From Bacteroidales bacterium (GTDB lineage: Bacteria > Bacteroidota > Bacteroidia > Bacteroidales > Paludibacteraceae): 64,000 nt of DNA. A model generated the notes under the pieces. The model was given only the letters and a program-made list of their open reading frames with translations. It had not been told where the DNA came from and did not search any database. The stretch lies in assembly GCA_012518275.1 (NCBI GenBank), contig JAAYSS010000124.1, positions 1 through 64,000 of the forward strand, written 5' to 3'. Below are positions 1-64,000 of this stretch, one piece after another; the first letter of the stretch is position 1, and each line of letters opens with the position of its first letter. The position numbers and the translations under genes were made by a program.

Positions 1-74
1 AAATATTTTTAAAGTATTTATAAATTATTATGTAAATCGAACAAATAAACTTGAAAAAATAGGAGGATTGATAA

Positions 75-1577
75 ATGAAAAAAACAAGTATTATATTAAT
101 TTTGTGTATGCTTTTTGCCGTTTTAGCGTGTGGTACAACAAACACAGGAAATGATGACAATAACGGCATAATACCCCCCACCCCTCCCCCGGGTAAGACT
201 TTTCGAGCAGGTGCATCGGCAAGAAGCATCTTGCCACCGGCAAATATGAATGTTAAAGGGGGCAGGACGGTTGTCGAGAGTCCATCAGATTCAATATATG
301 CCAAGAGTTTGTTGCTTGATGATGGTAACACAAAGTTGTTGTTTGTTGTACTTGATTTAACTAGTTTGGATCATTATGTAACAAAAGTGGCAAAAGAGAG
401 CATAAATAGACGTACCGGTATACCTACAAAAAACATCATGATTTCTTGCACTCACACTCACTCTTCAATTTACGCAGTAAGATACGCCGGTTATCAAACG
501 GTACCCATAGATGAATGTGTTTGGGAAAATTGGGAGTTGAATGACTATCAGGCTTTTGTTGTAAATCAAATAACTAAAAGTGCGGCTGCTGCATTATCCA
601 ATTTAGAACCCGCACAAATAGGCTGGGGAAAAGCCGAGGTTCCTCAGTGGGTATTTAATCGACGGTATAGGATGAAAAATGCTACTCAAACAACCCCTTG
701 GGGTGAGAAAGAATATGTTCACTGCAACCCGCCTACTCTTCATCCTGATATCATTGAGCCTGTTGGTCCTGTTGATCCGGAAGTTACTTTTATATCAGTA
801 AAATCAATTAAAGGTCATCCTTTAGCACTATTTGCCAGTTACCCACCGCATTATCCGGCTGATATACCAGAACCCTATGTGTCTTCAGACTATTATGGAG
901 TGTTTGCAAAAGAAATACAAACGTTCTTGAAGGCTGAAAAACAGGAAATACCTTTTGTTGGCGCTATTACAATAGGCACATGTGGGGACTTGAATGCGAT
1001 AAATCGTATGGCAAGCAGACCTTCAGGGAATCTGCGTGAACAGATGGGTTTTGATGTAGCTAGAGGAGTGTATAATGCATACACTAAATTAGAACATAAG
1101 TCGTGGGTGCAGTTAGATGTAGCACAATCTGTAATAAAGTTGGCAGCACGTAAAGTGACTGATCCTGCTCAGCTTGAATATGCTCAGTTTTTATTAGATC
1201 GAAGAAGTCAAGGACTTCCCTACTTGAATCATCGTCTGGAAATTGGTTATGCCCAACAGGTTTTCCGTATGCGTAAATGTTGGCCTGATGTGCTTGATAT
1301 AACATTGCAAGCATTTCGTATTGGTGATCTTGCGGCAGTGGCTATCCCTTTCGAGGTTTTTGTTGAAACAGGATTATCAATCAAACAAAAAAGTCCATTT
1401 GAAGGAACATATATAAATAGCCTGTCCAATGGAGCATTTGGATATCTTCCAACTGAACAACAACATGAGCTTGGAGGCTACGAAACTTGGATAGCCTTAA
1501 GTAATAGGGTAGAAAAATCCGCAGCAACAAAAATTGAAGCAGAAGTGTTGAACCTTCTTGGAGAACTCAACAAATAG
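75..1577 (+). CDS. Exported neutral-ceramidase-like lipoprotein (copy 1)
   Basis: Neutral/alkaline non-lysosomal ceramidase N-terminal family (zinc amidases). The first 19 residues form a lipoprotein signal ending in L-A-C (Cys19), followed by a Gly/Pro-rich linker, so it should sit on the outer membrane. The zinc-binding T-H-T-H-S motif is at residues 126-130. The family hexapeptide G-D-V-S-P-N, whose Ser is the nucleophile, reads G-D-L-N-A-I at 304-309, so the Ser is replaced by Asn307. True ceramidase activity is therefore doubtful. A perfect AGGAGG stands 8 bases before the ATG, unusual in Bacteroidetes. A close paralogue lies at 5240-6688. The next reading frame downstream is a degraded GH20-like relic. 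Family assignment is firm; the substrate is unknown. Confidence 0.85.
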   Translation: MKKTSIILILCMLFAVLACGTTNTGNDDNNGIIPPTPPPGKTFRAGASARSILPPANMNVKGGRTVVESPSDSIYAKSLLLDDGNTKLLFVVLDLTSLDHYVTKVAKESINRRTGIPTKNIMISCTHTHSSIYAVRYAGYQTVPIDECVWENWELNDYQAFVVNQITKSAAAALSNLEPAQIGWGKAEVPQWVFNRRYRMKNATQTTPWGEKEYVHCNPPTLHPDIIEPVGPVDPEVTFISVKSIKGHPLALFASYPPHYPADIPEPYVSSDYYGVFAKEIQTFLKAEKQEIPFVGAITIGTCGDLNAINRMASRPSGNLREQMGFDVARGVYNAYTKLEHKSWVQLDVAQSVIKLAARKVTDPAQLEYAQFLLDRRSQGLPYLNHRLEIGYAQQVFRMRKCWPDVLDITLQAFRIGDLAAVAIPFEVFVETGLSIKQKSPFEGTYINSLSNGAFGYLPTEQQHELGGYETWIALSNRVEKSAATKIEAEVLNLLGELNK

Positions 1578-1580
1578 GAT

Positions 1581-1929
1581 ATCAAGCGTATCACGTCTGC
1601 TCATATACAAAGGATGGCTAAAACTGTTTTACAAAGCAATCGGCATTAATGTGATAGAATTTAATGAACTTACCACTCAAGCCTGGAAGCAAGTCAAGAC
1701 TTATGCAGTTCAGCACATGGTAAGATCAAGTGCTTACACAGGCAACAATGATGGGATAGTCTTTTATAGTTGTGGGAATAATGAAGAATGTATTGCTAGT
1801 ACAGTAGAATATTTCACGGAGTTCATTATACCTGAAAGGCTTTTGGTTTTTATGCAAATTCTTTGGATACCATACCCACTATTGAGAAATATGAAAAAAT
1901 ATTTCACGAGCAATAATATTAGTTGGTAA
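1581..1929 (+). pseudogene. C-terminal relic of a GH20-like Tat-protein paralogue
   Basis: The reading starting near 1611 gives R-M-A-K-T-V-L-Q-S-N, matching M-P-K-S-V-L-Q-S-N-W in the intact paralogues at 3861-4988 and 6767-7819. It hits a stop at 1645. After a frame change the match resumes (V-K-T-Y near 1695-1707) and, at about 1800-1880, T-V-E-Y-F...R-L-L-V-F-M-Q-I-L-W-I-P matches T-V-E-F-C...H-L-L-G-F-M-Q-T-F-W-M-P of the 6767 protein. So this is the last third of a third paralogue with at least one frameshift and one stop. The gene predictor's 123-residue ORF here is only the longest open remnant. It sits straight after a ceramidase-like gene, the same order as 5240/6767. Confidence 0.8.
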
Positions 1930-2072
1930 TGCCCGTAATTTTTTTCTAGGAAAGATGAATAAACAAGTTGTATGAGATACATAATGAGCTAAGTGCTATT
2001 GAAGTGCGTAATGGCTTGTTAGATTAAGAGTAAACGATGAAAAGTGGTTTTTGTTTTTAAATTATACGATTT

Positions 2073-3680
2073 ATGAAAAAGAATGATTTAACGCTTTCTC
2101 GGCGAGCTTTTTTATCAAGTGTTGCCGTGGTAGGGGCTGGTAGTGCTCTAAAAGCAGCACGGATTCAGGGATCCGGTAGTTTGTTAAAAGTTGCTAATGA
2201 ATTTGAAGACGCATCAAATTATGTTGAGGAGTCGGACTCTCGTTTATTGAAGCGACTTATACCACAACCTGCATATGTCCGCTTAAATGATGATAAAGCA
2301 GTTTTACTCAACAACATGTTGACAGTAAACGTTGAACTTGGTACTTCTGACACTCAGGCGAGACGAAAAGTATCGGATATTTTCCGTCAATACTTCGGGA
2401 GTACTCCCACTATTAACGTTGCTAAAACAAAAGACTTAGCATCCGAAGAGGCATACAGGATTCGTGCTACAGATTCTACTTTGACATTATCGGCTACATC
2501 TTTTGCTGGAATCAGACATGCCCTTTCTACTCTACGCCAATTAGCTGAAGCTAACAATGATACAGAAAAACTTGTTTGTTACCGTATTCCCGAGATGGAG
2601 ATTGAGGACAGCCCCACCATATCATTTCGCGGAATGCACTTGTGTTGGTTTCCAGAAACAGAGGTGATTCAGATTGAACAATATATAAGGTGGGCAGCCT
2701 ATTATAAGTTTAATTATATTATTATTGAATTTTGGGGCACATATCCATTTGTCTCCAAGTCATTTTTAAGTTGGCGTGAATATAAAACCACTCTAAAAGA
2801 TATTAAGCGATTGGTGAAAATTGGTAAAGAACTAGGGGTAACATTGATACCTCAAATAAATATTTTTGGCCACGCTTCAGGTAGTAGAAGAGCTTCTGGT
2901 AAACATGCCATACTGGATTTATATCCTGAATACCAACCTTTATTTGAACCTGACGGTTGGACATGGTGTTTAAGTAATCCACTGACTCGCAAGATACTAT
3001 CAAGTGCTATACTTGAAACATTTGAAGCTTTTGAAAATCCCCCATTTTATCATATTGGTGGTGATGAGGCATGGGGTTCAGCAGAATGTTACGCTTGTCG
3101 GCATGCAGATTATGAAGCGTTGCTAATTGACCATTTAAAATACTTCCATCAATTATTATTGAGAAAGAACAGTCGAATGATGATGTGGCACGATATGCTC
3201 ATTTCAAAGAGCAACCCAAAATGGAAAGAATATGTAGCAAACGGCGGTGCAAAAGCAGAAAATATTCTCAGGGAATTGCCCAAAGACATTGTGATTTGCG
3301 ATTGGCAATACGGCACACAATACAGTACGCACAAAAAAAATGAAACATGGCCTACTATGTCATATTTTAAAGAACTTGGTTTCGATGTTTTAGCATGTCC
3401 CTGGAATAATATTGAGAATATTAAATCTTTGGGTGAGAAAGTTAGAGCAGCAAAACTGTATGGGTTATTATGCACAACATGGTTTGGACCTTCAATAGGA
3501 CAGATGTTAAACATCATGACGCATGGTGCTCAAGCAGCATGGTCGAAATCTCCATATGGACCATCCGATAGAATAATGGGTATGCGACATCTTAGACAAA
3601 TTGGATGGGATATTCCAATTAAAAACTACCCAAATACAGGGGTACATAAATGGCAGGTACGTCCTGATACTTACCCATAA
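2073..3680 (+). CDS. GH20 beta-N-acetylhexosaminidase, Tat-exported
   Basis: Glycoside hydrolase family 20, 535 residues. The N-terminus carries a twin-arginine signal (S-R-R-A-F-L at residues 9-14, then a hydrophobic stretch). Residues about 60-180 look like the GH20b accessory domain. The catalytic TIM barrel starts near 185 (S-F-R-G-M-H) and has the family signature H-I-G-G-D-E at 327-332, with Asp331-Glu332 the substrate-assisted catalytic pair. The enzyme should release terminal GlcNAc or GalNAc outside the cytoplasm, which fits the NagA and NagB-like genes 13 kb downstream. It is flanked by two relics of GH20-like paralogues (1581-1929 and 3690-3739). The family call is secure; the linkage cut is unknown. 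Confidence 0.9.
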   Translation: MKKNDLTLSRRAFLSSVAVVGAGSALKAARIQGSGSLLKVANEFEDASNYVEESDSRLLKRLIPQPAYVRLNDDKAVLLNNMLTVNVELGTSDTQARRKVSDIFRQYFGSTPTINVAKTKDLASEEAYRIRATDSTLTLSATSFAGIRHALSTLRQLAEANNDTEKLVCYRIPEMEIEDSPTISFRGMHLCWFPETEVIQIEQYIRWAAYYKFNYIIIEFWGTYPFVSKSFLSWREYKTTLKDIKRLVKIGKELGVTLIPQINIFGHASGSRRASGKHAILDLYPEYQPLFEPDGWTWCLSNPLTRKILSSAILETFEAFENPPFYHIGGDEAWGSAECYACRHADYEALLIDHLKYFHQLLLRKNSRMMMWHDMLISKSNPKWKEYVANGGAKAENILRELPKDIVICDWQYGTQYSTHKKNETWPTMSYFKELGFDVLACPWNNIENIKSLGEKVRAAKLYGLLCTTWFGPSIGQMLNIMTHGAQAAWSKSPYGPSDRIMGMRHLRQIGWDIPIKNYPNTGVHKWQVRPDTYP

Positions 3681-3689
3681 TTATTTTTT

Positions 3690-3739
3690 ATTCAATAGAA
3701 GAAATTTTATAAAACAACTATCAGCTTTTTAAAAAGTAT
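3690..3739 (+). pseudogene. Tat-signal relic of a GH20-like paralogue
   Basis: Bases 3695-3727 translate to N-R-R-N-F-I-K-Q-L-S-A, identical over 11 residues to residues 3-13 of the intact protein at 6767-7819, but with several different synonymous codons. The frame then runs F-L-K-S-I and stops at 3743. There is no ATG at the expected place, and no continuation of the gene was recognised before 3861. It is the decapitated start of another paralogue. Confidence 0.7.
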
Positions 3740-3860
3740 TTAGAAGTGTGAGAAAATTTAGGCAAAGCCTTTATTATCCATTGAATAAAATTATTGCTTT
3801 CGAACGAGGTAAGTTTTAAAAAGAACTTAAAGTGATAAACTAAACAAGAAAAAAATTATT

Positions 3861-4988
3861 ATGAAAAGGAGAAAATTTATTAAATTATCGGCTACTGCAG
3901 GCATAGCAGCCAGTATGCCTTCTGTTGTTTTTTCTCAGAAAAAACGAAGGAAAATAGTATCTTCAGGCAGCTCGAAGCTAATTTGGGCTAACTTATTGCA
4001 TTTAAGCACTAATATGTGGGAAGATCACCCTTACATAAAGAAAAACAGAATGTGGCCAGATATCATAGACGAAGAAATTCATAAGGTTGATTATGAGTGC
4101 AAAACATGTAAGGATGCTATTGCATGGGGATTGCGTGCTTATAGACCCTTTTTAGTGTTTGAAGAATCGGTATGGAATACGGTACTTAATAAAATGTCGG
4201 ATGCAGGTATGAATATGGTTGTCATTGATTTGGGAGATGGTGTGAAATATGAAAGCCACCCGGAAATTGCTGTAAGAAATGCATGGAGCGTAGATAAATT
4301 AAGGTCAGAGCTTTCTAAAATTCGCAATCTAGGTATGGAACCAATTCCAAAGTTGAACTTTGCAACATCCCACGATACTTGGCTGGGCGAGTACTCTAAA
4401 ATTGTATCTACAAGTAAGTATTATTCTGTTTGTCGAGATTTAATCCAGGAGGTTATCGAAATATTTGACAATCCTCGTTTTTTTCATTTAGGGATGGATG
4501 AGGAGACTTACGGACATCAGCGAAATTACAACCATATCGTTATACGCCAAAACGACTTGTGGTGGTACGACTTCTATTTTCTTGTCAATGAGGTTGAGAA
4601 AAAAGGTGTCCGCTCTTGGATTTGGTCTGATTACGGATGGCGACATCCTGAATTGTTTTTTAAAAAAATGCCTAAATCCGTATTGCAAAGTAACTGGTAT
4701 TACCAGAATGTATTTGATTTGGCTCAATTAGAAAAACCGGTTAAAACTTATGTTCAGTTCTATAATGACCTGGAAAATTATGGATACGATCAAGTACCCA
4801 CCGGAAGCAATTGGAGTTATGATACTAACATGGAAAACACGGTAGACTATTGTAAAAAAAACATTGACCCTTCTCGTTTGTATGGATTTATGACAGCACC
4901 TTGGGCACCAACATTATCAACCTGTCTTGATACACATATAGAAGCAGTTAATCAAGTTAATAGAGCAATTAAAAAAACTAAGCGTTGA
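3861..4988 (+). CDS. Tat-exported TIM-barrel protein with GH20-like D-E motif (paralogue A)
   Basis: Starts with a twin-arginine-like signal (K-R-R-K-F-I-K-L at residues 2-9, hydrophobic to about 25). The body looks like a TIM-barrel glycosidase. Residues 209-214 read H-L-G-M-D-E, close to the GH20 H-x-G-G-D-E catalytic motif with Met for the second Gly. Trp-rich blocks (W-W-Y-D, W-I-W-S-D-Y-G-W) follow, as expected for sugar binding. It has a full-length paralogue at 6767-7819 and two relics nearby. It has no GH20b accessory domain of the kind seen in the gene before it. Role inferred: hydrolysis of the same glycan as the GH20. It could also be a binding or transferase derivative. Confidence 0.7.
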   Translation: MKRRKFIKLSATAGIAASMPSVVFSQKKRRKIVSSGSSKLIWANLLHLSTNMWEDHPYIKKNRMWPDIIDEEIHKVDYECKTCKDAIAWGLRAYRPFLVFEESVWNTVLNKMSDAGMNMVVIDLGDGVKYESHPEIAVRNAWSVDKLRSELSKIRNLGMEPIPKLNFATSHDTWLGEYSKIVSTSKYYSVCRDLIQEVIEIFDNPRFFHLGMDEETYGHQRNYNHIVIRQNDLWWYDFYFLVNEVEKKGVRSWIWSDYGWRHPELFFKKMPKSVLQSNWYYQNVFDLAQLEKPVKTYVQFYNDLENYGYDQVPTGSNWSYDTNMENTVDYCKKNIDPSRLYGFMTAPWAPTLSTCLDTHIEAVNQVNRAIKKTKR

Positions 4989-4998
4989 ATGTTTGCTG

Positions 4999-5068
4999 AA
5001 TCGCTACTCGTGGTTTTCAGTTTCGGTTGTCTTACTTGGAGTAGATGGAGCGCTTATTGCTTTTTGAA
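4999..5068 (+). pseudogene. N-terminal relic of a FucP-type MFS transporter
   Basis: Bases 4999-5065 align by eye with the start of the intact transporter at 14646 (about 14695-14760). Protein read: F-S-F-G-C-L-T-W, then after a one-base insertion V-D-G-A-L-I-A-F, against F-I-F-G-F-L-T-W-V-N-G-T-L-I-A-F. I count about 41 of 51 identical bases over the core. The match fades after 5066. The rest of the gap to 5239 shows nothing I recognise. Confidence 0.6.
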
Positions 5069-5239
5069 ACTTGTCAATCACTATTAATCAAATTCTGGTT
5101 AATTAGTAGTCAGTTGTAAAGGCTTAACGCTTTTTTCAAAAATAAGAAGACCTTTTTTATTAGATATCAAATAACTACATGCAATGTGATTTTTGTTATG
5201 TGTTAGAAATTATTATTAATTATTAATTAAAAAAACGAC

Positions 5240-6688
5240 ATGAAACATTCAAAATTTATTATTCGGTTTATTTTTAGCGTAATATCTTTTTTGACGATTA
5301 TAAACGTGCCTTTATCATATGGCGCAGAAAACAGAGTTTTTCGTGCGGGGGCTGCAGTATCTAATATAACTCCACTTCTTGGAAGCGGAATTATTGGAGA
5401 ATGGACAACACCACCGGCATCTCATGTGCATGATGATTTATTAGCAAGATGTTTAGTACTAGATGACGGCTCTACAGAATTAGTTTTTGTAGTATTAGAC
5501 CTTTTAGGTATTCATACTAATTTGTCCGATATGGCAAAGAAAATCATTGAGCAAAGACTCAATATCCCACCTGAAAACATCATAATTTCAACAACCCATA
5601 CTCACTCAGCAGCAAGTGCTATGGGAAGTGTTTGGATGGAATGGAATCAATATCCTTTAGATGAATATCAAAATTATGTTATCAGTCGAATAGCTGATGT
5701 AGTTCAAATAGCCAAAAACAACTTAGAACCTGCTCGTATTGGCTGGGGGGTTGCAAAAGCTCCTGAACATGTGTTTGTAAGGCGTTGGTTTGTTAAGGAA
5801 CCTGTTAAAAATCCATTTGGTGGATATGATAAAGTACTTACGAACCCAAGATATAGCAACAAAAATAAAACTCAACCGACCACTAAGCCTGATCCGGACG
5901 TGTCATTTATTTCAGTTCAATCTAAAGACGGTCGTCCAATTGCTTTGTTTGCTAACTATGCACTCCATTATATTGCAGGAACAGGCAAGGGACATATTTC
6001 GGCAGATTATTACGGAATGTTTGCAGATTATGTCTCAGAGCTAATTAATGATAAACGTAATCCAAAATTTGTAGCCAGTATGTCTAATGGAGCATCGGGG
6101 AATATAAATAATAATGACTTTTCCCGTCCAAGAGAGAAAAAGAAGAATTATGAAAGAATAAATTATGTAGCTAAAGATATTGCTGGAAAAGTATATGATG
6201 CATACAAGCATGTGGTTTACCATGACTGGGTACCATTGGGCTCACAATCAGAAAAAATCACACTGAAGGTCCGTAAGCCAAATCAAGAAATGGTGAATCG
6301 AGCAAAAAAACTTCTTCAAAATGCTGATAATGATAAAAATCAGCATGTTAGGGAGAGGAATTATGCAAAAATAACACTATCTCAACTTAAACGGCCCAAC
6401 CAAATAAACATTCCATTAACTACATTTAAAATTGGCGATTTAGGTATCGCCAGTATCCCTTTCGAAGTATTTGTTGAAATAGGATTGGATATTAAAGCAA
6501 GATCACCCTTTAAACAAACTCATATAATTAGCTTAGCTGATGGATACCATGGTTATTTGCCTACTCCGGAACAACATGAGTTAGGAGGATATGAAACTTG
6601 GTTAGGCACAAATAATGTTGAAAAAGAGGCCTCTGTAAAAATAGCAAATCAGATTTTAAAACAGTTCTCAGATTTGCAATCAAATTAA
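5240..6688 (+). CDS. Exported neutral-ceramidase-like protein (copy 2)
   Basis: Same family as the proteins at 75 and 18408. The N-terminal 28 residues are a Sec-type signal (hydrophobic 8-26, ending near Y-G-A), without a lipobox Cys, so it is probably periplasmic. Zinc motif T-H-T-H-S is at 119-123. The nucleophile hexapeptide G-D-V-S-P-N reads G-N-I-N-N-N at 287-292, with Asn290 in place of Ser, like copy 1. The C-terminus keeps the block H-E-L-G-G-Y-E-T-W shared with copy 1. It is followed after 78 bp by the GH20-like paralogue B. The repeated ceramidase-like plus GH20-like order suggests a duplicated two-gene cassette. Substrate unknown. Confidence 0.85.
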   Translation: MKHSKFIIRFIFSVISFLTIINVPLSYGAENRVFRAGAAVSNITPLLGSGIIGEWTTPPASHVHDDLLARCLVLDDGSTELVFVVLDLLGIHTNLSDMAKKIIEQRLNIPPENIIISTTHTHSAASAMGSVWMEWNQYPLDEYQNYVISRIADVVQIAKNNLEPARIGWGVAKAPEHVFVRRWFVKEPVKNPFGGYDKVLTNPRYSNKNKTQPTTKPDPDVSFISVQSKDGRPIALFANYALHYIAGTGKGHISADYYGMFADYVSELINDKRNPKFVASMSNGASGNINNNDFSRPREKKKNYERINYVAKDIAGKVYDAYKHVVYHDWVPLGSQSEKITLKVRKPNQEMVNRAKKLLQNADNDKNQHVRERNYAKITLSQLKRPNQINIPLTTFKIGDLGIASIPFEVFVEIGLDIKARSPFKQTHIISLADGYHGYLPTPEQHELGGYETWLGTNNVEKEASVKIANQILKQFSDLQSN

Positions 6689-6766
6689 TGAAGCGATTAA
6701 AAATAGCGGGTATGCCCTATAATTATTTACAGTTTAATAGCATTCCGTAAAATAAAAATTAAGAAT

Positions 6767-7819
6767 ATGACTAATAGACGGAATTTTATTAAGCAATTAT
6801 CAGCTGCTGCGGTGAACGTAACACCCAATACGCTATTGTCGCAAACGTTTTCCTCAAAAACAACAAATACCCCTGTTACATCTCCGGGTAAAAAAATATG
6901 GGCTTGCCTAATGCATCTCTCTTTCAACTTCGCCGGAGGAATAAAAAGCTGGGGAGGTTTACGAACAGAGTTTGAACCAGATCAGTCGGTTTGGGATATA
7001 GCAATAAAACGGATGGCCGACAGGGGAATTAACATGGTTTTGATTAATCTTGATGATTCTGTTATGTGGAGAAGTCACCCGGAGATTTCTTTAAAAAACT
7101 CTTGGACACCCGAAAAGCTTCGAGAAGAATTAACCAAAATAAGAAAACTTGGAATAGAGCCGATTCCTCTATTAAACTTCTCAACATGCCATGATGCTTG
7201 GCTTGGCAAGTATTCAAAAATGGTATCAACGAAAACATATTATAATGTTTGCAGAAATTTAATTGCTGAAGCTATTGAAATTTTCGACACACCAAGGTTT
7301 ATTCATTTTGGTATGGATGAAGAAAATTACAATCTTCAAAAACATTTTGACTACATTGTTATTAGACAAAACGAACTTTGGTGGGGTGATCTTTATTTTT
7401 ATATTTCAGAAGCCATGTCCCGAAACGTGCGTCCATGGGTTTGGTCGGATTACGTTTGGCATCACCCCGATCAGTTTTTTAAAATGATGCCAAAATCAGT
7501 TTTACAAAGCAATTGGTATTATGGGGGGATCTTGGACCCAAAACATGAGCGTGTTAAAGCTTATGTTGACCTTGAGAGGGAGGGCTATGATCAGATTCCT
7601 ACGGGTGGATTTTTTGCTAGACCCAGAAATAATTTTATAGCTTCCGATGAAAGGAATATCGGTAACACAGTTGAGTTTTGTTCAAAACACACATCCGACA
7701 CTCATCTACTAGGGTTTATGCAGACATTTTGGATGCCTACTATAGAACGATTTAGATCACCTATTATAAAAGCTATAGACCTAATTGGTGATGCTAAATA
7801 TAAATTCGAAAATAAGTAA
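6767..7819 (+). CDS. Tat-exported TIM-barrel protein with GH20-like D-E motif (paralogue B)
   Basis: Paralogue of the protein at 3861-4988. Twin-arginine-like signal N-R-R-N-F-I-K-Q at residues 3-10. The shared core includes M-V-L-I-N-L-D-D near 90-97 and H-F-G-M-D-E at 180-185, the GH20-like acid pair with Met for Gly. Near the C-terminus L-G-F-M-Q-T-F-W-M-P is the block that identifies the relic at 1581-1929. It lacks about 30 residues present near the N-terminus of paralogue A. It is followed closely (31 bp) by the cytosolic protein at 7851. Likely an exported glycosidase or a close relative; not assigned to a numbered family by eye. Confidence 0.7.
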   Translation: MTNRRNFIKQLSAAAVNVTPNTLLSQTFSSKTTNTPVTSPGKKIWACLMHLSFNFAGGIKSWGGLRTEFEPDQSVWDIAIKRMADRGINMVLINLDDSVMWRSHPEISLKNSWTPEKLREELTKIRKLGIEPIPLLNFSTCHDAWLGKYSKMVSTKTYYNVCRNLIAEAIEIFDTPRFIHFGMDEENYNLQKHFDYIVIRQNELWWGDLYFYISEAMSRNVRPWVWSDYVWHHPDQFFKMMPKSVLQSNWYYGGILDPKHERVKAYVDLEREGYDQIPTGGFFARPRNNFIASDERNIGNTVEFCSKHTSDTHLLGFMQTFWMPTIERFRSPIIKAIDLIGDAKYKFENK

Positions 7820-7850
7820 AAATTATTAAACAAGTTTAAGTATTAAAAAA

Positions 7851-8897
7851 ATGAAAGTAAAAGAAACAGGTGTAAGTTATTACGGATTAAGCTACCCCGA
7901 ACATGCGGAAAGAGATTTTAAAGAAATGATTGCACATAACTGCAATGCAGTTCTTTTGGCATTATCGGAATTTGACATTGACTTTTGGTTCCCTAACATT
8001 GTCAAGGTGGCTAAAGTAGCTAAAGATTTGGGAATGAAAGTATATTTAAATACTTGGGGAATCGGCAAATGGTTTGGAGGAGAACCACCCAGTAATTTTT
8101 TGACAAACAATGTAAAAAACAGACAGGTTTCAGCATTCACCGATGAACCACTTCCTGCCGCGTGTTTTAACACAAAAGCATTTCGCGACTATTTTCACGG
8201 TTTGTTAGAGAAATTGGCAATTCATGTGGATGCAGATGGTTTCTTCTGGGATGAGCCACACTATGCACTACCTAAAAGTTATGCGTCTATAACAGGTGGT
8301 CCTGCCGATGACTGGGCGTGTCGTTGCTCGGTGTGTAAAAGGGATTTTGAAGAGCTTTACGGGTATGAAATGCCTAAGATAATTACCAAAGAGGTAGTTG
8401 AGTTTAGACAAGACAAAGCACTTGACATATTAGTAGAAGGAGCAAAAATAATTAAAAACATTCGTCCTAACAGCAAAATAATTTGTTGTGTGCATGCAAC
8501 CATAAACACTTATTATGTGGTGGAAAACCGTGGATACGATAATTGGGATAAAGTTGGTAAAACAGATGTGTTTGATGTGTTCAGTACAACAATATTAAAC
8601 TGGAGTTTACCGCGAGATTACTTTAAAACGATAACGCAGCGCACTGTAGATATTGCAAAAAAGTATAAAAAAGGCTCTCAGCGATGGATTATGGGATATT
8701 ATAATGAACCAAAAAGACTTGAAGAGATAAAAGAGGTAGCTCATCTCTATAAGGATATGGGAGTAGAAAGTCTCTTTTCTTGGACCTATCGAGGTGGACA
8801 TGGAACGGTTTTGGCTGCGCCGCGCGCACTAGAGGTATGGGACATGCTAGGAGAAGCATATGGCGAGGTGTTGGATGAAAAATATAAGATAAAATAA
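7851..8897 (+). CDS. Putative cytosolic TIM-barrel glycosidase-like protein
   Basis: 348 residues with no signal peptide, so cytoplasmic. I do not recognise a named family. Features: G-F-F-W-D-E-P-H at 130-137 with a candidate catalytic Asp134-Glu135, followed by C-x-C-x2-C (157, 159, 162) in a C-R-C-S-V-C-K-R-D-F block. Cys-pair blocks like this occur in several glycosidase-like TIM barrels before the sixth strand. W-x-Y-R-G-G-H near the C-terminus could close the barrel. It begins the tight run 7851-11484 (gaps 14 and 27 bp, then an overlap), so it probably acts with the SIS and Gfo/Idh/MocA-type proteins on an imported sugar. Confidence 0.6.
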   Translation: MKVKETGVSYYGLSYPEHAERDFKEMIAHNCNAVLLALSEFDIDFWFPNIVKVAKVAKDLGMKVYLNTWGIGKWFGGEPPSNFLTNNVKNRQVSAFTDEPLPAACFNTKAFRDYFHGLLEKLAIHVDADGFFWDEPHYALPKSYASITGGPADDWACRCSVCKRDFEELYGYEMPKIITKEVVEFRQDKALDILVEGAKIIKNIRPNSKIICCVHATINTYYVVENRGYDNWDKVGKTDVFDVFSTTILNWSLPRDYFKTITQRTVDIAKKYKKGSQRWIMGYYNEPKRLEEIKEVAHLYKDMGVESLFSWTYRGGHGTVLAAPRALEVWDMLGEAYGEVLDEKYKIK

Positions 8898-8911
8898 TAA
8901 ACATTAAAAAT

Positions 8912-9667
8912 ATGGAATCAAGTGATTTAGGTTTTTTAGATAAAACTATTGAACTGCTCAAAAAAGTAAGAAAAAATCAGGCTGTCAACATTGATAAAGC
9001 GACCGACTTGATGGTAGAAGCCATAAAGAAAGATGAATTAATTCACGTCTATGGCGGTGGAGGACATACGACTCTTGTAATGGGTGAGATGTTTTTTAGA
9101 GCCGGTGGTTTGGCAAACATCAATCCCATTATGGAAACCGGTTTGTCTGTATTTAATCAAGCACTTAAATATCTTGAATTAGAACGTACAGAAAACTACG
9201 GTAGTAGTATAGTAAAATATTATCGTATTCAGCCGGGAGAGGTGTTAATTATTTTTCACAATATAGGTATTAATCCAGCTACCATTGATGCAGCGATGGA
9301 GGCGAAAAAGTGTGGTGCAAAAATAATTGCAGTCAGTTCTTCACACTGGCAAGAAGAGATGCCTGAAGACCACTTCATTCGTCACTCTAACAAGAAAAAT
9401 CTTTTTGATTTGGCGGATGTTTGTATCGATGATTACAACCCTGTGGGAGATGCTTTGATTACATTAGAAGGGTTCGGTACTGCTTTTGGTCCCGTTTCTA
9501 ATATAGTAGATTTTTACATTGCTCACTGGTTAGAAATAGATGCTATTAAGAAGTGTATAGATAGAGGTATCGTTCCACCTGTTTGGTCAAGTGCCAACGC
9601 TCCGGGTGGTGACGATATCAATGCAAGGTACGTGAAAAAATATATGCCAAGAGTAAAAGCTCTGTAA
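8912..9667 (+). CDS. SIS-domain protein, UPF0309-like
   Basis: Sugar isomerase (SIS) domain protein of about 250 residues. V-Y-G-G-G-G-H near residues 46-52 is the phosphosugar-binding loop after the first strand, and the S-S-S-H block near 146-149 fits the second loop. A helical N-terminus precedes the domain as in UPF0309 proteins. Such domains bind or isomerise phosphorylated sugars. There is no HPGG end motif, unlike the second SIS protein at 21139, so the two are not recent duplicates. It is the second gene of the run 7851-11484. Confidence 0.75.
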   Translation: MESSDLGFLDKTIELLKKVRKNQAVNIDKATDLMVEAIKKDELIHVYGGGGHTTLVMGEMFFRAGGLANINPIMETGLSVFNQALKYLELERTENYGSSIVKYYRIQPGEVLIIFHNIGINPATIDAAMEAKKCGAKIIAVSSSHWQEEMPEDHFIRHSNKKNLFDLADVCIDDYNPVGDALITLEGFGTAFGPVSNIVDFYIAHWLEIDAIKKCIDRGIVPPVWSSANAPGGDDINARYVKKYMPRVKAL

Positions 9668-9694
9668 ATGTTTTGTTAATAATTTTTATAACTT

Positions 9695-10411
9695 ATGAAA
9701 AAAGAAGAGGCTTTATTGCGGCTTTTAGAAAAATATAGTGTAGAGACAAAAACACCTATAAATATAGCTTACGGTTGGTCATTATTGAATAAGCAATTAC
9801 AGAAAAATGATGTGCCTTTACTCACTTGGAGGGCGAATAGAAAATTTATCGAACTTCATAAAATTGTATCGGGAGATACGATAGAAAATGTTTGTATGCT
9901 AAGATTTTGTAGTTTTGGTGGCAAAAAATGGAGTCTAGATGCATTGATGTATAAAGAGTTTGATCTTTGTGAATATCTTGGAGGTGGGAAAATTGTTTCT
10001 TTACATGCCGTACTTAATGAAAGGCTGGCCGGAAATATCATTGTTAAACTGGACAATGGAATTATCGGTAGTGTAGAAGTAAGTGTACAGGCGCAACCTG
10101 AAGAGAAGCTATTGGACCGTCACGAGATTATTGCTCGCAGGGGTGTAGCTAGCGATCTTGTAACAGACACCCAGATTTCCCAAAGCTCTATATATACCTA
10201 TACAAATACAGGGGCATCTAAGTATAAGGATGTTGATTATGAACTATTTGGGTTGAATGAATTGGAGGTCGAATATATCCGCTCAGCCTTTGAGGTGTAT
10301 AAAGAGCCTAGTCAAATAACTAAACTACAAAATCAGCACGCCCACCTCTCTGTTTTGGTGAAAGCTGCTTTTGAATCAAATTTTAAAAAGCAAAAAATAG
10401 AAATTAAATGA
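9695..10411 (+). CDS. Gfo/Idh/MocA C-terminal-like protein lacking a visible NAD domain
   Basis: 238 residues, not recognised as a named family. The stretch from about residue 85 to 150 (D-L-C-E-Y-L-G-G-G, then I-V-K-L-D-N-G-I-I-G-S-V-E-V-S and H-E-I-I-A-R-R-G) resembles the C-terminal substrate-binding half of Gfo/Idh/MocA oxidoreductases. The glycine-rich Rossmann start of that family is missing. The stop overlaps the ATG of the true Gfo/Idh/MocA gene at 10408 by four bases (ATGA), so the two are translationally coupled and may form a hetero-oligomer. This pairing is inferred from sequence and position only. Confidence 0.6.
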   Translation: MKKEEALLRLLEKYSVETKTPINIAYGWSLLNKQLQKNDVPLLTWRANRKFIELHKIVSGDTIENVCMLRFCSFGGKKWSLDALMYKEFDLCEYLGGGKIVSLHAVLNERLAGNIIVKLDNGIIGSVEVSVQAQPEEKLLDRHEIIARRGVASDLVTDTQISQSSIYTYTNTGASKYKDVDYELFGLNELEVEYIRSAFEVYKEPSQITKLQNQHAHLSVLVKAAFESNFKKQKIEIK

Positions 10412-11484
10412 AACCTGTAAAAATTGCCATATCTTCACTTACGCATGGTCACACTCGTAAGTATTTTCAAACATTACACGAAAACCCAAAGTTGGAGTGG
10501 GTTGCCGTATCAGCAGAGTCGGACAAAGTACGAGATGTCTTTTTGAAAAGCGGTTACAATGTTCCTTGCTATATGGATGAGAAAGAAATGCTTGATGCTC
10601 ACCCCGATATAGAAGCGGTGGTAATGGCGTCTGCCAATAATCGACACATTCATCAATTTAGGGAATATACTCAACGGGGTATTCATATTCTTTGCATGAA
10701 GATTCCTACTTTTGATATGGAAGAGTATGATGAGATAATTCGATTAGTGGAAGAGTCGGGAATAGTATGTCAAATTGAACTGGAGATGCATTATAATCCA
10801 GTAGTAGAGCGAGTTAAAAAACTTTTAGCACGCGAGGTGCTGGGCACCATCTCCGGTTTTAATGCCACTAATATCACTCTGTCTCCAGTTTGGGCTTTTC
10901 CTTGGCAGGGAGTCCCAGAAGAAAGCTACGGAAAACGTATTCCTTTATGTGAAGGAAACAAACGTTTTCGGGGGGGAGCACTCTCGGATCATCCTCATGT
11001 TTTTGATATGATTCGATGGCTCACAAACAGTGAGTTTGACTATATTTATGCTGAGGTAGGTCCTAATTTACGAACAGATATAGAGGTGGAAGACATACTT
11101 TTGGTTAATGGGAAAATGAAAAATGGAGTAAGTTTTTTATTTGATCCTTCTTGGTCAAGACTCGAAGAACGTTTAGAAGTTCCTGGTCCCGGATGGGAAA
11201 TTTATCCTAAAAGGATGGAAGTAAATTTCAGCGTTAGTGGAGAAAAGGGTGTGATGCTGGCTGATTGCTTTGGTCCTAATGTTTATCACAACGGTGCACC
11301 AAACGATAGATATACAGTTCAATATACTTATTTTGATGAATGGATAGGTATGATGGATGAGTTTATTTATTGTATTAGAAATAAGGATAATCCAAAGATA
11401 AACTTGAAATGGCATAAAAAAACCATTGAGGCTATGAATGCTTGTTATGAAAGTATTTATTCAGGACAACCAATATATTTGTAA
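10408..11484 (+). CDS. Gfo/Idh/MocA family oxidoreductase
   Basis: 358 residues. The N-terminal Rossmann fold (V-K-I-A-I-S-S-L-T-H-G-H) has a variant of the usual G-x-G-x2-G loop, a form seen in some members of this family. C-M-K-I-P near residue 92 stands where the catalytic E-K-P usually is; the Lys is kept. The C-terminal domain includes G-G-A-L-S-D-H-P-H-V-F-D, the family D-x-x-x-H block. Likely an NAD(P)-dependent sugar or cyclitol dehydrogenase in the cytoplasm. It is the last gene of the run starting at 7851. Confidence 0.8.
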   Translation: MKPVKIAISSLTHGHTRKYFQTLHENPKLEWVAVSAESDKVRDVFLKSGYNVPCYMDEKEMLDAHPDIEAVVMASANNRHIHQFREYTQRGIHILCMKIPTFDMEEYDEIIRLVEESGIVCQIELEMHYNPVVERVKKLLAREVLGTISGFNATNITLSPVWAFPWQGVPEESYGKRIPLCEGNKRFRGGALSDHPHVFDMIRWLTNSEFDYIYAEVGPNLRTDIEVEDILLVNGKMKNGVSFLFDPSWSRLEERLEVPGPGWEIYPKRMEVNFSVSGEKGVMLADCFGPNVYHNGAPNDRYTVQYTYFDEWIGMMDEFIYCIRNKDNPKINLKWHKKTIEAMNACYESIYSGQPIYL

Positions 11485-11837
11485 AAAATAATTTAGCTAT
11501 AAAAAAGGAGTAAATAAAACATTAGTGGAAGTAAGATTTCTTTTTATGTTAAAATTTATTCCTTTAATTTTATACTGATTTTTCAATTACATTTACTACC
11601 AATTAACATTAAGAATTAGAATTAACCACAAATAACATGAATCCGTTTCAGGTCAGTCGTTAGTGTAATTCGTAGTTCTAATACTTTTAACCGTTTTCTT
11701 GCTTGCTCGCTCCTGGTGTGCATTTAATTGTTTGACTAATAGGGGTTTGCCTGATGTGTGTTTGTTTAGTTGTGTAGTTGGTCAGTAGTGATTTAACAAT
11801 TAAATAAAAAACTTCTTCTATACTTAACATTGTTTTT
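11485..11837. other. Intergenic region, 353 bp
   Basis: AT-rich gap before the symporter gene. I see no open frame, clear terminator hairpin or TAnnTTTG promoter element. An AAGGAG at 11506-11511 is not followed by a start codon at a useful distance. Confidence 0.5.
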
Positions 11838-13667
11838 ATGATAATAAATAATATTGATTGGATAATAATTATTGGTTTTTTGTTGTTTTTAACAGCGGTT
11901 GGATTGATTTCGAGCAGAGGTGGTGCAGACGATTCAACTAGCTACTTTCTTTCTAAACGGAACATGCCGTGGTGGCTTTTAGGGGTTTCAATGGTTGCTA
12001 CCACGTTCTCTCTTGGTACTCCGAATCTTGTTACTGACATGGTTCGTTCGGGAGGTGTGGCTCAAAATTGGCAGTGGTGGTGCTTTTTGCTGTCAGGTAT
12101 GTTAACAGTATTTGTCTATTCTAAGCTATGGAGTAGATCAAAAATTATGACTGATCTTGAATTTTATGAAGTACGATACAGTGGTAAAGAGGCAGCTTTT
12201 CTACGTGGATTCAGATCAATCTATTTAGGGTTTTTCTTTAACATTTTTATATTGGCAAGTGCAGCACTGGCTTTACTCAAATTTGCTGCTATAATGTTGG
12301 GAATAAGTCCTGTCCTTGCATTAATAATAATTTCAGCAATAATTCTTGTATATAGTACGATAGGCGGATTAAAATCTATTTTATGGACAGATTTTTTCTT
12401 GTTTATTGTTGCTATGATTGGAACGATTATTCCTGTTTTTTACATCATAAATTCGCCTCAAATAGGTGGACTTAACAGTTTTCTCACAAATGACATTATT
12501 GTTGATAAACTCAGCTTTTTTCCGGATTTTACGAATGCACAAACAGCATTAACAATATTTCTCATTCCTATAACCATACAATGGTGGGCTGCTTGGTATC
12601 CCGGTTCTGAGCCAGGTGGAGGGGGATATATAACACAAAGAATTTTATCTGCAAAATCAGAAAAGGATGCTGTTAAAGGCACACTTTTTTTCAATGTTAT
12701 GCATTATGCTGTGAGACCATGGCCCTGGATTATTGTTGGTTTGGCTTCTTTGATAGTATTTCCAAATTTAGATTCAATGATTGATGTTTTTAAAGATGTA
12801 GATCCAAAGTATATACAAAATGATATAGCCTTTTCTGCCATGCTAAGACATTTTCTTCCTAACGGAATATTAGGTATAGTTTTAGCTTCTTTAATTGCGG
12901 CATATATGTCAACGGTTTCTACTCAAATAAATTGGGGTGCTTCATATTTAGTGAATGATTTTTATTCTCGGTTTATCAATCCAAATGCATCGGAAAAAAA
13001 GAAAGTACTTGTTGGAAGGATATGGACGATATTGTTAATCGTGCTATCAATTGTTTTGGCACTTTATTTAGAAAGTGCATTACAAGTATTCCAGTATATG
13101 TTATTGATTGGTGCAGGAACAGGGCTCATATATCTTTTGAGATGGTTTTGGTGGAGAATTAATGCTTGGTCTGAAATATCAGCAATGATTGGTGCAATGG
13201 TGTTTTCATTGATTGTTATTGTTGTTGAAAAAACAAGTTTAATGCATATCGATGATCAAACAGTAATGCTGTATGGATTTGAGATGCAAAAAGGGTTTTG
13301 GGATACGATGAAATTTGTTTTTGTGGTTTTTTGTAACAGTTTGCTTTGGATTACTGTTACATTTTGCACTAAGTCAACAGAAGAAAAAGTGTTGCTGGAT
13401 TTTTATAAGAATATTAGACCTGGTGGTCCAGGTTGGAAGAAAATTACGAGGAAACACAGCGAACTTGAAAAAAATCGCATGACAAAAGATTGGAATGTGC
13501 CTGTTGGATTGTTGTGTATGAGTATTAGTTGTGTTGGAATTTTAAGCATGCTATTTTCAATAGGCTATCTCATATATGGTAATTATCTGGGATTTCTAAT
13601 ACTGCTGATATTAACCATCATTTCAACTATTGTATTGTTTAAGTTGTGGGGAAAGATATTCGATTAA
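11838..13667 (+). CDS. Sodium:solute symporter (SSS family)
   Basis: 609 residues with about 14-15 hydrophobic helices. The start has the SSS pattern (F-L-L-F-L-T-A-V-G, then S-x-F-L-S-K-R-N-M-P-W-W). Family hallmarks follow: A-T-T-F-S-L-G-T-P, a G-G-L-K-S-I-L-W-T-D block, and A-Y-M-S-T-V-S-T-Q-I-N-W-G-A-S-Y near 355-370, where sodium-binding Ser/Thr residues lie. It probably imports a sugar or sugar derivative by Na+ symport, supplying the enzymes encoded upstream. Its 3-prime end runs directly into a truncated MFS pseudogene, a recombination joint. Confidence 0.9.
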   Translation: MIINNIDWIIIIGFLLFLTAVGLISSRGGADDSTSYFLSKRNMPWWLLGVSMVATTFSLGTPNLVTDMVRSGGVAQNWQWWCFLLSGMLTVFVYSKLWSRSKIMTDLEFYEVRYSGKEAAFLRGFRSIYLGFFFNIFILASAALALLKFAAIMLGISPVLALIIISAIILVYSTIGGLKSILWTDFFLFIVAMIGTIIPVFYIINSPQIGGLNSFLTNDIIVDKLSFFPDFTNAQTALTIFLIPITIQWWAAWYPGSEPGGGGYITQRILSAKSEKDAVKGTLFFNVMHYAVRPWPWIIVGLASLIVFPNLDSMIDVFKDVDPKYIQNDIAFSAMLRHFLPNGILGIVLASLIAAYMSTVSTQINWGASYLVNDFYSRFINPNASEKKKVLVGRIWTILLIVLSIVLALYLESALQVFQYMLLIGAGTGLIYLLRWFWWRINAWSEISAMIGAMVFSLIVIVVEKTSLMHIDDQTVMLYGFEMQKGFWDTMKFVFVVFCNSLLWITVTFCTKSTEEKVLLDFYKNIRPGGPGWKKITRKHSELEKNRMTKDWNVPVGLLCMSISCVGILSMLFSIGYLIYGNYLGFLILLILTIISTIVLFKLWGKIFD

Positions 13668-14236
13668 AAATATTGAGTTATCCATGCTTAGCCCTTGGAG
13701 TAATAGCGTTGTTTTTAGATGGATTTATTTCAGTTGCTGTCAACAACAGTATTCTTTATGGTGAATCATTAGGTATTGGAATGGAAGTGGCACGGCATTT
13801 TAGTACGTACGCACTTACATTCACATTGCTTGGTTTTCTAGGGAATACTATACTTATTCCATAATATCTTACACAGCAAAAAGCAATAATTTTATGTGCT
13901 ATAATAGGATTTTCATTGACAATGTTATCGTTCTTTACCAAAGGACTTCTGTCAGTTTGGTTTCTGCTTGCTCAAGCCTTCTTATCTGCCTTTACATGGG
14001 GGTCAATTTGGGGATTGGCGATTAGAAATCTTGGTAAACACACCAAACTTGGATCAGCATTGTTGTTAATGACTTTGATATCGTACGCCCTTGCGCCAAT
14101 AATATTTGGTAAGTTAATAGACATCAATCCATTGAATCCTAATATAGCTGTTCTTATGATAGTACCTACATATTTATTTCTGTATTACTATGGTAAAATT
14201 GGGTATAGGATTGAAAATTGGACATCGAAAATATAA
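13646..14236 (+). pseudogene. C-terminal half of a FucP-type sugar MFS transporter with an in-frame stop
   Basis: The frame from about 13668 to 14236 aligns with residues about 225-410 of the intact transporter at 14646: L-S-Y-P-C-L-A-L-G-V-I-A-L-F against F-Q-Y-P-N-L-V-L-G-V-L-A-L-F, and K-L-G-S-A-L-L-L-M against K-I-G-S-A-L-L-V-M. A single TAA at 13862-13864 falls where the intact copy has Lys in I-L-I-P-K-Y, and the frame is open again after it. The N-terminal six helices are absent: homology begins at the end of the symporter gene. It is dead by truncation plus one nonsense change; the frame is otherwise intact, so the loss looks recent. Confidence 0.85.
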
Positions 14237-14645
14237 AAGTGTTTGAAACAACGAAGGCTACTTAAATGAAAAAACGAAGCAATACTGATAACCTCTGAAG
14301 AAGACATCTTTTTTGGGGTTGCACTTTCAAGTACTATGCCGTTTGTCAATGATATAGAAGATTTACTCTTTTATTTTGAATTACTTTACTGCTTTTTCGT
14401 GTTTTATCAGTATGTTTTCGTTGTTTGTCTGTGTTTGTGATATTTTAATGAGTTACTTTGGTGTATTAACTTTTTAATTTTACATGAAGAAATTGGGAGA
14501 TATTAAGCCAATTAAAATTTTATAAATTAAATAGTTAATGTTATTTTTTATTTTTTTAGTGTTGAGAATTCGTTCGAGATGGGGAATCATTGTATTATAC
14601 GATGACTATTGAATTAGAATAAACAAATTATGATTTAAAAATACT
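14237..14645. other. Intergenic region, 409 bp, with an open fragment at 14270-14440
   Basis: Most of the gap is AT-rich without recognised signals. From 14270 a frame without stops for about 55 codons reads E-A-I-L-I-T-S-E-E-D-I-F-F-G-V-A-L-S-S. That looks like real protein, but it has no start codon and I could not match it. It may be another gene relic; the locus has several. Confidence 0.4.
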
Positions 14646-15899
14646 GTGCGAGAACCTCACTATCAAAAAGAAATTAATAGAGCCTTATTTATAATCGCTT
14701 TTCTCTTTTTCATCTTTGGTTTTCTTACCTGGGTGAATGGAACGCTGATAGCTTTTTTTAAAAAAACGTTTGATTTAAGTCATTTTAGTTCGTATTTGGT
14801 AACATTCGCGTATTACTTATCATACACTATTATGGCAATTCCTTCATCCATGTTGTTGAAAAAAGTGGGATTTAAAAACGGAATGTCAATCGGTTTATTT
14901 GTAATGGCTTTAGGATGTGTCATTTTTATTCCTGCTGCCAAAATTGCTTCATATCCGACCTTCCTAATAGGTCTATTTACCACGGGAATAGGATTGACTT
15001 TGCTTCAAACAGCAGTTAATCCTTATGTAACCCTTATGGGTCCCCACGAGAGTGGAGCCAAACGGATTAGTTTTATGGGGTTTTCCAATAAAATTGGTGG
15101 AATCATAGGACAAGTTATTTTAGGTAGCTTATTATTGCATGGAGCATCAACCGTAGTCCAACAAGACGAATTAGATAAAATCATTATCCCCTATCTTATT
15201 TTAGGTGCATTGTTTTTAGTTTTGTCTTATGTTATCAAGAAAAATGAATGGTTCCCAGAACTTGATGAAGACGATGTGGATGATTCTGATAGAGGCATTG
15301 AAAACTCTGATAACAGAAAAAGTGTTTTTCAATATCCAAATTTAGTGTTGGGTGTATTAGCTCTTTTTTGTGCCGGAGCCGCTGAAGTGATGGCAATAGA
15401 CAGCATTATTAGTTATGGAATGTCCATGGGATTTCCTGAAGCACGAGCAAAACTATTTGGTTCTTATACATTAGTTGCTATGATGCTGGGGTATATATCC
15501 GGAATGATTTTGATACCGAAATATATTAAACAAGAGCGCTATCTGCAATATGGAGCCATTATCGGAACATTGCTGACTATTTTGGCTATTTACAGCGGAG
15601 CGTTTACATCGGTAATATTTATAGCTTTGCTCGGATTTGTTAATGCTTTGTTTTGGCCCGCCATTTGGCCCCTAGCTCTTGACGGGATTGGCAGATTTAC
15701 CAAAATAGGTTCTGCTCTATTGGTGATGAGTGTTTGTGCCGGTGCAATTGTACCGATGCTTTATGGTTACATTGCCGATAAAATCGGAAGTGTACAGAAA
15801 GCCTACTGGATATTGATTCCTTGCTATTTGTATATTGTTTACTATGCATCACATGGATATAAATTAAGAAAATGGAGAAAAGAAAAGCATTATGGGTAA
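14646..15899 (+). CDS. FucP/GluP-type sugar:H+ MFS transporter
   Basis: 417 residues, 12 predicted helices in two halves separated by a hydrophilic acidic loop near 205-230. Family signature L-Q-T-A-V-N-P-Y-V-T near residues 121-130, as in FucP and Bacteroidetes GlcNAc (NagP-like) permeases. The start codon is GTG at 14646; no ATG lies close upstream in frame. The stop overlaps the nagA start by 8 bases, so the two are coupled, which supports an amino-sugar substrate such as GlcNAc. Two relics of this family lie in the locus (4999-5068 and 13646-14236). Confidence 0.88.
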   Translation: MREPHYQKEINRALFIIAFLFFIFGFLTWVNGTLIAFFKKTFDLSHFSSYLVTFAYYLSYTIMAIPSSMLLKKVGFKNGMSIGLFVMALGCVIFIPAAKIASYPTFLIGLFTTGIGLTLLQTAVNPYVTLMGPHESGAKRISFMGFSNKIGGIIGQVILGSLLLHGASTVVQQDELDKIIIPYLILGALFLVLSYVIKKNEWFPELDEDDVDDSDRGIENSDNRKSVFQYPNLVLGVLALFCAGAAEVMAIDSIISYGMSMGFPEARAKLFGSYTLVAMMLGYISGMILIPKYIKQERYLQYGAIIGTLLTILAIYSGAFTSVIFIALLGFVNALFWPAIWPLALDGIGRFTKIGSALLVMSVCAGAIVPMLYGYIADKIGSVQKAYWILIPCYLYIVYYASHGYKLRKWRKEKHYG

Positions 15900-17055
15900 A
15901 CAAATAATAAAATCAAGCATAGTAACTGAGTTCAAGATTTTGCAAGGTTATCTATATGTTGAAAATGGTAAATTTAGTGAAATCAGTACTAATAAGCCTC
16001 ATGATGAAATCATTGATTTAGGTGACTCTTTTATTGTTCCTGGATTTATTGATTTGCATATTCATGGTGTTCATCGGGCATTGGTTGATAATGGAGAAGA
16101 AGATTTAAAAGAAATTTGCCGAATACTGCCACAATACGGGGTAACAGGTTTTCTCCCGACATTGGCTCCAAGACAGAAGGGAGAAGATGCTGAGTTTCTT
16201 TCTAGATTATCAAAAACGAAAACCGAAGGAACGGAAATTCTGGGCTTCCACCTGGAAGGGCCGTTTCTTAAACTTACCGGTGCATTAGGTGCTGGAGCAA
16301 TAACAGGCTCAGATGATGAAAGAGTAAAATCTTTAATACAAGCAGCTAAACCCTATTCGGCTATTTTCAGTATTTCACCGGATGTTGAAGGAATTGAAAA
16401 ATTAATCCCAATAATGGCAGCAAACGATACGCCTGTTTTTATGACGCATACAGCTGCAAATGTAGAACAAACGCAACGTGCTATTGAACTTGGTGTTCGT
16501 CACGCTACCCATTTTTATGACGTGTTTCCTTGTCCCTCGGTAACAGATCCGGGCGTAAGACCTTGTGGAGTTGTAGAAGCAATATTGGCTGATGAGCGGG
16601 TAAGCGTCGATTTTATTTTGGACGGTGTGCATGTAGATCCGATTGCTGTAAAAATGTCTTTGATAAGTAAAAACAAAGGGCCCGGCAAAGTTTGTTTGAT
16701 TACCGATGCCAATGTGGGAGCGGGATTAGAACCCGGACAGTTTTCATTCGGTAACCTTGGTGATATCAGCTTTGCTTACAAAGGTGCTCCAGCACGTTCA
16801 GTAAAAGATAACACTTTGGCAGGGAGTGGATTGACTATGGAGCAGGCGTTAAAAAATGCTGTGAAGTGGTTAGATATAGATTTAGTGGAAGCTTCAAAAT
16901 TAGTGAGTTTTCATCCGGCTCAAGTGCTTGGTCTAGAACATAAAAAAGGACTCATAAAAGAAGGACATGATGCGGATTTTGTGGTTTTAAATAAAAACTT
17001 AGATGTTTTACAAACATGGATAGGCGGAAAATGTTTTTATAGCAAGAAAGAATGA
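15892..17055 (+). CDS. nagA: N-acetylglucosamine-6-phosphate deacetylase
   Basis: Amidohydrolase-superfamily enzyme of 387 residues that removes acetate from GlcNAc-6-phosphate in the cytoplasm. Visible motifs are H-x-H at 56-58, L-E-G-P at 121-124 (metal-binding Glu122), A-T-H-F-Y-D and T-D-A-N near the end, with the catalytic Asp in T-D-A. The usual T-H-L-F/Y-N-A-M block reads T-H-F-Y-D-V-F here: the metal His is kept but the substrate-side Asn-Ala-Met is changed. The true substrate may therefore be a variant of GlcNAc-6-P. It is coupled to the transporter upstream and followed by the NagB-like gene. Confidence 0.82.
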   Translation: MGKQIIKSSIVTEFKILQGYLYVENGKFSEISTNKPHDEIIDLGDSFIVPGFIDLHIHGVHRALVDNGEEDLKEICRILPQYGVTGFLPTLAPRQKGEDAEFLSRLSKTKTEGTEILGFHLEGPFLKLTGALGAGAITGSDDERVKSLIQAAKPYSAIFSISPDVEGIEKLIPIMAANDTPVFMTHTAANVEQTQRAIELGVRHATHFYDVFPCPSVTDPGVRPCGVVEAILADERVSVDFILDGVHVDPIAVKMSLISKNKGPGKVCLITDANVGAGLEPGQFSFGNLGDISFAYKGAPARSVKDNTLAGSGLTMEQALKNAVKWLDIDLVEASKLVSFHPAQVLGLEHKKGLIKEGHDADFVVLNKNLDVLQTWIGGKCFYSKKE

Positions 17056-17117
17056 AACGAAATCCAACTTACTAATAAGAATTTATTAACTGTAATTTAT
17101 TATAAAATATTATTGAT

Positions 17118-18098
17118 ATGGTGCAAACTAAAAAAAACATGCCCAATGAAACTCAAGCAGACGGGCATCAGCAGTTCGAATTTAGTCCCTCTGAATGGGT
17201 CCCATTTAAGGATAAAAAAGAAATTAACAGAGTATTAACTATTAAAAGAGAGGACATTGAGAAACATTCAAATCCTGATTTTAAGATTAAAGTAGTACCT
17301 GATGCGGATGTTGAATATTATTGGATTACGGATATGTATAGCAGGATAAAGAAAGCATCTGAATCTGGTGAAAAACTTGTAATGATATTGCCCAATCCTG
17401 CACCACTTTATAAGCATTTGGCACGGCTCCTCAATGCAACAAATATTGATTGTAGGAATTTGTACGCTTTCGCGATGGATGAGTATGCCGATGAGAATGG
17501 TAATATCGCACCTGCAAACTGGGAGTTTGGGTTTACCTATGCCATGATGAAGTATTTCTATTATGAATTAGATGAGAAAATTCGTCCTCCAAAAGAGCAG
17601 TTTGTTGGATTTACCAATCAAAATGTGAAGGATTATAGTAAAATGATTGCAGATCACGGTGGGGCTGATATCTGTTATAGCGGTCCGGGATGGACAGGAC
17701 ATTTAGCATTTATAGAGCCGGATGCACCTGAATTTCAGGGAACGCTTGAGGAGTGGAAGCAAATGGATGCTCGGGTATGTACATTGAGCCCATTTACCCT
17801 TGCTCAAAATTCGTTACATGGAATTTTCGGAAAGAGCGGAAATCTGGCCGCAGTTCCACCAAAAGCTGCAACTGTAGGACCTGTGGATGTTATCAATGCA
17901 AAAAACAGATTTGACACGCATGCCATTACGGTACACGGGACAACCACAGCATGGCAGAGACTTATTTCGCGTTTAGTTCTGCATGGTCCGGTTACTCCTT
18001 TAGTACCAGAATCAATACTACAAACGTTGCCTACACAAGTATATGTTTCTGAAACAATTGCTCAAAATATAGAAACTGATTGGCATAAAGGGTATTAA
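17118..18098 (+). CDS. NagB-like (glucosamine-6-phosphate deaminase family) protein with altered active site
   Basis: 326 residues, about 60 longer than E. coli NagB, with a polar N-terminal extension. M-D-E-Y at 120-123 keeps the Asp that acts as the general base. The motif G-x-G-x-D-G-H-x-A-F-N-E-P reads G-P-G-W-T-G-H-L-A-F-I-E-P at 189-201: the ring-opening Asp (Asp141 of E. coli) is Thr193, while His195 and Glu200 are kept. It may still be a deaminase/isomerase, but probably on another substrate or by a changed mechanism. It follows nagA and is followed by a strong hairpin, so it closes that operon. Confidence 0.78.
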   Translation: MVQTKKNMPNETQADGHQQFEFSPSEWVPFKDKKEINRVLTIKREDIEKHSNPDFKIKVVPDADVEYYWITDMYSRIKKASESGEKLVMILPNPAPLYKHLARLLNATNIDCRNLYAFAMDEYADENGNIAPANWEFGFTYAMMKYFYYELDEKIRPPKEQFVGFTNQNVKDYSKMIADHGGADICYSGPGWTGHLAFIEPDAPEFQGTLEEWKQMDARVCTLSPFTLAQNSLHGIFGKSGNLAAVPPKAATVGPVDVINAKNRFDTHAITVHGTTTAWQRLISRLVLHGPVTPLVPESILQTLPTQVYVSETIAQNIETDWHKGY

Positions 18099-18211
18099 CA
18101 TAGGGATATATCATATGTTGTGTTGTAGGGAGATTGCGTCATGCTGTTTTTTTATTAATATTAAGAAACCTTTAATCATTTGCCGTTTTTTTCTGGAGTG
18201 ATGCAATCACG

Positions 18212-18245
18212 AGGTGTTCGTGTTTTTTCACGAGCACCTTTTGTT
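18212..18245 (+). terminator. Rho-independent terminator after the NagB-like gene
   Basis: An 11-bp stem (18212-18222 with 18229-18239, one G-U pair), TTTTTT loop and a short T-rich tail (TTTTG). It separates the nagA/NagB-like operon from the operon starting at 18408. Confidence 0.7.
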
Positions 18246-18316
18246 TAATGTTCGTGTTTGTTCATTTGGCGAGTGGTATTTTCGTTAATCGTCAGTTCTT
18301 GTGCGTGTTTATTCAC
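18217..18316 (+). repeat. Three imperfect short direct repeats in the 18.1-18.4 kb gap
   Basis: Copies of a unit like TTCGTGTTTnTTCA start near 18217, 18251 and 18302 (the last as TGCGTGTTTATTCA). They lie just upstream of the 18408 operon and could be operator sites, or chance similarity in T-rich DNA. The rest of the 309-bp gap shows only the terminator. Confidence 0.3.
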
Positions 18317-18407
18317 TTATTAAACGTGTAGATTTGTTAATTTTGAACTGTAAAATAGATGCAAGATAAGTGACATTAAATCAGTAAGTTATATATTATA
18401 GTTTAAT

Positions 18408-19727
18408 ATGGGAAAAAAAATTTTAAAAGCAGGTGCTGCAGTTACTATCATAACACCACAAGAGTCTCATTTCTTATTTGGTTATCCGTTTGTGGAAAGA
18501 ATGAGTACCGGTGTGCACGACGACCTGTTGAGTTCAGCGCTGTACTTAACGGATGGAGAAAATCATGTCCTATTTATTTCCAACGATGTGATTTATATAA
18601 CAAAGGAATCCACGGCGAGAATTAGAAAAGGAATTAACGAAAAAATAGGAATTCCTTCCACGAATATCCTTATAGCAGCTACTCACACACATTCAGCACC
18701 AGTAACTGCTGAAGTTGCAATAAGTGCAAATGACCCGGTTGTTCCCAAGGTGGATAAAGATTTTCTAAAATTCATCGAAGATAAAACTGTAGAAGTTGCT
18801 TGTGAAGCATTCAAAAAAGCAGAACCTGCAGAAATAGCATTTGTGCTTGGTGATGCGACGGGTGTGGGGACAAATCGACATAACCCCACGTGGCCCAAAG
18901 ATATGGAGCTTCCCACGATGATCTTGAAAAATCAAAAGAATGAATACATCGGCTGTATGATGGTGTGTAGTATGCATCCAACCATTTTGCATGAAGATTC
19001 TACATTATATTCCGGTGATTTTCCACATTTTGTAAGAGAATCGCTTCAAAAAGAAATTTTGGGTGAGCAATGCCCTGTCGTATATTTTACTGGAACTGCT
19101 GGAAATCAAAGTCCGAGACACGTAACCAAAGCCAATACATTTGAAGAAGCGGAGCGGATAGGAAAAATTGTGGCAAATTCCATCATTTCTAAACTGACAG
19201 ATACTGTGTCTTTCATATCAGATGTCAATATCTTTGCCATTCAAACGTTGGTTGATTTACCAAAACGGACATTCCCCACAGTAGAATGGGCAGAAGAACA
19301 TCGGGATAAATCAAAAAAACGTTTCGAAGAACTTAAAAAGCACTCAGACATTCCGCAGGAAATCCGTACAGCCGAAGTAAATTGGTTTGGTTCCGAAGAA
19401 CTTTTATTTTTATCCAAATTAGCCCAATCAAATGAGTTGGAGCATTTTTATAAGAGCTCTCTGCCTGCCGAAATTCAAATAATTAAAGTAGGAGAGTGGA
19501 AATTTGTGGCATGGCCCGGCGAAGTTTTTGTGGAATATGGACTTGAATTGAAAAACCATTTTGATAATGTGGCTTTAATAACTTATGCCAACGGTGAACT
19601 ACAAGGGTATATCGTAACCAAAGAAGCGCAAGAAAAAGGATTTTACGAAGCAGGAAATTCTTTCTTCGATTATAAAGCCGGTGAACTAATGCTCGCAGAA
19701 ACTATCAAAGAATTAAAATCGATGTAG
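18408..19727 (+). CDS. Cytosolic neutral-ceramidase-like amidase (copy 3)
   Basis: Same family as the proteins at 75 and 5240, but with no signal peptide and 439 residues, so cytoplasmic. Zinc motif T-H-T-H-S at 92-96 and a second metal His in M-H-P-T near 189-192. Unlike the exported copies it keeps the nucleophile: G-N-Q-S-P-R at 232-237 in place of G-D-V-S-P-N, with Ser235. It is the first gene of the 18408-29151 operon and ends 2 bp before the FGGY kinase. A cytosolic amidase coupled to a sugar kinase argues for de-N-acylation of a small sugar-like substrate rather than ceramide; this is inference. Confidence 0.85.
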   Translation: MGKKILKAGAAVTIITPQESHFLFGYPFVERMSTGVHDDLLSSALYLTDGENHVLFISNDVIYITKESTARIRKGINEKIGIPSTNILIAATHTHSAPVTAEVAISANDPVVPKVDKDFLKFIEDKTVEVACEAFKKAEPAEIAFVLGDATGVGTNRHNPTWPKDMELPTMILKNQKNEYIGCMMVCSMHPTILHEDSTLYSGDFPHFVRESLQKEILGEQCPVVYFTGTAGNQSPRHVTKANTFEEAERIGKIVANSIISKLTDTVSFISDVNIFAIQTLVDLPKRTFPTVEWAEEHRDKSKKRFEELKKHSDIPQEIRTAEVNWFGSEELLFLSKLAQSNELEHFYKSSLPAEIQIIKVGEWKFVAWPGEVFVEYGLELKNHFDNVALITYANGELQGYIVTKEAQEKGFYEAGNSFFDYKAGELMLAETIKELKSM

Positions 19728-19729
19728 CA

Positions 19730-21148
19730 ATGAACTTTTTTCTGGGAATAGACCTCGGTACGAGTTATTTCAAAGCTGGAATATTTGACACGCAGGGTAA
19801 ACTTGTTGGGTTAGGTCGTTCTGCGGTAAAAAAACAGACAGGTAATGGAGCGATTTGTGAGTTGCCAATCGTTGAATTCTGGGATACGCTCAAGGATAGT
19901 GTAAACCAAGCAATTTTGAAAGCTGGAATTAATCCAAGTGAGATACTATCCATATCCTATTCATCTCAAGCCAACAGTTTTGTTTTATTGGATGAAAATA
20001 ATACACCTTTGACACCATTGATTTTGTGGCCCGATGAACGTGCGGGCAAGATACCGATTTCTTTGGAAAAACTGATTGAAAGAGATGATTTTCAGCAAAA
20101 AACGGGATTAGGAATATTGCCAGGCATACAATCAATACCTACTAAACTGATTTGGTTTCAAGAGCATCAACCGAAAACTTGGAGAAAAGTAAAGAGTATT
20201 ATGTCCATTTCGGACTATCTGACCTATTTTTTAACCGGACACAAGTTGAGTGATTTCAGCACGGCGTCCATGACCGGATTATTTGATGTTTGTGAAGAAA
20301 AATGGTGGGATGAAGCATTGAAAGTAACAGGAATCGGCAACGACCTTTTGAGTAACCCGAAAAGAACCGGAAGTTTTGTTGATGTTTTAACGGAGAAAGG
20401 TGCAAATCAATTAGGCTTAAGTAAAAATACAAAATTCTTTTTAGGCGGTTTGGACCATCACATGGTTGCAACGGGAGCTGACCTGCTAAATTCAGGGAAC
20501 ATATCCGAATCTACCGGAACTGTCTTAGCTTGTGTAAATTATAAAAATGGATACGAACCACAAAATGGAATAAATATAGCCCCCGGACTAACAAAAGGTT
20601 ATTATTTTCAAATGGCTTTTAATGAAAATGGGGCTACAGCCTTGGAGTGGTATCAGAAAAATTTTGCCCCGAGACTCTCACTCGACGAGCTATTGGAAAT
20701 GGCTGAAAATGTGTCACCCGGATGTGATGGATTGGAAGCGATACCTTCGACAGATAAATATGGAGACCTATCCGGATTTCGAAATATTAAGAAAGAACAT
20801 ACTCACGGACATTTTATAAGAGCAATATTGGAATCTACAAGCCAAAGTTTACGAGATTTGATAAATAATAAATTAGAGGCGAAAAACTTGTCGGGAAATG
20901 TTGTATCATCGGGTGGAGGAGCGCGAAGCCATTTGTGGATTCAGATAAAAGCGGATATGCTTAATAGGCGTTTTATCCTGCCTAAATGCAGCGAACTGGC
21001 ATGTCAGGGCGCAGCATTAGTCGGTGCAACGGGAATGATGCAAAACCAAATAAACAAGATGTCTTCCAAAAATGAAGAAAGTCTTATTCGAATTTTTACC
21101 CCAAATTCAGTGAATGTTGAAAAATATAAAAAATTAAAATGCAAATGA
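19730..21148 (+). CDS. FGGY-family carbohydrate kinase
   Basis: 472 residues, ATP-dependent sugar kinase of the xylulokinase/gluconokinase type. N-terminal phosphate loop G-I-D-L-G-T-S at residues 6-12, an I-L-W-P-D-E-R-A block near 98-105 that contacts the substrate, F-L-G-G-L-D-H-H near 236-243 where the catalytic Asp of the family lies, and the C-terminal ATP site S-G-G-G-A-R-S near 395-401. It lies 2 bp after the amidase and overlaps the SIS isomerase gene. It probably phosphorylates the product of the amidase so that isomerase and aldolase can act. The exact sugar cannot be read from sequence. Confidence 0.88.
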   Translation: MNFFLGIDLGTSYFKAGIFDTQGKLVGLGRSAVKKQTGNGAICELPIVEFWDTLKDSVNQAILKAGINPSEILSISYSSQANSFVLLDENNTPLTPLILWPDERAGKIPISLEKLIERDDFQQKTGLGILPGIQSIPTKLIWFQEHQPKTWRKVKSIMSISDYLTYFLTGHKLSDFSTASMTGLFDVCEEKWWDEALKVTGIGNDLLSNPKRTGSFVDVLTEKGANQLGLSKNTKFFLGGLDHHMVATGADLLNSGNISESTGTVLACVNYKNGYEPQNGINIAPGLTKGYYFQMAFNENGATALEWYQKNFAPRLSLDELLEMAENVSPGCDGLEAIPSTDKYGDLSGFRNIKKEHTHGHFIRAILESTSQSLRDLINNKLEAKNLSGNVVSSGGGARSHLWIQIKADMLNRRFILPKCSELACQGAALVGATGMMQNQINKMSSKNEESLIRIFTPNSVNVEKYKKLKCK

Positions 21149-21750
21149 AAGAATTAGAAAGAAAAGCGATTTTGAAACAAGCAAGGTTATCCTTAGAAAT
21201 TGAAAGTAAAGCAGTGTCCGATATTTTGGACTATTTAGATGAAGACAGTTTTGTAAAAGCAGTCGAAGCGTTAAGTACTTGTCCAAAAATTATTACCTGT
21301 GCCAGCGGGTCGTCGGGTATCGCTGCGAAAAAGTTTGCTCACTCGCTTTGCTGCATAGAGCGGAATGCACAGTTTCTATCTCCTGCAGAAGCTATTCATG
21401 GCGGCATGGGATGCATGAAAAAAGGCGATGCAGTGGTTATGGTTTCCCGAGGTGGGAAAACAGCCGAATTATTGCCGATAATTGATGTTTGCAATAAAAA
21501 AGAAGTGATTCTCATTGGTGTAACAGAGAATTTAAATTCTCCTTTAGCAAAAAGCTCTCAAATTGTTGTTCCAATGAAGATAGAAAGAGAAAGTGATGGA
21601 TTGAACGTCATGGCAACTGCCAGTTTCGTAGTTACCATTGCTATTTTTGATGCTTTACTTGCAGCGCTAATGGAAGTTACAGACTATACGTTGGAGCAAT
21701 TTGCTTTAATCCATCCTGGGGGAGCAGTAGGAAGTAGATTGAATAAGTAG
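21139..21750 (+). CDS. KpsF/GutQ-type SIS sugar-phosphate isomerase, without CBS domains
   Basis: 203 residues. SIS domain with the phosphate-binding S-G-S-S-G block near 54-58 and the V-S-R-G-G-K-T-A-E block near 101-109, ending in H-P-G-G-A-V-G, the hallmark of arabinose-5-phosphate isomerases. The C-terminal CBS pair of KdsD/KpsF is absent, so it is a short catabolic type. Two starts are possible: ATG at 21139, or ATG at 21145, which gives an ATGA overlap with the kinase stop. It probably interconverts an aldose- and ketose-phosphate in the pathway. Confidence 0.82.
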   Translation: MQMKELERKAILKQARLSLEIESKAVSDILDYLDEDSFVKAVEALSTCPKIITCASGSSGIAAKKFAHSLCCIERNAQFLSPAEAIHGGMGCMKKGDAVVMVSRGGKTAELLPIIDVCNKKEVILIGVTENLNSPLAKSSQIVVPMKIERESDGLNVMATASFVVTIAIFDALLAALMEVTDYTLEQFALIHPGGAVGSRLNK

Positions 21751-21848
21751 TGAAAAATTAAATGGTAAAGTACTTAGATTGCTCAATAATTAAATATAAC
21801 CTAATATGCATATTACCAGATAATTAACAGTAGAATAATTAACTAAAA

Positions 21849-22550
21849 ATGTACAAAGGAAAAATAATCAAGCCGCCGTTTTTTGAAATTGGACCTAAGG
21901 CTTACATGTATGGAGAAAGGATGCTAAAATTAGCAAAAGCAGCTGATGAAGCATCGGTGAAATATGACGTCAGGATAATTCTGACCCCACAACCATCAGA
22001 TATTTATCTGTTGAAAAAAGAGACAAAACATGTCTTTATTTTTGCGCAGCATATGGACCCAATTCCGATTGGAAGAGGTAATGGCTTCATTCTCGCAGAA
22101 GCATTAAAAGCGGCAGGAGCCGATGGAGTAATTCTCAACCATGCGGAAAAGCCCATGACACTTGCCGATTTATCAACCGCAATAAAACGAGCAGATGAAG
22201 TTGGGATGATATCGATGGCTTGTGCAGACTCACTCAGGGAGGCAGAGGCAATTGCTCATTTAACCCCAAATATTATCGTGGCTGAGCCTACTGAATTGAT
22301 AGGTACTGGGAAAACAAGCGATGAGGAATATGTAATTGCAACCACATCTGCAATAAAAAAGGTTAATCCCGATATTCAAGTCCTGCAAGCTGCTGGAATT
22401 TCCAATGGGCAAGATGTATATCGAACCATTAGGGCCGGTGCAGATGCCACGGGAACTACAAGTGGAATAATGAAAGCAGATGACCCCGAAGCAATGTTAG
22501 ACGAAATGATTCGTGCGGTTCGTAAAGCTTGGGACGAAATACATAAATAA
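21849..22550 (+). CDS. Archaeal-type triosephosphate-isomerase homologue with changed active site
   Basis: 233 residues that follow archaeal TPI closely: F-A-Q-H-M-D-P near 75-81, L-N-H-A-E near 100-104, A-E-P-T-E-L-I-G-T-G near 143-152 and A-A-G-I-S near the end. The catalytic Lys (Lys17), His and Glu are kept. However, the usual I-N-x-K reads I-G-P-K, so the active-site Asn is Gly15, and the Ser after the catalytic His is Ala. It is probably an isomerase for a different short-chain ketose/aldose phosphate, as known for tetrulose-phosphate isomerases related to TPI. It is an operon member, after a 98-bp gap in which I see no hairpin. Confidence 0.8.
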   Translation: MYKGKIIKPPFFEIGPKAYMYGERMLKLAKAADEASVKYDVRIILTPQPSDIYLLKKETKHVFIFAQHMDPIPIGRGNGFILAEALKAAGADGVILNHAEKPMTLADLSTAIKRADEVGMISMACADSLREAEAIAHLTPNIIVAEPTELIGTGKTSDEEYVIATTSAIKKVNPDIQVLQAAGISNGQDVYRTIRAGADATGTTSGIMKADDPEAMLDEMIRAVRKAWDEIHK

Positions 22551-22589
22551 CAGAAATACAAACCATTAAAACAAAAAGGAGAAATAAAA

Positions 22590-23090
22590 ATGAAACTTCA
22601 CAGAGGTACGATTGACTTGCAATCAAAAGATCACAGACCTGATTTTCACAATGTAACAGATGAGGTAAAAAAAATTGTGAAAGAATCGAAAATCCAAAAC
22701 GGATTGTGCGTTGTATATTCTCATCACACGACGTGTTCTGTAATGACACAGGAGTGCTCACATGACCTAAATTATTTTGGAAGAGAATATCTGCAACAAG
22801 ATTTGAATAACATTATGGAAAAACTTATTCCAACCTGTAGAACAGAAGGACAATACATGCATCCCGGACCTGAACACATTAAATTTGCGCTCACTTTCCC
22901 GGATGAAGAGCCCAAGGGAAGTCTTAATACAGATGCTCATTTACGTTCAGTGTTTTTTGGGAGGTCTGAAACAATACCTATCATAGACGGTGAACTTTCT
23001 CTGGGCAGTTTTGGATTTATCTATTTTATTGATTGGGATCAGATTCGAGAGAGAAAAAGAGTTTGTGAAGTGCATATTATAGGCGAATAA
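22590..23090 (+). CDS. YjbQ/UPF0047 family protein
   Basis: 166 residues, slightly longer than the usual 130-140. Core motif S-H-H-T-T-C-S-V-M near 44-52 matches the H-T-S/T-A block of YjbQ, and the G-x-Y-x-H-P-G region fits the family metal-binding site. E. coli YjbQ shows weak thiamine-phosphate synthase activity; the real role is unknown. Here it sits in an operon with a thiamine-diphosphate-dependent E1. AAGGAG stands 9 bases before the ATG. A 12-bp hairpin follows the stop. Confidence 0.78.
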   Translation: MKLHRGTIDLQSKDHRPDFHNVTDEVKKIVKESKIQNGLCVVYSHHTTCSVMTQECSHDLNYFGREYLQQDLNNIMEKLIPTCRTEGQYMHPGPEHIKFALTFPDEEPKGSLNTDAHLRSVFFGRSETIPIIDGELSLGSFGFIYFIDWDQIRERKRVCEVHIIGE

Positions 23091-23098
23091 TCTTATAA

Positions 23099-23132
23099 CT
23101 TACACCTGATTAATTCAACTATCAGGTGTAAG
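23099..23132 (+). terminator. Perfect 12-bp hairpin between the YjbQ and E2 genes
   Basis: Stem 23099-23110 pairs with 23121-23132 without mismatch; loop of 10 bases. An AT-rich stretch, not a clean T-run, follows and leads into the E2 start at 23159. It may terminate the upstream transcript partially, stabilise it against 3-prime decay, or set the ratio between the two halves of the operon. Confidence 0.55.
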
Positions 23133-23158
23133 TATTCAATATTTTAAATTTTTTATTC

Positions 23159-24493
23159 ATGGCAACACTCATCATTATGCCCCGCCAGGGGCAATCCGTA
23201 GAGACCTGTATTATTAGTTCAATCAATAAGCAAAAGGGTGACACGGTTAAAAAAGGCGACATATTATTCTCTTACGAGACAGATAAAGCTTCATTTGAAG
23301 AAGAATCTCCTGTGGATGGCACTGTTTTAGAAGTTTTTTACGAAGAAGATGACGAAGTTCCGGTTCTAAATAACATGATGATTATTGGCGAGCCGGGTGA
23401 GGACTATTTCGATTTATTGGGAACTGATTCCGATTTATCTAAAGAAGACCAAACCGAAAGCTCGGTAAAAGAACCCGAAACTCAAAACACAGAACTCGAA
23501 ACTCAAAACCTATCAACGCAGGCAGGTTCACAACACGAAACTTTCATATCTCCCCGTGCACGTAATCTTGCATCAAAAGAAGTTGTTGATGTTATCCCGA
23601 TATCAGGCTCAGGTCCAAAAGGGCGCATTATCGAAAAAGACATACAAGCAGTTTTAGAAAATCGTCCGAAGATGACACCTTTGGCCAAAAAAATAGCTTC
23701 CGAGGAAAAACTTCAACCAGAGATAGGAACAGGACTTGCAGGTACAGCTCGGTCAGTCGATTTATCAGCGCCTGTCAATCCCATTTATGCAGGAGATTAT
23801 GAAGATAAAAAGCTGTCCAACATGCGGAAGCTTATCGCAAGCGCAATGTACTCATCGCTGCAAAACTCGGCACAGCTTACACACCATTTAGGTGCCGACG
23901 CACGTCGTATTCTCAACCTACGCAAGAAAATTAAAGCTGACATAGAAAGTGGCACGCTTACTGCAAACATCACTATAAATGATATGGTATGTTTTGCTGT
24001 CATCAAAGCGTTGAAAAAATATCCCAACGTTAATTCTCATTTTTTGGGTGACAGTATGCGTTTATTCAATAAAGTTCACCTTGGACTGGCTGTAGATACA
24101 GAACGCGGATTGATGGTCCCGGTAACCAAAAATGCAGATGACCTGTCGATTATCGGACTTTCCAATCAACTCAAAGAAGTTGCAAATGCATGCAAAACAG
24201 GTAGCGTAAATCCTGATATTCTATCAGCTGAAGCCGGTTCGTTTACAGTATCCAATTTAGGTAACTACGGCGTTGAAATGTTTACACCTGTTATTAATTT
24301 GCCCCAATCGGCCATTTTGGGTGTTAACACCATTGTTCCACGTCCGAAAGATTTGGGTGGAGGCGTATATGGTTTTGTGCCTTATATCGGCTTAAGCCTC
24401 ACATACGATCATCGTGCACTCGACGGTGGTGAAGCAACCCGTTTCTTGAAGCAGGTTGCCTTGGAAATAGAAAATCTTGAAATCGAATATTAA
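23159..24493 (+). CDS. 2-oxoacid dehydrogenase E2 (dihydrolipoamide acyltransferase)
   Basis: 444 residues with all E2 parts in order: one lipoyl domain (1-80, lipoyl Lys43 in E-T-D-K-A), a linker rich in Glu, Thr and Gln, an E1/E3-binding domain (about 124-160, S-P-R-A-R-N-L-A...G-P-K-G-R-I) and the acyltransferase core, whose catalytic D-H-R-A-L-D-G-G lies near 418-425. It transfers the acyl group made by E1 to CoA. It is followed by E3 (11 bp) and the fused E1, a complete complex. A single lipoyl domain is typical of acetoin, branched-chain and some pyruvate complexes, so the 2-oxo substrate is not fixed by sequence. Confidence 0.9.
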   Translation: MATLIIMPRQGQSVETCIISSINKQKGDTVKKGDILFSYETDKASFEEESPVDGTVLEVFYEEDDEVPVLNNMMIIGEPGEDYFDLLGTDSDLSKEDQTESSVKEPETQNTELETQNLSTQAGSQHETFISPRARNLASKEVVDVIPISGSGPKGRIIEKDIQAVLENRPKMTPLAKKIASEEKLQPEIGTGLAGTARSVDLSAPVNPIYAGDYEDKKLSNMRKLIASAMYSSLQNSAQLTHHLGADARRILNLRKKIKADIESGTLTANITINDMVCFAVIKALKKYPNVNSHFLGDSMRLFNKVHLGLAVDTERGLMVPVTKNADDLSIIGLSNQLKEVANACKTGSVNPDILSAEAGSFTVSNLGNYGVEMFTPVINLPQSAILGVNTIVPRPKDLGGGVYGFVPYIGLSLTYDHRALDGGEATRFLKQVALEIENLEIEY

Positions 24494-24504
24494 CAGATTA
24501 AATT

Positions 24505-25860
24505 ATGTATGATTTATTGATAATTGGCGGTGGTCCTGCAGGTTATGTGGCTGCAGAACGAGCAGGACAAAAAGGACTAAAAGTAGTTTTGTTTGAGAAG
24601 AATGCGCTGGGGGGTGTATGCTTAAATGAAGGCTGTATCCCGACTAAGACCATGCTCTACAGTGCTAAAACCTACGAGAATGCCCTTCATGGCGATAAGT
24701 ACGGAGTTTTTGCCGAAAATGTTCGCTTTGAATACGAGAAAATAGTTTCAAGGAAAAATAAAGTAGTCCGCAAGTTAGTTTCCGGAGTAAAATCTAAGAT
24801 GAGAGCCAATAATGTGGAAGTAGTTGAAGGTGAAGCCCTAATTGTTGGAAGGGGTAAAAACGGAATTGAAGTGATGTGTGCCGGTAAGAACTATTTTGGA
24901 GCTAACCTACTAATTTGCACTGGTTCAGAAGCATCTGTTCCACCCATTCCCGGATTGCAAGAAGCCGGTGATATCATTCTTACCAACCGTGAAATTCTTG
25001 ATTTGAAAGAGAGACCGGAAACACTTGTGGTGATTGGTGGAGGCGTTATCGGTATGGAATTCGCCAGTTTTTTCAATAGTCTCGGCACCAAAGTAACTGT
25101 TATTGAAATGCTTCCCGAAATATTGGGACAGACTGACGCTGAAATTTCGGGCATGTCTCGTAAAATTTTCACCAAAAAAGGGATAGAATTTCATCTCAAT
25201 GCTAAGGTGGTACAAGTGGAAGGCAATAAGGTAATATTTGAAAAAGAGGGTGAAACTCACACGGTTGAAGGCGATAAAATTCTTCTCAGCGTAGGACGTC
25301 GTCCCGTAACCCGAGGTTTCGGTCTTGAAAACCTGAATGTGGAGCTCGACAGGGGAGGTATTAAAGTAGATGAAAAGCTACGCACCAACGTGCCGAATGT
25401 ATTCGCTGCAGGCGATGTGACCGGATTTTCGTTGTTGGCACATACCGCCAGCCGAGAGGGTGAAGTAGTGGTAAATAACCTTACGGGCCAAGATGACAGA
25501 ATGCGCTACAGCGCCGTTCCCGGAGTAGTTTACATCAATCCGGAAATAGCCGGTGTAGGAGAGACTGAAGAAACAGCAAAAACCAAAGGAATCGACTATA
25601 AAGTAGTAAAATTGCCAATGGCTTATGCTGGAAGATTTGTTGCTGAAAATGAAAGAGGTAACGGTATTTGTAAAATCCTTATCGGTGCAAAACACAGCGA
25701 AGTTATCGGTGTGCACATGCTCGGTAATCCAAGTAGCGAAATAATATACGGAGCCTGTATGGCCATTGAAAATGAAATGACACTTGATGAAATGAAAGAG
25801 GTGATTTATCCACATCCAACTGTCAGCGAAATAATCAAAGAGGTAGTATTTGCCTTTTAA
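24505..25860 (+). CDS. Dihydrolipoamide dehydrogenase (E3)
   Basis: 451 residues, FAD- and NAD-binding disulphide oxidoreductase that reoxidises dihydrolipoamide. FAD loop G-G-G-P-A-G at 8-13, redox disulphide Cys39/Cys44 in G-G-V-C-L-N-E-G-C, NAD loop G-G-G-V-I-G-M-E near 176-183, second FAD motif A-A-G-D-V-T-G near 303-309, and C-terminal H-P-T-V-S-E with the catalytic His-Glu pair. All key residues are present. It lies between the E2 and E1 genes, so it is the dedicated E3 of this complex. Confidence 0.93.
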   Translation: MYDLLIIGGGPAGYVAAERAGQKGLKVVLFEKNALGGVCLNEGCIPTKTMLYSAKTYENALHGDKYGVFAENVRFEYEKIVSRKNKVVRKLVSGVKSKMRANNVEVVEGEALIVGRGKNGIEVMCAGKNYFGANLLICTGSEASVPPIPGLQEAGDIILTNREILDLKERPETLVVIGGGVIGMEFASFFNSLGTKVTVIEMLPEILGQTDAEISGMSRKIFTKKGIEFHLNAKVVQVEGNKVIFEKEGETHTVEGDKILLSVGRRPVTRGFGLENLNVELDRGGIKVDEKLRTNVPNVFAAGDVTGFSLLAHTASREGEVVVNNLTGQDDRMRYSAVPGVVYINPEIAGVGETEETAKTKGIDYKVVKLPMAYAGRFVAENERGNGICKILIGAKHSEVIGVHMLGNPSSEIIYGACMAIENEMTLDEMKEVIYPHPTVSEIIKEVVFAF

Positions 25861-26005
25861 GTTGAATGCAAGTATTTTTTTATCAAACAAAAAAATCAAG
25901 AAACTTTTAGGAATCGTTACTTGCTATAAATTCAACGGTATTAATATCTGATTCCCAAATAATTAAACAATTAAGTAAAGTATTTAAATAGTAAATCCAA
26001 ATAAA

Positions 26006-28465
26006 ATGCCTAAAGTTCAATTTTTAGATCCCAATGAAATTCGTAAGCCAGGTTTCGTAGAATTTAATCCGATACCTGTTAATCAATATCAGAAAACCGT
26101 GAAAGACGAACGCAAAAATTTCACGGATGAGGAATTAAAAGCCATTTATCACGATATGGCTTTGATTCGTGAGTTTGAAACCATGCTTAATCTTATCAAA
26201 ACTAAAGGTGAGTATAACGGAACGCCTTATCATCATCCCGGTCCTGCACATCTGTCCATCGGGCAGGAGTCTGCCGCAGTCGGTATGGCTTGGACACTGG
26301 GTGTGGAAGACTTTATCTTTGGCAGCCACCGTTCGCACGGTGAGATTTTAGCCAAAGGTATGTCGGCAATTTATAAGCTCAGCGATGAAGAACTGATGAA
26401 AATCATGGAAGAATTCTTCGATGGTTCTGTGTTGAATATCGTTCAAAAAGATTTTAAGGGGACCACCAAAGAGTTGGCAAAACGATTCTTGGTGTATGGA
26501 ACTTTGGCAGAGATTTTTGCCCGTGAAACGGGTTTCAATAAAGGACTGGGCGGTTCCATGCACGCATTTTTCACACCTTTTGGCGTATATCCCAACAACG
26601 CTATCGTAGGCGGTTCGGGAAGTATAGCCGTAGGTGCGGCATTATACAAGAAAGTCAACCGCAAGCCGGGATTGGTAGTTGCCAACATCGGTGATGCATC
26701 CATGTCGTGCGGTCCCGTTTGGGAAGGAATTTCCTTTGCAGCGATGGATCAGTTCAAACAGCTCTGGGAAGGTGATATGAAAGGCGGACTTCCTGTGATT
26801 ATCAACATCATGAACAACCAGTACGGGATGGGTGGTCAAACTTGCGGTGAAACCATGGGCTACGGTATTGCGGCGCGCATCGGAGCCGGCGTGAATCCCG
26901 AACAGATGCATGCTGAACAGGTAGACGGCTACAATCCACTTGCCGTGATTGATGCTTACAAACGGAAGCGCAAAATAATTGAAGAGAAAAACGGACCCGT
27001 GCTGCTTGATGTGCTCACATATCGTTACAGCGGACACTCTCCTTCGGATGCATCTTCTTACCGTACTAAGGAAGAAGTAGAAGCTTGGCAAGCACAAGAC
27101 TGCATTATGTCCTACGGAAAACAATTGATAGAAGCAGGAGTAGCTGAACAGTCGGATTTAGATAAAATCCAAAGTGAAATCAAAACACTCATCAATGCAA
27201 TGTTTCTGAAAGCCATTGACGACGAACTTTCACCACGAATGAAAAATACCGAAGCCATTGGTGATATGATGTTTTCAAATGGTTCTGTGGATAGCTTTTC
27301 CGATGCTGAGCCTGAAGTATTAATGCCGTTGGAAGAAAATCCTCGAGTACAAAAAATAGCCAAAAAGGAACGTTTCGCTTTCGATGCTGATGGTAAGTTA
27401 TTCAGTAAGATGAGGCAGTTCCAATTCCGCGATGCTGTTTTTGAAGCCGTTATGGATAGATTTTATAAAGATGCGTCACTAATTGCCTATGGAGAAGAAA
27501 ATCGCGATTGGGGAGGCGCATATGCTGTTTACAACGGTATGACGGAAGCTCTTCCATATCATCGTCTTTTCAATTCTCCTATTTCCGAAGCATCCATCAT
27601 CGGCACGGCTATCGGCTATGCCATGTGCGGCGGACGCGTTATCCCTGAAATTATGTATTGCGACTTTATTGGACGTGCCGGCGATGAGATTTTCAACCAG
27701 CTTCCCAAATGGCAAGCGATGAGTGGTAACGTACTGAAAATGCCTGTTGTGGTACGTGTATCGGTTGGTTCAAAATACGGAGCGCAACACTCACAAGATT
27801 GGACTTCGCTTGTGGCACATATTCCGGGTATTAAAGTCTGTTTCCCGGTAACCCCATACGATGCCAAAGGGTTAATGAATTCGGCATTGCAAGGCACAGA
27901 CCCCGTGGTTTTCTTTGAAAGTCAGCGTATTTACGATGTTGGCGAGCAATTCCATGAAGGCGGTGTGCCAAAAGGATATTATGAAATTCCCATTGGTGAA
28001 CCCGATGTAAAAAAAGAAGGAAAAGACATTACGTTCCTCACCGTTGGACACACGCTTTATCTTGCGTTGCAAGCGGCTGAAGAATTGGAAAAAAAATATG
28101 GTATGAGTGCAGAAGTCATTGATGCCCGTTCGCTTGTGCCTTTCAATTATGAAAAAGTAATTGACTCGGTAAAGAAAACCGGAAAAATCATTGTAGCCGG
28201 TGATGCAACAGCACGTGGCTCGTTCCTGAACGATTTGGCGGCTAATATCAGCCAGCTCGCATTCGATTATTTAGATGCACCCGTGTGTGTGCTCGGCTCA
28301 CGAAATTGGATTACGCCTGCACATGAGTATGAAAGCGCGTTTTTCCCGCAGCCAAGCTGGTTTATCGACATGATTCACGAACGCATTCAGCCACTGAAAG
28401 GCTATGTTCCTACGGAAAATATGACTGACGCCGAGTTGGTGAGAAGAAATAAGAAAGGAATTTAA
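26006..28465 (+). CDS. Fused 2-oxoacid dehydrogenase E1 (alpha-beta), unusually long
   Basis: 819 residues; fused E1 proteins are usually nearer 650-700. Residues about 45-400 are E1 alpha (H-R-S-H-G-E near 111-116, G-G-S-M-H) and about 465-800 E1 beta (Y-G-E-E-N-R-D-W, S-P-I-S-E, D-F-I-G-R-A-G-D). There is an extra segment of about 35 residues between H-R-S-H-G and F-N-K-G-L-G-G-S-M-H, and another between the ThDP motif (G-D-A-S in place of G-D-G) and its closing N-N. It decarboxylates a 2-oxo acid and passes the acyl group to E2. The insertions suggest a special substrate or an oligomer difference. Confidence 0.87.
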   Translation: MPKVQFLDPNEIRKPGFVEFNPIPVNQYQKTVKDERKNFTDEELKAIYHDMALIREFETMLNLIKTKGEYNGTPYHHPGPAHLSIGQESAAVGMAWTLGVEDFIFGSHRSHGEILAKGMSAIYKLSDEELMKIMEEFFDGSVLNIVQKDFKGTTKELAKRFLVYGTLAEIFARETGFNKGLGGSMHAFFTPFGVYPNNAIVGGSGSIAVGAALYKKVNRKPGLVVANIGDASMSCGPVWEGISFAAMDQFKQLWEGDMKGGLPVIINIMNNQYGMGGQTCGETMGYGIAARIGAGVNPEQMHAEQVDGYNPLAVIDAYKRKRKIIEEKNGPVLLDVLTYRYSGHSPSDASSYRTKEEVEAWQAQDCIMSYGKQLIEAGVAEQSDLDKIQSEIKTLINAMFLKAIDDELSPRMKNTEAIGDMMFSNGSVDSFSDAEPEVLMPLEENPRVQKIAKKERFAFDADGKLFSKMRQFQFRDAVFEAVMDRFYKDASLIAYGEENRDWGGAYAVYNGMTEALPYHRLFNSPISEASIIGTAIGYAMCGGRVIPEIMYCDFIGRAGDEIFNQLPKWQAMSGNVLKMPVVVRVSVGSKYGAQHSQDWTSLVAHIPGIKVCFPVTPYDAKGLMNSALQGTDPVVFFESQRIYDVGEQFHEGGVPKGYYEIPIGEPDVKKEGKDITFLTVGHTLYLALQAAEELEKKYGMSAEVIDARSLVPFNYEKVIDSVKKTGKIIVAGDATARGSFLNDLAANISQLAFDYLDAPVCVLGSRNWITPAHEYESAFFPQPSWFIDMIHERIQPLKGYVPTENMTDAELVRRNKKGI

Positions 28466-28485
28466 AAATTAGTAAACCAAATAAA

Positions 28486-29151
28486 ATGATTTATTTAGCA
28501 GATACTGCAAATTTAGACGAAATCAAAGAGCTTTTTAAGTACCTTCCGATGGAAGGTGTTACAACCAATCCTTCGATAGTAAAAAGTGCTGAAAAACCAC
28601 TTTCAGTGATAATTCCTGAGTTGCAAAAATGTATCGGGAACAAGATGCTTCATTTACAGATAATTAGTGAAAAGGCAGAAGATATATTAAGAGAAGCAAA
28701 ACATTATCGGGATTATTTTGACTTGAAGGAAAATTTTTATGTAAAAATACCTGTTACAAAAGAAGGCTATAAAGCCATTGCAATGGTAAAGGAAGCCGGG
28801 ATGAACGTAACGGCTACTGCTATTTTCACCCAGCAGCAGGCTTTTTTAGCCGCTAATGCAGGGGCGGATTTTGTAGCGCCTTACGTGAATCGACTTGATA
28901 ATATCTCGTCGCACGGAATTGATGTGGTGGCAGACATTGTGAAAGGTTTCAATATCGGTGGAATTAAATCTAAAGTGTTGGCTGCCAGTTTCAAGAATGT
29001 GGACCAGGTTTATCGTGTAAGCATGGTAGGATGTCATGCTGTAACAGCTTCTTACGATGTACTTATGGCTATTGCCAGCCATCCAATGACGGATAAAAGT
29101 GTAGAAGATTTTATTAAGGATTCGAAGAAGTACTATGATGTTGAATATTGA
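28486..29151 (+). CDS. Fructose-6-phosphate-aldolase-type transaldolase
   Basis: 221 residues, short class I transaldolase (TalC/FSA) fold. Schiff-base Lys87 in V-K-I-P-V-T. Two residues that separate FSA from true transaldolase are of the FSA type: Gln58 (Gln59 in E. coli FSA) and Tyr133 in A-P-Y-V-N-R (Tyr131 in FSA; Phe in TalB). So it probably cleaves a ketose phosphate to glyceraldehyde-3-phosphate plus dihydroxyacetone or a related ketone. It is the last gene of the operon, 20 bp after E1, and the strong terminator at 29311 follows. Confidence 0.85.
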   Translation: MIYLADTANLDEIKELFKYLPMEGVTTNPSIVKSAEKPLSVIIPELQKCIGNKMLHLQIISEKAEDILREAKHYRDYFDLKENFYVKIPVTKEGYKAIAMVKEAGMNVTATAIFTQQQAFLAANAGADFVAPYVNRLDNISSHGIDVVADIVKGFNIGGIKSKVLAASFKNVDQVYRVSMVGCHAVTASYDVLMAIASHPMTDKSVEDFIKDSKKYYDVEY

Positions 29152-29310
29152 TTTATTAGTTAAGTGACTAATACTTAGTATCTAAATATGATTTAGCTTA
29201 TAGAAGAACATGATAATTTTTATCCAAATTTTGTATTTTAAACTAAAAAATACATGATTGGTCTTATCAGTATTTGAATTAGTAAAAAGGTGTAAAATAG
29301 ATTTTGTTTG

Positions 29311-29339
29311 ACGGTGTCCTGAAAACTTCAGGACACTGT
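29311..29339. terminator. Bidirectional hairpin terminator
   Basis: Stem of 13 pairs (29311-29323 with 29327-29339, one G-U) and a 3-base loop, with a TTTTA run shortly after on +. It closes the catabolic operon from the left and may also serve the rnf operon arriving from the right. The rest of the 272-bp gap holds nothing recognised. Confidence 0.8.
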
Positions 29340-29423
29340 TGTTTTAATCAGAAAGAAACATATAAATTGGATAATGGATTTTGGTAAACACATATAAATC
29401 ACAAAGTTAAGCGGTTGTGGTAT

Positions 29424-29999
29424 TTATCTCACTATCCCCGCAAAGCCCATAAATGCCATTGCTAATAAGCCGGCAGTAATAAGTGCAATGGCGGTACCAT
29501 CCATTCCTTTGGGAAGTTTTACCATGCTAAGCTGTTCGCGAATACCTGCGAAAAGTATCAGAGCTAAGCCAAACCCAATAGCAGTAGAAATAGCATATAC
29601 AACGCTTTCAAGCAGATTCATGTCTTTTTGGGTTACCAAAATTGCCACTCCGAGAATGGCACAGTTTGTTGTTATTAAAGGTAAAAACACACCCAAAGCT
29701 TGATAAAGGGAGGGGGATGTCTTTTTAAGTACAATTTCCACTATTTGAACCAGTGCTGCAATAATTAATATGAAAGTAATGGTTTGTAGAAAGGTGATTT
29801 CGAGCGGTTCCAAAATTGATTTTTGGATAATGAAAGTAACAATCGTTGCGATAGTCATTACAAATGCTACTGCACCGGCCATCCCGAGAGCAGTTTCGAT
29901 TTTTTTGGAAACACCGAGAAAAGGACAAATCCCCAAAAACTGCGACAACACAATGTTGTTCACAAAAACGGCGCTGATAAATATAAGTATGTAGGACAT
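29424..29999 (-). CDS. rnfA: RnfA, Rnf complex membrane subunit
   Basis: 191 residues, six hydrophobic helices. N-terminal block F-V-N-N-I-V-L-S-Q-F-L-G-I-C-P-F-L-G-V-S with the conserved Cys of the RnfA/NqrE family near the centre, and P-L-I-T-T-N-C-A-I-L-G with the second Cys. The two Cys hold the intramembrane iron-sulphur centre shared with RnfE. Last gene of rseC-rnfBCDGEA, 22 bp after rnfE. The complex couples ferredoxin oxidation and NAD reduction to ion transport. Confidence 0.95.
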   Translation of the reverse strand: MSYILIFISAVFVNNIVLSQFLGICPFLGVSKKIETALGMAGAVAFVMTIATIVTFIIQKSILEPLEITFLQTITFILIIAALVQIVEIVLKKTSPSLYQALGVFLPLITTNCAILGVAILVTQKDMNLLESVVYAISTAIGFGLALILFAGIREQLSMVKLPKGMDGTAIALITAGLLAMAFMGFAGIVR

Positions 30000-30021
30000 T
30001 GTTTAGTTTACAGTTTATAGT

Positions 30022-30621
30022 TTATTTTTTCGCTTTCTGTAATTTATTCATCAAAGCAATCAGATATCCAAGTGCAATAAAAGCACCCGGTGCAAGCACA
30101 AATAGAAGCATTCCGTATTGTTCATTGTAGATTGTAAAGCCAAATGCTTTTCCGGTTCCGAGCAGTTCACGAACTGTTCCCAGAAGAGTAAGAGCAAATG
30201 TAAAACCTAATCCCATTCCAAGTCCGTCTAAGGCAGATTTGCCAACGCTGTTTTTCGATGCAAAGGCTTCCGCACGGCCTAAAACAATGCAATTCACGAC
30301 GATAAGCGGAATAAAAATCCCCAAACTTTCAAACAGAGTCGGCACATATGCTTGCATCACCAATTCGACAACCGTAACAAACGTAGCTATTACAACGATA
30401 AATGCAGGAATTCTGACCTTGTCAGGTATCAGATTTTTCAGCAGTGAAATAACTACATTGGAACCGAACAAAACGAATGTGGTAGCTAATCCCATGCTCA
30501 TGCCGTTGATAGCAGAAGAAGTGGTAGCCAGTGTAGGACACATTCCCAGCACCAGCACAAATGTGGGATTCTCTTTCAAAATCCCGTTCAAGAAAATTTT
30601 AAGATTAGATTGTTGGTTCAT
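30022..30621 (-). CDS. rnfE: RnfE, Rnf complex membrane subunit
   Basis: 199 residues, homologous to RnfA. Six helices, with conserved blocks L-V-L-G-M-C-P-T-L-A and P-L-I-V-V-N-C-I-V-L-G-R-A-E-A-F containing the two Cys for the membrane iron-sulphur site. It lies 2 bp after rnfG, so it is translationally coupled to it. Confidence 0.95.
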   Translation of the reverse strand: MNQQSNLKIFLNGILKENPTFVLVLGMCPTLATTSSAINGMSMGLATTFVLFGSNVVISLLKNLIPDKVRIPAFIVVIATFVTVVELVMQAYVPTLFESLGIFIPLIVVNCIVLGRAEAFASKNSVGKSALDGLGMGLGFTFALTLLGTVRELLGTGKAFGFTIYNEQYGMLLFVLAPGAFIALGYLIALMNKLQKAKK

Positions 30622-30623
30622 AG

Positions 30624-31274
30624 TTATTCTTGTTTTATTTGAATTGAATCATTCTTGTTGTCATTTGTTTCTGTTGCTCCCGATTCACCATCTCTTTTTA
30701 GCATATCTGAATTTTCGGCATAAGCATCATAAGCATTTTGAACTGCTTCCAAAAAAGCTCGCGAACTAATGGTAGCGGCAGTGATGGCATCAATTTCTCC
30801 ACCGTCTTTTGAAACAGTAAGGTTGTTCTTTACAGGATTTTTGCCAATGATACTTTGATTGCGAGTCTCTGTTCGGAACCAGTCTACTATTTTCGTTCCT
30901 AATCCGGGTGTTTCCATTTGTTCCAAAACGGAATAATTAATTATATTTCCTTTCACATCAAAACCGACCATCAGCTTGATATCACCTGAATAGCCGTTGT
31001 GCGAAACAGTTTCCACTGCCGCACCGAGAAATGTATCGTTATTGCCGTAGGCTTTGTACATTTCCAACGAATCTCCTGTTGCCACTTTCACTTTTTCTGC
31101 TTCGTCTAGCCGCTTAAAAGCCGGAAGTACTTCACGAATAGCGTTTTGCTGCTTTGCTTGTTTGGATAACGCAATAGGCTCTTTGGTAAGTGTATACACC
31201 GAAGCCAGCGTAAGCCCTGCGAAGACAGCGATTAAGCTCAATGAAAGCACCATGTTTTTGAAATTAGATTGCAT
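30624..31274 (-). CDS. rnfG: RnfG, flavin-bearing Rnf subunit
   Basis: 216 residues: one N-terminal transmembrane helix (about 8-28), then a periplasmic FMN-binding domain. The flavinylation site, normally S/T-G-A-T, reads D-A-I-T-A-A-T-I-S-S, so Ala replaces Gly while the acceptor Thr is kept. E-T-P-G-L-G-T-K, the other conserved FMN block, is present. The C-terminal tail is polar and rich in Asn, Asp and Glu, probably unstructured. Confidence 0.93.
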   Translation of the reverse strand: MQSNFKNMVLSLSLIAVFAGLTLASVYTLTKEPIALSKQAKQQNAIREVLPAFKRLDEAEKVKVATGDSLEMYKAYGNNDTFLGAAVETVSHNGYSGDIKLMVGFDVKGNIINYSVLEQMETPGLGTKIVDWFRTETRNQSIIGKNPVKNNLTVSKDGGEIDAITAATISSRAFLEAVQNAYDAYAENSDMLKRDGESGATETNDNKNDSIQIKQE

Positions 31275-31278
31275 TTAA

Positions 31279-32232
31279 CTATTTAGAAAATCTTCTTGGT
31301 TTAACATATTTATTTATCAGTGGCGTGAAAGCATTCATTATTAAAATAGCAAATGAAACACCTTCGGGATAAGCACCAAATTCACGGATAACCACCGTTA
31401 TAATTCCAATGCCGATGCCATAAATAATCATCCCGCGCGGATTCATAGGCGACGTGGCATAATCTGTTGCCATAAAAACGGCTCCCAGCAGAAGTCCGCC
31501 GGTTAGTAAGTGAAACATCGGTGATGCAAATGCTGCAGGATTGCTTCCGTGTAAAATTCCTGTAAATAAAGCTACTGTAACTAATATACTGATTGGAATG
31601 TGCCAGCTGATAATTTTTTTCACTAACAAATAAATAAATCCGATAAGAATGGCTATTGCAGAAATTTCACCCAGCGAACCTCCCATTTTTCCTATCAGTA
31701 AATCTGTAATTGCGGGAATATCCAAGTCGCTTCCTTGAAGTATTGAAAGGGCTGTTGCGCCCGTTTGAGCGTCCAGATAAGAAGTTGTAAGTGGTGAAGG
31801 CACAGGCCAAGATGTCATAGCCACAGGAAATGAAATCAGCAGAAACACACGCCCTGCCAAAGCCGGATTAAACGGATTGTTTCCAAGTCCTCCGAAACTC
31901 ATTTTGGCTACGCCGATAGCAAACAGTGCTCCCAAAATAACCATCCAAAACGGAATATTGGAAGGCAAATTCATAGCCAATAATAAGCCCGTTATCACAG
32001 CTGAGCCATCAGTAATAGTCGGTTCAGTTTTTAGCAAAAATCGCTGAATCAGGTACTCAAACAGCACACACGAAATAACAGACACAAGTGTTACAATCAA
32101 TGCGCCCAATCCGAAAAAATAAAACCCGACTAATAACGCCGGTATCAGCGCAATGATAACACCTCGCATGTTTTTTTCGATGCTGTCTCCACCGTGAATA
32201 TGCGGTGCCGGTGATATGATTAATTTATCCAT
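31279..32232 (-). CDS. rnfD: RnfD, Rnf complex membrane subunit
   Basis: 317 residues, NqrB/RnfD family with about 9-10 helices. The covalent FMN site T-G-A-T-A-L lies near 147-152 and fits the S/T-G-A-T consensus. The N-terminus S-P-A-P-H-I-H-G-G-D-S is typical. The C-terminal block E-G-V-S-F-A-I-L-I-M-N is conserved in the family. It lies 27 bp after rnfC. Confidence 0.95.
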   Translation of the reverse strand: MDKLIISPAPHIHGGDSIEKNMRGVIIALIPALLVGFYFFGLGALIVTLVSVISCVLFEYLIQRFLLKTEPTITDGSAVITGLLLAMNLPSNIPFWMVILGALFAIGVAKMSFGGLGNNPFNPALAGRVFLLISFPVAMTSWPVPSPLTTSYLDAQTGATALSILQGSDLDIPAITDLLIGKMGGSLGEISAIAILIGFIYLLVKKIISWHIPISILVTVALFTGILHGSNPAAFASPMFHLLTGGLLLGAVFMATDYATSPMNPRGMIIYGIGIGIITVVIREFGAYPEGVSFAILIMNAFTPLINKYVKPRRFSK

Positions 32233-32259
32233 TTTAGATTAGAGTTTTTTGACGAACAG

Positions 32260-33597
32260 TTAAACTTTCTCCGTTTGTCTCTTTCTGATTCGAAGCCCGA
32301 CGGTAGATTTTCCGTATCGGATGTAATCCAACAATGGACGATTTGACGGGCATGTGTAGCTACAAGACCCACATTCAATGCAGTCCATTACACGGTTTCG
32401 TTCCATTTCAATCCACATTTCCCGTTCGCTTTGGTTCATAAGCAGATAAGGTTCAAGTCCCATAGGGCAAACGGTTACGCATTTTGCACAGCGAATACAG
32501 TTTTTATCTTTTTTTCGTAAAGCTTCTTTTTCATTAACAAATACAATTCCTGCACTTCCTTTTGCCATAGGTACGTCCAAGTTCATAAGGGATCGTCCCA
32601 TCATCGGACCGCCACCGATTATTTTTCCGGTTCCTTTCGGTACTCCGCCTGTTTGCTTTACTACTTCCGATAAATAGACCCCTAATCGAACCAAGTAATT
32701 TCCGGGTTTTTTAACATCTTTTCCCGAAATTGTCATTACCCGTTCTATCAATGGCTTTTCTTTTTGAACAGCTTCGTAAACGGCAAATGTTGTAGCTACG
32801 TTCATCACTACTGCTCCTACTTCTATCGGAATTTTTCCACTCGGAACTTGCCTTTTCAAAATCGCGTCAATCAGCTGTTTTTCACCCCCCTGTGGATAAC
32901 GTACTTTAAGCGGCTCTACCGAAATACCGGGATATGATTGAGCTATTTTTGATAAATGTTCAACCGCATCTTTTTTATTGTTTTCAATGCCAATAACAGC
33001 TTTTTTGACCTCCAATACTTTCATCAAAATGGTAACACCTACCAAAATCTCTTCTCCTTTTTCCATCATCAATTGGTGGTCGCAGGTAAGGTAGGGTTCG
33101 CATTCAACTGCATTGATTATCAGCACTTCGGCTTTTTTGCCGGGCGGTGGTGAAAGTTTGACATGAGCCGGAAATGTCGCTCCACCAAGCCCTACAATGC
33201 CGGCAGATTGAATCTTGGTTAATATCTCTTCTTTTGAAAAATGGCATTTCCGTTCAATATCGGGTGTTAAATCGATGGTTTCTAACCACTCATCGCCTTC
33301 TACATCGATAAAAACTGCAGGGCGTTTATAGCCCGAAGCATCCAGTTGCACATCCACTTTTGCAACTTTACCCGAAACAGATGAGTGAACATTAGCGGAT
33401 ACATAGCCGTCAGCTTTCCCGATAAGTTGACCAACTTTTACTTGGTCACCCCTTTTCACCACAGCATTACTCGGCCTGCCACTATAATGCGCTAACGGTA
33501 TTACTACACGCTCGGGAAGTGTAATGGTTTTAATTCGTTGACCTGCTGAAAGTTTATTCTCTTCGGGGTGAATACCGCCTATTCTAAAAGTTTTCAT
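32260..33597 (-). CDS. rnfC: RnfC, NADH-binding iron-sulphur subunit
   Basis: 445 residues, the soluble NADH/FMN subunit. N-terminal G-G-I-H-P-E-E-N-K, nucleotide-binding G-G-A-T-F-P-A-H-V-K near 135-144, and two C-x2-C-x2-C-x3-C-P clusters in the last third (C-I-R-C-A-K-C and C-I-E-C-G-S-C-S-Y-T-C-P). This is the short form without the repetitive C-terminal extension of gammaproteobacterial RnfC. Confidence 0.95.
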   Translation of the reverse strand: MKTFRIGGIHPEENKLSAGQRIKTITLPERVVIPLAHYSGRPSNAVVKRGDQVKVGQLIGKADGYVSANVHSSVSGKVAKVDVQLDASGYKRPAVFIDVEGDEWLETIDLTPDIERKCHFSKEEILTKIQSAGIVGLGGATFPAHVKLSPPPGKKAEVLIINAVECEPYLTCDHQLMMEKGEEILVGVTILMKVLEVKKAVIGIENNKKDAVEHLSKIAQSYPGISVEPLKVRYPQGGEKQLIDAILKRQVPSGKIPIEVGAVVMNVATTFAVYEAVQKEKPLIERVMTISGKDVKKPGNYLVRLGVYLSEVVKQTGGVPKGTGKIIGGGPMMGRSLMNLDVPMAKGSAGIVFVNEKEALRKKDKNCIRCAKCVTVCPMGLEPYLLMNQSEREMWIEMERNRVMDCIECGSCSYTCPSNRPLLDYIRYGKSTVGLRIRKRQTEKV

Positions 33598-33614
33598 TCT
33601 CTTTGATTCCGTAA

Positions 33615-34475
33615 TTATTCTACATGTTGCAATTCCGCATTTTCAACCTTGATTTTCCGTGGTGGAAAATTTAACTCCACGATAGCATTTGTCGGACAAG
33701 CTTCTACGCATTTACGACAGAGTTTACATTTATCATCATGGATAAATGCCAGATTTTCAGCTATCGTGATGGCTTCATGTGGACACACTTTGATACATTT
33801 TTTGCATCCAATACAACTTACGTTGCATGCTTTCCGGGAAATATGCCCTTTTTCTTTATTGCGACAATTTACATAAACTCGGCGTGATTTTGGTCCTTTT
33901 TTGCGTATCTCAATCAAATTTTTCGGGCAGGCGCGCACGCAAGCACCACAGGATGTACATTTATCTTCATCTACTTCGGGTATTTTGGTAACTGGATTTA
34001 CTTTTATGGCACCAAAATCACAAGCTAATTCACAGTCGCCAAATCCTAAGCAGCCCCACGAGCAACCCGTTTCTCCGCTGTAAAGATTATGGGCAATGAA
34101 GCAATGTTTTACTCCGTCGTATTCATTCATCCGTGGACGATGTTCGCAAGTTCCGCCACATCGCACAACAGCTACGGTAGGTGCATGTTCCACAACCGTT
34201 TTTCCTAAAATAGAAGCCACTTTTCCCATGGTTTCAATTCCTCCTACAGTGCAGTTTAAATGGTCAAGCGAGTCTGCTTCAACACACGCTACTGCAAAAC
34301 CACGACAACCCGGAAATCCGCATCCACCACAATTAGCAGCGGGAAGTGCTGCTTCTACTTCATCAATACGCGGGTCTTCAATAACTTTGAATTTCTCGGA
34401 AACGTAGTATATCAAAACAGCCAAAAAAATGCCCGTTCCGCCCAAAATCAATATGGAAATAAGAATGGTATTCAT
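33615..34475 (-). CDS. rnfB: RnfB, multi-cluster ferredoxin subunit
   Basis: 286 residues: one N-terminal membrane helix (about 4-25), the Fe-S domain C-G-G-C-G-F-P-G-C-R-G, a C-S-W-G-C-L-G-F-G-D-C block, then three ferredoxin-type C-x2-C-x2-C-x3-C-P motifs (C-T-S-C-G-A-C, C-I-G-C-K-K-C, C-K-L-C-R-K-C). It is thus of the long RnfB type found in strict anaerobes. It accepts electrons from ferredoxin. Its start overlaps the rseC stop by four bases. Confidence 0.95.
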   Translation of the reverse strand: MNTILISILILGGTGIFLAVLIYYVSEKFKVIEDPRIDEVEAALPAANCGGCGFPGCRGFAVACVEADSLDHLNCTVGGIETMGKVASILGKTVVEHAPTVAVVRCGGTCEHRPRMNEYDGVKHCFIAHNLYSGETGCSWGCLGFGDCELACDFGAIKVNPVTKIPEVDEDKCTSCGACVRACPKNLIEIRKKGPKSRRVYVNCRNKEKGHISRKACNVSCIGCKKCIKVCPHEAITIAENLAFIHDDKCKLCRKCVEACPTNAIVELNFPPRKIKVENAELQHVE

Positions 34476-34891
34476 TCGAGTTTTTTCAAATTAAATTTTA
34501 ACTTTTTGCTTAGCTTTTTATTGAACAATGAAAGAATAACATAATATGGCACAAGAATTCCAAGCGCACTAAGAGCTGTAAACACTTCATTGAATGGGAA
34601 ATCCTTTAAAAGGAATAGAAAAATTAAAATCAAAAGAAATGGGATGACAAAGGCAAAAAGAACAGCAATGAGCCCTGTTGAACTTTTGCCATAAAGCATG
34701 ACGGCATCTCCTACTTGAAATTTTTCGGAAGAAGAATTGTCAACAATAATTTCCTTTTCTTGACTGCTGGAAGCCATGCATCTATTTTTGGCATGACAAG
34801 CACTACACGCTGATTGTTGATTTATTCGAACGTGAATTTTGTCTGCATTCAAATGGGTTATTATTCCGAAATGTTCTATTACGTTATTCAT
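34472..34891 (-). CDS. rseC: RseC/MucC-family membrane protein, first gene of the rnf operon
   Basis: 139 residues. N-terminal C-S-A-C-H-A-K-N-R-C (Cys-rich, typical of RseC) and two helices at about 75-95 and 103-122. RseC relatives take part in reducing the iron-sulphur centres of SoxR and are often linked to rnf genes. It overlaps rnfB by four bases and begins the seven-gene operon. Confidence 0.88.
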   Translation of the reverse strand: MNNVIEHFGIITHLNADKIHVRINQQSACSACHAKNRCMASSSQEKEIIVDNSSSEKFQVGDAVMLYGKSSTGLIAVLFAFVIPFLLILIFLFLLKDFPFNEVFTALSALGILVPYYVILSLFNKKLSKKLKFNLKKLE

Positions 34892-35206
34892 CTAAATTTA
34901 AAAATTATGTAAAATTAGAAATTAATATATTGATGGATTAATTTTTTAATAAATTTTAAAATTAAACAGTTAACAACCGTAAATTCAAGCATTAAATGCA
35001 ACATTATTACACAAAGATGCAAAAATATTTTTGGGGGTGTCAAAATTTAGTTTTTTCTTTGTGTTGCATTTACTAGTTGAACTTACAGCTATTGATAAAA
35101 CAAATTCTCAGAATAAAAACAATTCTATTGCGAGAATTCATAAAATATCACTACATTTGTTTGATTATTAACAAAAATTCCTTTTTCGGGGATTTAGCAT
35201 AAAATT
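34892..35206. promoter_or_regulatory. Divergent promoter region between rseC-rnf and the DUF4230 gene
   Basis: For the + gene, TACATTTG at 35152-35159 fits the Bacteroidetes -7 element TAnnTTTG, with TTG at 35128-35130 for the -33 box (21 bp apart). For the - operon, CAAAAATA at 35020-35027 reads TATTTTTG on the - strand, a weaker candidate. The remainder is AT-rich with no gene. Confidence 0.55.
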
Positions 35207-35932
35207 ATGAAAAGTTTCAAAACATTAGGATATATTGCTATCGTTGTGCTGGGGTTGTTTCTCACGGCTTACCTTTATTCCGTTTTTATTAAGCCGACGA
35301 GTTACGGATCGGCTAACACAATAGGAATGATGATTCTTGGACTTGTTTTGGGTGGAATAATCGTCTTTTTAATAGTGAAACTTTTATCCAAAAAAACATC
35401 CGAAATCAGTGCTGAAAGTTCGCATACGGTGGTGGAAAGTATGCGCAAAGTGTTCAAAATTGTGTGTGCCGAAGGACAGTTTCAAGAAATTTACAACTAT
35501 GAGAAAACCCGGAAACTTTTCAAGTTTATTCCTTCTACTAAAAAAGCGCTGGTTATTGTAAAGGCCAAAGTATTAGTTGGTTATGATTTTGAAAAATGCC
35601 AATGGGAAATGGATGAAGAGAAAAAACAACTAAAAATCGTTTCTTTTCCTGAGCCGGAAATTCTTTCGCTTGAACCAGATTTCAAGTATTACTATTTCGA
35701 AGAAGACTTGTTCAATTTCATCAACCGAGAAGACCTGGAAAAAATCCAAGTTCAAGCCAAAAAACAAGTAGAAGAAGCTGTGATGCAGAGTGGTTTACGA
35801 AAACTCGCTTCCGAACAAATGCGTACCGTTCTTACCGAAATGGTAACCGCCAATCGCTGGTCAATAACCAATCCTGAAATGCTTACACTGCCCGTGCAAA
35901 CTGCGACTACGAAGGAAACAAAACAAGATTAA
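35207..35932 (+). CDS. DUF4230-family membrane-anchored protein
   Basis: 241 residues. Two N-terminal transmembrane helices (about 9-28 and 41-60), then a soluble domain of DUF4230 type (E-S-M-R-K-V-F-K-I-V-C-A-E-G-Q-F, and Y-Y-F-E-E-D-L-F-N near 168-176), ending in an amphipathic helix. Function unknown. It is monocistronic: a promoter lies upstream, and the next gene has its own riboswitch-controlled leader. Confidence 0.75.
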   Translation: MKSFKTLGYIAIVVLGLFLTAYLYSVFIKPTSYGSANTIGMMILGLVLGGIIVFLIVKLLSKKTSEISAESSHTVVESMRKVFKIVCAEGQFQEIYNYEKTRKLFKFIPSTKKALVIVKAKVLVGYDFEKCQWEMDEEKKQLKIVSFPEPEILSLEPDFKYYYFEEDLFNFINREDLEKIQVQAKKQVEEAVMQSGLRKLASEQMRTVLTEMVTANRWSITNPEMLTLPVQTATTKETKQD

Positions 35933-35975
35933 CCCAAGAATTCAAATTTTATTTTTCTACCATAAATTATTTTTC

Positions 35976-35983
35976 TACCTTTG
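35976..35983 (+). promoter_or_regulatory. Promoter -7 element for the B12 locus
   Basis: TACCTTTG is an exact match to the Bacteroidetes TAnnTTTG element. It sits about 15 bases before the start of the cobalamin riboswitch, so the leader would begin just inside the aptamer. No clear -33 box was seen. Confidence 0.65.
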
Positions 35984-35992
35984 CAACGTAAA

Positions 35993-36177
35993 GATTGGTG
36001 TCTTATATTCCAATTGCTTCGGAATATAAGATGAAAAGGGAATTAGGTGAAAATCCTAAACTATACCCGTAGCTGTAAGCTCCAATAAACGTACTGAATA
36101 TTTACCTTTTGCCACTGACAGTCAATGACTTTTGGGAAGGCGTTCAGAATGCGGGAGTAAGTCAGAAGACCTGCCAA
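35993..36177 (+). ncRNA. Cobalamin (AdoCbl-type) riboswitch
   Basis: Contains the class hallmarks in order: a 5-prime hairpin (36002-36010 pairs with 36022-36030), GGGAATTAGGTGAAAATCC at 36038-36056, the C-C-C-G-x-A-G-C-T-G-T B12-box region at 36066-36078, GCCACTG at 36111-36117, GGGAAGGCG at 36134-36142, AATGCGGGAGTAAG at 36148-36161 and AGACCTGCC at 36167-36175. It precedes a BtuB-type receptor by about 120 bases, so B12 should shut off the downstream uptake genes. Confidence 0.95.
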
Positions 36178-36297
36178 ATATATTTGTTTTAATGCTTTCG
36201 GGAATTGAGGCTTAAAAATCGAACGTGCAATCACTTTTCATCAAATTTGTACTTTCTGTTTTTAACCTACTTTTCCTGAAAACTCATTCGGGATTAA

Positions 36298-38325
36298 ATG
36301 AATTTTTTTGTCAAAAATAGGTTTCTGATTACAGTTTTATTGCTCGCTTTTTGCGATTTGTCTGTTTTTGCGCAGTCTGAAAACGACAGCGTGAAACTGC
36401 TACGTGAAATGGTGGTAACGCGCGATGCTAAGCAATCTCAAACTCGCTCAAGCTCACCGTTACAAATCATTGATAGCGAAAAGTTAGCTTCGCTTAACGC
36501 CCTGCAAATTTCAGATGCGGTAAAGCATTTTTCGGGGGTAACGGTGAAAGATTACGGTGGTATTGGCGGGTTGAAAACGGTTTCTGTTCGAAGTTTCGGG
36601 GCAAATCACACGGCTGTTGCTTACGACGGAATTCCTGTATCAGACGTTCAAACAGGACAGATTGACATCGGGCGTTTTTCACTCGAAAACGTGGATAACA
36701 TTTCGCTGAACATCGGGCAGGGCGACAATATCTTCCAACCGGCGCGGATGTTTGCGTCGGCATCGGTGTTGAACATCCAATCTCAAAATCCGAAATTTAC
36801 TGATAATCAAACTATCAATGGAAAAACCGGAATAAAAACAGGCTCATTCGGTTTGTTTAATCCAACTTTTTTGCTGAATGGAAAAATCAGTGAAGCACTT
36901 ACCGCTTCATTTTCAGGTGAATGGCTATCTGCCCACGGCAAATATCCCTACATTTTAAGTTATGGAGTTGTTGGCAAAGACAGCGCTTCGGCGGAAACAC
37001 GCAAAAATACCGATGTGAAAAACTTGCGTTTGGAAGGTGCTCTGTTTACCGATTTTACAGAAAAAAGCAAAGGTTACTTGAAAGCTTATTTCTACAATTC
37101 GGAGCGTGGATTACCGGGTGCAACGATATACTATAACACGAATAATTTTTCGTCGCAACGAATTTGGGACAATAATTTATTTGTGCAGGCACATTTTGAA
37201 AGCCAATTTTTACCGCAATGGGACTTGCAGGTAAACGGGAAATACAATCGGGCTTACTTACGGTATCTTGATCCTGCCATACCAAATTCTGACGGGAAAA
37301 TTGAAAACAACTACACTCAGCAAGAGCATTACGCTTCAGCAACTATGCGTTATCGAGTTTTAGAAAAACTATCATTTTCTGCTGCTTCTGATGCCTTTAT
37401 CAATTTACTTGATGCTGATTTGTCTAATTTTTCGTATCCAAAAAGAATTACAAGTTTATCGGTAATAGCCGGAAAATTTACGTCTGAAAGTTTACTCGCC
37501 ACAGCGAATTTACTTTACACACATACATTTGAAAAAGTGAAAAATGGTGAACCGACACAAAATCAAAGCAAATTTTCCCCTTATGTAAGTATTTCAGCTA
37601 AACCATTTGAAGCTATTGATTTTCGCTTTCGATTTTTTTATAAAAATATTTTTCGTTTGCCAACTTTTAATGATTTGTATTATACGAATATCGGCAATCG
37701 CAACTTGAAGCCGGAGGATGCCAACCAAATCAATCTTGGTGTAACATACACTTTTTCAAAAGATAAATGGCTTGAATATCTGCTGTTTACAGCCGATGCT
37801 TATCATAATAAGGTTAAAAATAAAATTGTAGCTTATCCAACGAAAAACATCTTTGAATGGACGATGCTAAATTATGGGAAAGTAGAAATAAATGGGCTCG
37901 ACATTAATGCAGATGCTGTTTTTGTTTTTCCTGAGAGTATTAAACTCAAACTTGGAGGCACCTATACTTATCAACGTGCACTAAACAAAACAGATGTTGA
38001 AAGTCGAAATTACGGTCATCAAATTCCTTATACACCGCGTGTTTCTGGAGCAGGAAAAATTGGTGTTCAAACCGGCTGGTTGACAATGAATTATTCTATG
38101 ATTTGGTCGGGCCATCGCTATGCTGTTAATCAAAATTTCAAAGAAAATCGTGTAGAAGGATATGCAGATCACAGTATCTCTTTGATAAGAGACTTTAATT
38201 TGTCCATTGGAGAATTGATTCTTAATGTTGAGATGCTTAATATGTTAAATAAAAACTACGAAGTGGTTAGATACTTTCCGATGCCCGGGAGAGCTTTTCG
38301 TGGAACAATTTCATTAAAATTTTAA
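36298..38325 (+). CDS. btuB: TonB-dependent cobalamin receptor (BtuB-type)
   Basis: 675 residues: Sec signal (cleavage near V-F-A-Q, residue 26), plug domain about 45-150 (R-E-M-V-V-T-R-D as TonB box region, then G-V-T-V-K-D-Y-G-G-I-G-G-L-K-T-V-S-V-R-S-F-G), then a 22-strand barrel ending in the aromatic F-R-G-T-I-S-L-K-F typical of BAM substrates. The B12 riboswitch directly upstream and the BtuG-like gene 3 bp downstream support cobalamin as ligand. It lacks the CarboxypepD_reg extension of SusC-type receptors. Confidence 0.92.
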   Translation: MNFFVKNRFLITVLLLAFCDLSVFAQSENDSVKLLREMVVTRDAKQSQTRSSSPLQIIDSEKLASLNALQISDAVKHFSGVTVKDYGGIGGLKTVSVRSFGANHTAVAYDGIPVSDVQTGQIDIGRFSLENVDNISLNIGQGDNIFQPARMFASASVLNIQSQNPKFTDNQTINGKTGIKTGSFGLFNPTFLLNGKISEALTASFSGEWLSAHGKYPYILSYGVVGKDSASAETRKNTDVKNLRLEGALFTDFTEKSKGYLKAYFYNSERGLPGATIYYNTNNFSSQRIWDNNLFVQAHFESQFLPQWDLQVNGKYNRAYLRYLDPAIPNSDGKIENNYTQQEHYASATMRYRVLEKLSFSAASDAFINLLDADLSNFSYPKRITSLSVIAGKFTSESLLATANLLYTHTFEKVKNGEPTQNQSKFSPYVSISAKPFEAIDFRFRFFYKNIFRLPTFNDLYYTNIGNRNLKPEDANQINLGVTYTFSKDKWLEYLLFTADAYHNKVKNKIVAYPTKNIFEWTMLNYGKVEINGLDINADAVFVFPESIKLKLGGTYTYQRALNKTDVESRNYGHQIPYTPRVSGAGKIGVQTGWLTMNYSMIWSGHRYAVNQNFKENRVEGYADHSISLIRDFNLSIGELILNVEMLNMLNKNYEVVRYFPMPGRAFRGTISLKF

Positions 38326-38328
38326 GAA

Positions 38329-39417
38329 ATGAAACAAAAATCATTCAGTATTTTAATTTTTATCGCTTTGTTTTGCTTTTCCTGCAATGATATGGTGGAT
38401 GTGGAAAGGGAGATTGATGTGCCGGAAAATCAAACTGCAGGTAAAATGCTTGTTTTATCCGAAGGGCTTTTTAATATGAATAACAGCACATTAGCTTATT
38501 ATGATTTTGAAAAAAAAGAGCTAATAACCGATTATTTTTTACAAAAAAATGGACGTGGATTAGGCGATACGGCAAATGACATGATACTCTATGGCTCAAA
38601 AATTTATATTGTTGTAAATGTTTCGAGTCAAATAGAAGTAATCGATGCAGCAACGGGGCTTTCTGTGCAGAGAATTCCGCTTTTTGATGAAAACGAATTT
38701 GCTCGCCAACCGCGCTATCTTGATAAAAAAGACGGGAAAGTGTATGTCACGTGTTTTGATGGAAATTTAGTGCGTATTGATACGACAAAATTAGAAGTGG
38801 ATGCAATCGTAAAATGTGGACGAAATCCCGAAGGGCTTTGTATTGTAGGTGAAAAGATTTATGTGGCAAATTCGGGGGGATTGGATTTCCCGGATAATGA
38901 CAATACTGTATCGGTAGTAGATGTGAAAACTTTCAAGGAACTTAAAAAAATAGAAGTAGCACAAAATCCTTATAAATTATTTTCGGATAGTGAGGGCGAT
39001 GTATATGTCTCATCAAGAGGGATTTACAGCGCGTCATTACCATATCGGTTTCAGCGAATTGACAGTTATGTAGACAAAGTGGTTCAAGACTTCGAAGGCT
39101 TGAATGTGTTGAATTTTCATCTTTTTGAGGATAAAATTTACATGTACAGTTATGACTTTGATTCGGACGAAAGCTGGATTAAAGTATTTGATTGCCTAAC
39201 AGAAAAAGTTGTTTCTGAAAAGTTTATTACAGATGACACAAAAATAGACAAACCCTATTCGATTCAAGTAAATCCTTTTGATAAAGATGTTTATCTGACA
39301 AATTGCCCTGATTTTACAAGTTTTGGTGATGTGTTTTGTTTCAAACCGGATGGAACCTTGAATTTCAAAATCAATAACATTGGATTAAATCCAAATAAAA
39401 TATTATTTCTAAAATAA
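38329..39417 (+). CDS. BtuG-like beta-propeller surface lipoprotein
   Basis: 362 residues. Lipoprotein signal with lipobox F-S-C (Cys19). The body is built of repeated YncE/DUF5074-like propeller blades (for example G-K-V-Y-V-T-C-F-D-G-N-L, G-E-K-I-Y-V-A-N-S-G-G, G-D-V-Y-V-S-S-R-G). BtuG of Bacteroides thetaiotaomicron has this architecture, binds B12 with very high affinity on the cell surface and lids BtuB. The position straight after the BtuB-type gene fits that role. The length is as expected for one propeller. Confidence 0.85.
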   Translation: MKQKSFSILIFIALFCFSCNDMVDVEREIDVPENQTAGKMLVLSEGLFNMNNSTLAYYDFEKKELITDYFLQKNGRGLGDTANDMILYGSKIYIVVNVSSQIEVIDAATGLSVQRIPLFDENEFARQPRYLDKKDGKVYVTCFDGNLVRIDTTKLEVDAIVKCGRNPEGLCIVGEKIYVANSGGLDFPDNDNTVSVVDVKTFKELKKIEVAQNPYKLFSDSEGDVYVSSRGIYSASLPYRFQRIDSYVDKVVQDFEGLNVLNFHLFEDKIYMYSYDFDSDESWIKVFDCLTEKVVSEKFITDDTKIDKPYSIQVNPFDKDVYLTNCPDFTSFGDVFCFKPDGTLNFKINNIGLNPNKILFLK

Positions 39418-39423
39418 AAAACA

Positions 39424-40521
39424 ATGAAAAAAATTTTTACAATTTTCAGTATGATAATGCTTTGTGTGGCATTGTTCTCAGAGAATTCACCTACTATCTC
39501 GCGTGTGATTGAATATCGACCGGCACCGGGGCAACATATTAATCGATTGTTTCCGCCACCTGACATGAGCGATACGCCGGAAAACGCATTAAAATTTGCC
39601 AATGAAAAACTGGTAGGTAATGCTGGAATAATCGGATTAGGTGCCTTTGGTGGTTATGTAATTGTTGGTTTTGATCATTCAATTGTAAACGTGAAAGGAG
39701 AGTATGATTTCAAAGCCTTGGGAAATGCTTTTCAAAATAGTGCAGAACCGGGAATTGTTATGGTTTGTCAGGATTTGAATAAAAATGGAAAACCGGATGA
39801 AAATGAGCCATGGTATGAACTTGCCGGGAGTGACTATTATCATCCTGAAACGATAAAAAACTACGAAATTACCTATTATCGTCCCGAGCCGGATGGGCAG
39901 AAAAGTGCAATCCGTTGGACAGATAATCAAGAAAATGAAGGAACGATAAAGCATATGGGAAGTCAGTCAACTATGTATCCATTGTGGATTAGCGACAACA
40001 CACTCACCTTTAAAGGAACCAAGCTGAGAAACACGGCATATAAAGACGGTATGATTAAACTTCCTGCTTTTGATTGGGGGTATGTGGACAATCATTCTAA
40101 CTCTGAAGACATCGAAAAAACGGGATTTAAAATTGACTGGGCTGTGGATGATAAGGGTAATTCTGTGGATTTGGCATACATTGATTTTATAAAAATTCAT
40201 ACCGGACAACTGCAAGAGGCAGGCTGGTTGGGCGAGACAAGTACTGAGGTAAAAGGGATAATTGACTTACATCCCGATGCTGTTCTTTCATCGGTTGAGC
40301 CTACAAACTATCATGAAGCAACAATTTTTGTTTCAAAAGGCGTGCTTTGGGTAAAAGAGATGGAAGTGACTTTAATTAATTTATACAACATTCAAGGGGC
40401 ATTGGTAAAACAGGTGCAAAATACAGCGTCCGTTAGTATGAATGACCTTCCAAAAGGTGTTTATATTGTAGAAATAACGGATGATATGAACTCAAAATAT
40501 TTTAATAAAGTAACTAATTAA
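39424..40521 (+). CDS. Type IX-secreted surface protein of the B12 locus
   Basis: 365 residues. Signal peptide to about residue 20. The central domain (D-L-N-K-N-G-K-P-D-E-N-E-P-W-Y-E-L-A-G-S near 115-134, calcium-loop-like) resembles cell-surface proteins that accompany btuB/btuG genes. The last about 80 residues (L-Y-N-I-Q-G-A-L-V-K-Q-V...L-P-K-G-V-Y-I-V-E-I) are a type A T9SS sorting domain, so it should cross the outer membrane by the type IX system. Role in B12 capture inferred from position. Confidence 0.75.
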   Translation: MKKIFTIFSMIMLCVALFSENSPTISRVIEYRPAPGQHINRLFPPPDMSDTPENALKFANEKLVGNAGIIGLGAFGGYVIVGFDHSIVNVKGEYDFKALGNAFQNSAEPGIVMVCQDLNKNGKPDENEPWYELAGSDYYHPETIKNYEITYYRPEPDGQKSAIRWTDNQENEGTIKHMGSQSTMYPLWISDNTLTFKGTKLRNTAYKDGMIKLPAFDWGYVDNHSNSEDIEKTGFKIDWAVDDKGNSVDLAYIDFIKIHTGQLQEAGWLGETSTEVKGIIDLHPDAVLSSVEPTNYHEATIFVSKGVLWVKEMEVTLINLYNIQGALVKQVQNTASVSMNDLPKGVYIVEITDDMNSKYFNKVTN

Positions 40522-40532
40522 AAATTAATCTA

Positions 40533-41303
40533 ATGAAAAAATTAAATTTATTTACACTAATTGCTCTTGTGGCGGTGCTTGTGGCTTCTTGTAAGCCGGA
40601 AGCAGAGATTAAAACTTACATAGTTGATTTTGAAGATGTAACACTTACCGAAGGTATCAACAACGGTTCAGACTTGAGCGGTACACCAAAAAAAGAAGAA
40701 GCTTGGGGTAGCGAAATCACAAACTATTACAAGGACATTGTGTCAGGAATAGCAAAATTTGAAAATGTATATACCAGCGATTGGTTCTCGTGGAAAGGCT
40801 TTGCAGTATCGAATAAGACAGATACAAGCACGTCCGGATATGAAAATCAATACAGCGTTTATTCTACGGGAGGCGCAATGAATTCAAAAAACTTTGCACT
40901 GGTTTATGAAAACGGAACCGTAAAAATTGATAAAAACGAACACGGCAATTTCGAAATTAACAGCCTGATGCTCAATAATTCAACTTGGGTGTATCTGGGA
41001 ATTAAACAAGGTAATTATGCCGGTGGAGCTGCTAAAAAATTTGAAGCAAATGATTGGTTCAAGGTAATTATCACCGGTTCACTCAATAATGTAGAAACTG
41101 GAAAAGTAGAATACTATCTTGCCGATTTCAGAGATGGAAAATCATTTGTTTTAGAAAATTGGGAAAAAGTTGATGTGAGTGCTTTGGGAGAAGTGGACAA
41201 GTTACAATTTGAATTTGCATCGTCAGATGTTGGTGAATACGGCATTAACACACCAACCTATGTTTGCATCGATAACTTGGAATTTCAGCAAACAATTGAG
41301 TAA
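40533..41303 (+). CDS. DUF4465 surface lipoprotein of the B12 locus
   Basis: 256 residues. Lipobox A-S-C gives Cys20. The body has the DUF4465 pattern: I-V-D-F-E-D-V-T-L at the start, W-S/G-S-E-I-T-N-Y-Y, W-F-S-W-K-G-F-A-V-S-N near 82-92, and a jelly-roll-like end with C-I-D-N-L-E-F. Proteins of this type accompany Bacteroidetes B12 transporters, and some surface lipoproteins of such loci (BtuH) bind B12 directly. It is the last gene of the riboswitch-controlled operon; a hairpin terminator follows. Confidence 0.8.
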   Translation: MKKLNLFTLIALVAVLVASCKPEAEIKTYIVDFEDVTLTEGINNGSDLSGTPKKEEAWGSEITNYYKDIVSGIAKFENVYTSDWFSWKGFAVSNKTDTSTSGYENQYSVYSTGGAMNSKNFALVYENGTVKIDKNEHGNFEINSLMLNNSTWVYLGIKQGNYAGGAAKKFEANDWFKVIITGSLNNVETGKVEYYLADFRDGKSFVLENWEKVDVSALGEVDKLQFEFASSDVGEYGINTPTYVCIDNLEFQQTIE

Positions 41304-41356
41304 TAAATAAAATTCACTACGAACCATCTATTTTGGTTATTTAATATATGTCAAAA

Positions 41357-41398
41357 CGGCAGGTATGGTAGAGCGCTATCGTACCTGTCGTTCGTTTT
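41357..41398 (+). terminator. Terminator of the B12 operon
   Basis: 14-bp stem (41357-41370 with 41377-41390, three G-U pairs), loop GAGCGC, then TTCGTTTT. The remaining gap to 41662 holds several copies of CTATGTTT or its complement ACATAG and a small hairpin (TTTTCTCTA/TAGAGAAAA, about 41567-41595), possibly the leader of the aldehyde dehydrogenase gene. Confidence 0.75.
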
Positions 41399-41662
41399 AG
41401 GAATATGAGTAAACGAATAATGGTTTGTCGATTCAGCGAAAAAAATGTAATTTTGAAATCAAATAAAATAAAACTCGTCTCGACTTTTAAAACATAGTGA
41501 ACAGTAGCCTTTTAAATTCGCTTTTACCCAATTTCGACCACATAGTTTAAAAATATCAAAGATATTTTTCTCTATGTTTACGTAAATTAGAGAAAATGAG
41601 AGTGAAAACTATGTTTTCTATGTTTTTAGAAAAAAGTCAAGATGACTTCATAAAAAAAAGTT

Positions 41663-43030
41663 ATGTCGGATACTGTTATTAAGGAATTACTTCAAAGTCA
41701 TCGTCGTTTTTTTGCTACGCATCAAACAAAAAGTATCTCTTTTCGCATGGATAATCTGCGAAAGTTGAAATCGGCTATTTTACGCTACGAAAAAGAGATT
41801 TGCAGAGCACTTTGGCAAGACTTACACAAATCATCCGAGGAAGCTTATCTTACGGAAATCAGCATTGTGTTGGCTGAGATTAACTATCATCTAAAAAATC
41901 TGCGTCGCTGGGCAAAGCCGAAACGGGTGTCGATGCCTATGAAGCTATTCCCTTCTACCGGAAAAATTCATTATGAACCGTTGGGAGTTGCACTGATTAT
42001 TTCGCCGTGGAACTATCCGTTTCAGCTTGTTATTAACCCTTTGGTAGGAGCCATCTCTGCAGGGTGTTGTGCTATGCTAAAGCCGGCGCCTTACGCTTCA
42101 CATATTGCCCAAGTAGTTGAAAAAATGATTACCGAAACTTTTCCTACAGAGTACATCAGCGTTATTCAAGGAGGGCGAGAAGTGAACGAAATGGTTTTGA
42201 AAGAGCGCTTTGACCTGATTTTCTTCACAGGAAGTCCTATGCTCGGTAAAGTGGTAATGAAAGCTGCGTCGGAACACCTTACGCCCGTGATACTTGAATT
42301 GGGTGGTAAGAGTCCTTGTATCGTTGATAAAGACGCCGACCTGACTATTGCATCTCGACGAATCATGTGGGGAAAAACCATAAATGCAGGGCAAACCTGC
42401 GTGGCACCCGATTATCTTTTTGTTCATGCTTCGGTGAAAGATGAATTGATGGAGAAAATGAAGGCGGCTCTGCTGGAAATGTTTGGAAATAATCCGCAAG
42501 AAAGTGATTTTTATCCCCGAATAATCAATGAAAAAGCGATGAAAAGATTAACACGACTGATGGAGAAGGGGCGGATTATTCACGGTGGAAAAGTTGATTT
42601 GGATGATAAGTATATCGAACCGACATTTATAGACAATTTGCAGCTGGATGACCCTGTGATGCAAGAAGAGATTTTTGGTCCGATATTGCCCGTTTTCACT
42701 TTTGAAAATCTGGATGAACCTATTCATTATATTAATTCTCACGAAAAACCGTTGGCTTTCTATTTCTTTGGAAAGAATAAAACCGCTATGGAAGCCGTGC
42801 TTAAAACAACTTCCGGTGGCGGTTGCATCAATGATACACTGCTACATCTGAGCAATCATAATCTTCCTTTCGGTGGTGTAGGAAACAGTGGAATGGGACA
42901 TTATCACGGGTATTACAGCTTTTTGGCGTTTACTCATCAGCGTGCCATCGTTTCGTCGCGAAATTGGTTTGATATGAAGGTGAAATATGTGCCGTTCAAA
43001 GGTTTCGATCGGCTGAAGAAGTTTTTATAA
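41663..43030 (+). CDS. Aldehyde dehydrogenase (ALDH3-like)
   Basis: 455 residues, NAD(P)-dependent aldehyde dehydrogenase without the N-terminal extension of ALDH2, like ALDH3/fatty-aldehyde enzymes. S-P-W-N-Y-P near 112-117, F-F-T-G-S-P near 190-195, catalytic Glu in L-E-L-G-G-K-S-P near 212-219, catalytic Cys in A-G-Q-T-C-V-A-P-D-Y near 244-253, and the C-terminal L-P-F-G-G-V-G-N-S-G-M-G. All key residues are present. Oxidises medium- or long-chain or aromatic aldehydes. It stands alone between two non-coding gaps. Confidence 0.92.
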   Translation: MSDTVIKELLQSHRRFFATHQTKSISFRMDNLRKLKSAILRYEKEICRALWQDLHKSSEEAYLTEISIVLAEINYHLKNLRRWAKPKRVSMPMKLFPSTGKIHYEPLGVALIISPWNYPFQLVINPLVGAISAGCCAMLKPAPYASHIAQVVEKMITETFPTEYISVIQGGREVNEMVLKERFDLIFFTGSPMLGKVVMKAASEHLTPVILELGGKSPCIVDKDADLTIASRRIMWGKTINAGQTCVAPDYLFVHASVKDELMEKMKAALLEMFGNNPQESDFYPRIINEKAMKRLTRLMEKGRIIHGGKVDLDDKYIEPTFIDNLQLDDPVMQEEIFGPILPVFTFENLDEPIHYINSHEKPLAFYFFGKNKTAMEAVLKTTSGGGCINDTLLHLSNHNLPFGGVGNSGMGHYHGYYSFLAFTHQRAIVSSRNWFDMKVKYVPFKGFDRLKKFL

Positions 43031-43082
43031 ATCATCTTATAGCAAATTCAAAGGGAAGAGAAGTGAATTGAAAAATAAGAAA

Positions 43083-43727
43083 ATGATAGAAATAAATGTA
43101 AGTAACGAAATAAAGTCAGTTTGTCCCGAATTTGCATTTTCTGCGGTTCAATGTCGGGTAAAAAACTCGCTTTACAACGAAGAACTTTGGCGAGCGATTA
43201 AGGAGTTTTCGAAAAAATTTGCTTCGGAAACAGCTTTAAACCAAATCAATAAGCTTCCGAATATTGTCGAGACGCGCGAAGTTTACAAAAAACTGGGCAA
43301 AGATCCGAACCGCTACCGTCCGTCAGGTGAGGCGCTTTGCAGACGAGTTGTCAGGGGCATTCCGCTGTATCAAATCAGTACGTTGGTCGATTTAATCAAT
43401 CTTGTGTCGTTGCAATCGGGCTATTCTATCGGTGGATTTGATGCGGATAAAATTGAAGGTAACCTAACGTTAGGTGTAGGAAAAGCCGGAGAAAAATTCG
43501 AAGCTATCGGGCGTGGACTGCTCAATATCGAAGGATTGCCCGTTTACCGCGACAACATCGGCGGTATCGGTACACCCACCAGCGACGAAGAACGTACCAA
43601 AATCTCACTTGAAACTACAAATCTGCTGATGATTATCAACGGATATTCCGGCGAAAAAGGATTGGCGGAAGTAACGGAATACGCTAAAGAGTTACTTGCG
43701 TTATTTTGTGATGCTGATTTTGAGTAA
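43083..43727 (+). CDS. B3/B4 (PheT-like tRNA-editing) domain protein
   Basis: About 214 residues from the ATG at 43083; a TTG start at 43068 would add five residues, but the ATG codon is preferred. The central part (E-V-Y-K-K-L-G-K-D-P-N-R-Y-R-P-S near 67-82, then A-L-C-R-R-V-V-R-G) matches the B3/4 domain of phenylalanyl-tRNA synthetase beta, found alone in many bacteria. It may hydrolyse mischarged tRNA or act on free amino acids. The aldehyde dehydrogenase gene ends 52 bp upstream, so the two may be cotranscribed. Confidence 0.82.
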   Translation: MIEINVSNEIKSVCPEFAFSAVQCRVKNSLYNEELWRAIKEFSKKFASETALNQINKLPNIVETREVYKKLGKDPNRYRPSGEALCRRVVRGIPLYQISTLVDLINLVSLQSGYSIGGFDADKIEGNLTLGVGKAGEKFEAIGRGLLNIEGLPVYRDNIGGIGTPTSDEERTKISLETTNLLMIINGYSGEKGLAEVTEYAKELLALFCDADFE

Positions 43728-43833
43728 ATTACGATTATGGCAGTTCAATTCAACGAAAATTCCGTGCTTACAAATAGCTGAATCACATGGCAAACATAAC
43801 ACACAGTTCCTACCAATAAGAATCTTTCTTTTC

Positions 43834-43866
43834 TTTGCTAATATTAAAAAAATATTCCTATTTTTG
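43834..43866 (+). promoter_or_regulatory. Promoter for the beta-barrel gene at 43929
   Basis: TTTG at 43834-43837 and TATTTTTG at 43859-43866, 21 bp apart, fit the Bacteroidetes -33/-7 elements. The ATG at 43929 lies about 60 bases downstream. Confidence 0.55.
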
Positions 43867-43928
43867 TTTTGAGATTTTTTATGATAAGGTCGCTATTAAA
43901 ATTTAGATAGATAATAAGAAAAAATAAT

Positions 43929-44557
43929 ATGAAACGAATTTTATTTACATAATTATTTTGATTGGTGTTTTGCAAGGCTTTTCACAATCAAACTTCCAAG
44001 ATCTTGTGTACAATAATGTCGAAACAACAATGAATACAAAAATATTGGACACGGATAATACTTTCTACAATGATGACCGTACAAACAAAACTGGAGAATC
44101 GAAGGTTTATAGAAGTATAGATATGGGATATGACTTTGGCATTAAAAATAGAGATGGCTATAAAGTAGATAAATTACATTTAAGTACTACACAAGGCTAT
44201 AATTTTAATAATTCTTTTTTTGCAGGAATGGGTGTAGGACTAAATTATATTTCAGCAGCAGGTAGAAGTTTATTAATGGTACCTACTTTCGTAAATTTAA
44301 AGAAATATTTAAATCCAAGCGTTGTCACGCCTTATGTTGAGTTTAGAGGCGGATATTCATTTTTGCTTTTAAAGCTAGATGATTCGGATACAGGTGGCAT
44401 ATATCTTTCACCTTCATTTAGGATAAGATATCCTATAACTGATAAAATCGGAGTAACAGGAGCTTTTGGCTTTGTATATCAACAAGTTGGAGATACATTT
44501 ATAAAAGAATCAATAGCTATTAATGGGATTTCATTAAGATTTGGTGTCGAATTTTAA
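43929..44557 (+). pseudogene. Small outer-membrane beta-barrel gene with a frameshifted signal peptide
   Basis: The body (43958-44557, about 200 codons) reads as a Bacteroidetes porin-like barrel: alternating hydrophobic strands, aromatic ends, final I-S-L-R-F-G-V-E-F. The natural start is the ATG at 43929 (M-K-R-I-L-F-T), which stops after seven codons. A change of one base near 43945-43952 would join it to I-I-I-L-I-G-V-L-Q-G-F-S-Q-S, a perfect signal peptide. As written, the only starts in the long frame are TTG codons inside the signal. Either a recent null mutation or a sequencing error in a T-rich run. Confidence 0.65.
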
Positions 44558-44617
44558 TTGTTGAGTTTGTTATTTTCATAACTCTTCCCCTTTGGGTCAG
44601 GGAGAGTTAGAGATGGG

Positions 44618-45820
44618 TTAGTATTCAAATTTTCCAAATTCACTCTCTATCACCAGTTCTTTCTTATCTGATGTTTCACAATAACCTACGATTTGAGCAT
44701 CAATCCCGAATGATTCGGAAATATTGATAACTTCCTGAGCATATTTTTTTGGCAGATAAATTTCCAAGCGGTGTCCCATGTTAAAGACTTTGTACATCTC
44801 TTTCCAGTCGGTGTCGGATTGTTCCTGAATAAGGCGGAAAAGGGGTGGGATAGGAAATAGGTTGTTTTTTACCACTTTCAGTTGGTCGATGAAGTGGAGG
44901 ATTTTAGTTTGTGCTCCGCCACTACAATGCACCATTCCGTGAATATGTGGACGGAGTGTTTTCAGCATTTTTTTCACAACAGGTGCATACGTTCTTGTGG
45001 GTGAAAGCACCAGTTTCCCTGCATCAATTCCCAAGCTTTCAATTTTATCGGTCAGTTTCATTTCGCCGGAATAGATTAAACTTTGCGGAATTTCCGGATT
45101 GTAACTTTCGGGATATTTCTCGGCTAAATAGTTGGAAAACACATCGTGGCGAGCCGAAGTCAGCCCGTTGCTGCCCATCCCACCGTTGTATTCTTTCTCA
45201 TAAGTTGCTTGGCCACTCGATGAAAGCCCCACAATTACATCACCGGCTTGGATATTTGCATTATCAATCACATCCGCACGTTTCATCCGACACGTAACGG
45301 TACTGTCCACGATGATAGTTCGCACTAAATCGCCTACATCAGCCGTCTCACCGCCAGTTTCGTAAATGTTTACGCCCATTTCGCGTAGTTCGGCAACGAG
45401 TTCGCTCGTTCCGTTGATAATCGCCGAGATTACTTCGCCCGGAATGCGGTTTTTATTTCTGCCAATGGTGGAGGAGAGTAAAATATTATCTGTAGCACCT
45501 ACGCAAATCAAGTCATCCACGTTCATAATCAGTGCATCTTGCGCAATTCCTTTCCAGACTGATATGTCGCCCGTTTCCCGCCAATACACGTATGCCAAGG
45601 ATGATTTCGTGCCCGCACCGTCGGCGTGCATAATGTTGCAATATTCGGGGTCATTTCCCAAAAAATCGGGTATAATTTTACAAAAAGCTTTTGGATAAAG
45701 TCCTTTATCAATGTTTTTAATGGCGTTGTGAACATCTTCTTTCGAAGCAGAAACACCGCGAAGGTCATATCTGTCCCCAGAATTGCCTTGTGGCGGGACT
45801 TGATTGGAATTTGCTGACAT
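44618..45820 (-). CDS. purM: Phosphoribosylformylglycinamidine cyclo-ligase
   Basis: 400 residues, AIR synthase of purine synthesis. H-A-D-G-A-G-T-K-S near 66-74 is the N-terminal AIRS motif, with D-A-L-I-M-N-V-D-D-L near 95-104 and E-T-G-G-E-T-A-D-V near 154-162 for phosphate and Mg-ATP binding. The length and the N-terminus D-L-R-G-V-S-A-S-K are those of the Bacteroidetes PurM form. It has its own promoter (45844-45851). It is convergent with the barrel gene; a weak hairpin (44581-44609) lies between. Confidence 0.9.
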   Translation of the reverse strand: MSANSNQVPPQGNSGDRYDLRGVSASKEDVHNAIKNIDKGLYPKAFCKIIPDFLGNDPEYCNIMHADGAGTKSSLAYVYWRETGDISVWKGIAQDALIMNVDDLICVGATDNILLSSTIGRNKNRIPGEVISAIINGTSELVAELREMGVNIYETGGETADVGDLVRTIIVDSTVTCRMKRADVIDNANIQAGDVIVGLSSSGQATYEKEYNGGMGSNGLTSARHDVFSNYLAEKYPESYNPEIPQSLIYSGEMKLTDKIESLGIDAGKLVLSPTRTYAPVVKKMLKTLRPHIHGMVHCSGGAQTKILHFIDQLKVVKNNLFPIPPLFRLIQEQSDTDWKEMYKVFNMGHRLEIYLPKKYAQEVINISESFGIDAQIVGYCETSDKKELVIESEFGKFEY

Positions 45821-45843
45821 AATTTGTGGAATTTTTTACGTTG

Positions 45844-45851
45844 CAAAGGTA
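45844..45851 (-). promoter_or_regulatory. -7 element of the purM promoter
   Basis: CAAAGGTA on +, that is TACCTTTG on -, an exact TAnnTTTG match, 24 bases before the purM ATG. The same octamer stands before the genes at 47442 and 59676. Confidence 0.65.
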
Positions 45852-46044
45852 AGAAAAACTGCGCTTGTTTGAAAGTAGAAAATGAGAGAAGTTGGAAGTG
45901 CGAAGAACAGGGTTTTAACAATATTTATCAAACTTAACTTAACTTCTTGCTACTGCCATAATATAATCGGTGGTTTGCTTGCAGAAGCAAGAGATTGTGT
46001 TGACAAAACAACTCATAAGTTATAAACTTGTGGTAGTAAAAAGG

Positions 46045-46079
46045 CATAAAAAAGTTTGAGTTTGTAGATGCTAAACTCA
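46045..46079 (-). terminator. Possible terminator of tRNA-Ser
   Basis: On -, a 7-bp stem (46079-46073 with 46063-46057) is followed by a T-run at 46053-46048, about 20 bases after the tRNA end. Confidence 0.45.
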
Positions 46080-46101
46080 GAACTTGAAATTTTATTATTA
46101 G

Positions 46102-46188
46102 CGGAAATCGAGGGATTCGAACCCCCGGTACAGTTACCCGTACACCGCATTTCGAGTGCGGCCCGTTCAACCACTCCGGCAGATTTCC
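46102..46188 (-). tRNA. tRNA-Ser (CGA)
   Basis: 87 nt on the - strand. Acceptor stem GGAAATC/GATTTCC, D arm, anticodon stem CCGCA/TGCGG with loop CTCGAAA (anticodon CGA), a long variable arm as in type II tRNAs, and T arm with GGTTCGAATCC. Discriminator G as in tRNA-Ser. CCA is not encoded. Confidence 0.95.
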
Positions 46189-46395
46189 TTAAAATAATTA
46201 TGCAAAAGTAGTTTTTTTATTCATAACGTGCAAAAATAGGAATAGCTATTTTTATCTTGGTAGAGAATATTTATACGAAAAAGATATTCGAAATCGGGAT
46301 AAATTATTTGACTTATATTTATGTCAATAAACTGAGAAATAAACTTTGAGTACAGTAAGAAATTGCTACACAAGTGAAAAACTCTTTTCCTTAAC

Positions 46396-47442
46396 TCACT
46401 GATATTGAATATAAATCGGTTGTGGTTTTAGCTTTAATAGTTCTTGAGGTGTTAACATTCTATGAGGTGCTTTTTTTACGTCGTTTTTATAAAACAGCTT
46501 AAACCCCGTAAATTGTATCGGTTCACTATATATGTAATTGCGGTGAGTACCAAATTTTAGTTCGGGTGGTCCCCATCCGTCCATATCAATGACGATTTGA
46601 ACTTCAGGATGAAGTTTGATATTTTGATAGTTGGTAATCATTCGCCTTGTAAAGCGATGAATTACAAAAACTTTGGGTGGTAAATTGTTCTCTTTTACTA
46701 ATTTAGTCAGGAAATCGGAACAGTAATTAATTTCCTTGGCATCAAAAGTTCCAATTTTTTTGCCCGGCGGTGTGCCGTCTTTCATTGAAAATTCGGGATC
46801 AATTCCGAGATGAACGTGAGGCAGTTTCAAGTATTTTTCGAGTAGCGGAAGTTCGTCTTGAATTTTACTCAACGCCACCTGAATGTCAAGAAAAACAAGT
46901 GTATTCTCCTGCATTTGGGCAATTGCAAGGACGGAGTCAATCTGATTTTCGGGCATTCTGAACCGATATTTTCCATCTTTTCCCGGGCTTCCTTGCGCTA
47001 CAACTGCAATATAATGTAATGCCGGAACCACCGGGGTCGCGGGGTCTGTGGTGCGCCAAGCTTTTAATTCGGCATTTAACCTTTGCCACATTTGTTTCGG
47101 GGGAAGTTCGCCCAAAATACCCATCTTTGTTGAGTATAAATTCCCGTAATAAGCAATGATTCTGTTGAAGGGAAGGATGGCACCGTTTAGCGGGAGAGGT
47201 TGGTCTTTCACGGGCCAAAGTCCGGTAGTATCGCCGTTGGCAAGCGATGCTAGCTTTAGATTGTATGCTATTGAGTCCACAGTCAGCGATTGCTGTGGCT
47301 CTTCTGTTTCTATTTCTTGCTCTTGTTTATTGACATTTGGAGTAATGCTTTCGGTAGCCTTCTTGTTATAACTCTTTCCTTGACAAGAAATTGCTGACAA
47401 CGCAATAAGCATGGTAAATAAAAAATGAAGTCGTTTGTTCAT
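46396..47442 (-). CDS. Hypothetical lipoprotein with probable TIM-barrel domain
   Basis: 348 residues. Lipobox I-S-C gives Cys20, followed by a Lys/Glu/Gln-rich linker to about residue 60. The rest (I-A-Y-Y-G-N-L-Y-S near 95-103, V-V-P-A-L-H-Y-I near 137-144, H-L-G-I-D-P-E-F near 205-212, V-F-V-I-H-R-F near 257-263, V-I-D-M-D-G-W-G near 284-291) shows regularly spaced strand ends with acidic residues, like a glycosidase TIM barrel. I do not know a named family. It is monocistronic with a good promoter at 47515-47545. Confidence 0.65.
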   Translation of the reverse strand: MNKRLHFLFTMLIALSAISCQGKSYNKKATESITPNVNKQEQEIETEEPQQSLTVDSIAYNLKLASLANGDTTGLWPVKDQPLPLNGAILPFNRIIAYYGNLYSTKMGILGELPPKQMWQRLNAELKAWRTTDPATPVVPALHYIAVVAQGSPGKDGKYRFRMPENQIDSVLAIAQMQENTLVFLDIQVALSKIQDELPLLEKYLKLPHVHLGIDPEFSMKDGTPPGKKIGTFDAKEINYCSDFLTKLVKENNLPPKVFVIHRFTRRMITNYQNIKLHPEVQIVIDMDGWGPPELKFGTHRNYIYSEPIQFTGFKLFYKNDVKKAPHRMLTPQELLKLKPQPIYIQYQ

Positions 47443-47514
47443 GATTTTTTATTGAAAATAATTTTAGTACGTACACAATGTACTAAAAAGAATGATTATT
47501 TTGAAAAATCCAGA

Positions 47515-47545
47515 CAAAGGTAATTATTTTGTTTTGACACACAAA
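47515..47545 (-). promoter_or_regulatory. Promoter of the 46396-47442 lipoprotein gene
   Basis: On -, TTTG at 47545-47542 and TACCTTTG at 47522-47515 with 19 bp between: the best -33/-7 pair seen in this window. Confidence 0.7.
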
Positions 47546-47627
47546 TAAGAATTTTTTAAAGTTTAGTTTTTTAGAATACTTTTTTACAAGTTGTGTTGTT
47601 TTATTATTATAATTGTGATAAAAAGAC

Positions 47628-47635
47628 TAACTTTG
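47628..47635 (+). promoter_or_regulatory. -7 element before the first FemAB-like gene
   Basis: TAACTTTG matches TAnnTTTG and lies 23 bases before the ATG at 47659. It argues against the in-frame upstream start at 47593. Confidence 0.5.
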
Positions 47636-47658
47636 CTATATTATTCATACGATGCAAT

Positions 47659-48627
47659 ATGAGTCAACTTCAATCAAATAAGGAAAAGTACCGTTTGTTT
47701 TGTGAAACACATAGGGATGTTCCCCTTTTTTTACAACCGTGGTACATGGATGCTGTATGTAAAAAAAATGATTGGTGGAAAGTGTTTCTATATGAAAAAA
47801 ACAATGAAATTAGGGGTGTGTTTGTGTGTTATTTTACACGAAAGGCAGGAATAAAATTCATTATTCAGCCTATGTTTACGCAGTATAACGGCATATGGCT
47901 CATATACGATGAGACTATGTCTGCCGAAGAAAAACTTTCTTTTGAAAAAAAGGCAATTACTAATTTGATTCAACAATTGGATAATACGGGGTTTGATTAT
48001 TTGAATCAGAATTTTCCCCCTAATTTTCAAAATTGGCTTCCGCTATTTTGGCAGGGATATAAGCAAAGTACACGATATTCATACCGAATTTCAGATATCA
48101 GCAATCCTGATGTTTGCTTTAAAAATTTCAGTTATGCTAAACAAAAACAAATCCGAAAAGCAGGGAAGAAGTTGCACGTTTCTTTTGAAATGAGCGGAGA
48201 AGAGTTTTATAATCATCTCTCGGATTATTTTAAAGCAAGAAATGAAAATGTAATCTTTTCCAAAAATTTATTTCTTAAATTTTACGATGCTTGCGAAAAA
48301 AGAAATCAGGGAACAGTAATTTCAGTTGTTGATGCGGAAGGAACTGTTCACGCAGCGCTTTTTGTAGTTTGGGATGCTAATAGTGCTTACAATCTCATTT
48401 CTTCCATTCATCCTTTACACAAATCGTCCGGTGGCAGTACACTGGTTGTGTTTGAAGCTATAAAATACTTTTCTAACATTGTGCCTGTATTTGATTTTGA
48501 AGGAAGTATGGAAAAGAATATCGAAAATTCGTTCAGCCAGTTTGGTACGGAACAATTATCTTATTTTAATATTAAGAAATATAATTCGTTAATTTCCAGT
48601 CTGTTGTTTCCTGTAATGAAATTATGA
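47659..48627 (+). CDS. FemAB/GNAT-like acyltransferase 1
   Basis: About 322 residues from the ATG at 47659 (M-S-Q-L-Q). An in-frame ATG at 47593 adds 22 residues but lies upstream of the probable promoter. Two GNAT-like halves as in FemAB proteins: W-Y-M-D-A-V near 30-35, and the second half with A-A-L-F-V-V-W-D near 237-244 and S-S-G-G-S-T-L-V-V-F-E, the probable acyl-donor site. It likely adds an amino-acyl or acyl group to a glycan or lipid-linked sugar. It overlaps the next gene by four bases (ATGA). Confidence 0.75.
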   Translation: MSQLQSNKEKYRLFCETHRDVPLFLQPWYMDAVCKKNDWWKVFLYEKNNEIRGVFVCYFTRKAGIKFIIQPMFTQYNGIWLIYDETMSAEEKLSFEKKAITNLIQQLDNTGFDYLNQNFPPNFQNWLPLFWQGYKQSTRYSYRISDISNPDVCFKNFSYAKQKQIRKAGKKLHVSFEMSGEEFYNHLSDYFKARNENVIFSKNLFLKFYDACEKRNQGTVISVVDAEGTVHAALFVVWDANSAYNLISSIHPLHKSSGGSTLVVFEAIKYFSNIVPVFDFEGSMEKNIENSFSQFGTEQLSYFNIKKYNSLISSLLFPVMKL

Positions 48628-49598
48628 TAATTCACGATAAAAATACTTATTTTCAGATTCTCGAAAAGTTCGAAATTGTACCTTACACGCAGACCCGCGG
48701 GTGGTATGAGATGCACTCAATGCATAAACCCGAGCGAATTAAATTTTTTGTAAATGATAAAGAAAATCCAACAATAGCATGTTTTGCCCACGAGAAAAAA
48801 ATGCTTGGGTTGAAAATGATTTTGATTGAAGGGGAAGCTTATAAGGATGTTTCAGCGTATTCTGTAGATGAGATTCGGAGTTTTTATGAGAAAATTAATC
48901 AGTTAGGTTATAATATAATTGAAGTTAATTCGAATTCACTCTATAATTTTGATTATGAAACGGCGCTTCGGCAAGCCGGATATCTTCGTCCGGTGGGGCT
49001 ATTTAGCCTGCCAAGTACAAAAATAATAGATTTAACTCAGCCCATAGAATACAGCAAAGATTGGAAGAAGAATATAAAAAAAGCAAACAAACGAGGGCTT
49101 CATTTTGAACCACTTGAAAAGGTAACTAAGCAAGACTGTGATGACTTTATGGATATTTATACCGAAATGGGGCATGCAAAATCGTTACCAATACCTTTCT
49201 GTGCCAAAATGCTTGAAAATCTTTGCAGCACAGGCGAGTTTAAAATGATTTTTATAAGTCGGGACGGGGTTCGAATTGCTGCCACTATCATTTACATGGA
49301 TAGCGATATGGGACTTTCATTGTATGCTGCAACAGATAGTATAGCGCGTAAAACATCCGCTTCGTACTTTATGTACAATGAGCTTTTTAAGTACTTGAAT
49401 TCGGTCGGAGTCCTAATTTTTGATATGGGTAAGCTTCTTCCTTCCACAGAGTCTGTCAATAATGTGTTTTTATTCAAAAATGGTATTCAGGGGACTCATA
49501 TACAGCTTAATGGGGAGTGGGGACGTTACAGAAATTCATTGTTGCGTTCAGGAATGTATTTTGTTAAAAAACACCTTTTAAAAAAGAGAGAGATATGA
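48624..49598 (+). CDS. FemAB/GNAT-like acyltransferase 2
   Basis: 324 residues, distantly similar in layout to the gene before it. K-K-N-I-K-K-A-N-K-R-G near 152-162 corresponds to the R-x-x-I-R-K-A basic helix of FemAB-like enzymes. The second half has I-A-A-T-I-I-Y, then Y-A-A-T-D near 231-235 and F-D-M-G-K-L near 266-271. It overlaps both neighbours by four bases, so three genes 47659-50779 form one coupled operon for surface-glycan modification. Confidence 0.75.
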   Translation: MIIHDKNTYFQILEKFEIVPYTQTRGWYEMHSMHKPERIKFFVNDKENPTIACFAHEKKMLGLKMILIEGEAYKDVSAYSVDEIRSFYEKINQLGYNIIEVNSNSLYNFDYETALRQAGYLRPVGLFSLPSTKIIDLTQPIEYSKDWKKNIKKANKRGLHFEPLEKVTKQDCDDFMDIYTEMGHAKSLPIPFCAKMLENLCSTGEFKMIFISRDGVRIAATIIYMDSDMGLSLYAATDSIARKTSASYFMYNELFKYLNSVGVLIFDMGKLLPSTESVNNVFLFKNGIQGTHIQLNGEWGRYRNSLLRSGMYFVKKHLLKKREI

Positions 49599-50779
49599 GT
49601 CTGCTGTCCCAAAAATTGCATATTCTTCATCTTCCATCGTGGTATCTTCCTGAAGGAGGGCAGTTTTGTCGCAATCAGGTAAGAGAGCTGAATCAGCACG
49701 GTATTTATGCGTCCGTATTAGCCAATGTAACTATTCCTATGCGCAAATATGGTATAATTCGTTCATTAAGTTTTCCTAAAGGCTATTTTTTAAGTCATGA
49801 AGATGATATTGATGTTTTCAGAAATTACCACATCAGTTTTCCTTTTTTCAAAAAAATAGACAGTCACATATGGGCTCGTAAAACATTGAAAATGTTTGGT
49901 GTTTATTGTGAAAAATACGGAAAACCCGATGTAATCCATGCCCATTCTGTCCTTTGGGGGGGATATGCAGCCATGCTGATTAAGAAAAAATACGGTGTTC
50001 CTTATGTAATAACAGAGCATAAAGGAATTTTTGGTATGTCATGTCAATGGGCTGAAGAACAGTTTATTACATGGCAAGATGCATACATGAAAGAGGCTTT
50101 TTCTAATGCCGACATGATAATTCCTGTCTCTAAGAAACAAATTCCTAAAATTTCTACTTTTTTAGAAAATGATGTGCCGATTCAAGTAGTTTCCAATATG
50201 GTTGACACCGATTATTTCCATTATAAAAAAAGAGAAAACGTGTCGGATAAGATTCGAGCGGTTATGGTTAACGGTTTTAATCACGCTAAAGCTTACGACA
50301 TTCTCTTTCCTGCTGCTGACATTGCACTTAGCAAAAACAGTAAATTAACAATTACTATTGCCGGAGAAGATTTTTTTGGAGAAAAATTTGAACAGTTATT
50401 GAGTAAAGTAAAAAATAAAGACAGAATCATATTTTTGGGAGAATTGGAGCATCCGAACGTGCGAGATGCACTTTGGAGTGCCGATTTTTATATCATTTCA
50501 AGCAGAGTCGAAGCTCAGCCTGTTTCCACTCTCGAGGCACTATCTACTGGTCTTCCCGTCGTTTGTACAGAGGTAGTACCTAAACAAATAACTAATGAAT
50601 CAAACTCGATTCGTGTGCCTGTGGAGAATGTGGAAGCATTGAGCGAAGGGATATTGGAGATGAGTGAGCGTTACAAAGAATTTGACGGAGAAAAAATAGC
50701 CGAGAACGTGAAAAAAATTGCAGACAGAAGAGTGGTGGCTAAAGAGTTGATTGAGGTTTATAACACTATAATAAAGTAA
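49595..50779 (+). CDS. Glycosyltransferase family 4
   Basis: 394 residues, GT-B fold. N-terminal domain with D-V-I-H-A-H-S near 111-117, V-I-T-E-H-K near 139-144, and a C-terminal nucleotide-sugar site S-S-R-V-E-A-Q-P-V-S-T-L-E-A-L near 305-319, the E-x7-E motif of retaining GT4 enzymes. It adds a sugar on the cytoplasmic face in assembly of a surface polysaccharide or glycolipid. It ends one base before the convergent GT2 gene. Confidence 0.9.
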   Translation: MSLLSQKLHILHLPSWYLPEGGQFCRNQVRELNQHGIYASVLANVTIPMRKYGIIRSLSFPKGYFLSHEDDIDVFRNYHISFPFFKKIDSHIWARKTLKMFGVYCEKYGKPDVIHAHSVLWGGYAAMLIKKKYGVPYVITEHKGIFGMSCQWAEEQFITWQDAYMKEAFSNADMIIPVSKKQIPKISTFLENDVPIQVVSNMVDTDYFHYKKRENVSDKIRAVMVNGFNHAKAYDILFPAADIALSKNSKLTITIAGEDFFGEKFEQLLSKVKNKDRIIFLGELEHPNVRDALWSADFYIISSRVEAQPVSTLEALSTGLPVVCTEVVPKQITNESNSIRVPVENVEALSEGILEMSERYKEFDGEKIAENVKKIADRRVVAKELIEVYNTIIK

Positions 50780-50780
50780 G

Positions 50781-51767
50781 CTATTGTCTCAATCGCTCCA
50801 CTAAAAATCTCCTAAATAAATTATGTTTTACTGGTGGAAGCGAATAACTTTCAAATGCTTCTTTGCAAAATGGATATGAGCGAAGATGTTTAACAGCTTT
50901 TCTAAATTTTATCAAATTGGGAATAGGATATAAAGTTCCTGACAGCGAATTAATAAATTGCTTTGTAACGCCTTTCATAAAGTCATTTTTATAGCTTTCA
51001 AAAATATTTTTTGATTGCAAAAAATTATAGATTTCGGCAATTCCCGCACTACGTTTCTTGTAACTAACGTAAGAATATTTGCTACCTTCATTATGCAAAT
51101 GTTTCACATGATAATAAAATTGTTTCCTTACAAAATCAATTTTTGATGCAAAATATATGCTTTTTATTTGGAAAAGTACGTCTTCTGGGGTAATAAAATT
51201 GGTATCCACAAAAACTATTTGGTTTTGTTTTATCAAATCATTTCTGTACAGATTGTTATTAACCTGCACAAACAACGCTCCTTGATGGTTAGAATATCCA
51301 AATCCTATTAAATCTTTCAATAAAAATTCTTTTGTAAAAATATTTTCCCCAAAATCCGCAAATCTACTCTTTATTTCATTCTTATTCTCGAGAAAACTCA
51401 TTACAATATCGGCATTATTGAGTTTTGTTTTATTGTAAAGTTCCTCATACATAGTCAACTCTCGATAATCATCGTGGTCTGAAAAACCGATATATTCACC
51501 TTTTGCAACTGAAAGTCCTCTGTTTCGTGATTCGCCGATGTGTAGGTTCTTCTCGTTTTCAACAATAACAATTCGTTCATCTTGTTTAGCATACTCTTTA
51601 GCTAGTTTGTCGGAACCGTCCGTAGGACAATCGAGTACGAGTATAATTTCTATATCTGTAAGTGTTTGGTTAATAAGTGTATATAGGCATTTTTCTAATC
51701 TTGTACCTGCATTGTAAACCGGAACAATGATACTTATTTTTGGTGTTGAGCTCATTTTCTGAGACAT
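50781..51767 (-). CDS. Glycosyltransferase family 2
   Basis: 328 residues, GT-A fold. Typical start I-S-I-I-V-P-V-Y-N-A-G, E-S-R-N-R-G-L near 79-85 and the metal-binding S-D-H-D-D near 95-99 (a D-x-D variant). The C-terminal part is basic and aromatic and may bind membrane. It lies 21 bp after the flippase gene and probably belongs to the same glycan pathway. Confidence 0.9.
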   Translation of the reverse strand: MSQKMSSTPKISIIVPVYNAGTRLEKCLYTLINQTLTDIEIILVLDCPTDGSDKLAKEYAKQDERIVIVENEKNLHIGESRNRGLSVAKGEYIGFSDHDDYRELTMYEELYNKTKLNNADIVMSFLENKNEIKSRFADFGENIFTKEFLLKDLIGFGYSNHQGALFVQVNNNLYRNDLIKQNQIVFVDTNFITPEDVLFQIKSIYFASKIDFVRKQFYYHVKHLHNEGSKYSYVSYKKRSAGIAEIYNFLQSKNIFESYKNDFMKGVTKQFINSLSGTLYPIPNLIKFRKAVKHLRSYPFCKEAFESYSLPPVKHNLFRRFLVERLRQ

Positions 51768-51788
51768 AATGATATTTTTAAATTTTTT

Positions 51789-53153
51789 CTATGTTCTTAA
51801 ATCATTTAGTAAAACAAGTGGCCATTTCCAGTTTTGATAGGCTAATTGAATTATCCCGGGTGCAATTATCATAGCCCAAACACCTAAATCCATTATTTCC
51901 AGTGAAAAAAATAAAGCAATAACGGTAATTGCACCTGATATGATGGATGCTTTAAAAAATGGCACCTCATTATTTGATAAAAGAAATCCTCCGGCAATAG
52001 CATGATTTTTTTCCAAGAAAGTAATGATTAATATGCTTAAAATCATCTTTTTATTTAGCAACATCGTTTGAGATTTCAAAAACAATAAAATAGGATTTCC
52101 TAAAAATATTAATAGGGTTCCACAAAAAATAAAAGAGAGTAAAAGTATCATTGCACTCCGTTTATACAGTTTTTTTATTTCTGATTTTTCGTTATCTACT
52201 CGTAAATTTCCAATTTTAGGAACAAAGGAAAAATAATAAACACTTCCTATGGCACCTATTAAATTTACCGCTTGAATAGTAATTCCATATGATGCAAGGC
52301 TTTCGAGAGGGACATAAAATGACCCTATTATCATCGATGCTTGCAGGGCCAAAAAGGCGCCGAGACTGGTTAAGCCTAATTTAACCGAATTGGGTAAAAT
52401 CACTTTAATCACGTCGAAATAATCTTTTGCATCGAATCGGGCTAAATTTGATTTAAGTGATGGTGTAAAAAAAGTACGGTAAGACAAAATCCTTTTTGCA
52501 AGAATTGAAATAAATTGAGCTAACACTATGGAAACTAGGTCAAACCCAGAGAGCAAAAGCAAAACGGCAACTCCCAAGTATAAAATCTGACTAAAAACAA
52601 TAATCTTTTTGTTTTTTTTTACCAAACCTCGACCCATCAAAAGTGAATCGTAATAAAGGGTGTAAATATTGTAGGTGCTTATGATACAGAATAAAATCCA
52701 AGAAATGATAATGAATTTTTCATCGCCGCTGAAACGAGTTTTTACAATTGTGTGTAAGTAGTAAGTGCCTGCTGTTGATAGTAGAAAAAACGCCGCCAAA
52801 CCAATTCGAGCATAGAGCCATTTCATAGCTTTTATTGTGTTTGCTAGCAGTTCCATATTAATCCCAAATGGTGATTTCTCATTTGAAATCCCAGTTTTCT
52901 TTAAGGCATCAACTCCTGAAAAGATATATGTGATATTTCTTGTAAAGGAAGGGGAAAATCCAAAATCAAGTATGGAAATGAAAGTAAATATGGTGGTAAA
53001 TATTGCCCAGATTCCAACTGTTTCTGACGAAAGCATCCTTAAAATCAGTGGAAACAGCAATATCCCGGAACCGATTTGAAGGAATGTGGATAAGTAACTC
53101 CAAATTAGATCATCTTTTCCAATATTAATATTTATTGCAGTATTTTTTTCCAT
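51789..53153 (-). CDS. Polysaccharide flippase (Wzx/MOP superfamily)
   Basis: 454 residues with about 12-14 hydrophobic helices. S-Y-L-S-T-F-L-Q-I-G-S-G-I near 20-32 and the following F-P-L-I-L-R-M-L-S are typical of Wzx-like O-unit translocases. It should move lipid-linked glycan across the inner membrane. It precedes the GT2 gene in a two-gene unit. Confidence 0.85.
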   Translation of the reverse strand: MEKNTAININIGKDDLIWSYLSTFLQIGSGILLFPLILRMLSSETVGIWAIFTTIFTFISILDFGFSPSFTRNITYIFSGVDALKKTGISNEKSPFGINMELLANTIKAMKWLYARIGLAAFFLLSTAGTYYLHTIVKTRFSGDEKFIIISWILFCIISTYNIYTLYYDSLLMGRGLVKKNKKIIVFSQILYLGVAVLLLLSGFDLVSIVLAQFISILAKRILSYRTFFTPSLKSNLARFDAKDYFDVIKVILPNSVKLGLTSLGAFLALQASMIIGSFYVPLESLASYGITIQAVNLIGAIGSVYYFSFVPKIGNLRVDNEKSEIKKLYKRSAMILLLSFIFCGTLLIFLGNPILLFLKSQTMLLNKKMILSILIITFLEKNHAIAGGFLLSNNEVPFFKASIISGAITVIALFFSLEIMDLGVWAMIIAPGIIQLAYQNWKWPLVLLNDLRT

Positions 53154-53175
53154 TGGATCTGAATACTTTCTTTTT

Positions 53176-54750
53176 TTACGGACAAATTCCCATTACCCAT
53201 TCCGCCGCCTTTTCTGCCGTATTTTCTCCATCAATAGCTGTTGAAGTAATTCCGCCAGAGTAACCTGCTCCTTCCCCTGCGGGGAAAAGCCCTTTGATGC
53301 GGATGTGTTGTAGAGTAACAGGATTTCGAAGGATTCTTATAGGTGAAGATGAGCGTGATTCAACTCCCAGCACAATCGCATCGTTAGTTAGATAGCCTTT
53401 CATTTTCCGATCAAATTTCTTGAATGCTTTTTGTAACCGTTTGCCAATCAATTCTGGCAGCCAAAAATGCAATGGTGATGAAATTACGCCCGGCAAATAA
53501 GAACATTCAGGTAAGTCTGCAGACAATTTTCCGTTTACAAAATCTTTCAGTCGTTGTGCTGGAGCAGTCAATCCTTTTCCGCCATTATTCCTATAAGCTA
53601 AATTTTCAATATATTGCTGAAATTTCAGTCCTTTCTGTACACCGTATTTTTCAAACTCTTCGGGAATATCTTCCGGTTTGATTTCAACTACAATACCTGA
53701 ATTGGCAAAAGGTGAATTTCGCTTCGATGTTGACATCCCGTTTATCACAATGCTTTCAGGCGATGTTCCTGCAGGGATAATATGGCCTCCTGAGCACATA
53801 CAGAATGAATAAACTCCCCGTCCGTCAATCTGTTCTGCCAATGAGTAAGTGGCCGAAGGAAGAAATTCGCTTTTCTCCTTGGTGTGGTATTGGATACTGT
53901 CAATTAGTTTCTGTGGATGTTCCACGCGGACGCCCATGGCAAACCCCTTGCTTTCAAGCTCAATTCCCTGTGCATGCAACATCTCGTAAATATCGTGTGC
54001 CGAATGACCGGTTGCCAATATAAGTGCTTGCGCCTCAAATATGGTACCATCAGCTGTTTTACAACCTTTTATGGTGTCATTTTCGATGATTAGCTCTGTT
54101 ACCTTTTTCTCGAAATGGATTTCTCCGCCATACTTTATAATGGATTTCCGCATGTTTTCAACTATCAAAGGCAGATTATCTGACCCGATATGCGGATGAG
54201 CTTCGTAAAGTACTTTTTCCGAAGCACCGTGAAAGTAGAATGTTTCCAAAACTCTTTGTACATTTCCTCTTTTTTTGGAGCGAGTGTATAGTTTCCCATC
54301 CGAAAAAGCACCGGCACCACCTTCTCCGAAACAATAGTTTGACTCCGTGTTTATGCCCTTGTTTCTGTTCATCTGTGCGATGTCGAGCTTGCGGGCATGA
54401 GATTCTTTCCCGCGATCAATCAAAATCGGTTTTACGCCTAATTTCAATAGTTTCAGTGCGGCGAAAAGTCCTGCTGGACCAGCTCCGACAATAATAACGG
54501 GCGGTTTATTCCCAACGAACTCGTAGCCCATGTCGATTTTTTCATTGGATGGAAAGTTTTTATCGAGATAGACTTCAATAGCCATGTTAATTTTAGGTGG
54601 TGCCGTTCGTGCGTCAATTGACTTGCGAGTAATTCGAATATGATTAATACGGTTAGGCTCAACTCCTAATTTTTCAGCCGTTTTTTCTTTTAGTAAAAAT
54701 TCTTTTGCTGCTTGTTCTGGGGTTACTATGAGTTGAATTTTGGTATGCAT
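53176..54750 (-). CDS. FAD-dependent oxidoreductase (COG2509 type)
   Basis: 524 residues. Residues 1-85 form a small alpha/beta domain; then the FAD loop V-G-A-G-P-A-G-L-F-A near 93-102. F-G-E-G-G-A-G-A-F-S-D-G-K-L near 142-155 and G-A-G-Y-S-G-G-I-T-S near 497-506 are hallmarks of this conserved family of uncharacterised dehydrogenases. Substrate unknown. A -7 element (TATCTTTG on -, 54784-54777) lies 27 bases upstream of the ATG. Confidence 0.88.
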   Translation of the reverse strand: MHTKIQLIVTPEQAAKEFLLKEKTAEKLGVEPNRINHIRITRKSIDARTAPPKINMAIEVYLDKNFPSNEKIDMGYEFVGNKPPVIIVGAGPAGLFAALKLLKLGVKPILIDRGKESHARKLDIAQMNRNKGINTESNYCFGEGGAGAFSDGKLYTRSKKRGNVQRVLETFYFHGASEKVLYEAHPHIGSDNLPLIVENMRKSIIKYGGEIHFEKKVTELIIENDTIKGCKTADGTIFEAQALILATGHSAHDIYEMLHAQGIELESKGFAMGVRVEHPQKLIDSIQYHTKEKSEFLPSATYSLAEQIDGRGVYSFCMCSGGHIIPAGTSPESIVINGMSTSKRNSPFANSGIVVEIKPEDIPEEFEKYGVQKGLKFQQYIENLAYRNNGGKGLTAPAQRLKDFVNGKLSADLPECSYLPGVISSPLHFWLPELIGKRLQKAFKKFDRKMKGYLTNDAIVLGVESRSSSPIRILRNPVTLQHIRIKGLFPAGEGAGYSGGITSTAIDGENTAEKAAEWVMGICP

Positions 54751-54818
54751 ACTATTTTTGTGTGAAATACGTGTTGCAAAGATAATGAAAATGAACTGAT
54801 TTTGTTTGATGTGAGAAT

Positions 54819-54850
54819 AAAAAACCGCTTCGAGCGGGAAGCGGTTTTTT
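54819..54850 (-). terminator. Terminator after the BACON/OB lipoprotein gene
   Basis: 12-bp perfect stem (54819-54830 with 54839-54850), loop of 8, and T-runs on both strands. It closes the 59676-54877 operon and isolates the FAD oxidoreductase gene. Confidence 0.85.
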
Positions 54851-54876
54851 ATTTATGAAAAATGGTTGTGCTTTAC

Positions 54877-56391
54877 TTATGGAGCAGGAACGTGGCTGTA
54901 GTAAATTCCGTTTGAAAGTTGATTTTCTCCATTATACGAACCTTTTGCTGCAATAACCGTTAGTGTATCACCTACTTTTAGCTCTTTGGCTGCTATTAAA
55001 CCTTTTCTGAAATCGCCTGTAGCGCCATATCCCGGATATACACCATATACGAAAATTTTATCTGCACCATCCGTCAGGTAAAGATTACCGTAAGCGTCGT
55101 TTGTAATTTCAGAAATCACTCCGGTTACCATAAAGAAGGTTTTAGTATCATCCGGTTTAGTTAACACTTCTGCAATAGTAGCTTTAGTTACGGGGATAAC
55201 ACTTTCCAAAACTGATCCACCAACTTGTGGATTACCGTTATATTCGGCACGTTTCCCAACAATTGTGATGATATCACCTTCTTTTAAGTTCTTTTCCTGA
55301 AAGTCCTTTATGCCATAAACATATGTTTCGCCGGAGAAATCGTTCAAGTTTAAATTACCATATTTATCATTAACAATTTTAGTAATAACACCTGATAATC
55401 TGTATTGTGTATCACCAACCGAGGCTGCAAGAAACTCTTCAATTGAAGCCTTAACTATCGCACCGCTTTGCTTAAGAATTGTTTCAGTACTGTAGTTTTT
55501 CTTTCCGTCAGTTGTGTTAAATGTGATTTTGGTTGAGCGGTCGCCAACGGTATTGGCATCAGCTTTGAATTTTACTACTGTGTTTGTTCCGGCTGACTGG
55601 ATAGAAGAAATGGATAACCAAGATTTTGCATCTTCAGGAATTTCTACCGATACACCTTGACCTTTGCATGTAAGATGTGTAGTAAACTCACCTCCTTCAA
55701 GCGGAAGTTCTGCATTTTCTACTGAGTCAACTTTCACAAGAGATTTGTTGATGTTGATAACCATTACATTAACCATCTGAGGATTTCCTCTGTAGGAACC
55801 TTTTGGACCTTCAATAGTTACCTCATCACCAACTTCAAGATCGAGGCTTGAGAAATTCTTTTCATTCCCTTTTTCATCAAGCGTTCCATAAATAAAGACA
55901 GTACCTGACTCATCTGTTAAATACCAATTGCCATAAAGGGTATTTATAATGTTTGTACAAACACCCGTTACACGGAAAGTTTTTCCATCAGGTCCGGCAT
56001 TAACTTCAGCGGCAGTTACTTCAGAAATAGATACTAATCCTTGAATAATATTGATTCTCTGGGTTTCATTTCCACTATGGATTAAAACTTCTGCCGTACG
56101 TCCGTCCATGGCTGACGGGGCTGAAAATGTAATAGTTGTTTCACCGGCACTTCCGGATGTGGTAGATAGGGTTAGCCATTCAACTTGGTTTTTTTCAGTA
56201 GTTACTTTTTCTACAGTCCAGCTGTCTTTTGCAGTTACAGTGATGCTTGTTGAACCGCCATCAACAGGTAGTGCTACATACGATGACGAAACTTGAATTC
56301 CATCAAGCAAGGTCACAGTCGCTTCTTTTTCGCAACTTGTCATTAAGGCAAGAATTGCGATGAAAAACGGAAATAAATATTTTGATTTCAT
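54877..56391 (-). CDS. BACON and OB-fold-repeat surface lipoprotein
   Basis: 504 residues. Lipobox T-S-C gives Cys20. Two BACON-type domains (about 30-118 and 215-310, with W-L-T-L-S-T-T-S-G and W-L-S-I-S-S) alternate with three repeats containing G-x-V-T/C-x-I-x-N-x-x-Y-G-N-x-Y/N-L-x-D (about 120-213, 315-395 and 396-500), which look like DUF5689/OB-fold modules. It is partnered with the TonB receptor 18 bp upstream and may capture its ligand at the surface. The OB-like repeats could bind sugar or nucleic acid. Confidence 0.8.
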   Translation of the reverse strand: MKSKYLFPFFIAILALMTSCEKEATVTLLDGIQVSSSYVALPVDGGSTSITVTAKDSWTVEKVTTEKNQVEWLTLSTTSGSAGETTITFSAPSAMDGRTAEVLIHSGNETQRINIIQGLVSISEVTAAEVNAGPDGKTFRVTGVCTNIINTLYGNWYLTDESGTVFIYGTLDEKGNEKNFSSLDLEVGDEVTIEGPKGSYRGNPQMVNVMVININKSLVKVDSVENAELPLEGGEFTTHLTCKGQGVSVEIPEDAKSWLSISSIQSAGTNTVVKFKADANTVGDRSTKITFNTTDGKKNYSTETILKQSGAIVKASIEEFLAASVGDTQYRLSGVITKIVNDKYGNLNLNDFSGETYVYGIKDFQEKNLKEGDIITIVGKRAEYNGNPQVGGSVLESVIPVTKATIAEVLTKPDDTKTFFMVTGVISEITNDAYGNLYLTDGADKIFVYGVYPGYGATGDFRKGLIAAKELKVGDTLTVIAAKGSYNGENQLSNGIYYSHVPAP

Positions 56392-56409
56392 AATTATTTA
56401 TATTTTTTA

Positions 56410-59400
56410 TTAGTTAAACATGTATTTAATCCCAACTAACGCATACCAACATTGACCCAACGAGTAACTTGATGTAAATGTTTCGGTATTACCGTTGATT
56501 GAAGATGGAGTAGAGAATGTTGCGTAACCGTCGGCATCAACTCCTTCGTATTTGAGAATGCGTGCTTCTGAACCAATTGCCGGATTCAGGTATTTTGCCA
56601 CACCCCAGTTTGAGTTAAATAAGTTCATTACGTTTTTGATGTCAAAGCTAAGCTGAAGAATGTTTCTTACACCGCCAATATTTACTTTAAAATCATGTTT
56701 ATAGCTAAAATCAATGCGGTGAACCCAAGGGGAATAAACGCTGTAAGCTTCTGCGTATTTTCCTTGTTGTTTTTTCAGATAACTGTTGTTGTGAACATAA
56801 TCCATAAAGCGAGTTTTGTCATTTTCTGAAACAAAACGGAATTCGTTGTTAGCAACTTGCTCATCAGTCGGCACATAAACCACATCGTAATTGTATCCGT
56901 CGCCGTTTATATCGTTTGTAGTCATATAAGAGTAGTTGGCTCCACCATGCCATGCTTCATAGATAAAGCTGTAGTGGTTACCGCTTTTGTCGTGAGTGGT
57001 AAGTGAAGCCACTAAGCGGTCGGGTGTGGTGTATTGAGAGTTGTGCAATTTGATGAAGTTAGGACCTTCAACAGTAGGAACATACGTAAATGCAGACTCT
57101 GCATTCGAGCCCGGCATACCGGTAACATCTTTAGCTACAGTGTGCGTATAAGCAGCCATCAAACTGATTGCTTCTGTTGGTTGAGCATTGAAAGTAATAT
57201 TTCCGGACCATCCGTAACCGTACTTCGTGTTTTCCAACATGAATGCTTTCGTTCCAACATGATATCCAGCAGGATAAATCGGGCGGTTATCAATGCCGTT
57301 GAAACGGGCAAATCCTCCTACATTAGGAATACTCCAGTCTGAAATAGAAACACCATTGATGGTTTTATTGAAAATTCCTTCTACAGATACGGAGAATGGG
57401 AATGATACCGGAAATGCGTAGTCGGCAGCGATAGATGTTTTCCATACTTGCGGCATTTTGAAGTTTGGATCTACTGCTGCAATAGCTGATGGTTTTGTAC
57501 CGTCTTCAGGAGAAATGGTTGACGGATATCCTAACGAAACTAACTTGTCATAAAGTGCAGCGGTTGTAGCTTTGCCATTTGCATCGGTTACAAGTCCGCC
57601 TGCAAATTCATCCATTGTGAAACCGTTTTTCGCGGCGTTTGCAGCATTTATTTGCGCTTGATATTGCACCATACCACTGTTTGATGGCATGTTTGTGAAG
57701 AATACTAACGGCAAGTTTCCAGAGAAAAGACCTGTGCCACCGCGAACTTTCAAGCTTTTGTCGTCAAATACATCCCAAACGAATCCTACTCGTGGTGAGA
57801 AAATAATATTTGCCGAGGGCCATTTTCCGGTATCAATATTGCGTCCTGAATAATCAAGGTCAAAAATAGCCTTGTTTGTCATCAAATCAGCATTATTGAA
57901 GAAAAGACCATCCAAACGAAGTCCGTAAGATAGTTTGAAGTTTCTTGCAATATTCCAATCATCTTGAACGTATGCTCCTATTTTATTTGTTCTTACACGC
58001 GCTGCCGGTGCGGTTTCACCGTCATATCCGTAAGTTAAGTTTACAATTTCAGGTGCGGCTTCATTTAGGAAATCATCAAGGCTGGAATAACGATAGTATC
58101 CGGTACCGTTACGCATATAAATATTGTCAGCCATTTTGTACTCGTAAGCCAAACCTCCTACTACTCGGTGATTTCCAAGGTAGTAAGTTATTTCGTCTTT
58201 GATATTCCAAACGTTGTTGTGTACACCGTTGTTCCATGTGAAAAGCTCATAACCCAAAGCCATGTAGGCTTGTTCATCTTTCAAAATATCAATAAAAGGG
58301 AACTCTGTTGATGTCGAACCGCGAACATCATCCAGTTTTGAGAATGTTGCAAGAAATTGATTTGACATGTTGTCAGACAAACGGCTGTTTAAGTCAAAAG
58401 AGAATGAATGTACAAGGTTGTCCTGTGAATACATTGAATTTGCAAACGACATGGAAGCTTTTGACATTCTGGCTTCAGACATCCGAGTACCACCGTCCAT
58501 CGAAGATGCATTTGGAGACCTCCAAGAAAGATTTTTCGTGTAATTATAACGCAGTGCTAAGCGGTGAGCGTTAGAAATGTTCCAGTCTAAGCGGGTAAGA
58601 ATTTTTTTATTGCTTTCATCAGCCGGAAAATTGGTGTAAGACCCTGTTTCATATCCATATTTATCTTTTACAAATTTAGAAACAGTTTGCAGATCTTTTT
58701 CCGTAGTGCGTGAAATGTAGTTGTCCGGATCGGCAACACCATTTGTAGAAGCTCTCCAGCGGTTTACAATGGTTGGAGTTTTCGTCATTTCAGCATTTAC
58801 AAAAAAGAATAATTTATTCTTGATTATCGGACCACCTAAAGTAAACCCGTATGTAGTGTTTCGGTCTTTTTCACGTGCACCTGAGATTTGTTGGCCTCTA
58901 ACTGCATCACCACGTAAGTTTTCATTTCTGTGATAAACGTAAGCACTTCCTTTAAAGGTGTTTGTTCCTGATTTTGTAATTGCATTTACACCACCGCCGA
59001 TAAAGTTGGTTTGCCGAACATCGTATGGCGCAATTACAACTTGCAATTCTTCAATAGCTTCAATTGATATCGGGTTTCCACCGCCGGGAAGAGCTGAGCT
59101 TAAACCGAAGTTGTTATTGAAGTTTGCACCGTCCACTGTAAAGTTGGCTGTACGGCCGTCCGTTCCGACGAAACTCATTCCATTTCCGCCATAAGGTGAA
59201 AGGCGTGTAACGTCCATAATACTGCGGTTTACAGTTGGCAGATTTACTATTTGGTTGTTAGTAATGTTTGTAACCGCACCGGTTTTCTCAGTTGTGAATT
59301 TTGTGCGTGTTGCACTTACAACCACCTCATCCAAAGAAGTTGATTCTTCAGAAAGGACTACATTTAAGGGATAGTTTTCACCTAAGCTCAACGTGATGTT

Positions 59401-59676
59401 GTTTGTTGTGCTTGTTCCATATCCAATAAATGAAATTTCCACGGTGTATGGACCTCCAACGCGCATACCGTTAATGTTGTAACGACCTTCCGTGTTGGTT
59501 GCAGCTCTGTAGGTGGTTCCTGAAGGTGTGTGAGTGGCAATTACAGCCGCTCCGATAACAGGTCCTTCAGCATCGGTTACAGAACCACTCATACTTGAAG
59601 TGGTAACCTGAGCATTTAGCAAACTGACACTCATCAGTAAAATCGACAAAATAACTAATTTTGTTTTTCTAAGCAT
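56410..59676 (-). CDS. Oar-like TonB-dependent receptor with CarboxypepD_reg domain
   Basis: 1088 residues. Signal peptide to A-Q near residue 23, carboxypeptidase-regulatory-like domain about 25-110 (G-S-V-T-D-A-E-G...E-G-R-Y-N-I-N-G), TonB box-like E-V-V-V-S-A-T near 118-124, plug to about 245 (T-V-D-G-A-N-F-N-N), then a large barrel ending in aromatic M-F-N. It belongs to the Oar/OmpA-related TonB group rather than SusC; no SusD gene is adjacent. Substrate unknown, possibly the ligand of the BACON/OB lipoprotein. -7 element TACCTTTG on - at 59729-59722. Confidence 0.9.
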   Translation of the reverse strand: MLRKTKLVILSILLMSVSLLNAQVTTSSMSGSVTDAEGPVIGAAVIATHTPSGTTYRAATNTEGRYNINGMRVGGPYTVEISFIGYGTSTTNNITLSLGENYPLNVVLSEESTSLDEVVVSATRTKFTTEKTGAVTNITNNQIVNLPTVNRSIMDVTRLSPYGGNGMSFVGTDGRTANFTVDGANFNNNFGLSSALPGGGNPISIEAIEELQVVIAPYDVRQTNFIGGGVNAITKSGTNTFKGSAYVYHRNENLRGDAVRGQQISGAREKDRNTTYGFTLGGPIIKNKLFFFVNAEMTKTPTIVNRWRASTNGVADPDNYISRTTEKDLQTVSKFVKDKYGYETGSYTNFPADESNKKILTRLDWNISNAHRLALRYNYTKNLSWRSPNASSMDGGTRMSEARMSKASMSFANSMYSQDNLVHSFSFDLNSRLSDNMSNQFLATFSKLDDVRGSTSTEFPFIDILKDEQAYMALGYELFTWNNGVHNNVWNIKDEITYYLGNHRVVGGLAYEYKMADNIYMRNGTGYYRYSSLDDFLNEAAPEIVNLTYGYDGETAPAARVRTNKIGAYVQDDWNIARNFKLSYGLRLDGLFFNNADLMTNKAIFDLDYSGRNIDTGKWPSANIIFSPRVGFVWDVFDDKSLKVRGGTGLFSGNLPLVFFTNMPSNSGMVQYQAQINAANAAKNGFTMDEFAGGLVTDANGKATTAALYDKLVSLGYPSTISPEDGTKPSAIAAVDPNFKMPQVWKTSIAADYAFPVSFPFSVSVEGIFNKTINGVSISDWSIPNVGGFARFNGIDNRPIYPAGYHVGTKAFMLENTKYGYGWSGNITFNAQPTEAISLMAAYTHTVAKDVTGMPGSNAESAFTYVPTVEGPNFIKLHNSQYTTPDRLVASLTTHDKSGNHYSFIYEAWHGGANYSYMTTNDINGDGYNYDVVYVPTDEQVANNEFRFVSENDKTRFMDYVHNNSYLKKQQGKYAEAYSVYSPWVHRIDFSYKHDFKVNIGGVRNILQLSFDIKNVMNLFNSNWGVAKYLNPAIGSEARILKYEGVDADGYATFSTPSSINGNTETFTSSYSLGQCWYALVGIKYMFN

Positions 59677-59967
59677 AATGAATAATTTTAACGTTTGATT
59701 TTATTTTTAATGAATTTCACACAAAGGTAAGTTAAAAAAAAGACTATAACCTAATAAACAGATGAAGTATTTGTTACAAGTTATTAGTGTTTTTAACACC
59801 TTAAAGCGTAATTATTTGACAGTCAGCGTGAAATTTGCTTTATTGTTGATGTGTGTTTTTTGAATAAATACGATGTCAAAAATTAAAATGATTGTTTTTG
59901 TAATACTATTGAAATATGAGCCGTTATAAAAAGCATTTAATTTATAATAAGAACGAAAATTAAATTT

Positions 59968-60324
59968 ATGAAAACATTTACTCAAAAACTTGTTGTAGAT
60001 AAAAAACACACCGCATTAGAGTTAGGTTCAGGCAATCTGGATGTGTTTGCCACGCCGGCAATGATTGCCATGATGGAAAATACTGCTTTGAAAGCAATTG
60101 ATGACTTGAAAAGTGGATTTTCAACTGTGGGAATTGAAATCAACGTGAAACACTTGAAAGCAAGTAAAATAGGTGAAGAAGTTACCTGTATTGCCATCTT
60201 GACAAAACACGAGAAAAAACTTTATGAGTTTGAAATTACAGTTACCGATTCTACTGGTGATGTCATCGGTTCTGCAACGCATAAACGGGTAGCGGTTGAA
60301 ATAGAGAAGTTTATGAAGAGATAG
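59968..60324 (+). CDS. Hotdog-fold thioesterase (FlK-like)
   Basis: 118 residues, thioesterase superfamily of the fluoroacetyl-CoA-thioesterase type. F-A-T-P-A-M-I-A-M-M-E near 27-37 is the catalytic helix with its Glu, and T-V-G-I-E-I-N-V-K-H near 52-61 the family strand with His. It hydrolyses small acyl-CoA thioesters; in Bacteroidetes the natural substrate is unknown. Single gene, convergent with the glycoamylase-like gene. Confidence 0.85.
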   Translation: MKTFTQKLVVDKKHTALELGSGNLDVFATPAMIAMMENTALKAIDDLKSGFSTVGIEINVKHLKASKIGEEVTCIAILTKHEKKLYEFEITVTDSTGDVIGSATHKRVAVEIEKFMKR

Positions 60325-60355
60325 GAAGAGAAATAAATATTTATTTTCAAGGAAA

Positions 60356-61993
60356 TCAATATGTAAATCCTAATTTAGTAAGCCCGTTTTTGATATCCTG
60401 TCTTTGCATAAACAAATTCCAGATAAATCCAGTGCGGTAATTTTCAATCATCACTACAATCGGACCCTGGTCAATAGCCAAGTAAGAGTCTGCAAACCAT
60501 TGTTTGCTGAGGTTGAAAGAGTCTTTGAATCCGTATTCACCCCAAAGTTTGTCGCCGATAGTATAATAATAAAAATTCAATGCATGCATACTTTCTTCGG
60601 GTGTATAGGGTATGGACGAAAGTGCTGCAGTTGGCGCTATGGTGCCACGGTCGTTAGTTGGAGAAGATGCTGTGTAGCCATTCTGGATATCGCTTGCAGA
60701 AAGCCCCCAGCACTTGTCACTGTATCCGTAATACCCGCGTGGATTGGCAACACAATAGCTGTAGTTGATTTTCGCGTGTGCTACATTTTGCTGCCAATAA
60801 TTGGCAAAATTATCCACCAGTTTTCGTGGATCTAGTCCTAAGAATGAATAATGAGAAAAGAAAAGTGGACCACCTAAATTCTCTCCAAGCGGAAGGATTG
60901 TATTGTAGTATTTATTCCCGTTTTTCATTCTGCCATTTCTTGCCCATCCTTCAGTATAGACGTTTTTTGAAATAGGAAATGTTGGAGATGACGCAGCAAG
61001 CACGTAAGTTATCAAGCCTTCATTCCATCCTTGTATAGGCAAGTTCATATCCCAATGATAAAAAGGCGACCAATGCCAATAAAGTTTTTGTTCACCATTT
61101 TTCTGGAACCAAGTCCATTCCACCCCTTCCCAGATTTTCTGAATGTTAGTACACATGGCTTTTTCTGCAGCATTGCCCGAAGAAAAATAAGACTGTACCG
61201 CCAGCAATCCGGCAATCAAAAACGAAGTTTCAACTAAATCTGCGCCATTGTCTTTCGTGCTGAATGCCTGCGTGTTTCCATTGGTTCCGTTTAGCCAATG
61301 AGGGAATGCACCGTGAAATTTTTCAGCAGTGTTTCCGAGAAAATTGACAATTTTTTCAAACCGTTCAAATCCTTGCTGACGTGTGATAAATCCACGCTTA
61401 ATGCCGACAAGAATTGCCATCAGACCAAAGCCGGAACCACCTGTGGTAACTGTTTCGCCTGAGCCAAAACGCTCTCGAGCCAATCCGGAAACAGGATGTC
61501 CGTAATCCCAAAAATATTTAAAGGTTTGTTTTTGAACTAACGTAAGAAGGCTGTCGTTGGAAATGATTGGAAATTTTGGTGTCGGGTTAATTTCAGTCAT
61601 AAAATTATAACCTTGACTGTCAATTAAGTTAATTCCGAAATTTTCCCCTGCCACAAAATCTATAAAATATTTGGTGTAAAAATCTAACTTTTTGTTGATT
61701 TTGAAAACAAGGGTTCTTGGATCTTCATTTTCTAATATGGTTAACTCACTTTCATTTACCATGTTAGTCTTGAGCTTGCTTTTATCAACCAAATTTTTAT
61801 CAATTTCCGTTGAAAAATTAACTGATATTACTACGTCAGAAGTTTTTACATCATAAACTATTCCCCCTGAACTAATATTTTTCCCGTCTATTGAAATAGA
61901 TTCAATATAACCGTTAGTTAATGGCGCGGAGGTTTCTTTGCAGGAAAATAGGCAAATAGGAATTAAGAATAAAATGCAAAACTTTTTTATCAT
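60356..61993 (-). CDS. Glycoamylase-like (GH144-type) exported glycosidase
   Basis: 545 residues. Lipobox F-S-C gives Cys18. An N-terminal Ig-like domain (about 25-145) is followed by the glycoamylase-like (alpha/alpha)6 domain (about 150-540): Y-F-W-D-Y-G-H-P near 165-172, G-S-G-F-G-L-M-A near 186-193, G-W-N-E-G near 317-321, and the R-T-G-F-I-W end. In Bacteroidetes this fold includes GH144 endo-beta-1,2-glucanases. It follows a SusD and a LamG lipoprotein gene, so it belongs to a polysaccharide-utilisation locus. Substrate inferred only from the family. Confidence 0.85.
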   Translation of the reverse strand: MIKKFCILFLIPICLFSCKETSAPLTNGYIESISIDGKNISSGGIVYDVKTSDVVISVNFSTEIDKNLVDKSKLKTNMVNESELTILENEDPRTLVFKINKKLDFYTKYFIDFVAGENFGINLIDSQGYNFMTEINPTPKFPIISNDSLLTLVQKQTFKYFWDYGHPVSGLARERFGSGETVTTGGSGFGLMAILVGIKRGFITRQQGFERFEKIVNFLGNTAEKFHGAFPHWLNGTNGNTQAFSTKDNGADLVETSFLIAGLLAVQSYFSSGNAAEKAMCTNIQKIWEGVEWTWFQKNGEQKLYWHWSPFYHWDMNLPIQGWNEGLITYVLAASSPTFPISKNVYTEGWARNGRMKNGNKYYNTILPLGENLGGPLFFSHYSFLGLDPRKLVDNFANYWQQNVAHAKINYSYCVANPRGYYGYSDKCWGLSASDIQNGYTASSPTNDRGTIAPTAALSSIPYTPEESMHALNFYYYTIGDKLWGEYGFKDSFNLSKQWFADSYLAIDQGPIVVMIENYRTGFIWNLFMQRQDIKNGLTKLGFTY

Positions 61994-62004
61994 TGTTAAG
62001 AGTG

Positions 62005-62044
62005 AAAATAAAGAAAAAGAACCGTGGGGTTTTCCCCACAGTTC
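62005..62044 (-). terminator. Terminator or attenuator between the LamG and glycoamylase genes
   Basis: 11-bp stem (62044-62034 with 62029-62019, one G-U on -), loop AAAA, then a T-rich run on -. As the glycoamylase gene follows at once, it may lower rather than end its expression. Confidence 0.7.
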
Positions 62045-62059
62045 CTTGAATTAAATCTA

Positions 62060-62965
62060 TTAACGACCAGCCTTTTCCAGCTCGTAAAGTGCTCCAATTT
62101 CAGCAGTTGTCAAAAGCTTGTTATAAACCCTGATTTCATCTACTTCACCGGTTAGAGGCTTGTTCCAAACGTCAGCTGTTTGACCTTCTGCAACAGCCCA
62201 TGTAGCACCGATTACAGGATAAGTTGGGGTAAACAAGGCAAATGGCATAGCTTCATTCTCGTTTCTACTTTCCCATGCGGAATTGGAAATTTTTACACCG
62301 TTGACATAAATTCTTGTGTTTGCGGTTTCACCATCCCATACCCAAACGATATGAGCCCATTTTCCACCAATTTTGTTCGCATTCCAGCTGTGTGTATCGT
62401 CCATCCAAGGCTCTTTTTTAGTCATGTTGATACAATCACCGTTAAATGAATCTGTTCCATTTGGCATTTTGAAGTGATACTCAACTTTAATTTGAATAGA
62501 GTCACTTGTAGTCAGCCCATGTGTATTCCCAAAAATAGAAACGTTTCCGATGTTTGTGTTTGGACCTCCTGTCAGCGTAAATATCGGAGAAATCCAGCTA
62601 TCGGCATCGGCTACTTTTTTGGTGTTCGAAAGTTTTGCCCAGCTGCTGATGGTAATGCTTCCGTTGATGTCAGCAAGAGCTTGTATGGATGGGTATTTAA
62701 TGTATCCACCATCCAATTTTGCTGCTTGTCCTTTTACACCTGAAACATAAGTTACTTTTTCAGATTTTGAAGGATTTGTGCTTGATTTAACTTCCTTTCC
62801 ATTTCCGTCCAGGTTCCAATATGCCACAAGATTGGCAGCCGCCACTTCATCAGCATTGTTGTAGCCGCCGATTGGTGGAAGCTTTGGTTCGTCTTCTTTA
62901 CATGAAGTAAAATTAAATGCGATTATTGCTAATGCAATCATTCCGAAAATTTTTAATGTTTTCAT
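62060..62965 (-). CDS. LamG/concanavalin-like surface lipoprotein
   Basis: About 301 residues from the ATG at 62965 (M-K-T-L-K-I-F-G); an in-frame ATG at 62995 would add ten polar residues before the signal and is less likely. Lipobox T-S-C. The body is a LamG-type jelly roll (A-Y-W-N-L-D-G-N-G near 46-54, I-T-I-S-S-W-A near 98-104, N-T-R-I-Y-V-N-G near 226-233, G-E-V-D-E-I-R-V-Y-N-K near 279-289). In polysaccharide loci such proteins bind glycan on the surface. It follows susD on the - strand. Confidence 0.82.
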   Translation of the reverse strand: MKTLKIFGMIALAIIAFNFTSCKEDEPKLPPIGGYNNADEVAAANLVAYWNLDGNGKEVKSSTNPSKSEKVTYVSGVKGQAAKLDGGYIKYPSIQALADINGSITISSWAKLSNTKKVADADSWISPIFTLTGGPNTNIGNVSIFGNTHGLTTSDSIQIKVEYHFKMPNGTDSFNGDCINMTKKEPWMDDTHSWNANKIGGKWAHIVWVWDGETANTRIYVNGVKISNSAWESRNENEAMPFALFTPTYPVIGATWAVAEGQTADVWNKPLTGEVDEIRVYNKLLTTAEIGALYELEKAGR

Positions 62966-63026
62966 TTTGTTTTGTTTTTGTAGGTTAATACTCATTGTTA
63001 TTATTTTATTTTTATTTTGAATTTTC

Positions 63027-64000
63027 CTAATCGTAATTAGGATTTTGGGTTAATAGTCCTTTACTTAAAGTGATTTGTTCTTCCGGGATAGGGAATAATT
63101 CATGTTTTCCGGGGATAAATGTTTTTCCCACGGTGCTCATTGCTGCTTGAGCCGTTCCTGTGCGTACGATGTCAAACCATCTCTCGTGTTCCATCGCCAT
63201 TTCGAGCCTTCTTTCTTTGTAAATCTGGTCTAAAGTTAAAGTTTCAAGCGGAGCTAAACCTGCTCGGTTTCTGATTTTATTTATAATGGATAAAGCTTCA
63301 TCCATTTGATTGATGTGAAATGCGGCTTCTGCTCTGATTAAAAGCAAATCGCTGTATTTCAAAAGGCGTACATTCTTGGCGGTTTCGCCCTTGTTGTCAT
63401 CCCAGCTTTCTTTTGTGCGGCTTTGGTATGCTTTATAGTTATACATCGGGTTTGCCCAGCCCACGGCAGGAGTTTGAAATCCATCCCATAGCACTTGTCC
63501 TGAAAACATAATGGTTCCTTCTTTACGTTTGTCTCCAGGTTCGTACGCATTTACAAGACTTTTTGAAGGTGTGTTAAATCCCCAACCGTAATCTGGTGTT
63601 CCACGACCACCCTGTACGTCTGTGTAGCCGCTCACACCTTTTCCCAGCGTAGCCTGTATTTCAAAAAGTGATTCCTTGCCGTTTTCACCGACTTCACGCC
63701 AAACATCGGCATATTCGGGCAGCAAATCATACATTTTACTGTTTACCACGTTACCGGACATGGCAAAAGCTTCGCTCCATTTTTCCTGATACAAGTAAAC
63801 CTTAGCTAAAAGTCCTTCAGCAGCGCCTTTTGTTGCTCTTCCTATATTTTCTCCGTTGTATTGAAGTGGGAGAGAAGCCGCTGCGTCTTTCAAGTCACTT
63901 TCAATTTGAGCGTAAGTTTCTTCTTTCGTTTTGCGATTGTATACAACTTGGTTTACCTTTTCTTCATCCTTGAAGTCCAATTTCTCTACCACAATAGGTA
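63027..64000 (-). CDS. SusD/RagB-family protein, partial (5-prime end outside window)
   Basis: C-terminal about 324 residues. The frame stays open to the window edge (P-I-V-V-E-K before the GTG at 63992), so the gene starts beyond 64000. L-R-L-L-K-Y-S-D-L-L-L-I-R-A-E-A near 205-220 of this fragment and the end R-R-L-E-M-A-M-E-H-E-R-W-F-D-I-V-R-T-G with I-P-E-E-Q-I-T are SusD hallmarks. It is a surface glycan-binding lipoprotein partner of a SusC receptor expected just outside the window, and heads the LamG and glycoamylase genes. Confidence 0.93.
   Translation of the reverse strand, partial: PIVVEKLDFKDEEKVNQVVYNRKTKEETYAQIESDLKDAAASLPLQYNGENIGRATKGAAEGLLAKVYLYQEKWSEAFAMSGNVVNSKMYDLLPEYADVWREVGENGKESLFEIQATLGKGVSGYTDVQGGRGTPDYGWGFNTPSKSLVNAYEPGDKRKEGTIMFSGQVLWDGFQTPAVGWANPMYNYKAYQSRTKESWDDNKGETAKNVRLLKYSDLLLIRAEAAFHINQMDEALSIINKIRNRAGLAPLETLTLDQIYKERRLEMAMEHERWFDIVRTGTAQAAMSTVGKTFIPGKHELFPIPEEQITLSKGLLTQNPNYD

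Follow-up and report, generated by a model that had tools for sequence, protein, structure and literature searches.

The window examined here, a 64,000-nucleotide stretch of a Bacteroidales contig, encodes three ceramidase-like proteins, two of which appear to be exported and carry an Asn at the position of the Ser in the amidase hexapeptide GDVSPN. The question raised by this locus is what the Asn signifies. In the sequence-only reading the Ser was taken to be the nucleophile and to have been lost from the exported copies, which were suspected of a different zinc-dependent chemistry or of binding only. The genes and codons concerned (codon positions by arithmetic) are as follows.

75-1577, + strand: cer1, exported Asn-signature ceramidase-like protein with a lipoprotein-type signal, 500 aa (PF04734, 51.5 bits)
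993-995, + strand: codon of Asn307 of cer1, hexapeptide Ser position
5240-6688, + strand: cer2, exported Asn-signature ceramidase-like protein, 482 aa (PF04734, 53.0 bits)
6107-6109, + strand: codon of Asn290 of cer2, hexapeptide Ser position
18408-19727, + strand: cer3, cytosolic ceramidase-like protein with Ser, 439 aa (PF04734, 51.4 bits)
19110-19112, + strand: codon of Ser235 of cer3, hexapeptide Ser position

As short bacterial members of PF04734 (Ceramidase_alk), all three proteins exceed its curated cut-off of 32.1 bits, their matches ending at profile position 217-257 of 509. The N-termini, judged by eye and by a hydrophobicity rule, display a lipoprotein-type signal sequence in cer1, a hydrophobic signal in cer2 and none in cer3; cer1 and cer2 are 39% identical. 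In the translated ORFs the hexapeptide reads GDLNAI (N307) in cer1, GNINNN (N290) in cer2 and GNQSPR (S235) in cer3. The last of these retains the Ser-Pro of GDVSPN (2zws, the Pseudomonas aeruginosa enzyme, itself has GNLSPN), and the Ser-containing GDVSPN of a neutral ceramidase in the strict sense is absent from the exported pair. THTHS was found in all three proteins, so the intact zinc motif and the Asn/Ser difference described earlier both stand. The residues in the catalytic columns are:

cer1: H127, H129, R196, H259, N307, E427, Y457, Y469
cer2: H120, H122, R181, H243, N290, E409, Y439, Y451
cer3: H93, H95, R157, H190, S235, E372, Y401, Y413

Seven of these columns, assigned by alignment as zinc ligands plus catalytic His, Arg and Tyr, are retained in all three copies. 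Their aligned counterparts in 2zws are His97, His99, Arg160, His204, Glu411, Tyr448 and Tyr460, the zinc-ligand and catalytic residues of that enzyme. A profile-profile comparison with two longer family members of the same phylum (L009 and L010) gave E-values of 5.9e-28 and 4.7e-32, and when PDB chains were searched with the family profile (hmmsearch), 2zws matched at 9.5e-39; chance homology of the window proteins is excluded by these values. In the first comparison (at E 5.9e-28) and in the PDB search, the Asn column pairs with the Ser of GDVS/GNLS in an ungapped motif, and no other Ser occupies the hexapeptide Ser position in either alignment. A Ser at a shifted position was also considered and ruled out, as the motif is ungapped in both alignments.

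Predicted structures point to the same family. The AlphaFold model of cer1 (pLDDT 92.9) matched 2zws with Z 36.2 over 394 residues and that of cer3 (pLDDT 87.3) with Z 41.4 over 376; for the human enzyme ASAH2 (PDB 4wgk) the values were 34.0 and 39.0, respectively. The first non-ceramidase matches reached only Z 5.4 and 6.0; matches ranked below the ceramidases were read as common arrangements. On these models, cer1 and cer3 share the catalytic-domain fold of the neutral ceramidases, including the Pseudomonas enzyme (2zws, 2zxc), at 17-18% identity to the latter in structural alignments. The window proteins have counterparts of the human residues His196, Arg257, Tyr579 and Tyr591 named in PMC6952831, and in the exported copies Ser354 is replaced by Asn. 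Unlike both known enzymes, all three lack the C-terminal domain that follows the catalytic domain in a strict ceramidase: the models cover 2zws residues 3-488 and 1-486 only, its C-terminal domain being unmatched, and the chains extend 31 (cer1), 31 (cer2) and 26 (cer3) residues beyond the last Tyr. The stretch from the hexapeptide to the Glu ligand is also shorter in the window proteins, with 120 (cer1) and 119 (cer2) residues from the Asn to the Glu compared to 161 from the Ser in 2zws and 186 in 4wgk (the latter two counted by hand on the alignments). In the human enzyme this segment holds a 30-residue subdomain, Leu358 to Lys387 (PMC6952831). The structure alignment comprised 105 of the 117 available rows, with 12 distant rows omitted (A5), and a further one comprised 42 chosen rows (A6).

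The hexapeptide Ser was reportedly first proposed to be catalytic by Galadari in 2006, from mutants of the human enzyme. A later paper, PMC5773612, terms the motif essential for activity, and on these two accounts a change from Ser to Asn is perhaps not harmless. According to section 3.5 of a review (PMC6952831), Ser354 of human neutral ceramidase supports Arg257, and a nucleophile role is not assigned to it. The earlier designation of this Ser as the nucleophile is therefore unsupported; we rejected it on the structural account of this one review and on the variability of the column.

To describe the exported copies in their own context, a core of 105 sequences was defined as all rows scoring at least 370 bits in a profile search, plus cer1 and cer2. 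Asn occupies column 307 in 104 of them, across several phyla, and the set HHRHEYY (H127, H129, R196, H259, E427, Y457, Y469) is complete in 103, the remaining two being truncated where the retrieved sequence runs out. Judged from these alignments, this clade normally carries Asn where ceramidase has the hexapeptide Ser. The description of the Ser as lost accordingly fails, and the Asn alone is poor evidence for a different zinc-dependent chemistry or mere binding. Its near-invariance argues for a second-shell support role of the ceramidase Ser over a nucleophile role, and offers a natural test of the function of that Ser. In a tree built after removal of the motif columns, cer1 and cer2 fall within a 56-row clade (N in 55, I in one) and cer3 outside it; the tree was built by a quick method with no mixture model, from the 94 of 161 rows left after thinning at 75% identity, and the placement of cer3 in it is unsure. 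The branch of cer1 is long: this protein agrees with the clade majority at 214 of 438 columns. It nonetheless keeps 51 of the 58 near-invariant columns, the catalytic ones included. No viral relatives were found. Among the matches listed for papers available without subscription, none dealt with the bacterial Asn clade or with ceramidase, Planctomycetes and polysaccharide together; the clade, a large group of bacterial zinc enzymes, is apparently unstudied.

Beyond the clade, the column varies. Searching with cer1 and cer2 identified 78 named loci, the best 80 of 187 matches being retained; loci L116-L145 were left out of the alignments. The 167 aligned rows had N in 120, T in 21 and S in 8, an Asn share that does not represent a frequency in nature because of this choice of query and matches. 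An independent sample was drawn by a PF04734 search of 296 genomes, in which the 29 matches outside the window were reduced to 24 by removing two second pieces, one identical copy and two without a locus. In this same-phylum sample the Ser column held N 5, A 4, G 3, S 3, R 3, M 2, T 1, E 1, K 1 and one gap. The catalytic columns varied as well, with His127 present in 23, His129 in 24, Arg196 in 21, His259 in 23, Glu427 in 17 (Asp in 6), Tyr457 in 23 and Tyr469 in 18. The suggested division into exported Asn and cytosolic Ser proteins does not hold as a rule, as 4 of 8 Ser-type and 17 of 21 Thr-type proteins score as exported (by the hydrophobicity rule, in place of a signal-peptide program).

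The genes surrounding cer1, cer2 and cer3 bear on the substrate.

2073-3680, + strand: GH20 hexosaminidase-like protein, twin-arginine-like N-terminus (PF00728 41.9 bits, PF02838 40.7 bits, both above cut-off)
3861-4988, + strand: GHx1, GH20-like protein, twin-arginine-like N-terminus, no Pfam match (family profile against GH20 chain 9fym, weak, whole-sequence E 1.4e-6)
6767-7819, + strand: GHx2, paralogue of GHx1 (49% identical)
8912-9667, + strand: SIS-domain sugar isomerase-like protein (NF002805, 230.4 bits, cut-off 135)
10408-11484, + strand: Gfo/Idh/MocA oxidoreductase
11838-13667, + strand: SSS-family sodium:solute symporter
14646-15899, + strand: MFS sugar transporter (best NCBIfam model NagP, 364.1 bits, below its cut-off of 625; above the gluP subfamily cut-off)
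15892-17055, + strand: NagA, N-acetylglucosamine-6-phosphate deacetylase (TIGR00221, 228.9 bits, cut-off 225.65)
17118-18098, + strand: NagB-like protein, no Pfam match (best model glucosamine-6-phosphate deaminase, 47 bits, far below its cut-off of 236.9)
19730-21148, + strand: FGGY sugar kinase (no NCBIfam equivalog above its cut-off)
21139-21750, + strand: SIS-domain sugar-phosphate isomerase-like protein (KpsF/GutQ type, below those cut-offs)

Profile searches gave no usable family for the protein at 7851-8897. Relatives of GHx1 occur at four other loci (L079, L095, L097 and L113). In one of these, the Bacteroidales contig L079, the order MFS transporter-NagA-NagB-like protein-cer3 is repeated, with an 86% identical NagB-like protein. 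A further contig (C82) ends in SusC, SusD, lipoprotein and regulator genes, its last 231 bases being 87% identical to positions 2-232 of the window; no contig examined spans both sides, and this overlap suggests that a SusC/SusD pair probably lies upstream of the island. Two genes farther down the window have 80-88% identical matches in genomes of the same genus, 2 of 7 for one gene and 5 of 7 for the other, with none or weak ones in the rest. These matches led us to reject a contaminant contig; the contig appears to be native, and the cluster appears to be an accessory island.

Taken as a whole, the cluster looks suited to the breakdown of amino-sugar-containing glycans, not of ceramide, and this gene setting distinguishes the window proteins from Pseudomonas ceramidase. 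The cluster resembles the Nag-type route of chitin and glucosamine utilisation (NagP, NagA, NagB, NagX) in its NagP-like, NagA and NagB-like proteins; the NagB-like protein, being far below the NagB cut-off, speaks against such a route. In the portion of PMC9007349 that describes this system, ceramidase-like proteins are not mentioned, and NagX (PF07786) is proposed to re-acetylate periplasmic glucosamine. A NagX would complement an exported deacylase; PF07786 had no match in the window, and the sole match in the genome is partial (25.8 bits) and on another contig.

On balance, we consider it most likely that cer1 and cer2 represent an Asn-signature subfamily of the neutral-ceramidase fold, so far uncharacterised, and are catalytically active as zinc-dependent amidohydrolases. 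A zinc-bound water would attack the N-acyl carbonyl, and the Asn would position the active-site Arg, as Ser354 does in the human enzyme, without acting as a nucleophile. The substrate may be an N-acylated sugar or an amino-sugar-containing glycan, taken up through the probable upstream SusC/SusD pair; freed sugars would enter by way of the NagP-like transporter and be handled by NagA and the NagB-like protein. The related cer3 could serve in the cytosol as a deacylase for an intermediate that has been imported. GH20 enzymes normally require the N-acetyl group, so an N-deacetylase beside them would have to work at a later step, target a different acyl group or cleave a different bond. NagA already strips N-acetyl groups inside the cell, which speaks against an exported deacetylase.

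More broadly, and more tentatively, it is possible that the Asn clade is a new family of exported carbohydrate-active zinc N-deacylases acting on N-acylated (possibly 3-keto) amino sugars, found in Bacteroidota, Planctomycetota, Verrucomicrobiota, Acidobacteriota and Hydrogenedentota, sometimes as tandem copies: a lipid amidase fold put to glycan breakdown. Should the clade prove to be a family of sugar deacylases, it would constitute a new type of carbohydrate-active enzyme with a clear signature, G-D/N-[VI]-N-N, and Cyclobacterium, Dyadobacter and Petrimonas would provide test cases in named strains. Since the three window proteins and 7 of 10 relatives scanned pass the PF04734 cut-off, genes of this kind are prone to annotation as neutral/alkaline ceramidases, a label that would imply sphingolipid metabolism in bacteria perhaps devoid of it.

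A different sugar reaction at the same zinc site (a lyase, hydratase or ester hydrolase in oxidative, 3-keto glycoside breakdown) is an unlikely alternative to deacylation. Clade members from a Cyclobacteriaceae MAG (L051), Cyclobacterium lianum (L056) and Lunatibacter salilacus (L110) are fused to PF06439, the 3-keto-disaccharide hydrolase family, and the 91 neighbours at 24 chosen Bacteroidota loci include 8 Gfo/Idh/MocA, 5 AP_endonuc_2 and 2 PF06439 proteins; a Gfo/Idh/MocA gene is present in the window cluster too. Outside Bacteroidota the neighbours are mixed, with no family exceeding 4 among 82 proteins (28 chosen loci, 21 yielding proteins). As described in PMC9007349, PF06439 includes the characterised 3-ketotrehalose hydrolase BT2157, but another characterised member is an endo-xanthanase/lichenase, so that the fusion is no proof of 3-keto chemistry. 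The PF06439 matches found in the organism's own genome, moreover, sit on other contigs, and the clade has the catalytic residues of a zinc amidase, with none of them changed. The fusion to a sugar enzyme also counts against true ceramidases or glycosphingolipid N-deacylases of a glycolipid-breakdown locus, in which the Asn would functionally replace the Ser. This explanation accords with the nearest solved structures, the Pseudomonas and human neutral ceramidases (Z 34.0 to 41.4), and with hexosaminidases that could remove a sugar head group; it is nevertheless improbable, given the missing C-terminal domain, the shortened segment before the Glu and the NCBIfam neutral-ceramidase equivalog NF041649, which cer1 and cer2 do not match and cer3 matches at 30.2 bits, the cut-off being 1200. 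The exported pair and cer3 are thus probably not strict-sense ceramidases, and the earlier caution that none of them need be one was well placed, in view of this model and of the amino-sugar-type locus.

That cer1 and cer2 are catalytically dead sugar-binding proteins is more doubtful still. The fast evolution of cer1 would fit a dead protein, as would its Ile at N300 and Ala at N308, both near-invariant in the clade, but all three window copies retain the seven catalytic columns, as do 103 of the 105 clade members, and in a binder these columns would be expected to drift. The same two missing neighbours speak against the Asn being harmless in cer1. Least credible of all is a nucleophile moved four residues upstream, to column 303. 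This position is Ser in 86 and Cys in 12 of the 105 clade members, which is what such a shift would call for, but it is Glu in the other seven, and it lies outside the known chemistry, being Ala in 2zws and Leu in 4wgk.

Three ORFs of the window score above the PF04734 cut-off:

75-1577, + strand: cer1, exported ceramidase-like protein
5240-6688, + strand: cer2, exported ceramidase-like protein
18408-19727, + strand: cer3, cytosolic ceramidase-like protein

When aligned, the residue at the Ser position of the family hexapeptide is Asn in both exported paralogues (N307 in cer1, N290 in cer2) and Ser in the cytosolic copy (S235), as the sequence-only reading had described. cer1 and cer2 are 39% identical, cer3 and cer1 26%. 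The aligned catalytic and zinc-binding set consists of H127, H129, R196, H259, E427, Y457 and Y469 in cer1 (whose numbering is used for columns below), H120, H122, R181, H243, E409, Y439 and Y451 in cer2, and H93, H95, R157, H190, E372, Y401 and Y413 in cer3.

Named genomes were scanned with both exported Asn copies as queries; this yielded 187 relatives, and 78 loci were kept, by title from Bacteroidota, Planctomycetota, Verrucomicrobiota, Acidobacteriota, Hydrogenedentota and others. Among 167 aligned proteins, a set skewed towards Asn by the choice of query, the Ser column held N in 120, T in 21, S in 8, A and G in 4 each, R in 3, M in 2, I, E and K in 1 each, and a gap in 2. Asn occupied column 307 in 104 of the 105 sequences of a core drawn from all 78 loci; 103 had all seven catalytic columns, and the remaining two are truncated where their fetched stretches end. 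In a tree computed without the motif columns, cer1 and cer2 fell inside a starred clade of 56 rows (N in 55, I in 1), and cer3 was placed outside the Asn clade, on a long branch and with unsure placement. The Asn is a signature of this clade, a subfamily in which the hexapeptide position is fixed, and not the trace of a "lost" Ser, as had been supposed. The more interesting point behind the Ser/Asn observation is this subfamily itself, widespread, uncharacterised and within a known fold family.

A second sample, of 24 PF04734 proteins from 296 genomes of the phylum, had ten states at the Ser column, including a gap. The catalytic columns were steadier there, yet not fixed: His127 was found in 23/24, His129 in 24/24, Arg196 in 21/24, His259 in 23/24, Glu427 in 17/24 (Asp in 6/24), Tyr457 in 23/24 and Tyr469 in 18/24. 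By these counts none of the catalytic columns varies as freely across the superfamily as that of the hexapeptide Ser. Ser itself proved uncommon there (3/24).

In the neutral-ceramidase family the nucleophile is a zinc-bound water. A review of the human structure (PMC6952831) describes Ser354 as a support for Arg257 and does not make it the nucleophile, so that the proposal of a nucleophilic Ser was mistaken in its chemistry. Work on mutants of human ceramidase reportedly first put the hexapeptide Ser forward as catalytic. PMC5773612 describes the motif as essential for activity, which is compatible with a supporting role for the Ser, but its replacement by Asn may not be harmless.

By plain sequence search the solved ceramidases were barely visible to cer1 (E 0.12) and cer3 (E 0.036), and cer2 gave no match to them. 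The profile of the 105 core sequences matched the Pseudomonas aeruginosa chain 2zws (E 9.5e-39) and the human chain 4wgk (E 1.1e-34), and hhalign matched L009 and L010, two longer family members of the same phylum, at E 5.9e-28 and 4.7e-32. Positions could be transferred to the ceramidases because L009 itself matches 2zws (E 1.7e-139); a manual count along this alignment places the hexapeptide Ser at residue 250 of the 2zws chain and at Ser354 in the human enzyme. Both profile search and hhalign aligned the Asn column onto this Ser.

Structures were predicted for cer1 (residues 41-500; pLDDT 92.9, pTM 0.93) and cer3 (pLDDT 87.3, pTM 0.89). Foldseek ranked two Pseudomonas and two human ceramidase chains at the top for both models (best E 3.7e-28 and 2.5e-28, respectively). 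The ceramidase fold was supported at the level of the models: VIA-align to 2zws gave Z 36.2 for cer1 (rmsd 3.7, 394 residues) and Z 41.4 for cer3 (rmsd 2.4, 376 residues), the first non-ceramidase rows following at Z 5.4 and 6.0. Since the two models stop at the end of the ceramidase catalytic domain (2zws residue 488 or 486), the ceramidase C-terminal domain is absent.

Export was scored by a hydrophobicity rule. The pairing of export with Asn and of a cytosolic location with Ser, true in the window, is not general: 107 of 120 Asn-type proteins scored as exported (3 of the other 13 begin at a boundary of the fetched DNA), as did 17 of 21 Thr-type proteins, but the Ser-type proteins were divided, 4 exported and 4 not. 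At least three ceramidase-like genes were present in 17 of the 78 named loci (L036-L113), and 14 of the 17 combine Asn types with Thr and/or Ser types. Two Cyclobacterium loci and one Dyadobacter locus contribute nine Ser/Thr-type proteins that display the opposite of the window pattern, keeping Ser or Thr and carrying Pro at the aligned zinc-ligand His column; eight of the nine score as exported.

L055, L058, L071: tandem Ser/Thr-type copies with Pro at the His column, motifs GDQ[ST]P[RH] and GD[LI]TPH

A long ceramidase-like protein at L010:298-2628 (reverse strand) reads GDVEPN, so that Glu fills the Ser position.

On the most economical reading, the exported Asn-type proteins are active zinc amidohydrolases, with N-acylated sugars as their predicted substrates. 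The Pfam families met most often in 91 neighbour proteins of 24 chosen Bacteroidota loci were LUD (8), Gfo/Idh/MocA (8) and AP_endonuc_2 (5), with 3 sulfatases and 3 SusD; 82 neighbours in other phyla were mixed, Amidohydro_2 and Peptidase_S9 leading with 4 each, so the sugar link is stronger within Bacteroidota than outside. Some loci contain YdjC-type, HGSNAT-type or DUF5009 proteins, and YdjC-type proteins adjoin an Asn-type gene in L047. This company hints at extracellular deacylation and re-acetylation of amino sugars.

L047:1392-4326, L056:3-1070, L040:18231-19400: YdjC-type, HGSNAT-type or DUF5009 proteins, the membrane proteins (HGSNAT-type, DUF5009) up to ~9 kb away

The main rival is a different zinc-dependent reaction within a 3-keto sugar route; three Asn-clade members are fused to the 3-keto-disaccharide hydrolase PF06439.

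L051:2232-4553, L056:11480-13774, L110:11466-13760: ceramidase-like proteins fused to PF06439

A dead binding protein fits poorly with the conservation of catalytic residues in the Asn clade. A putative true ceramidase activity is unlikely. In the window, cer1-cer3 share their strand with GH20, an SIS isomerase, Gfo/Idh/MocA proteins, an SSS symporter, an FGGY kinase, a NagP-like MFS transporter, NagA and a NagB-like protein that scores well below the NagB cut-off. Two GH20-like proteins were missed by Pfam and weakly match PDB GH20 chains (E 1.4e-6); relatives of the two occur together with Asn-type genes in L079, L095, L097 and L113. A 348-aa protein of the cluster (7851-8897) has no recognisable family.

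3861-4988 and 6767-7819: GH20-like paralogues, unrecognised by Pfam, that share an H-x-G-M-D-E motif

The cluster looks horizontally acquired, since two of its genes are poorly matched in relatives, two genes downstream are well matched in some, and L079, a Bacteroidales contig, resembles it. cer1 found a match in one of 150 same-family genomes, its own, and the NagB-like gene only 25-36% identical matches in 20 relatives searched, whereas two genes further down the window have 80-88% identical matches in 2/7 and 5/7 same-genus genomes. The order MFS, NagA, NagB-like, cer3 is common to the window and L079, whose NagB-like protein and cer3 counterpart are 86% and 58% identical. The window starts 74 bases ahead of cer1, and the last 231 bases of another contig, C82 (L148:19769-19999), are 87% identical to window positions 2-232; this divergence may come from strain variants that meet at an assembly break, or from a duplicate of the locus. 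C82 carries SusC, SusD and a lipoprotein, and the join deduced from the overlap would put cer1 at the head of a SusC/SusD locus. Further up, C82 encodes a hybrid AraC-type regulator that shares 72% identity with a regulator encoded close to a cer gene of Petrimonas.
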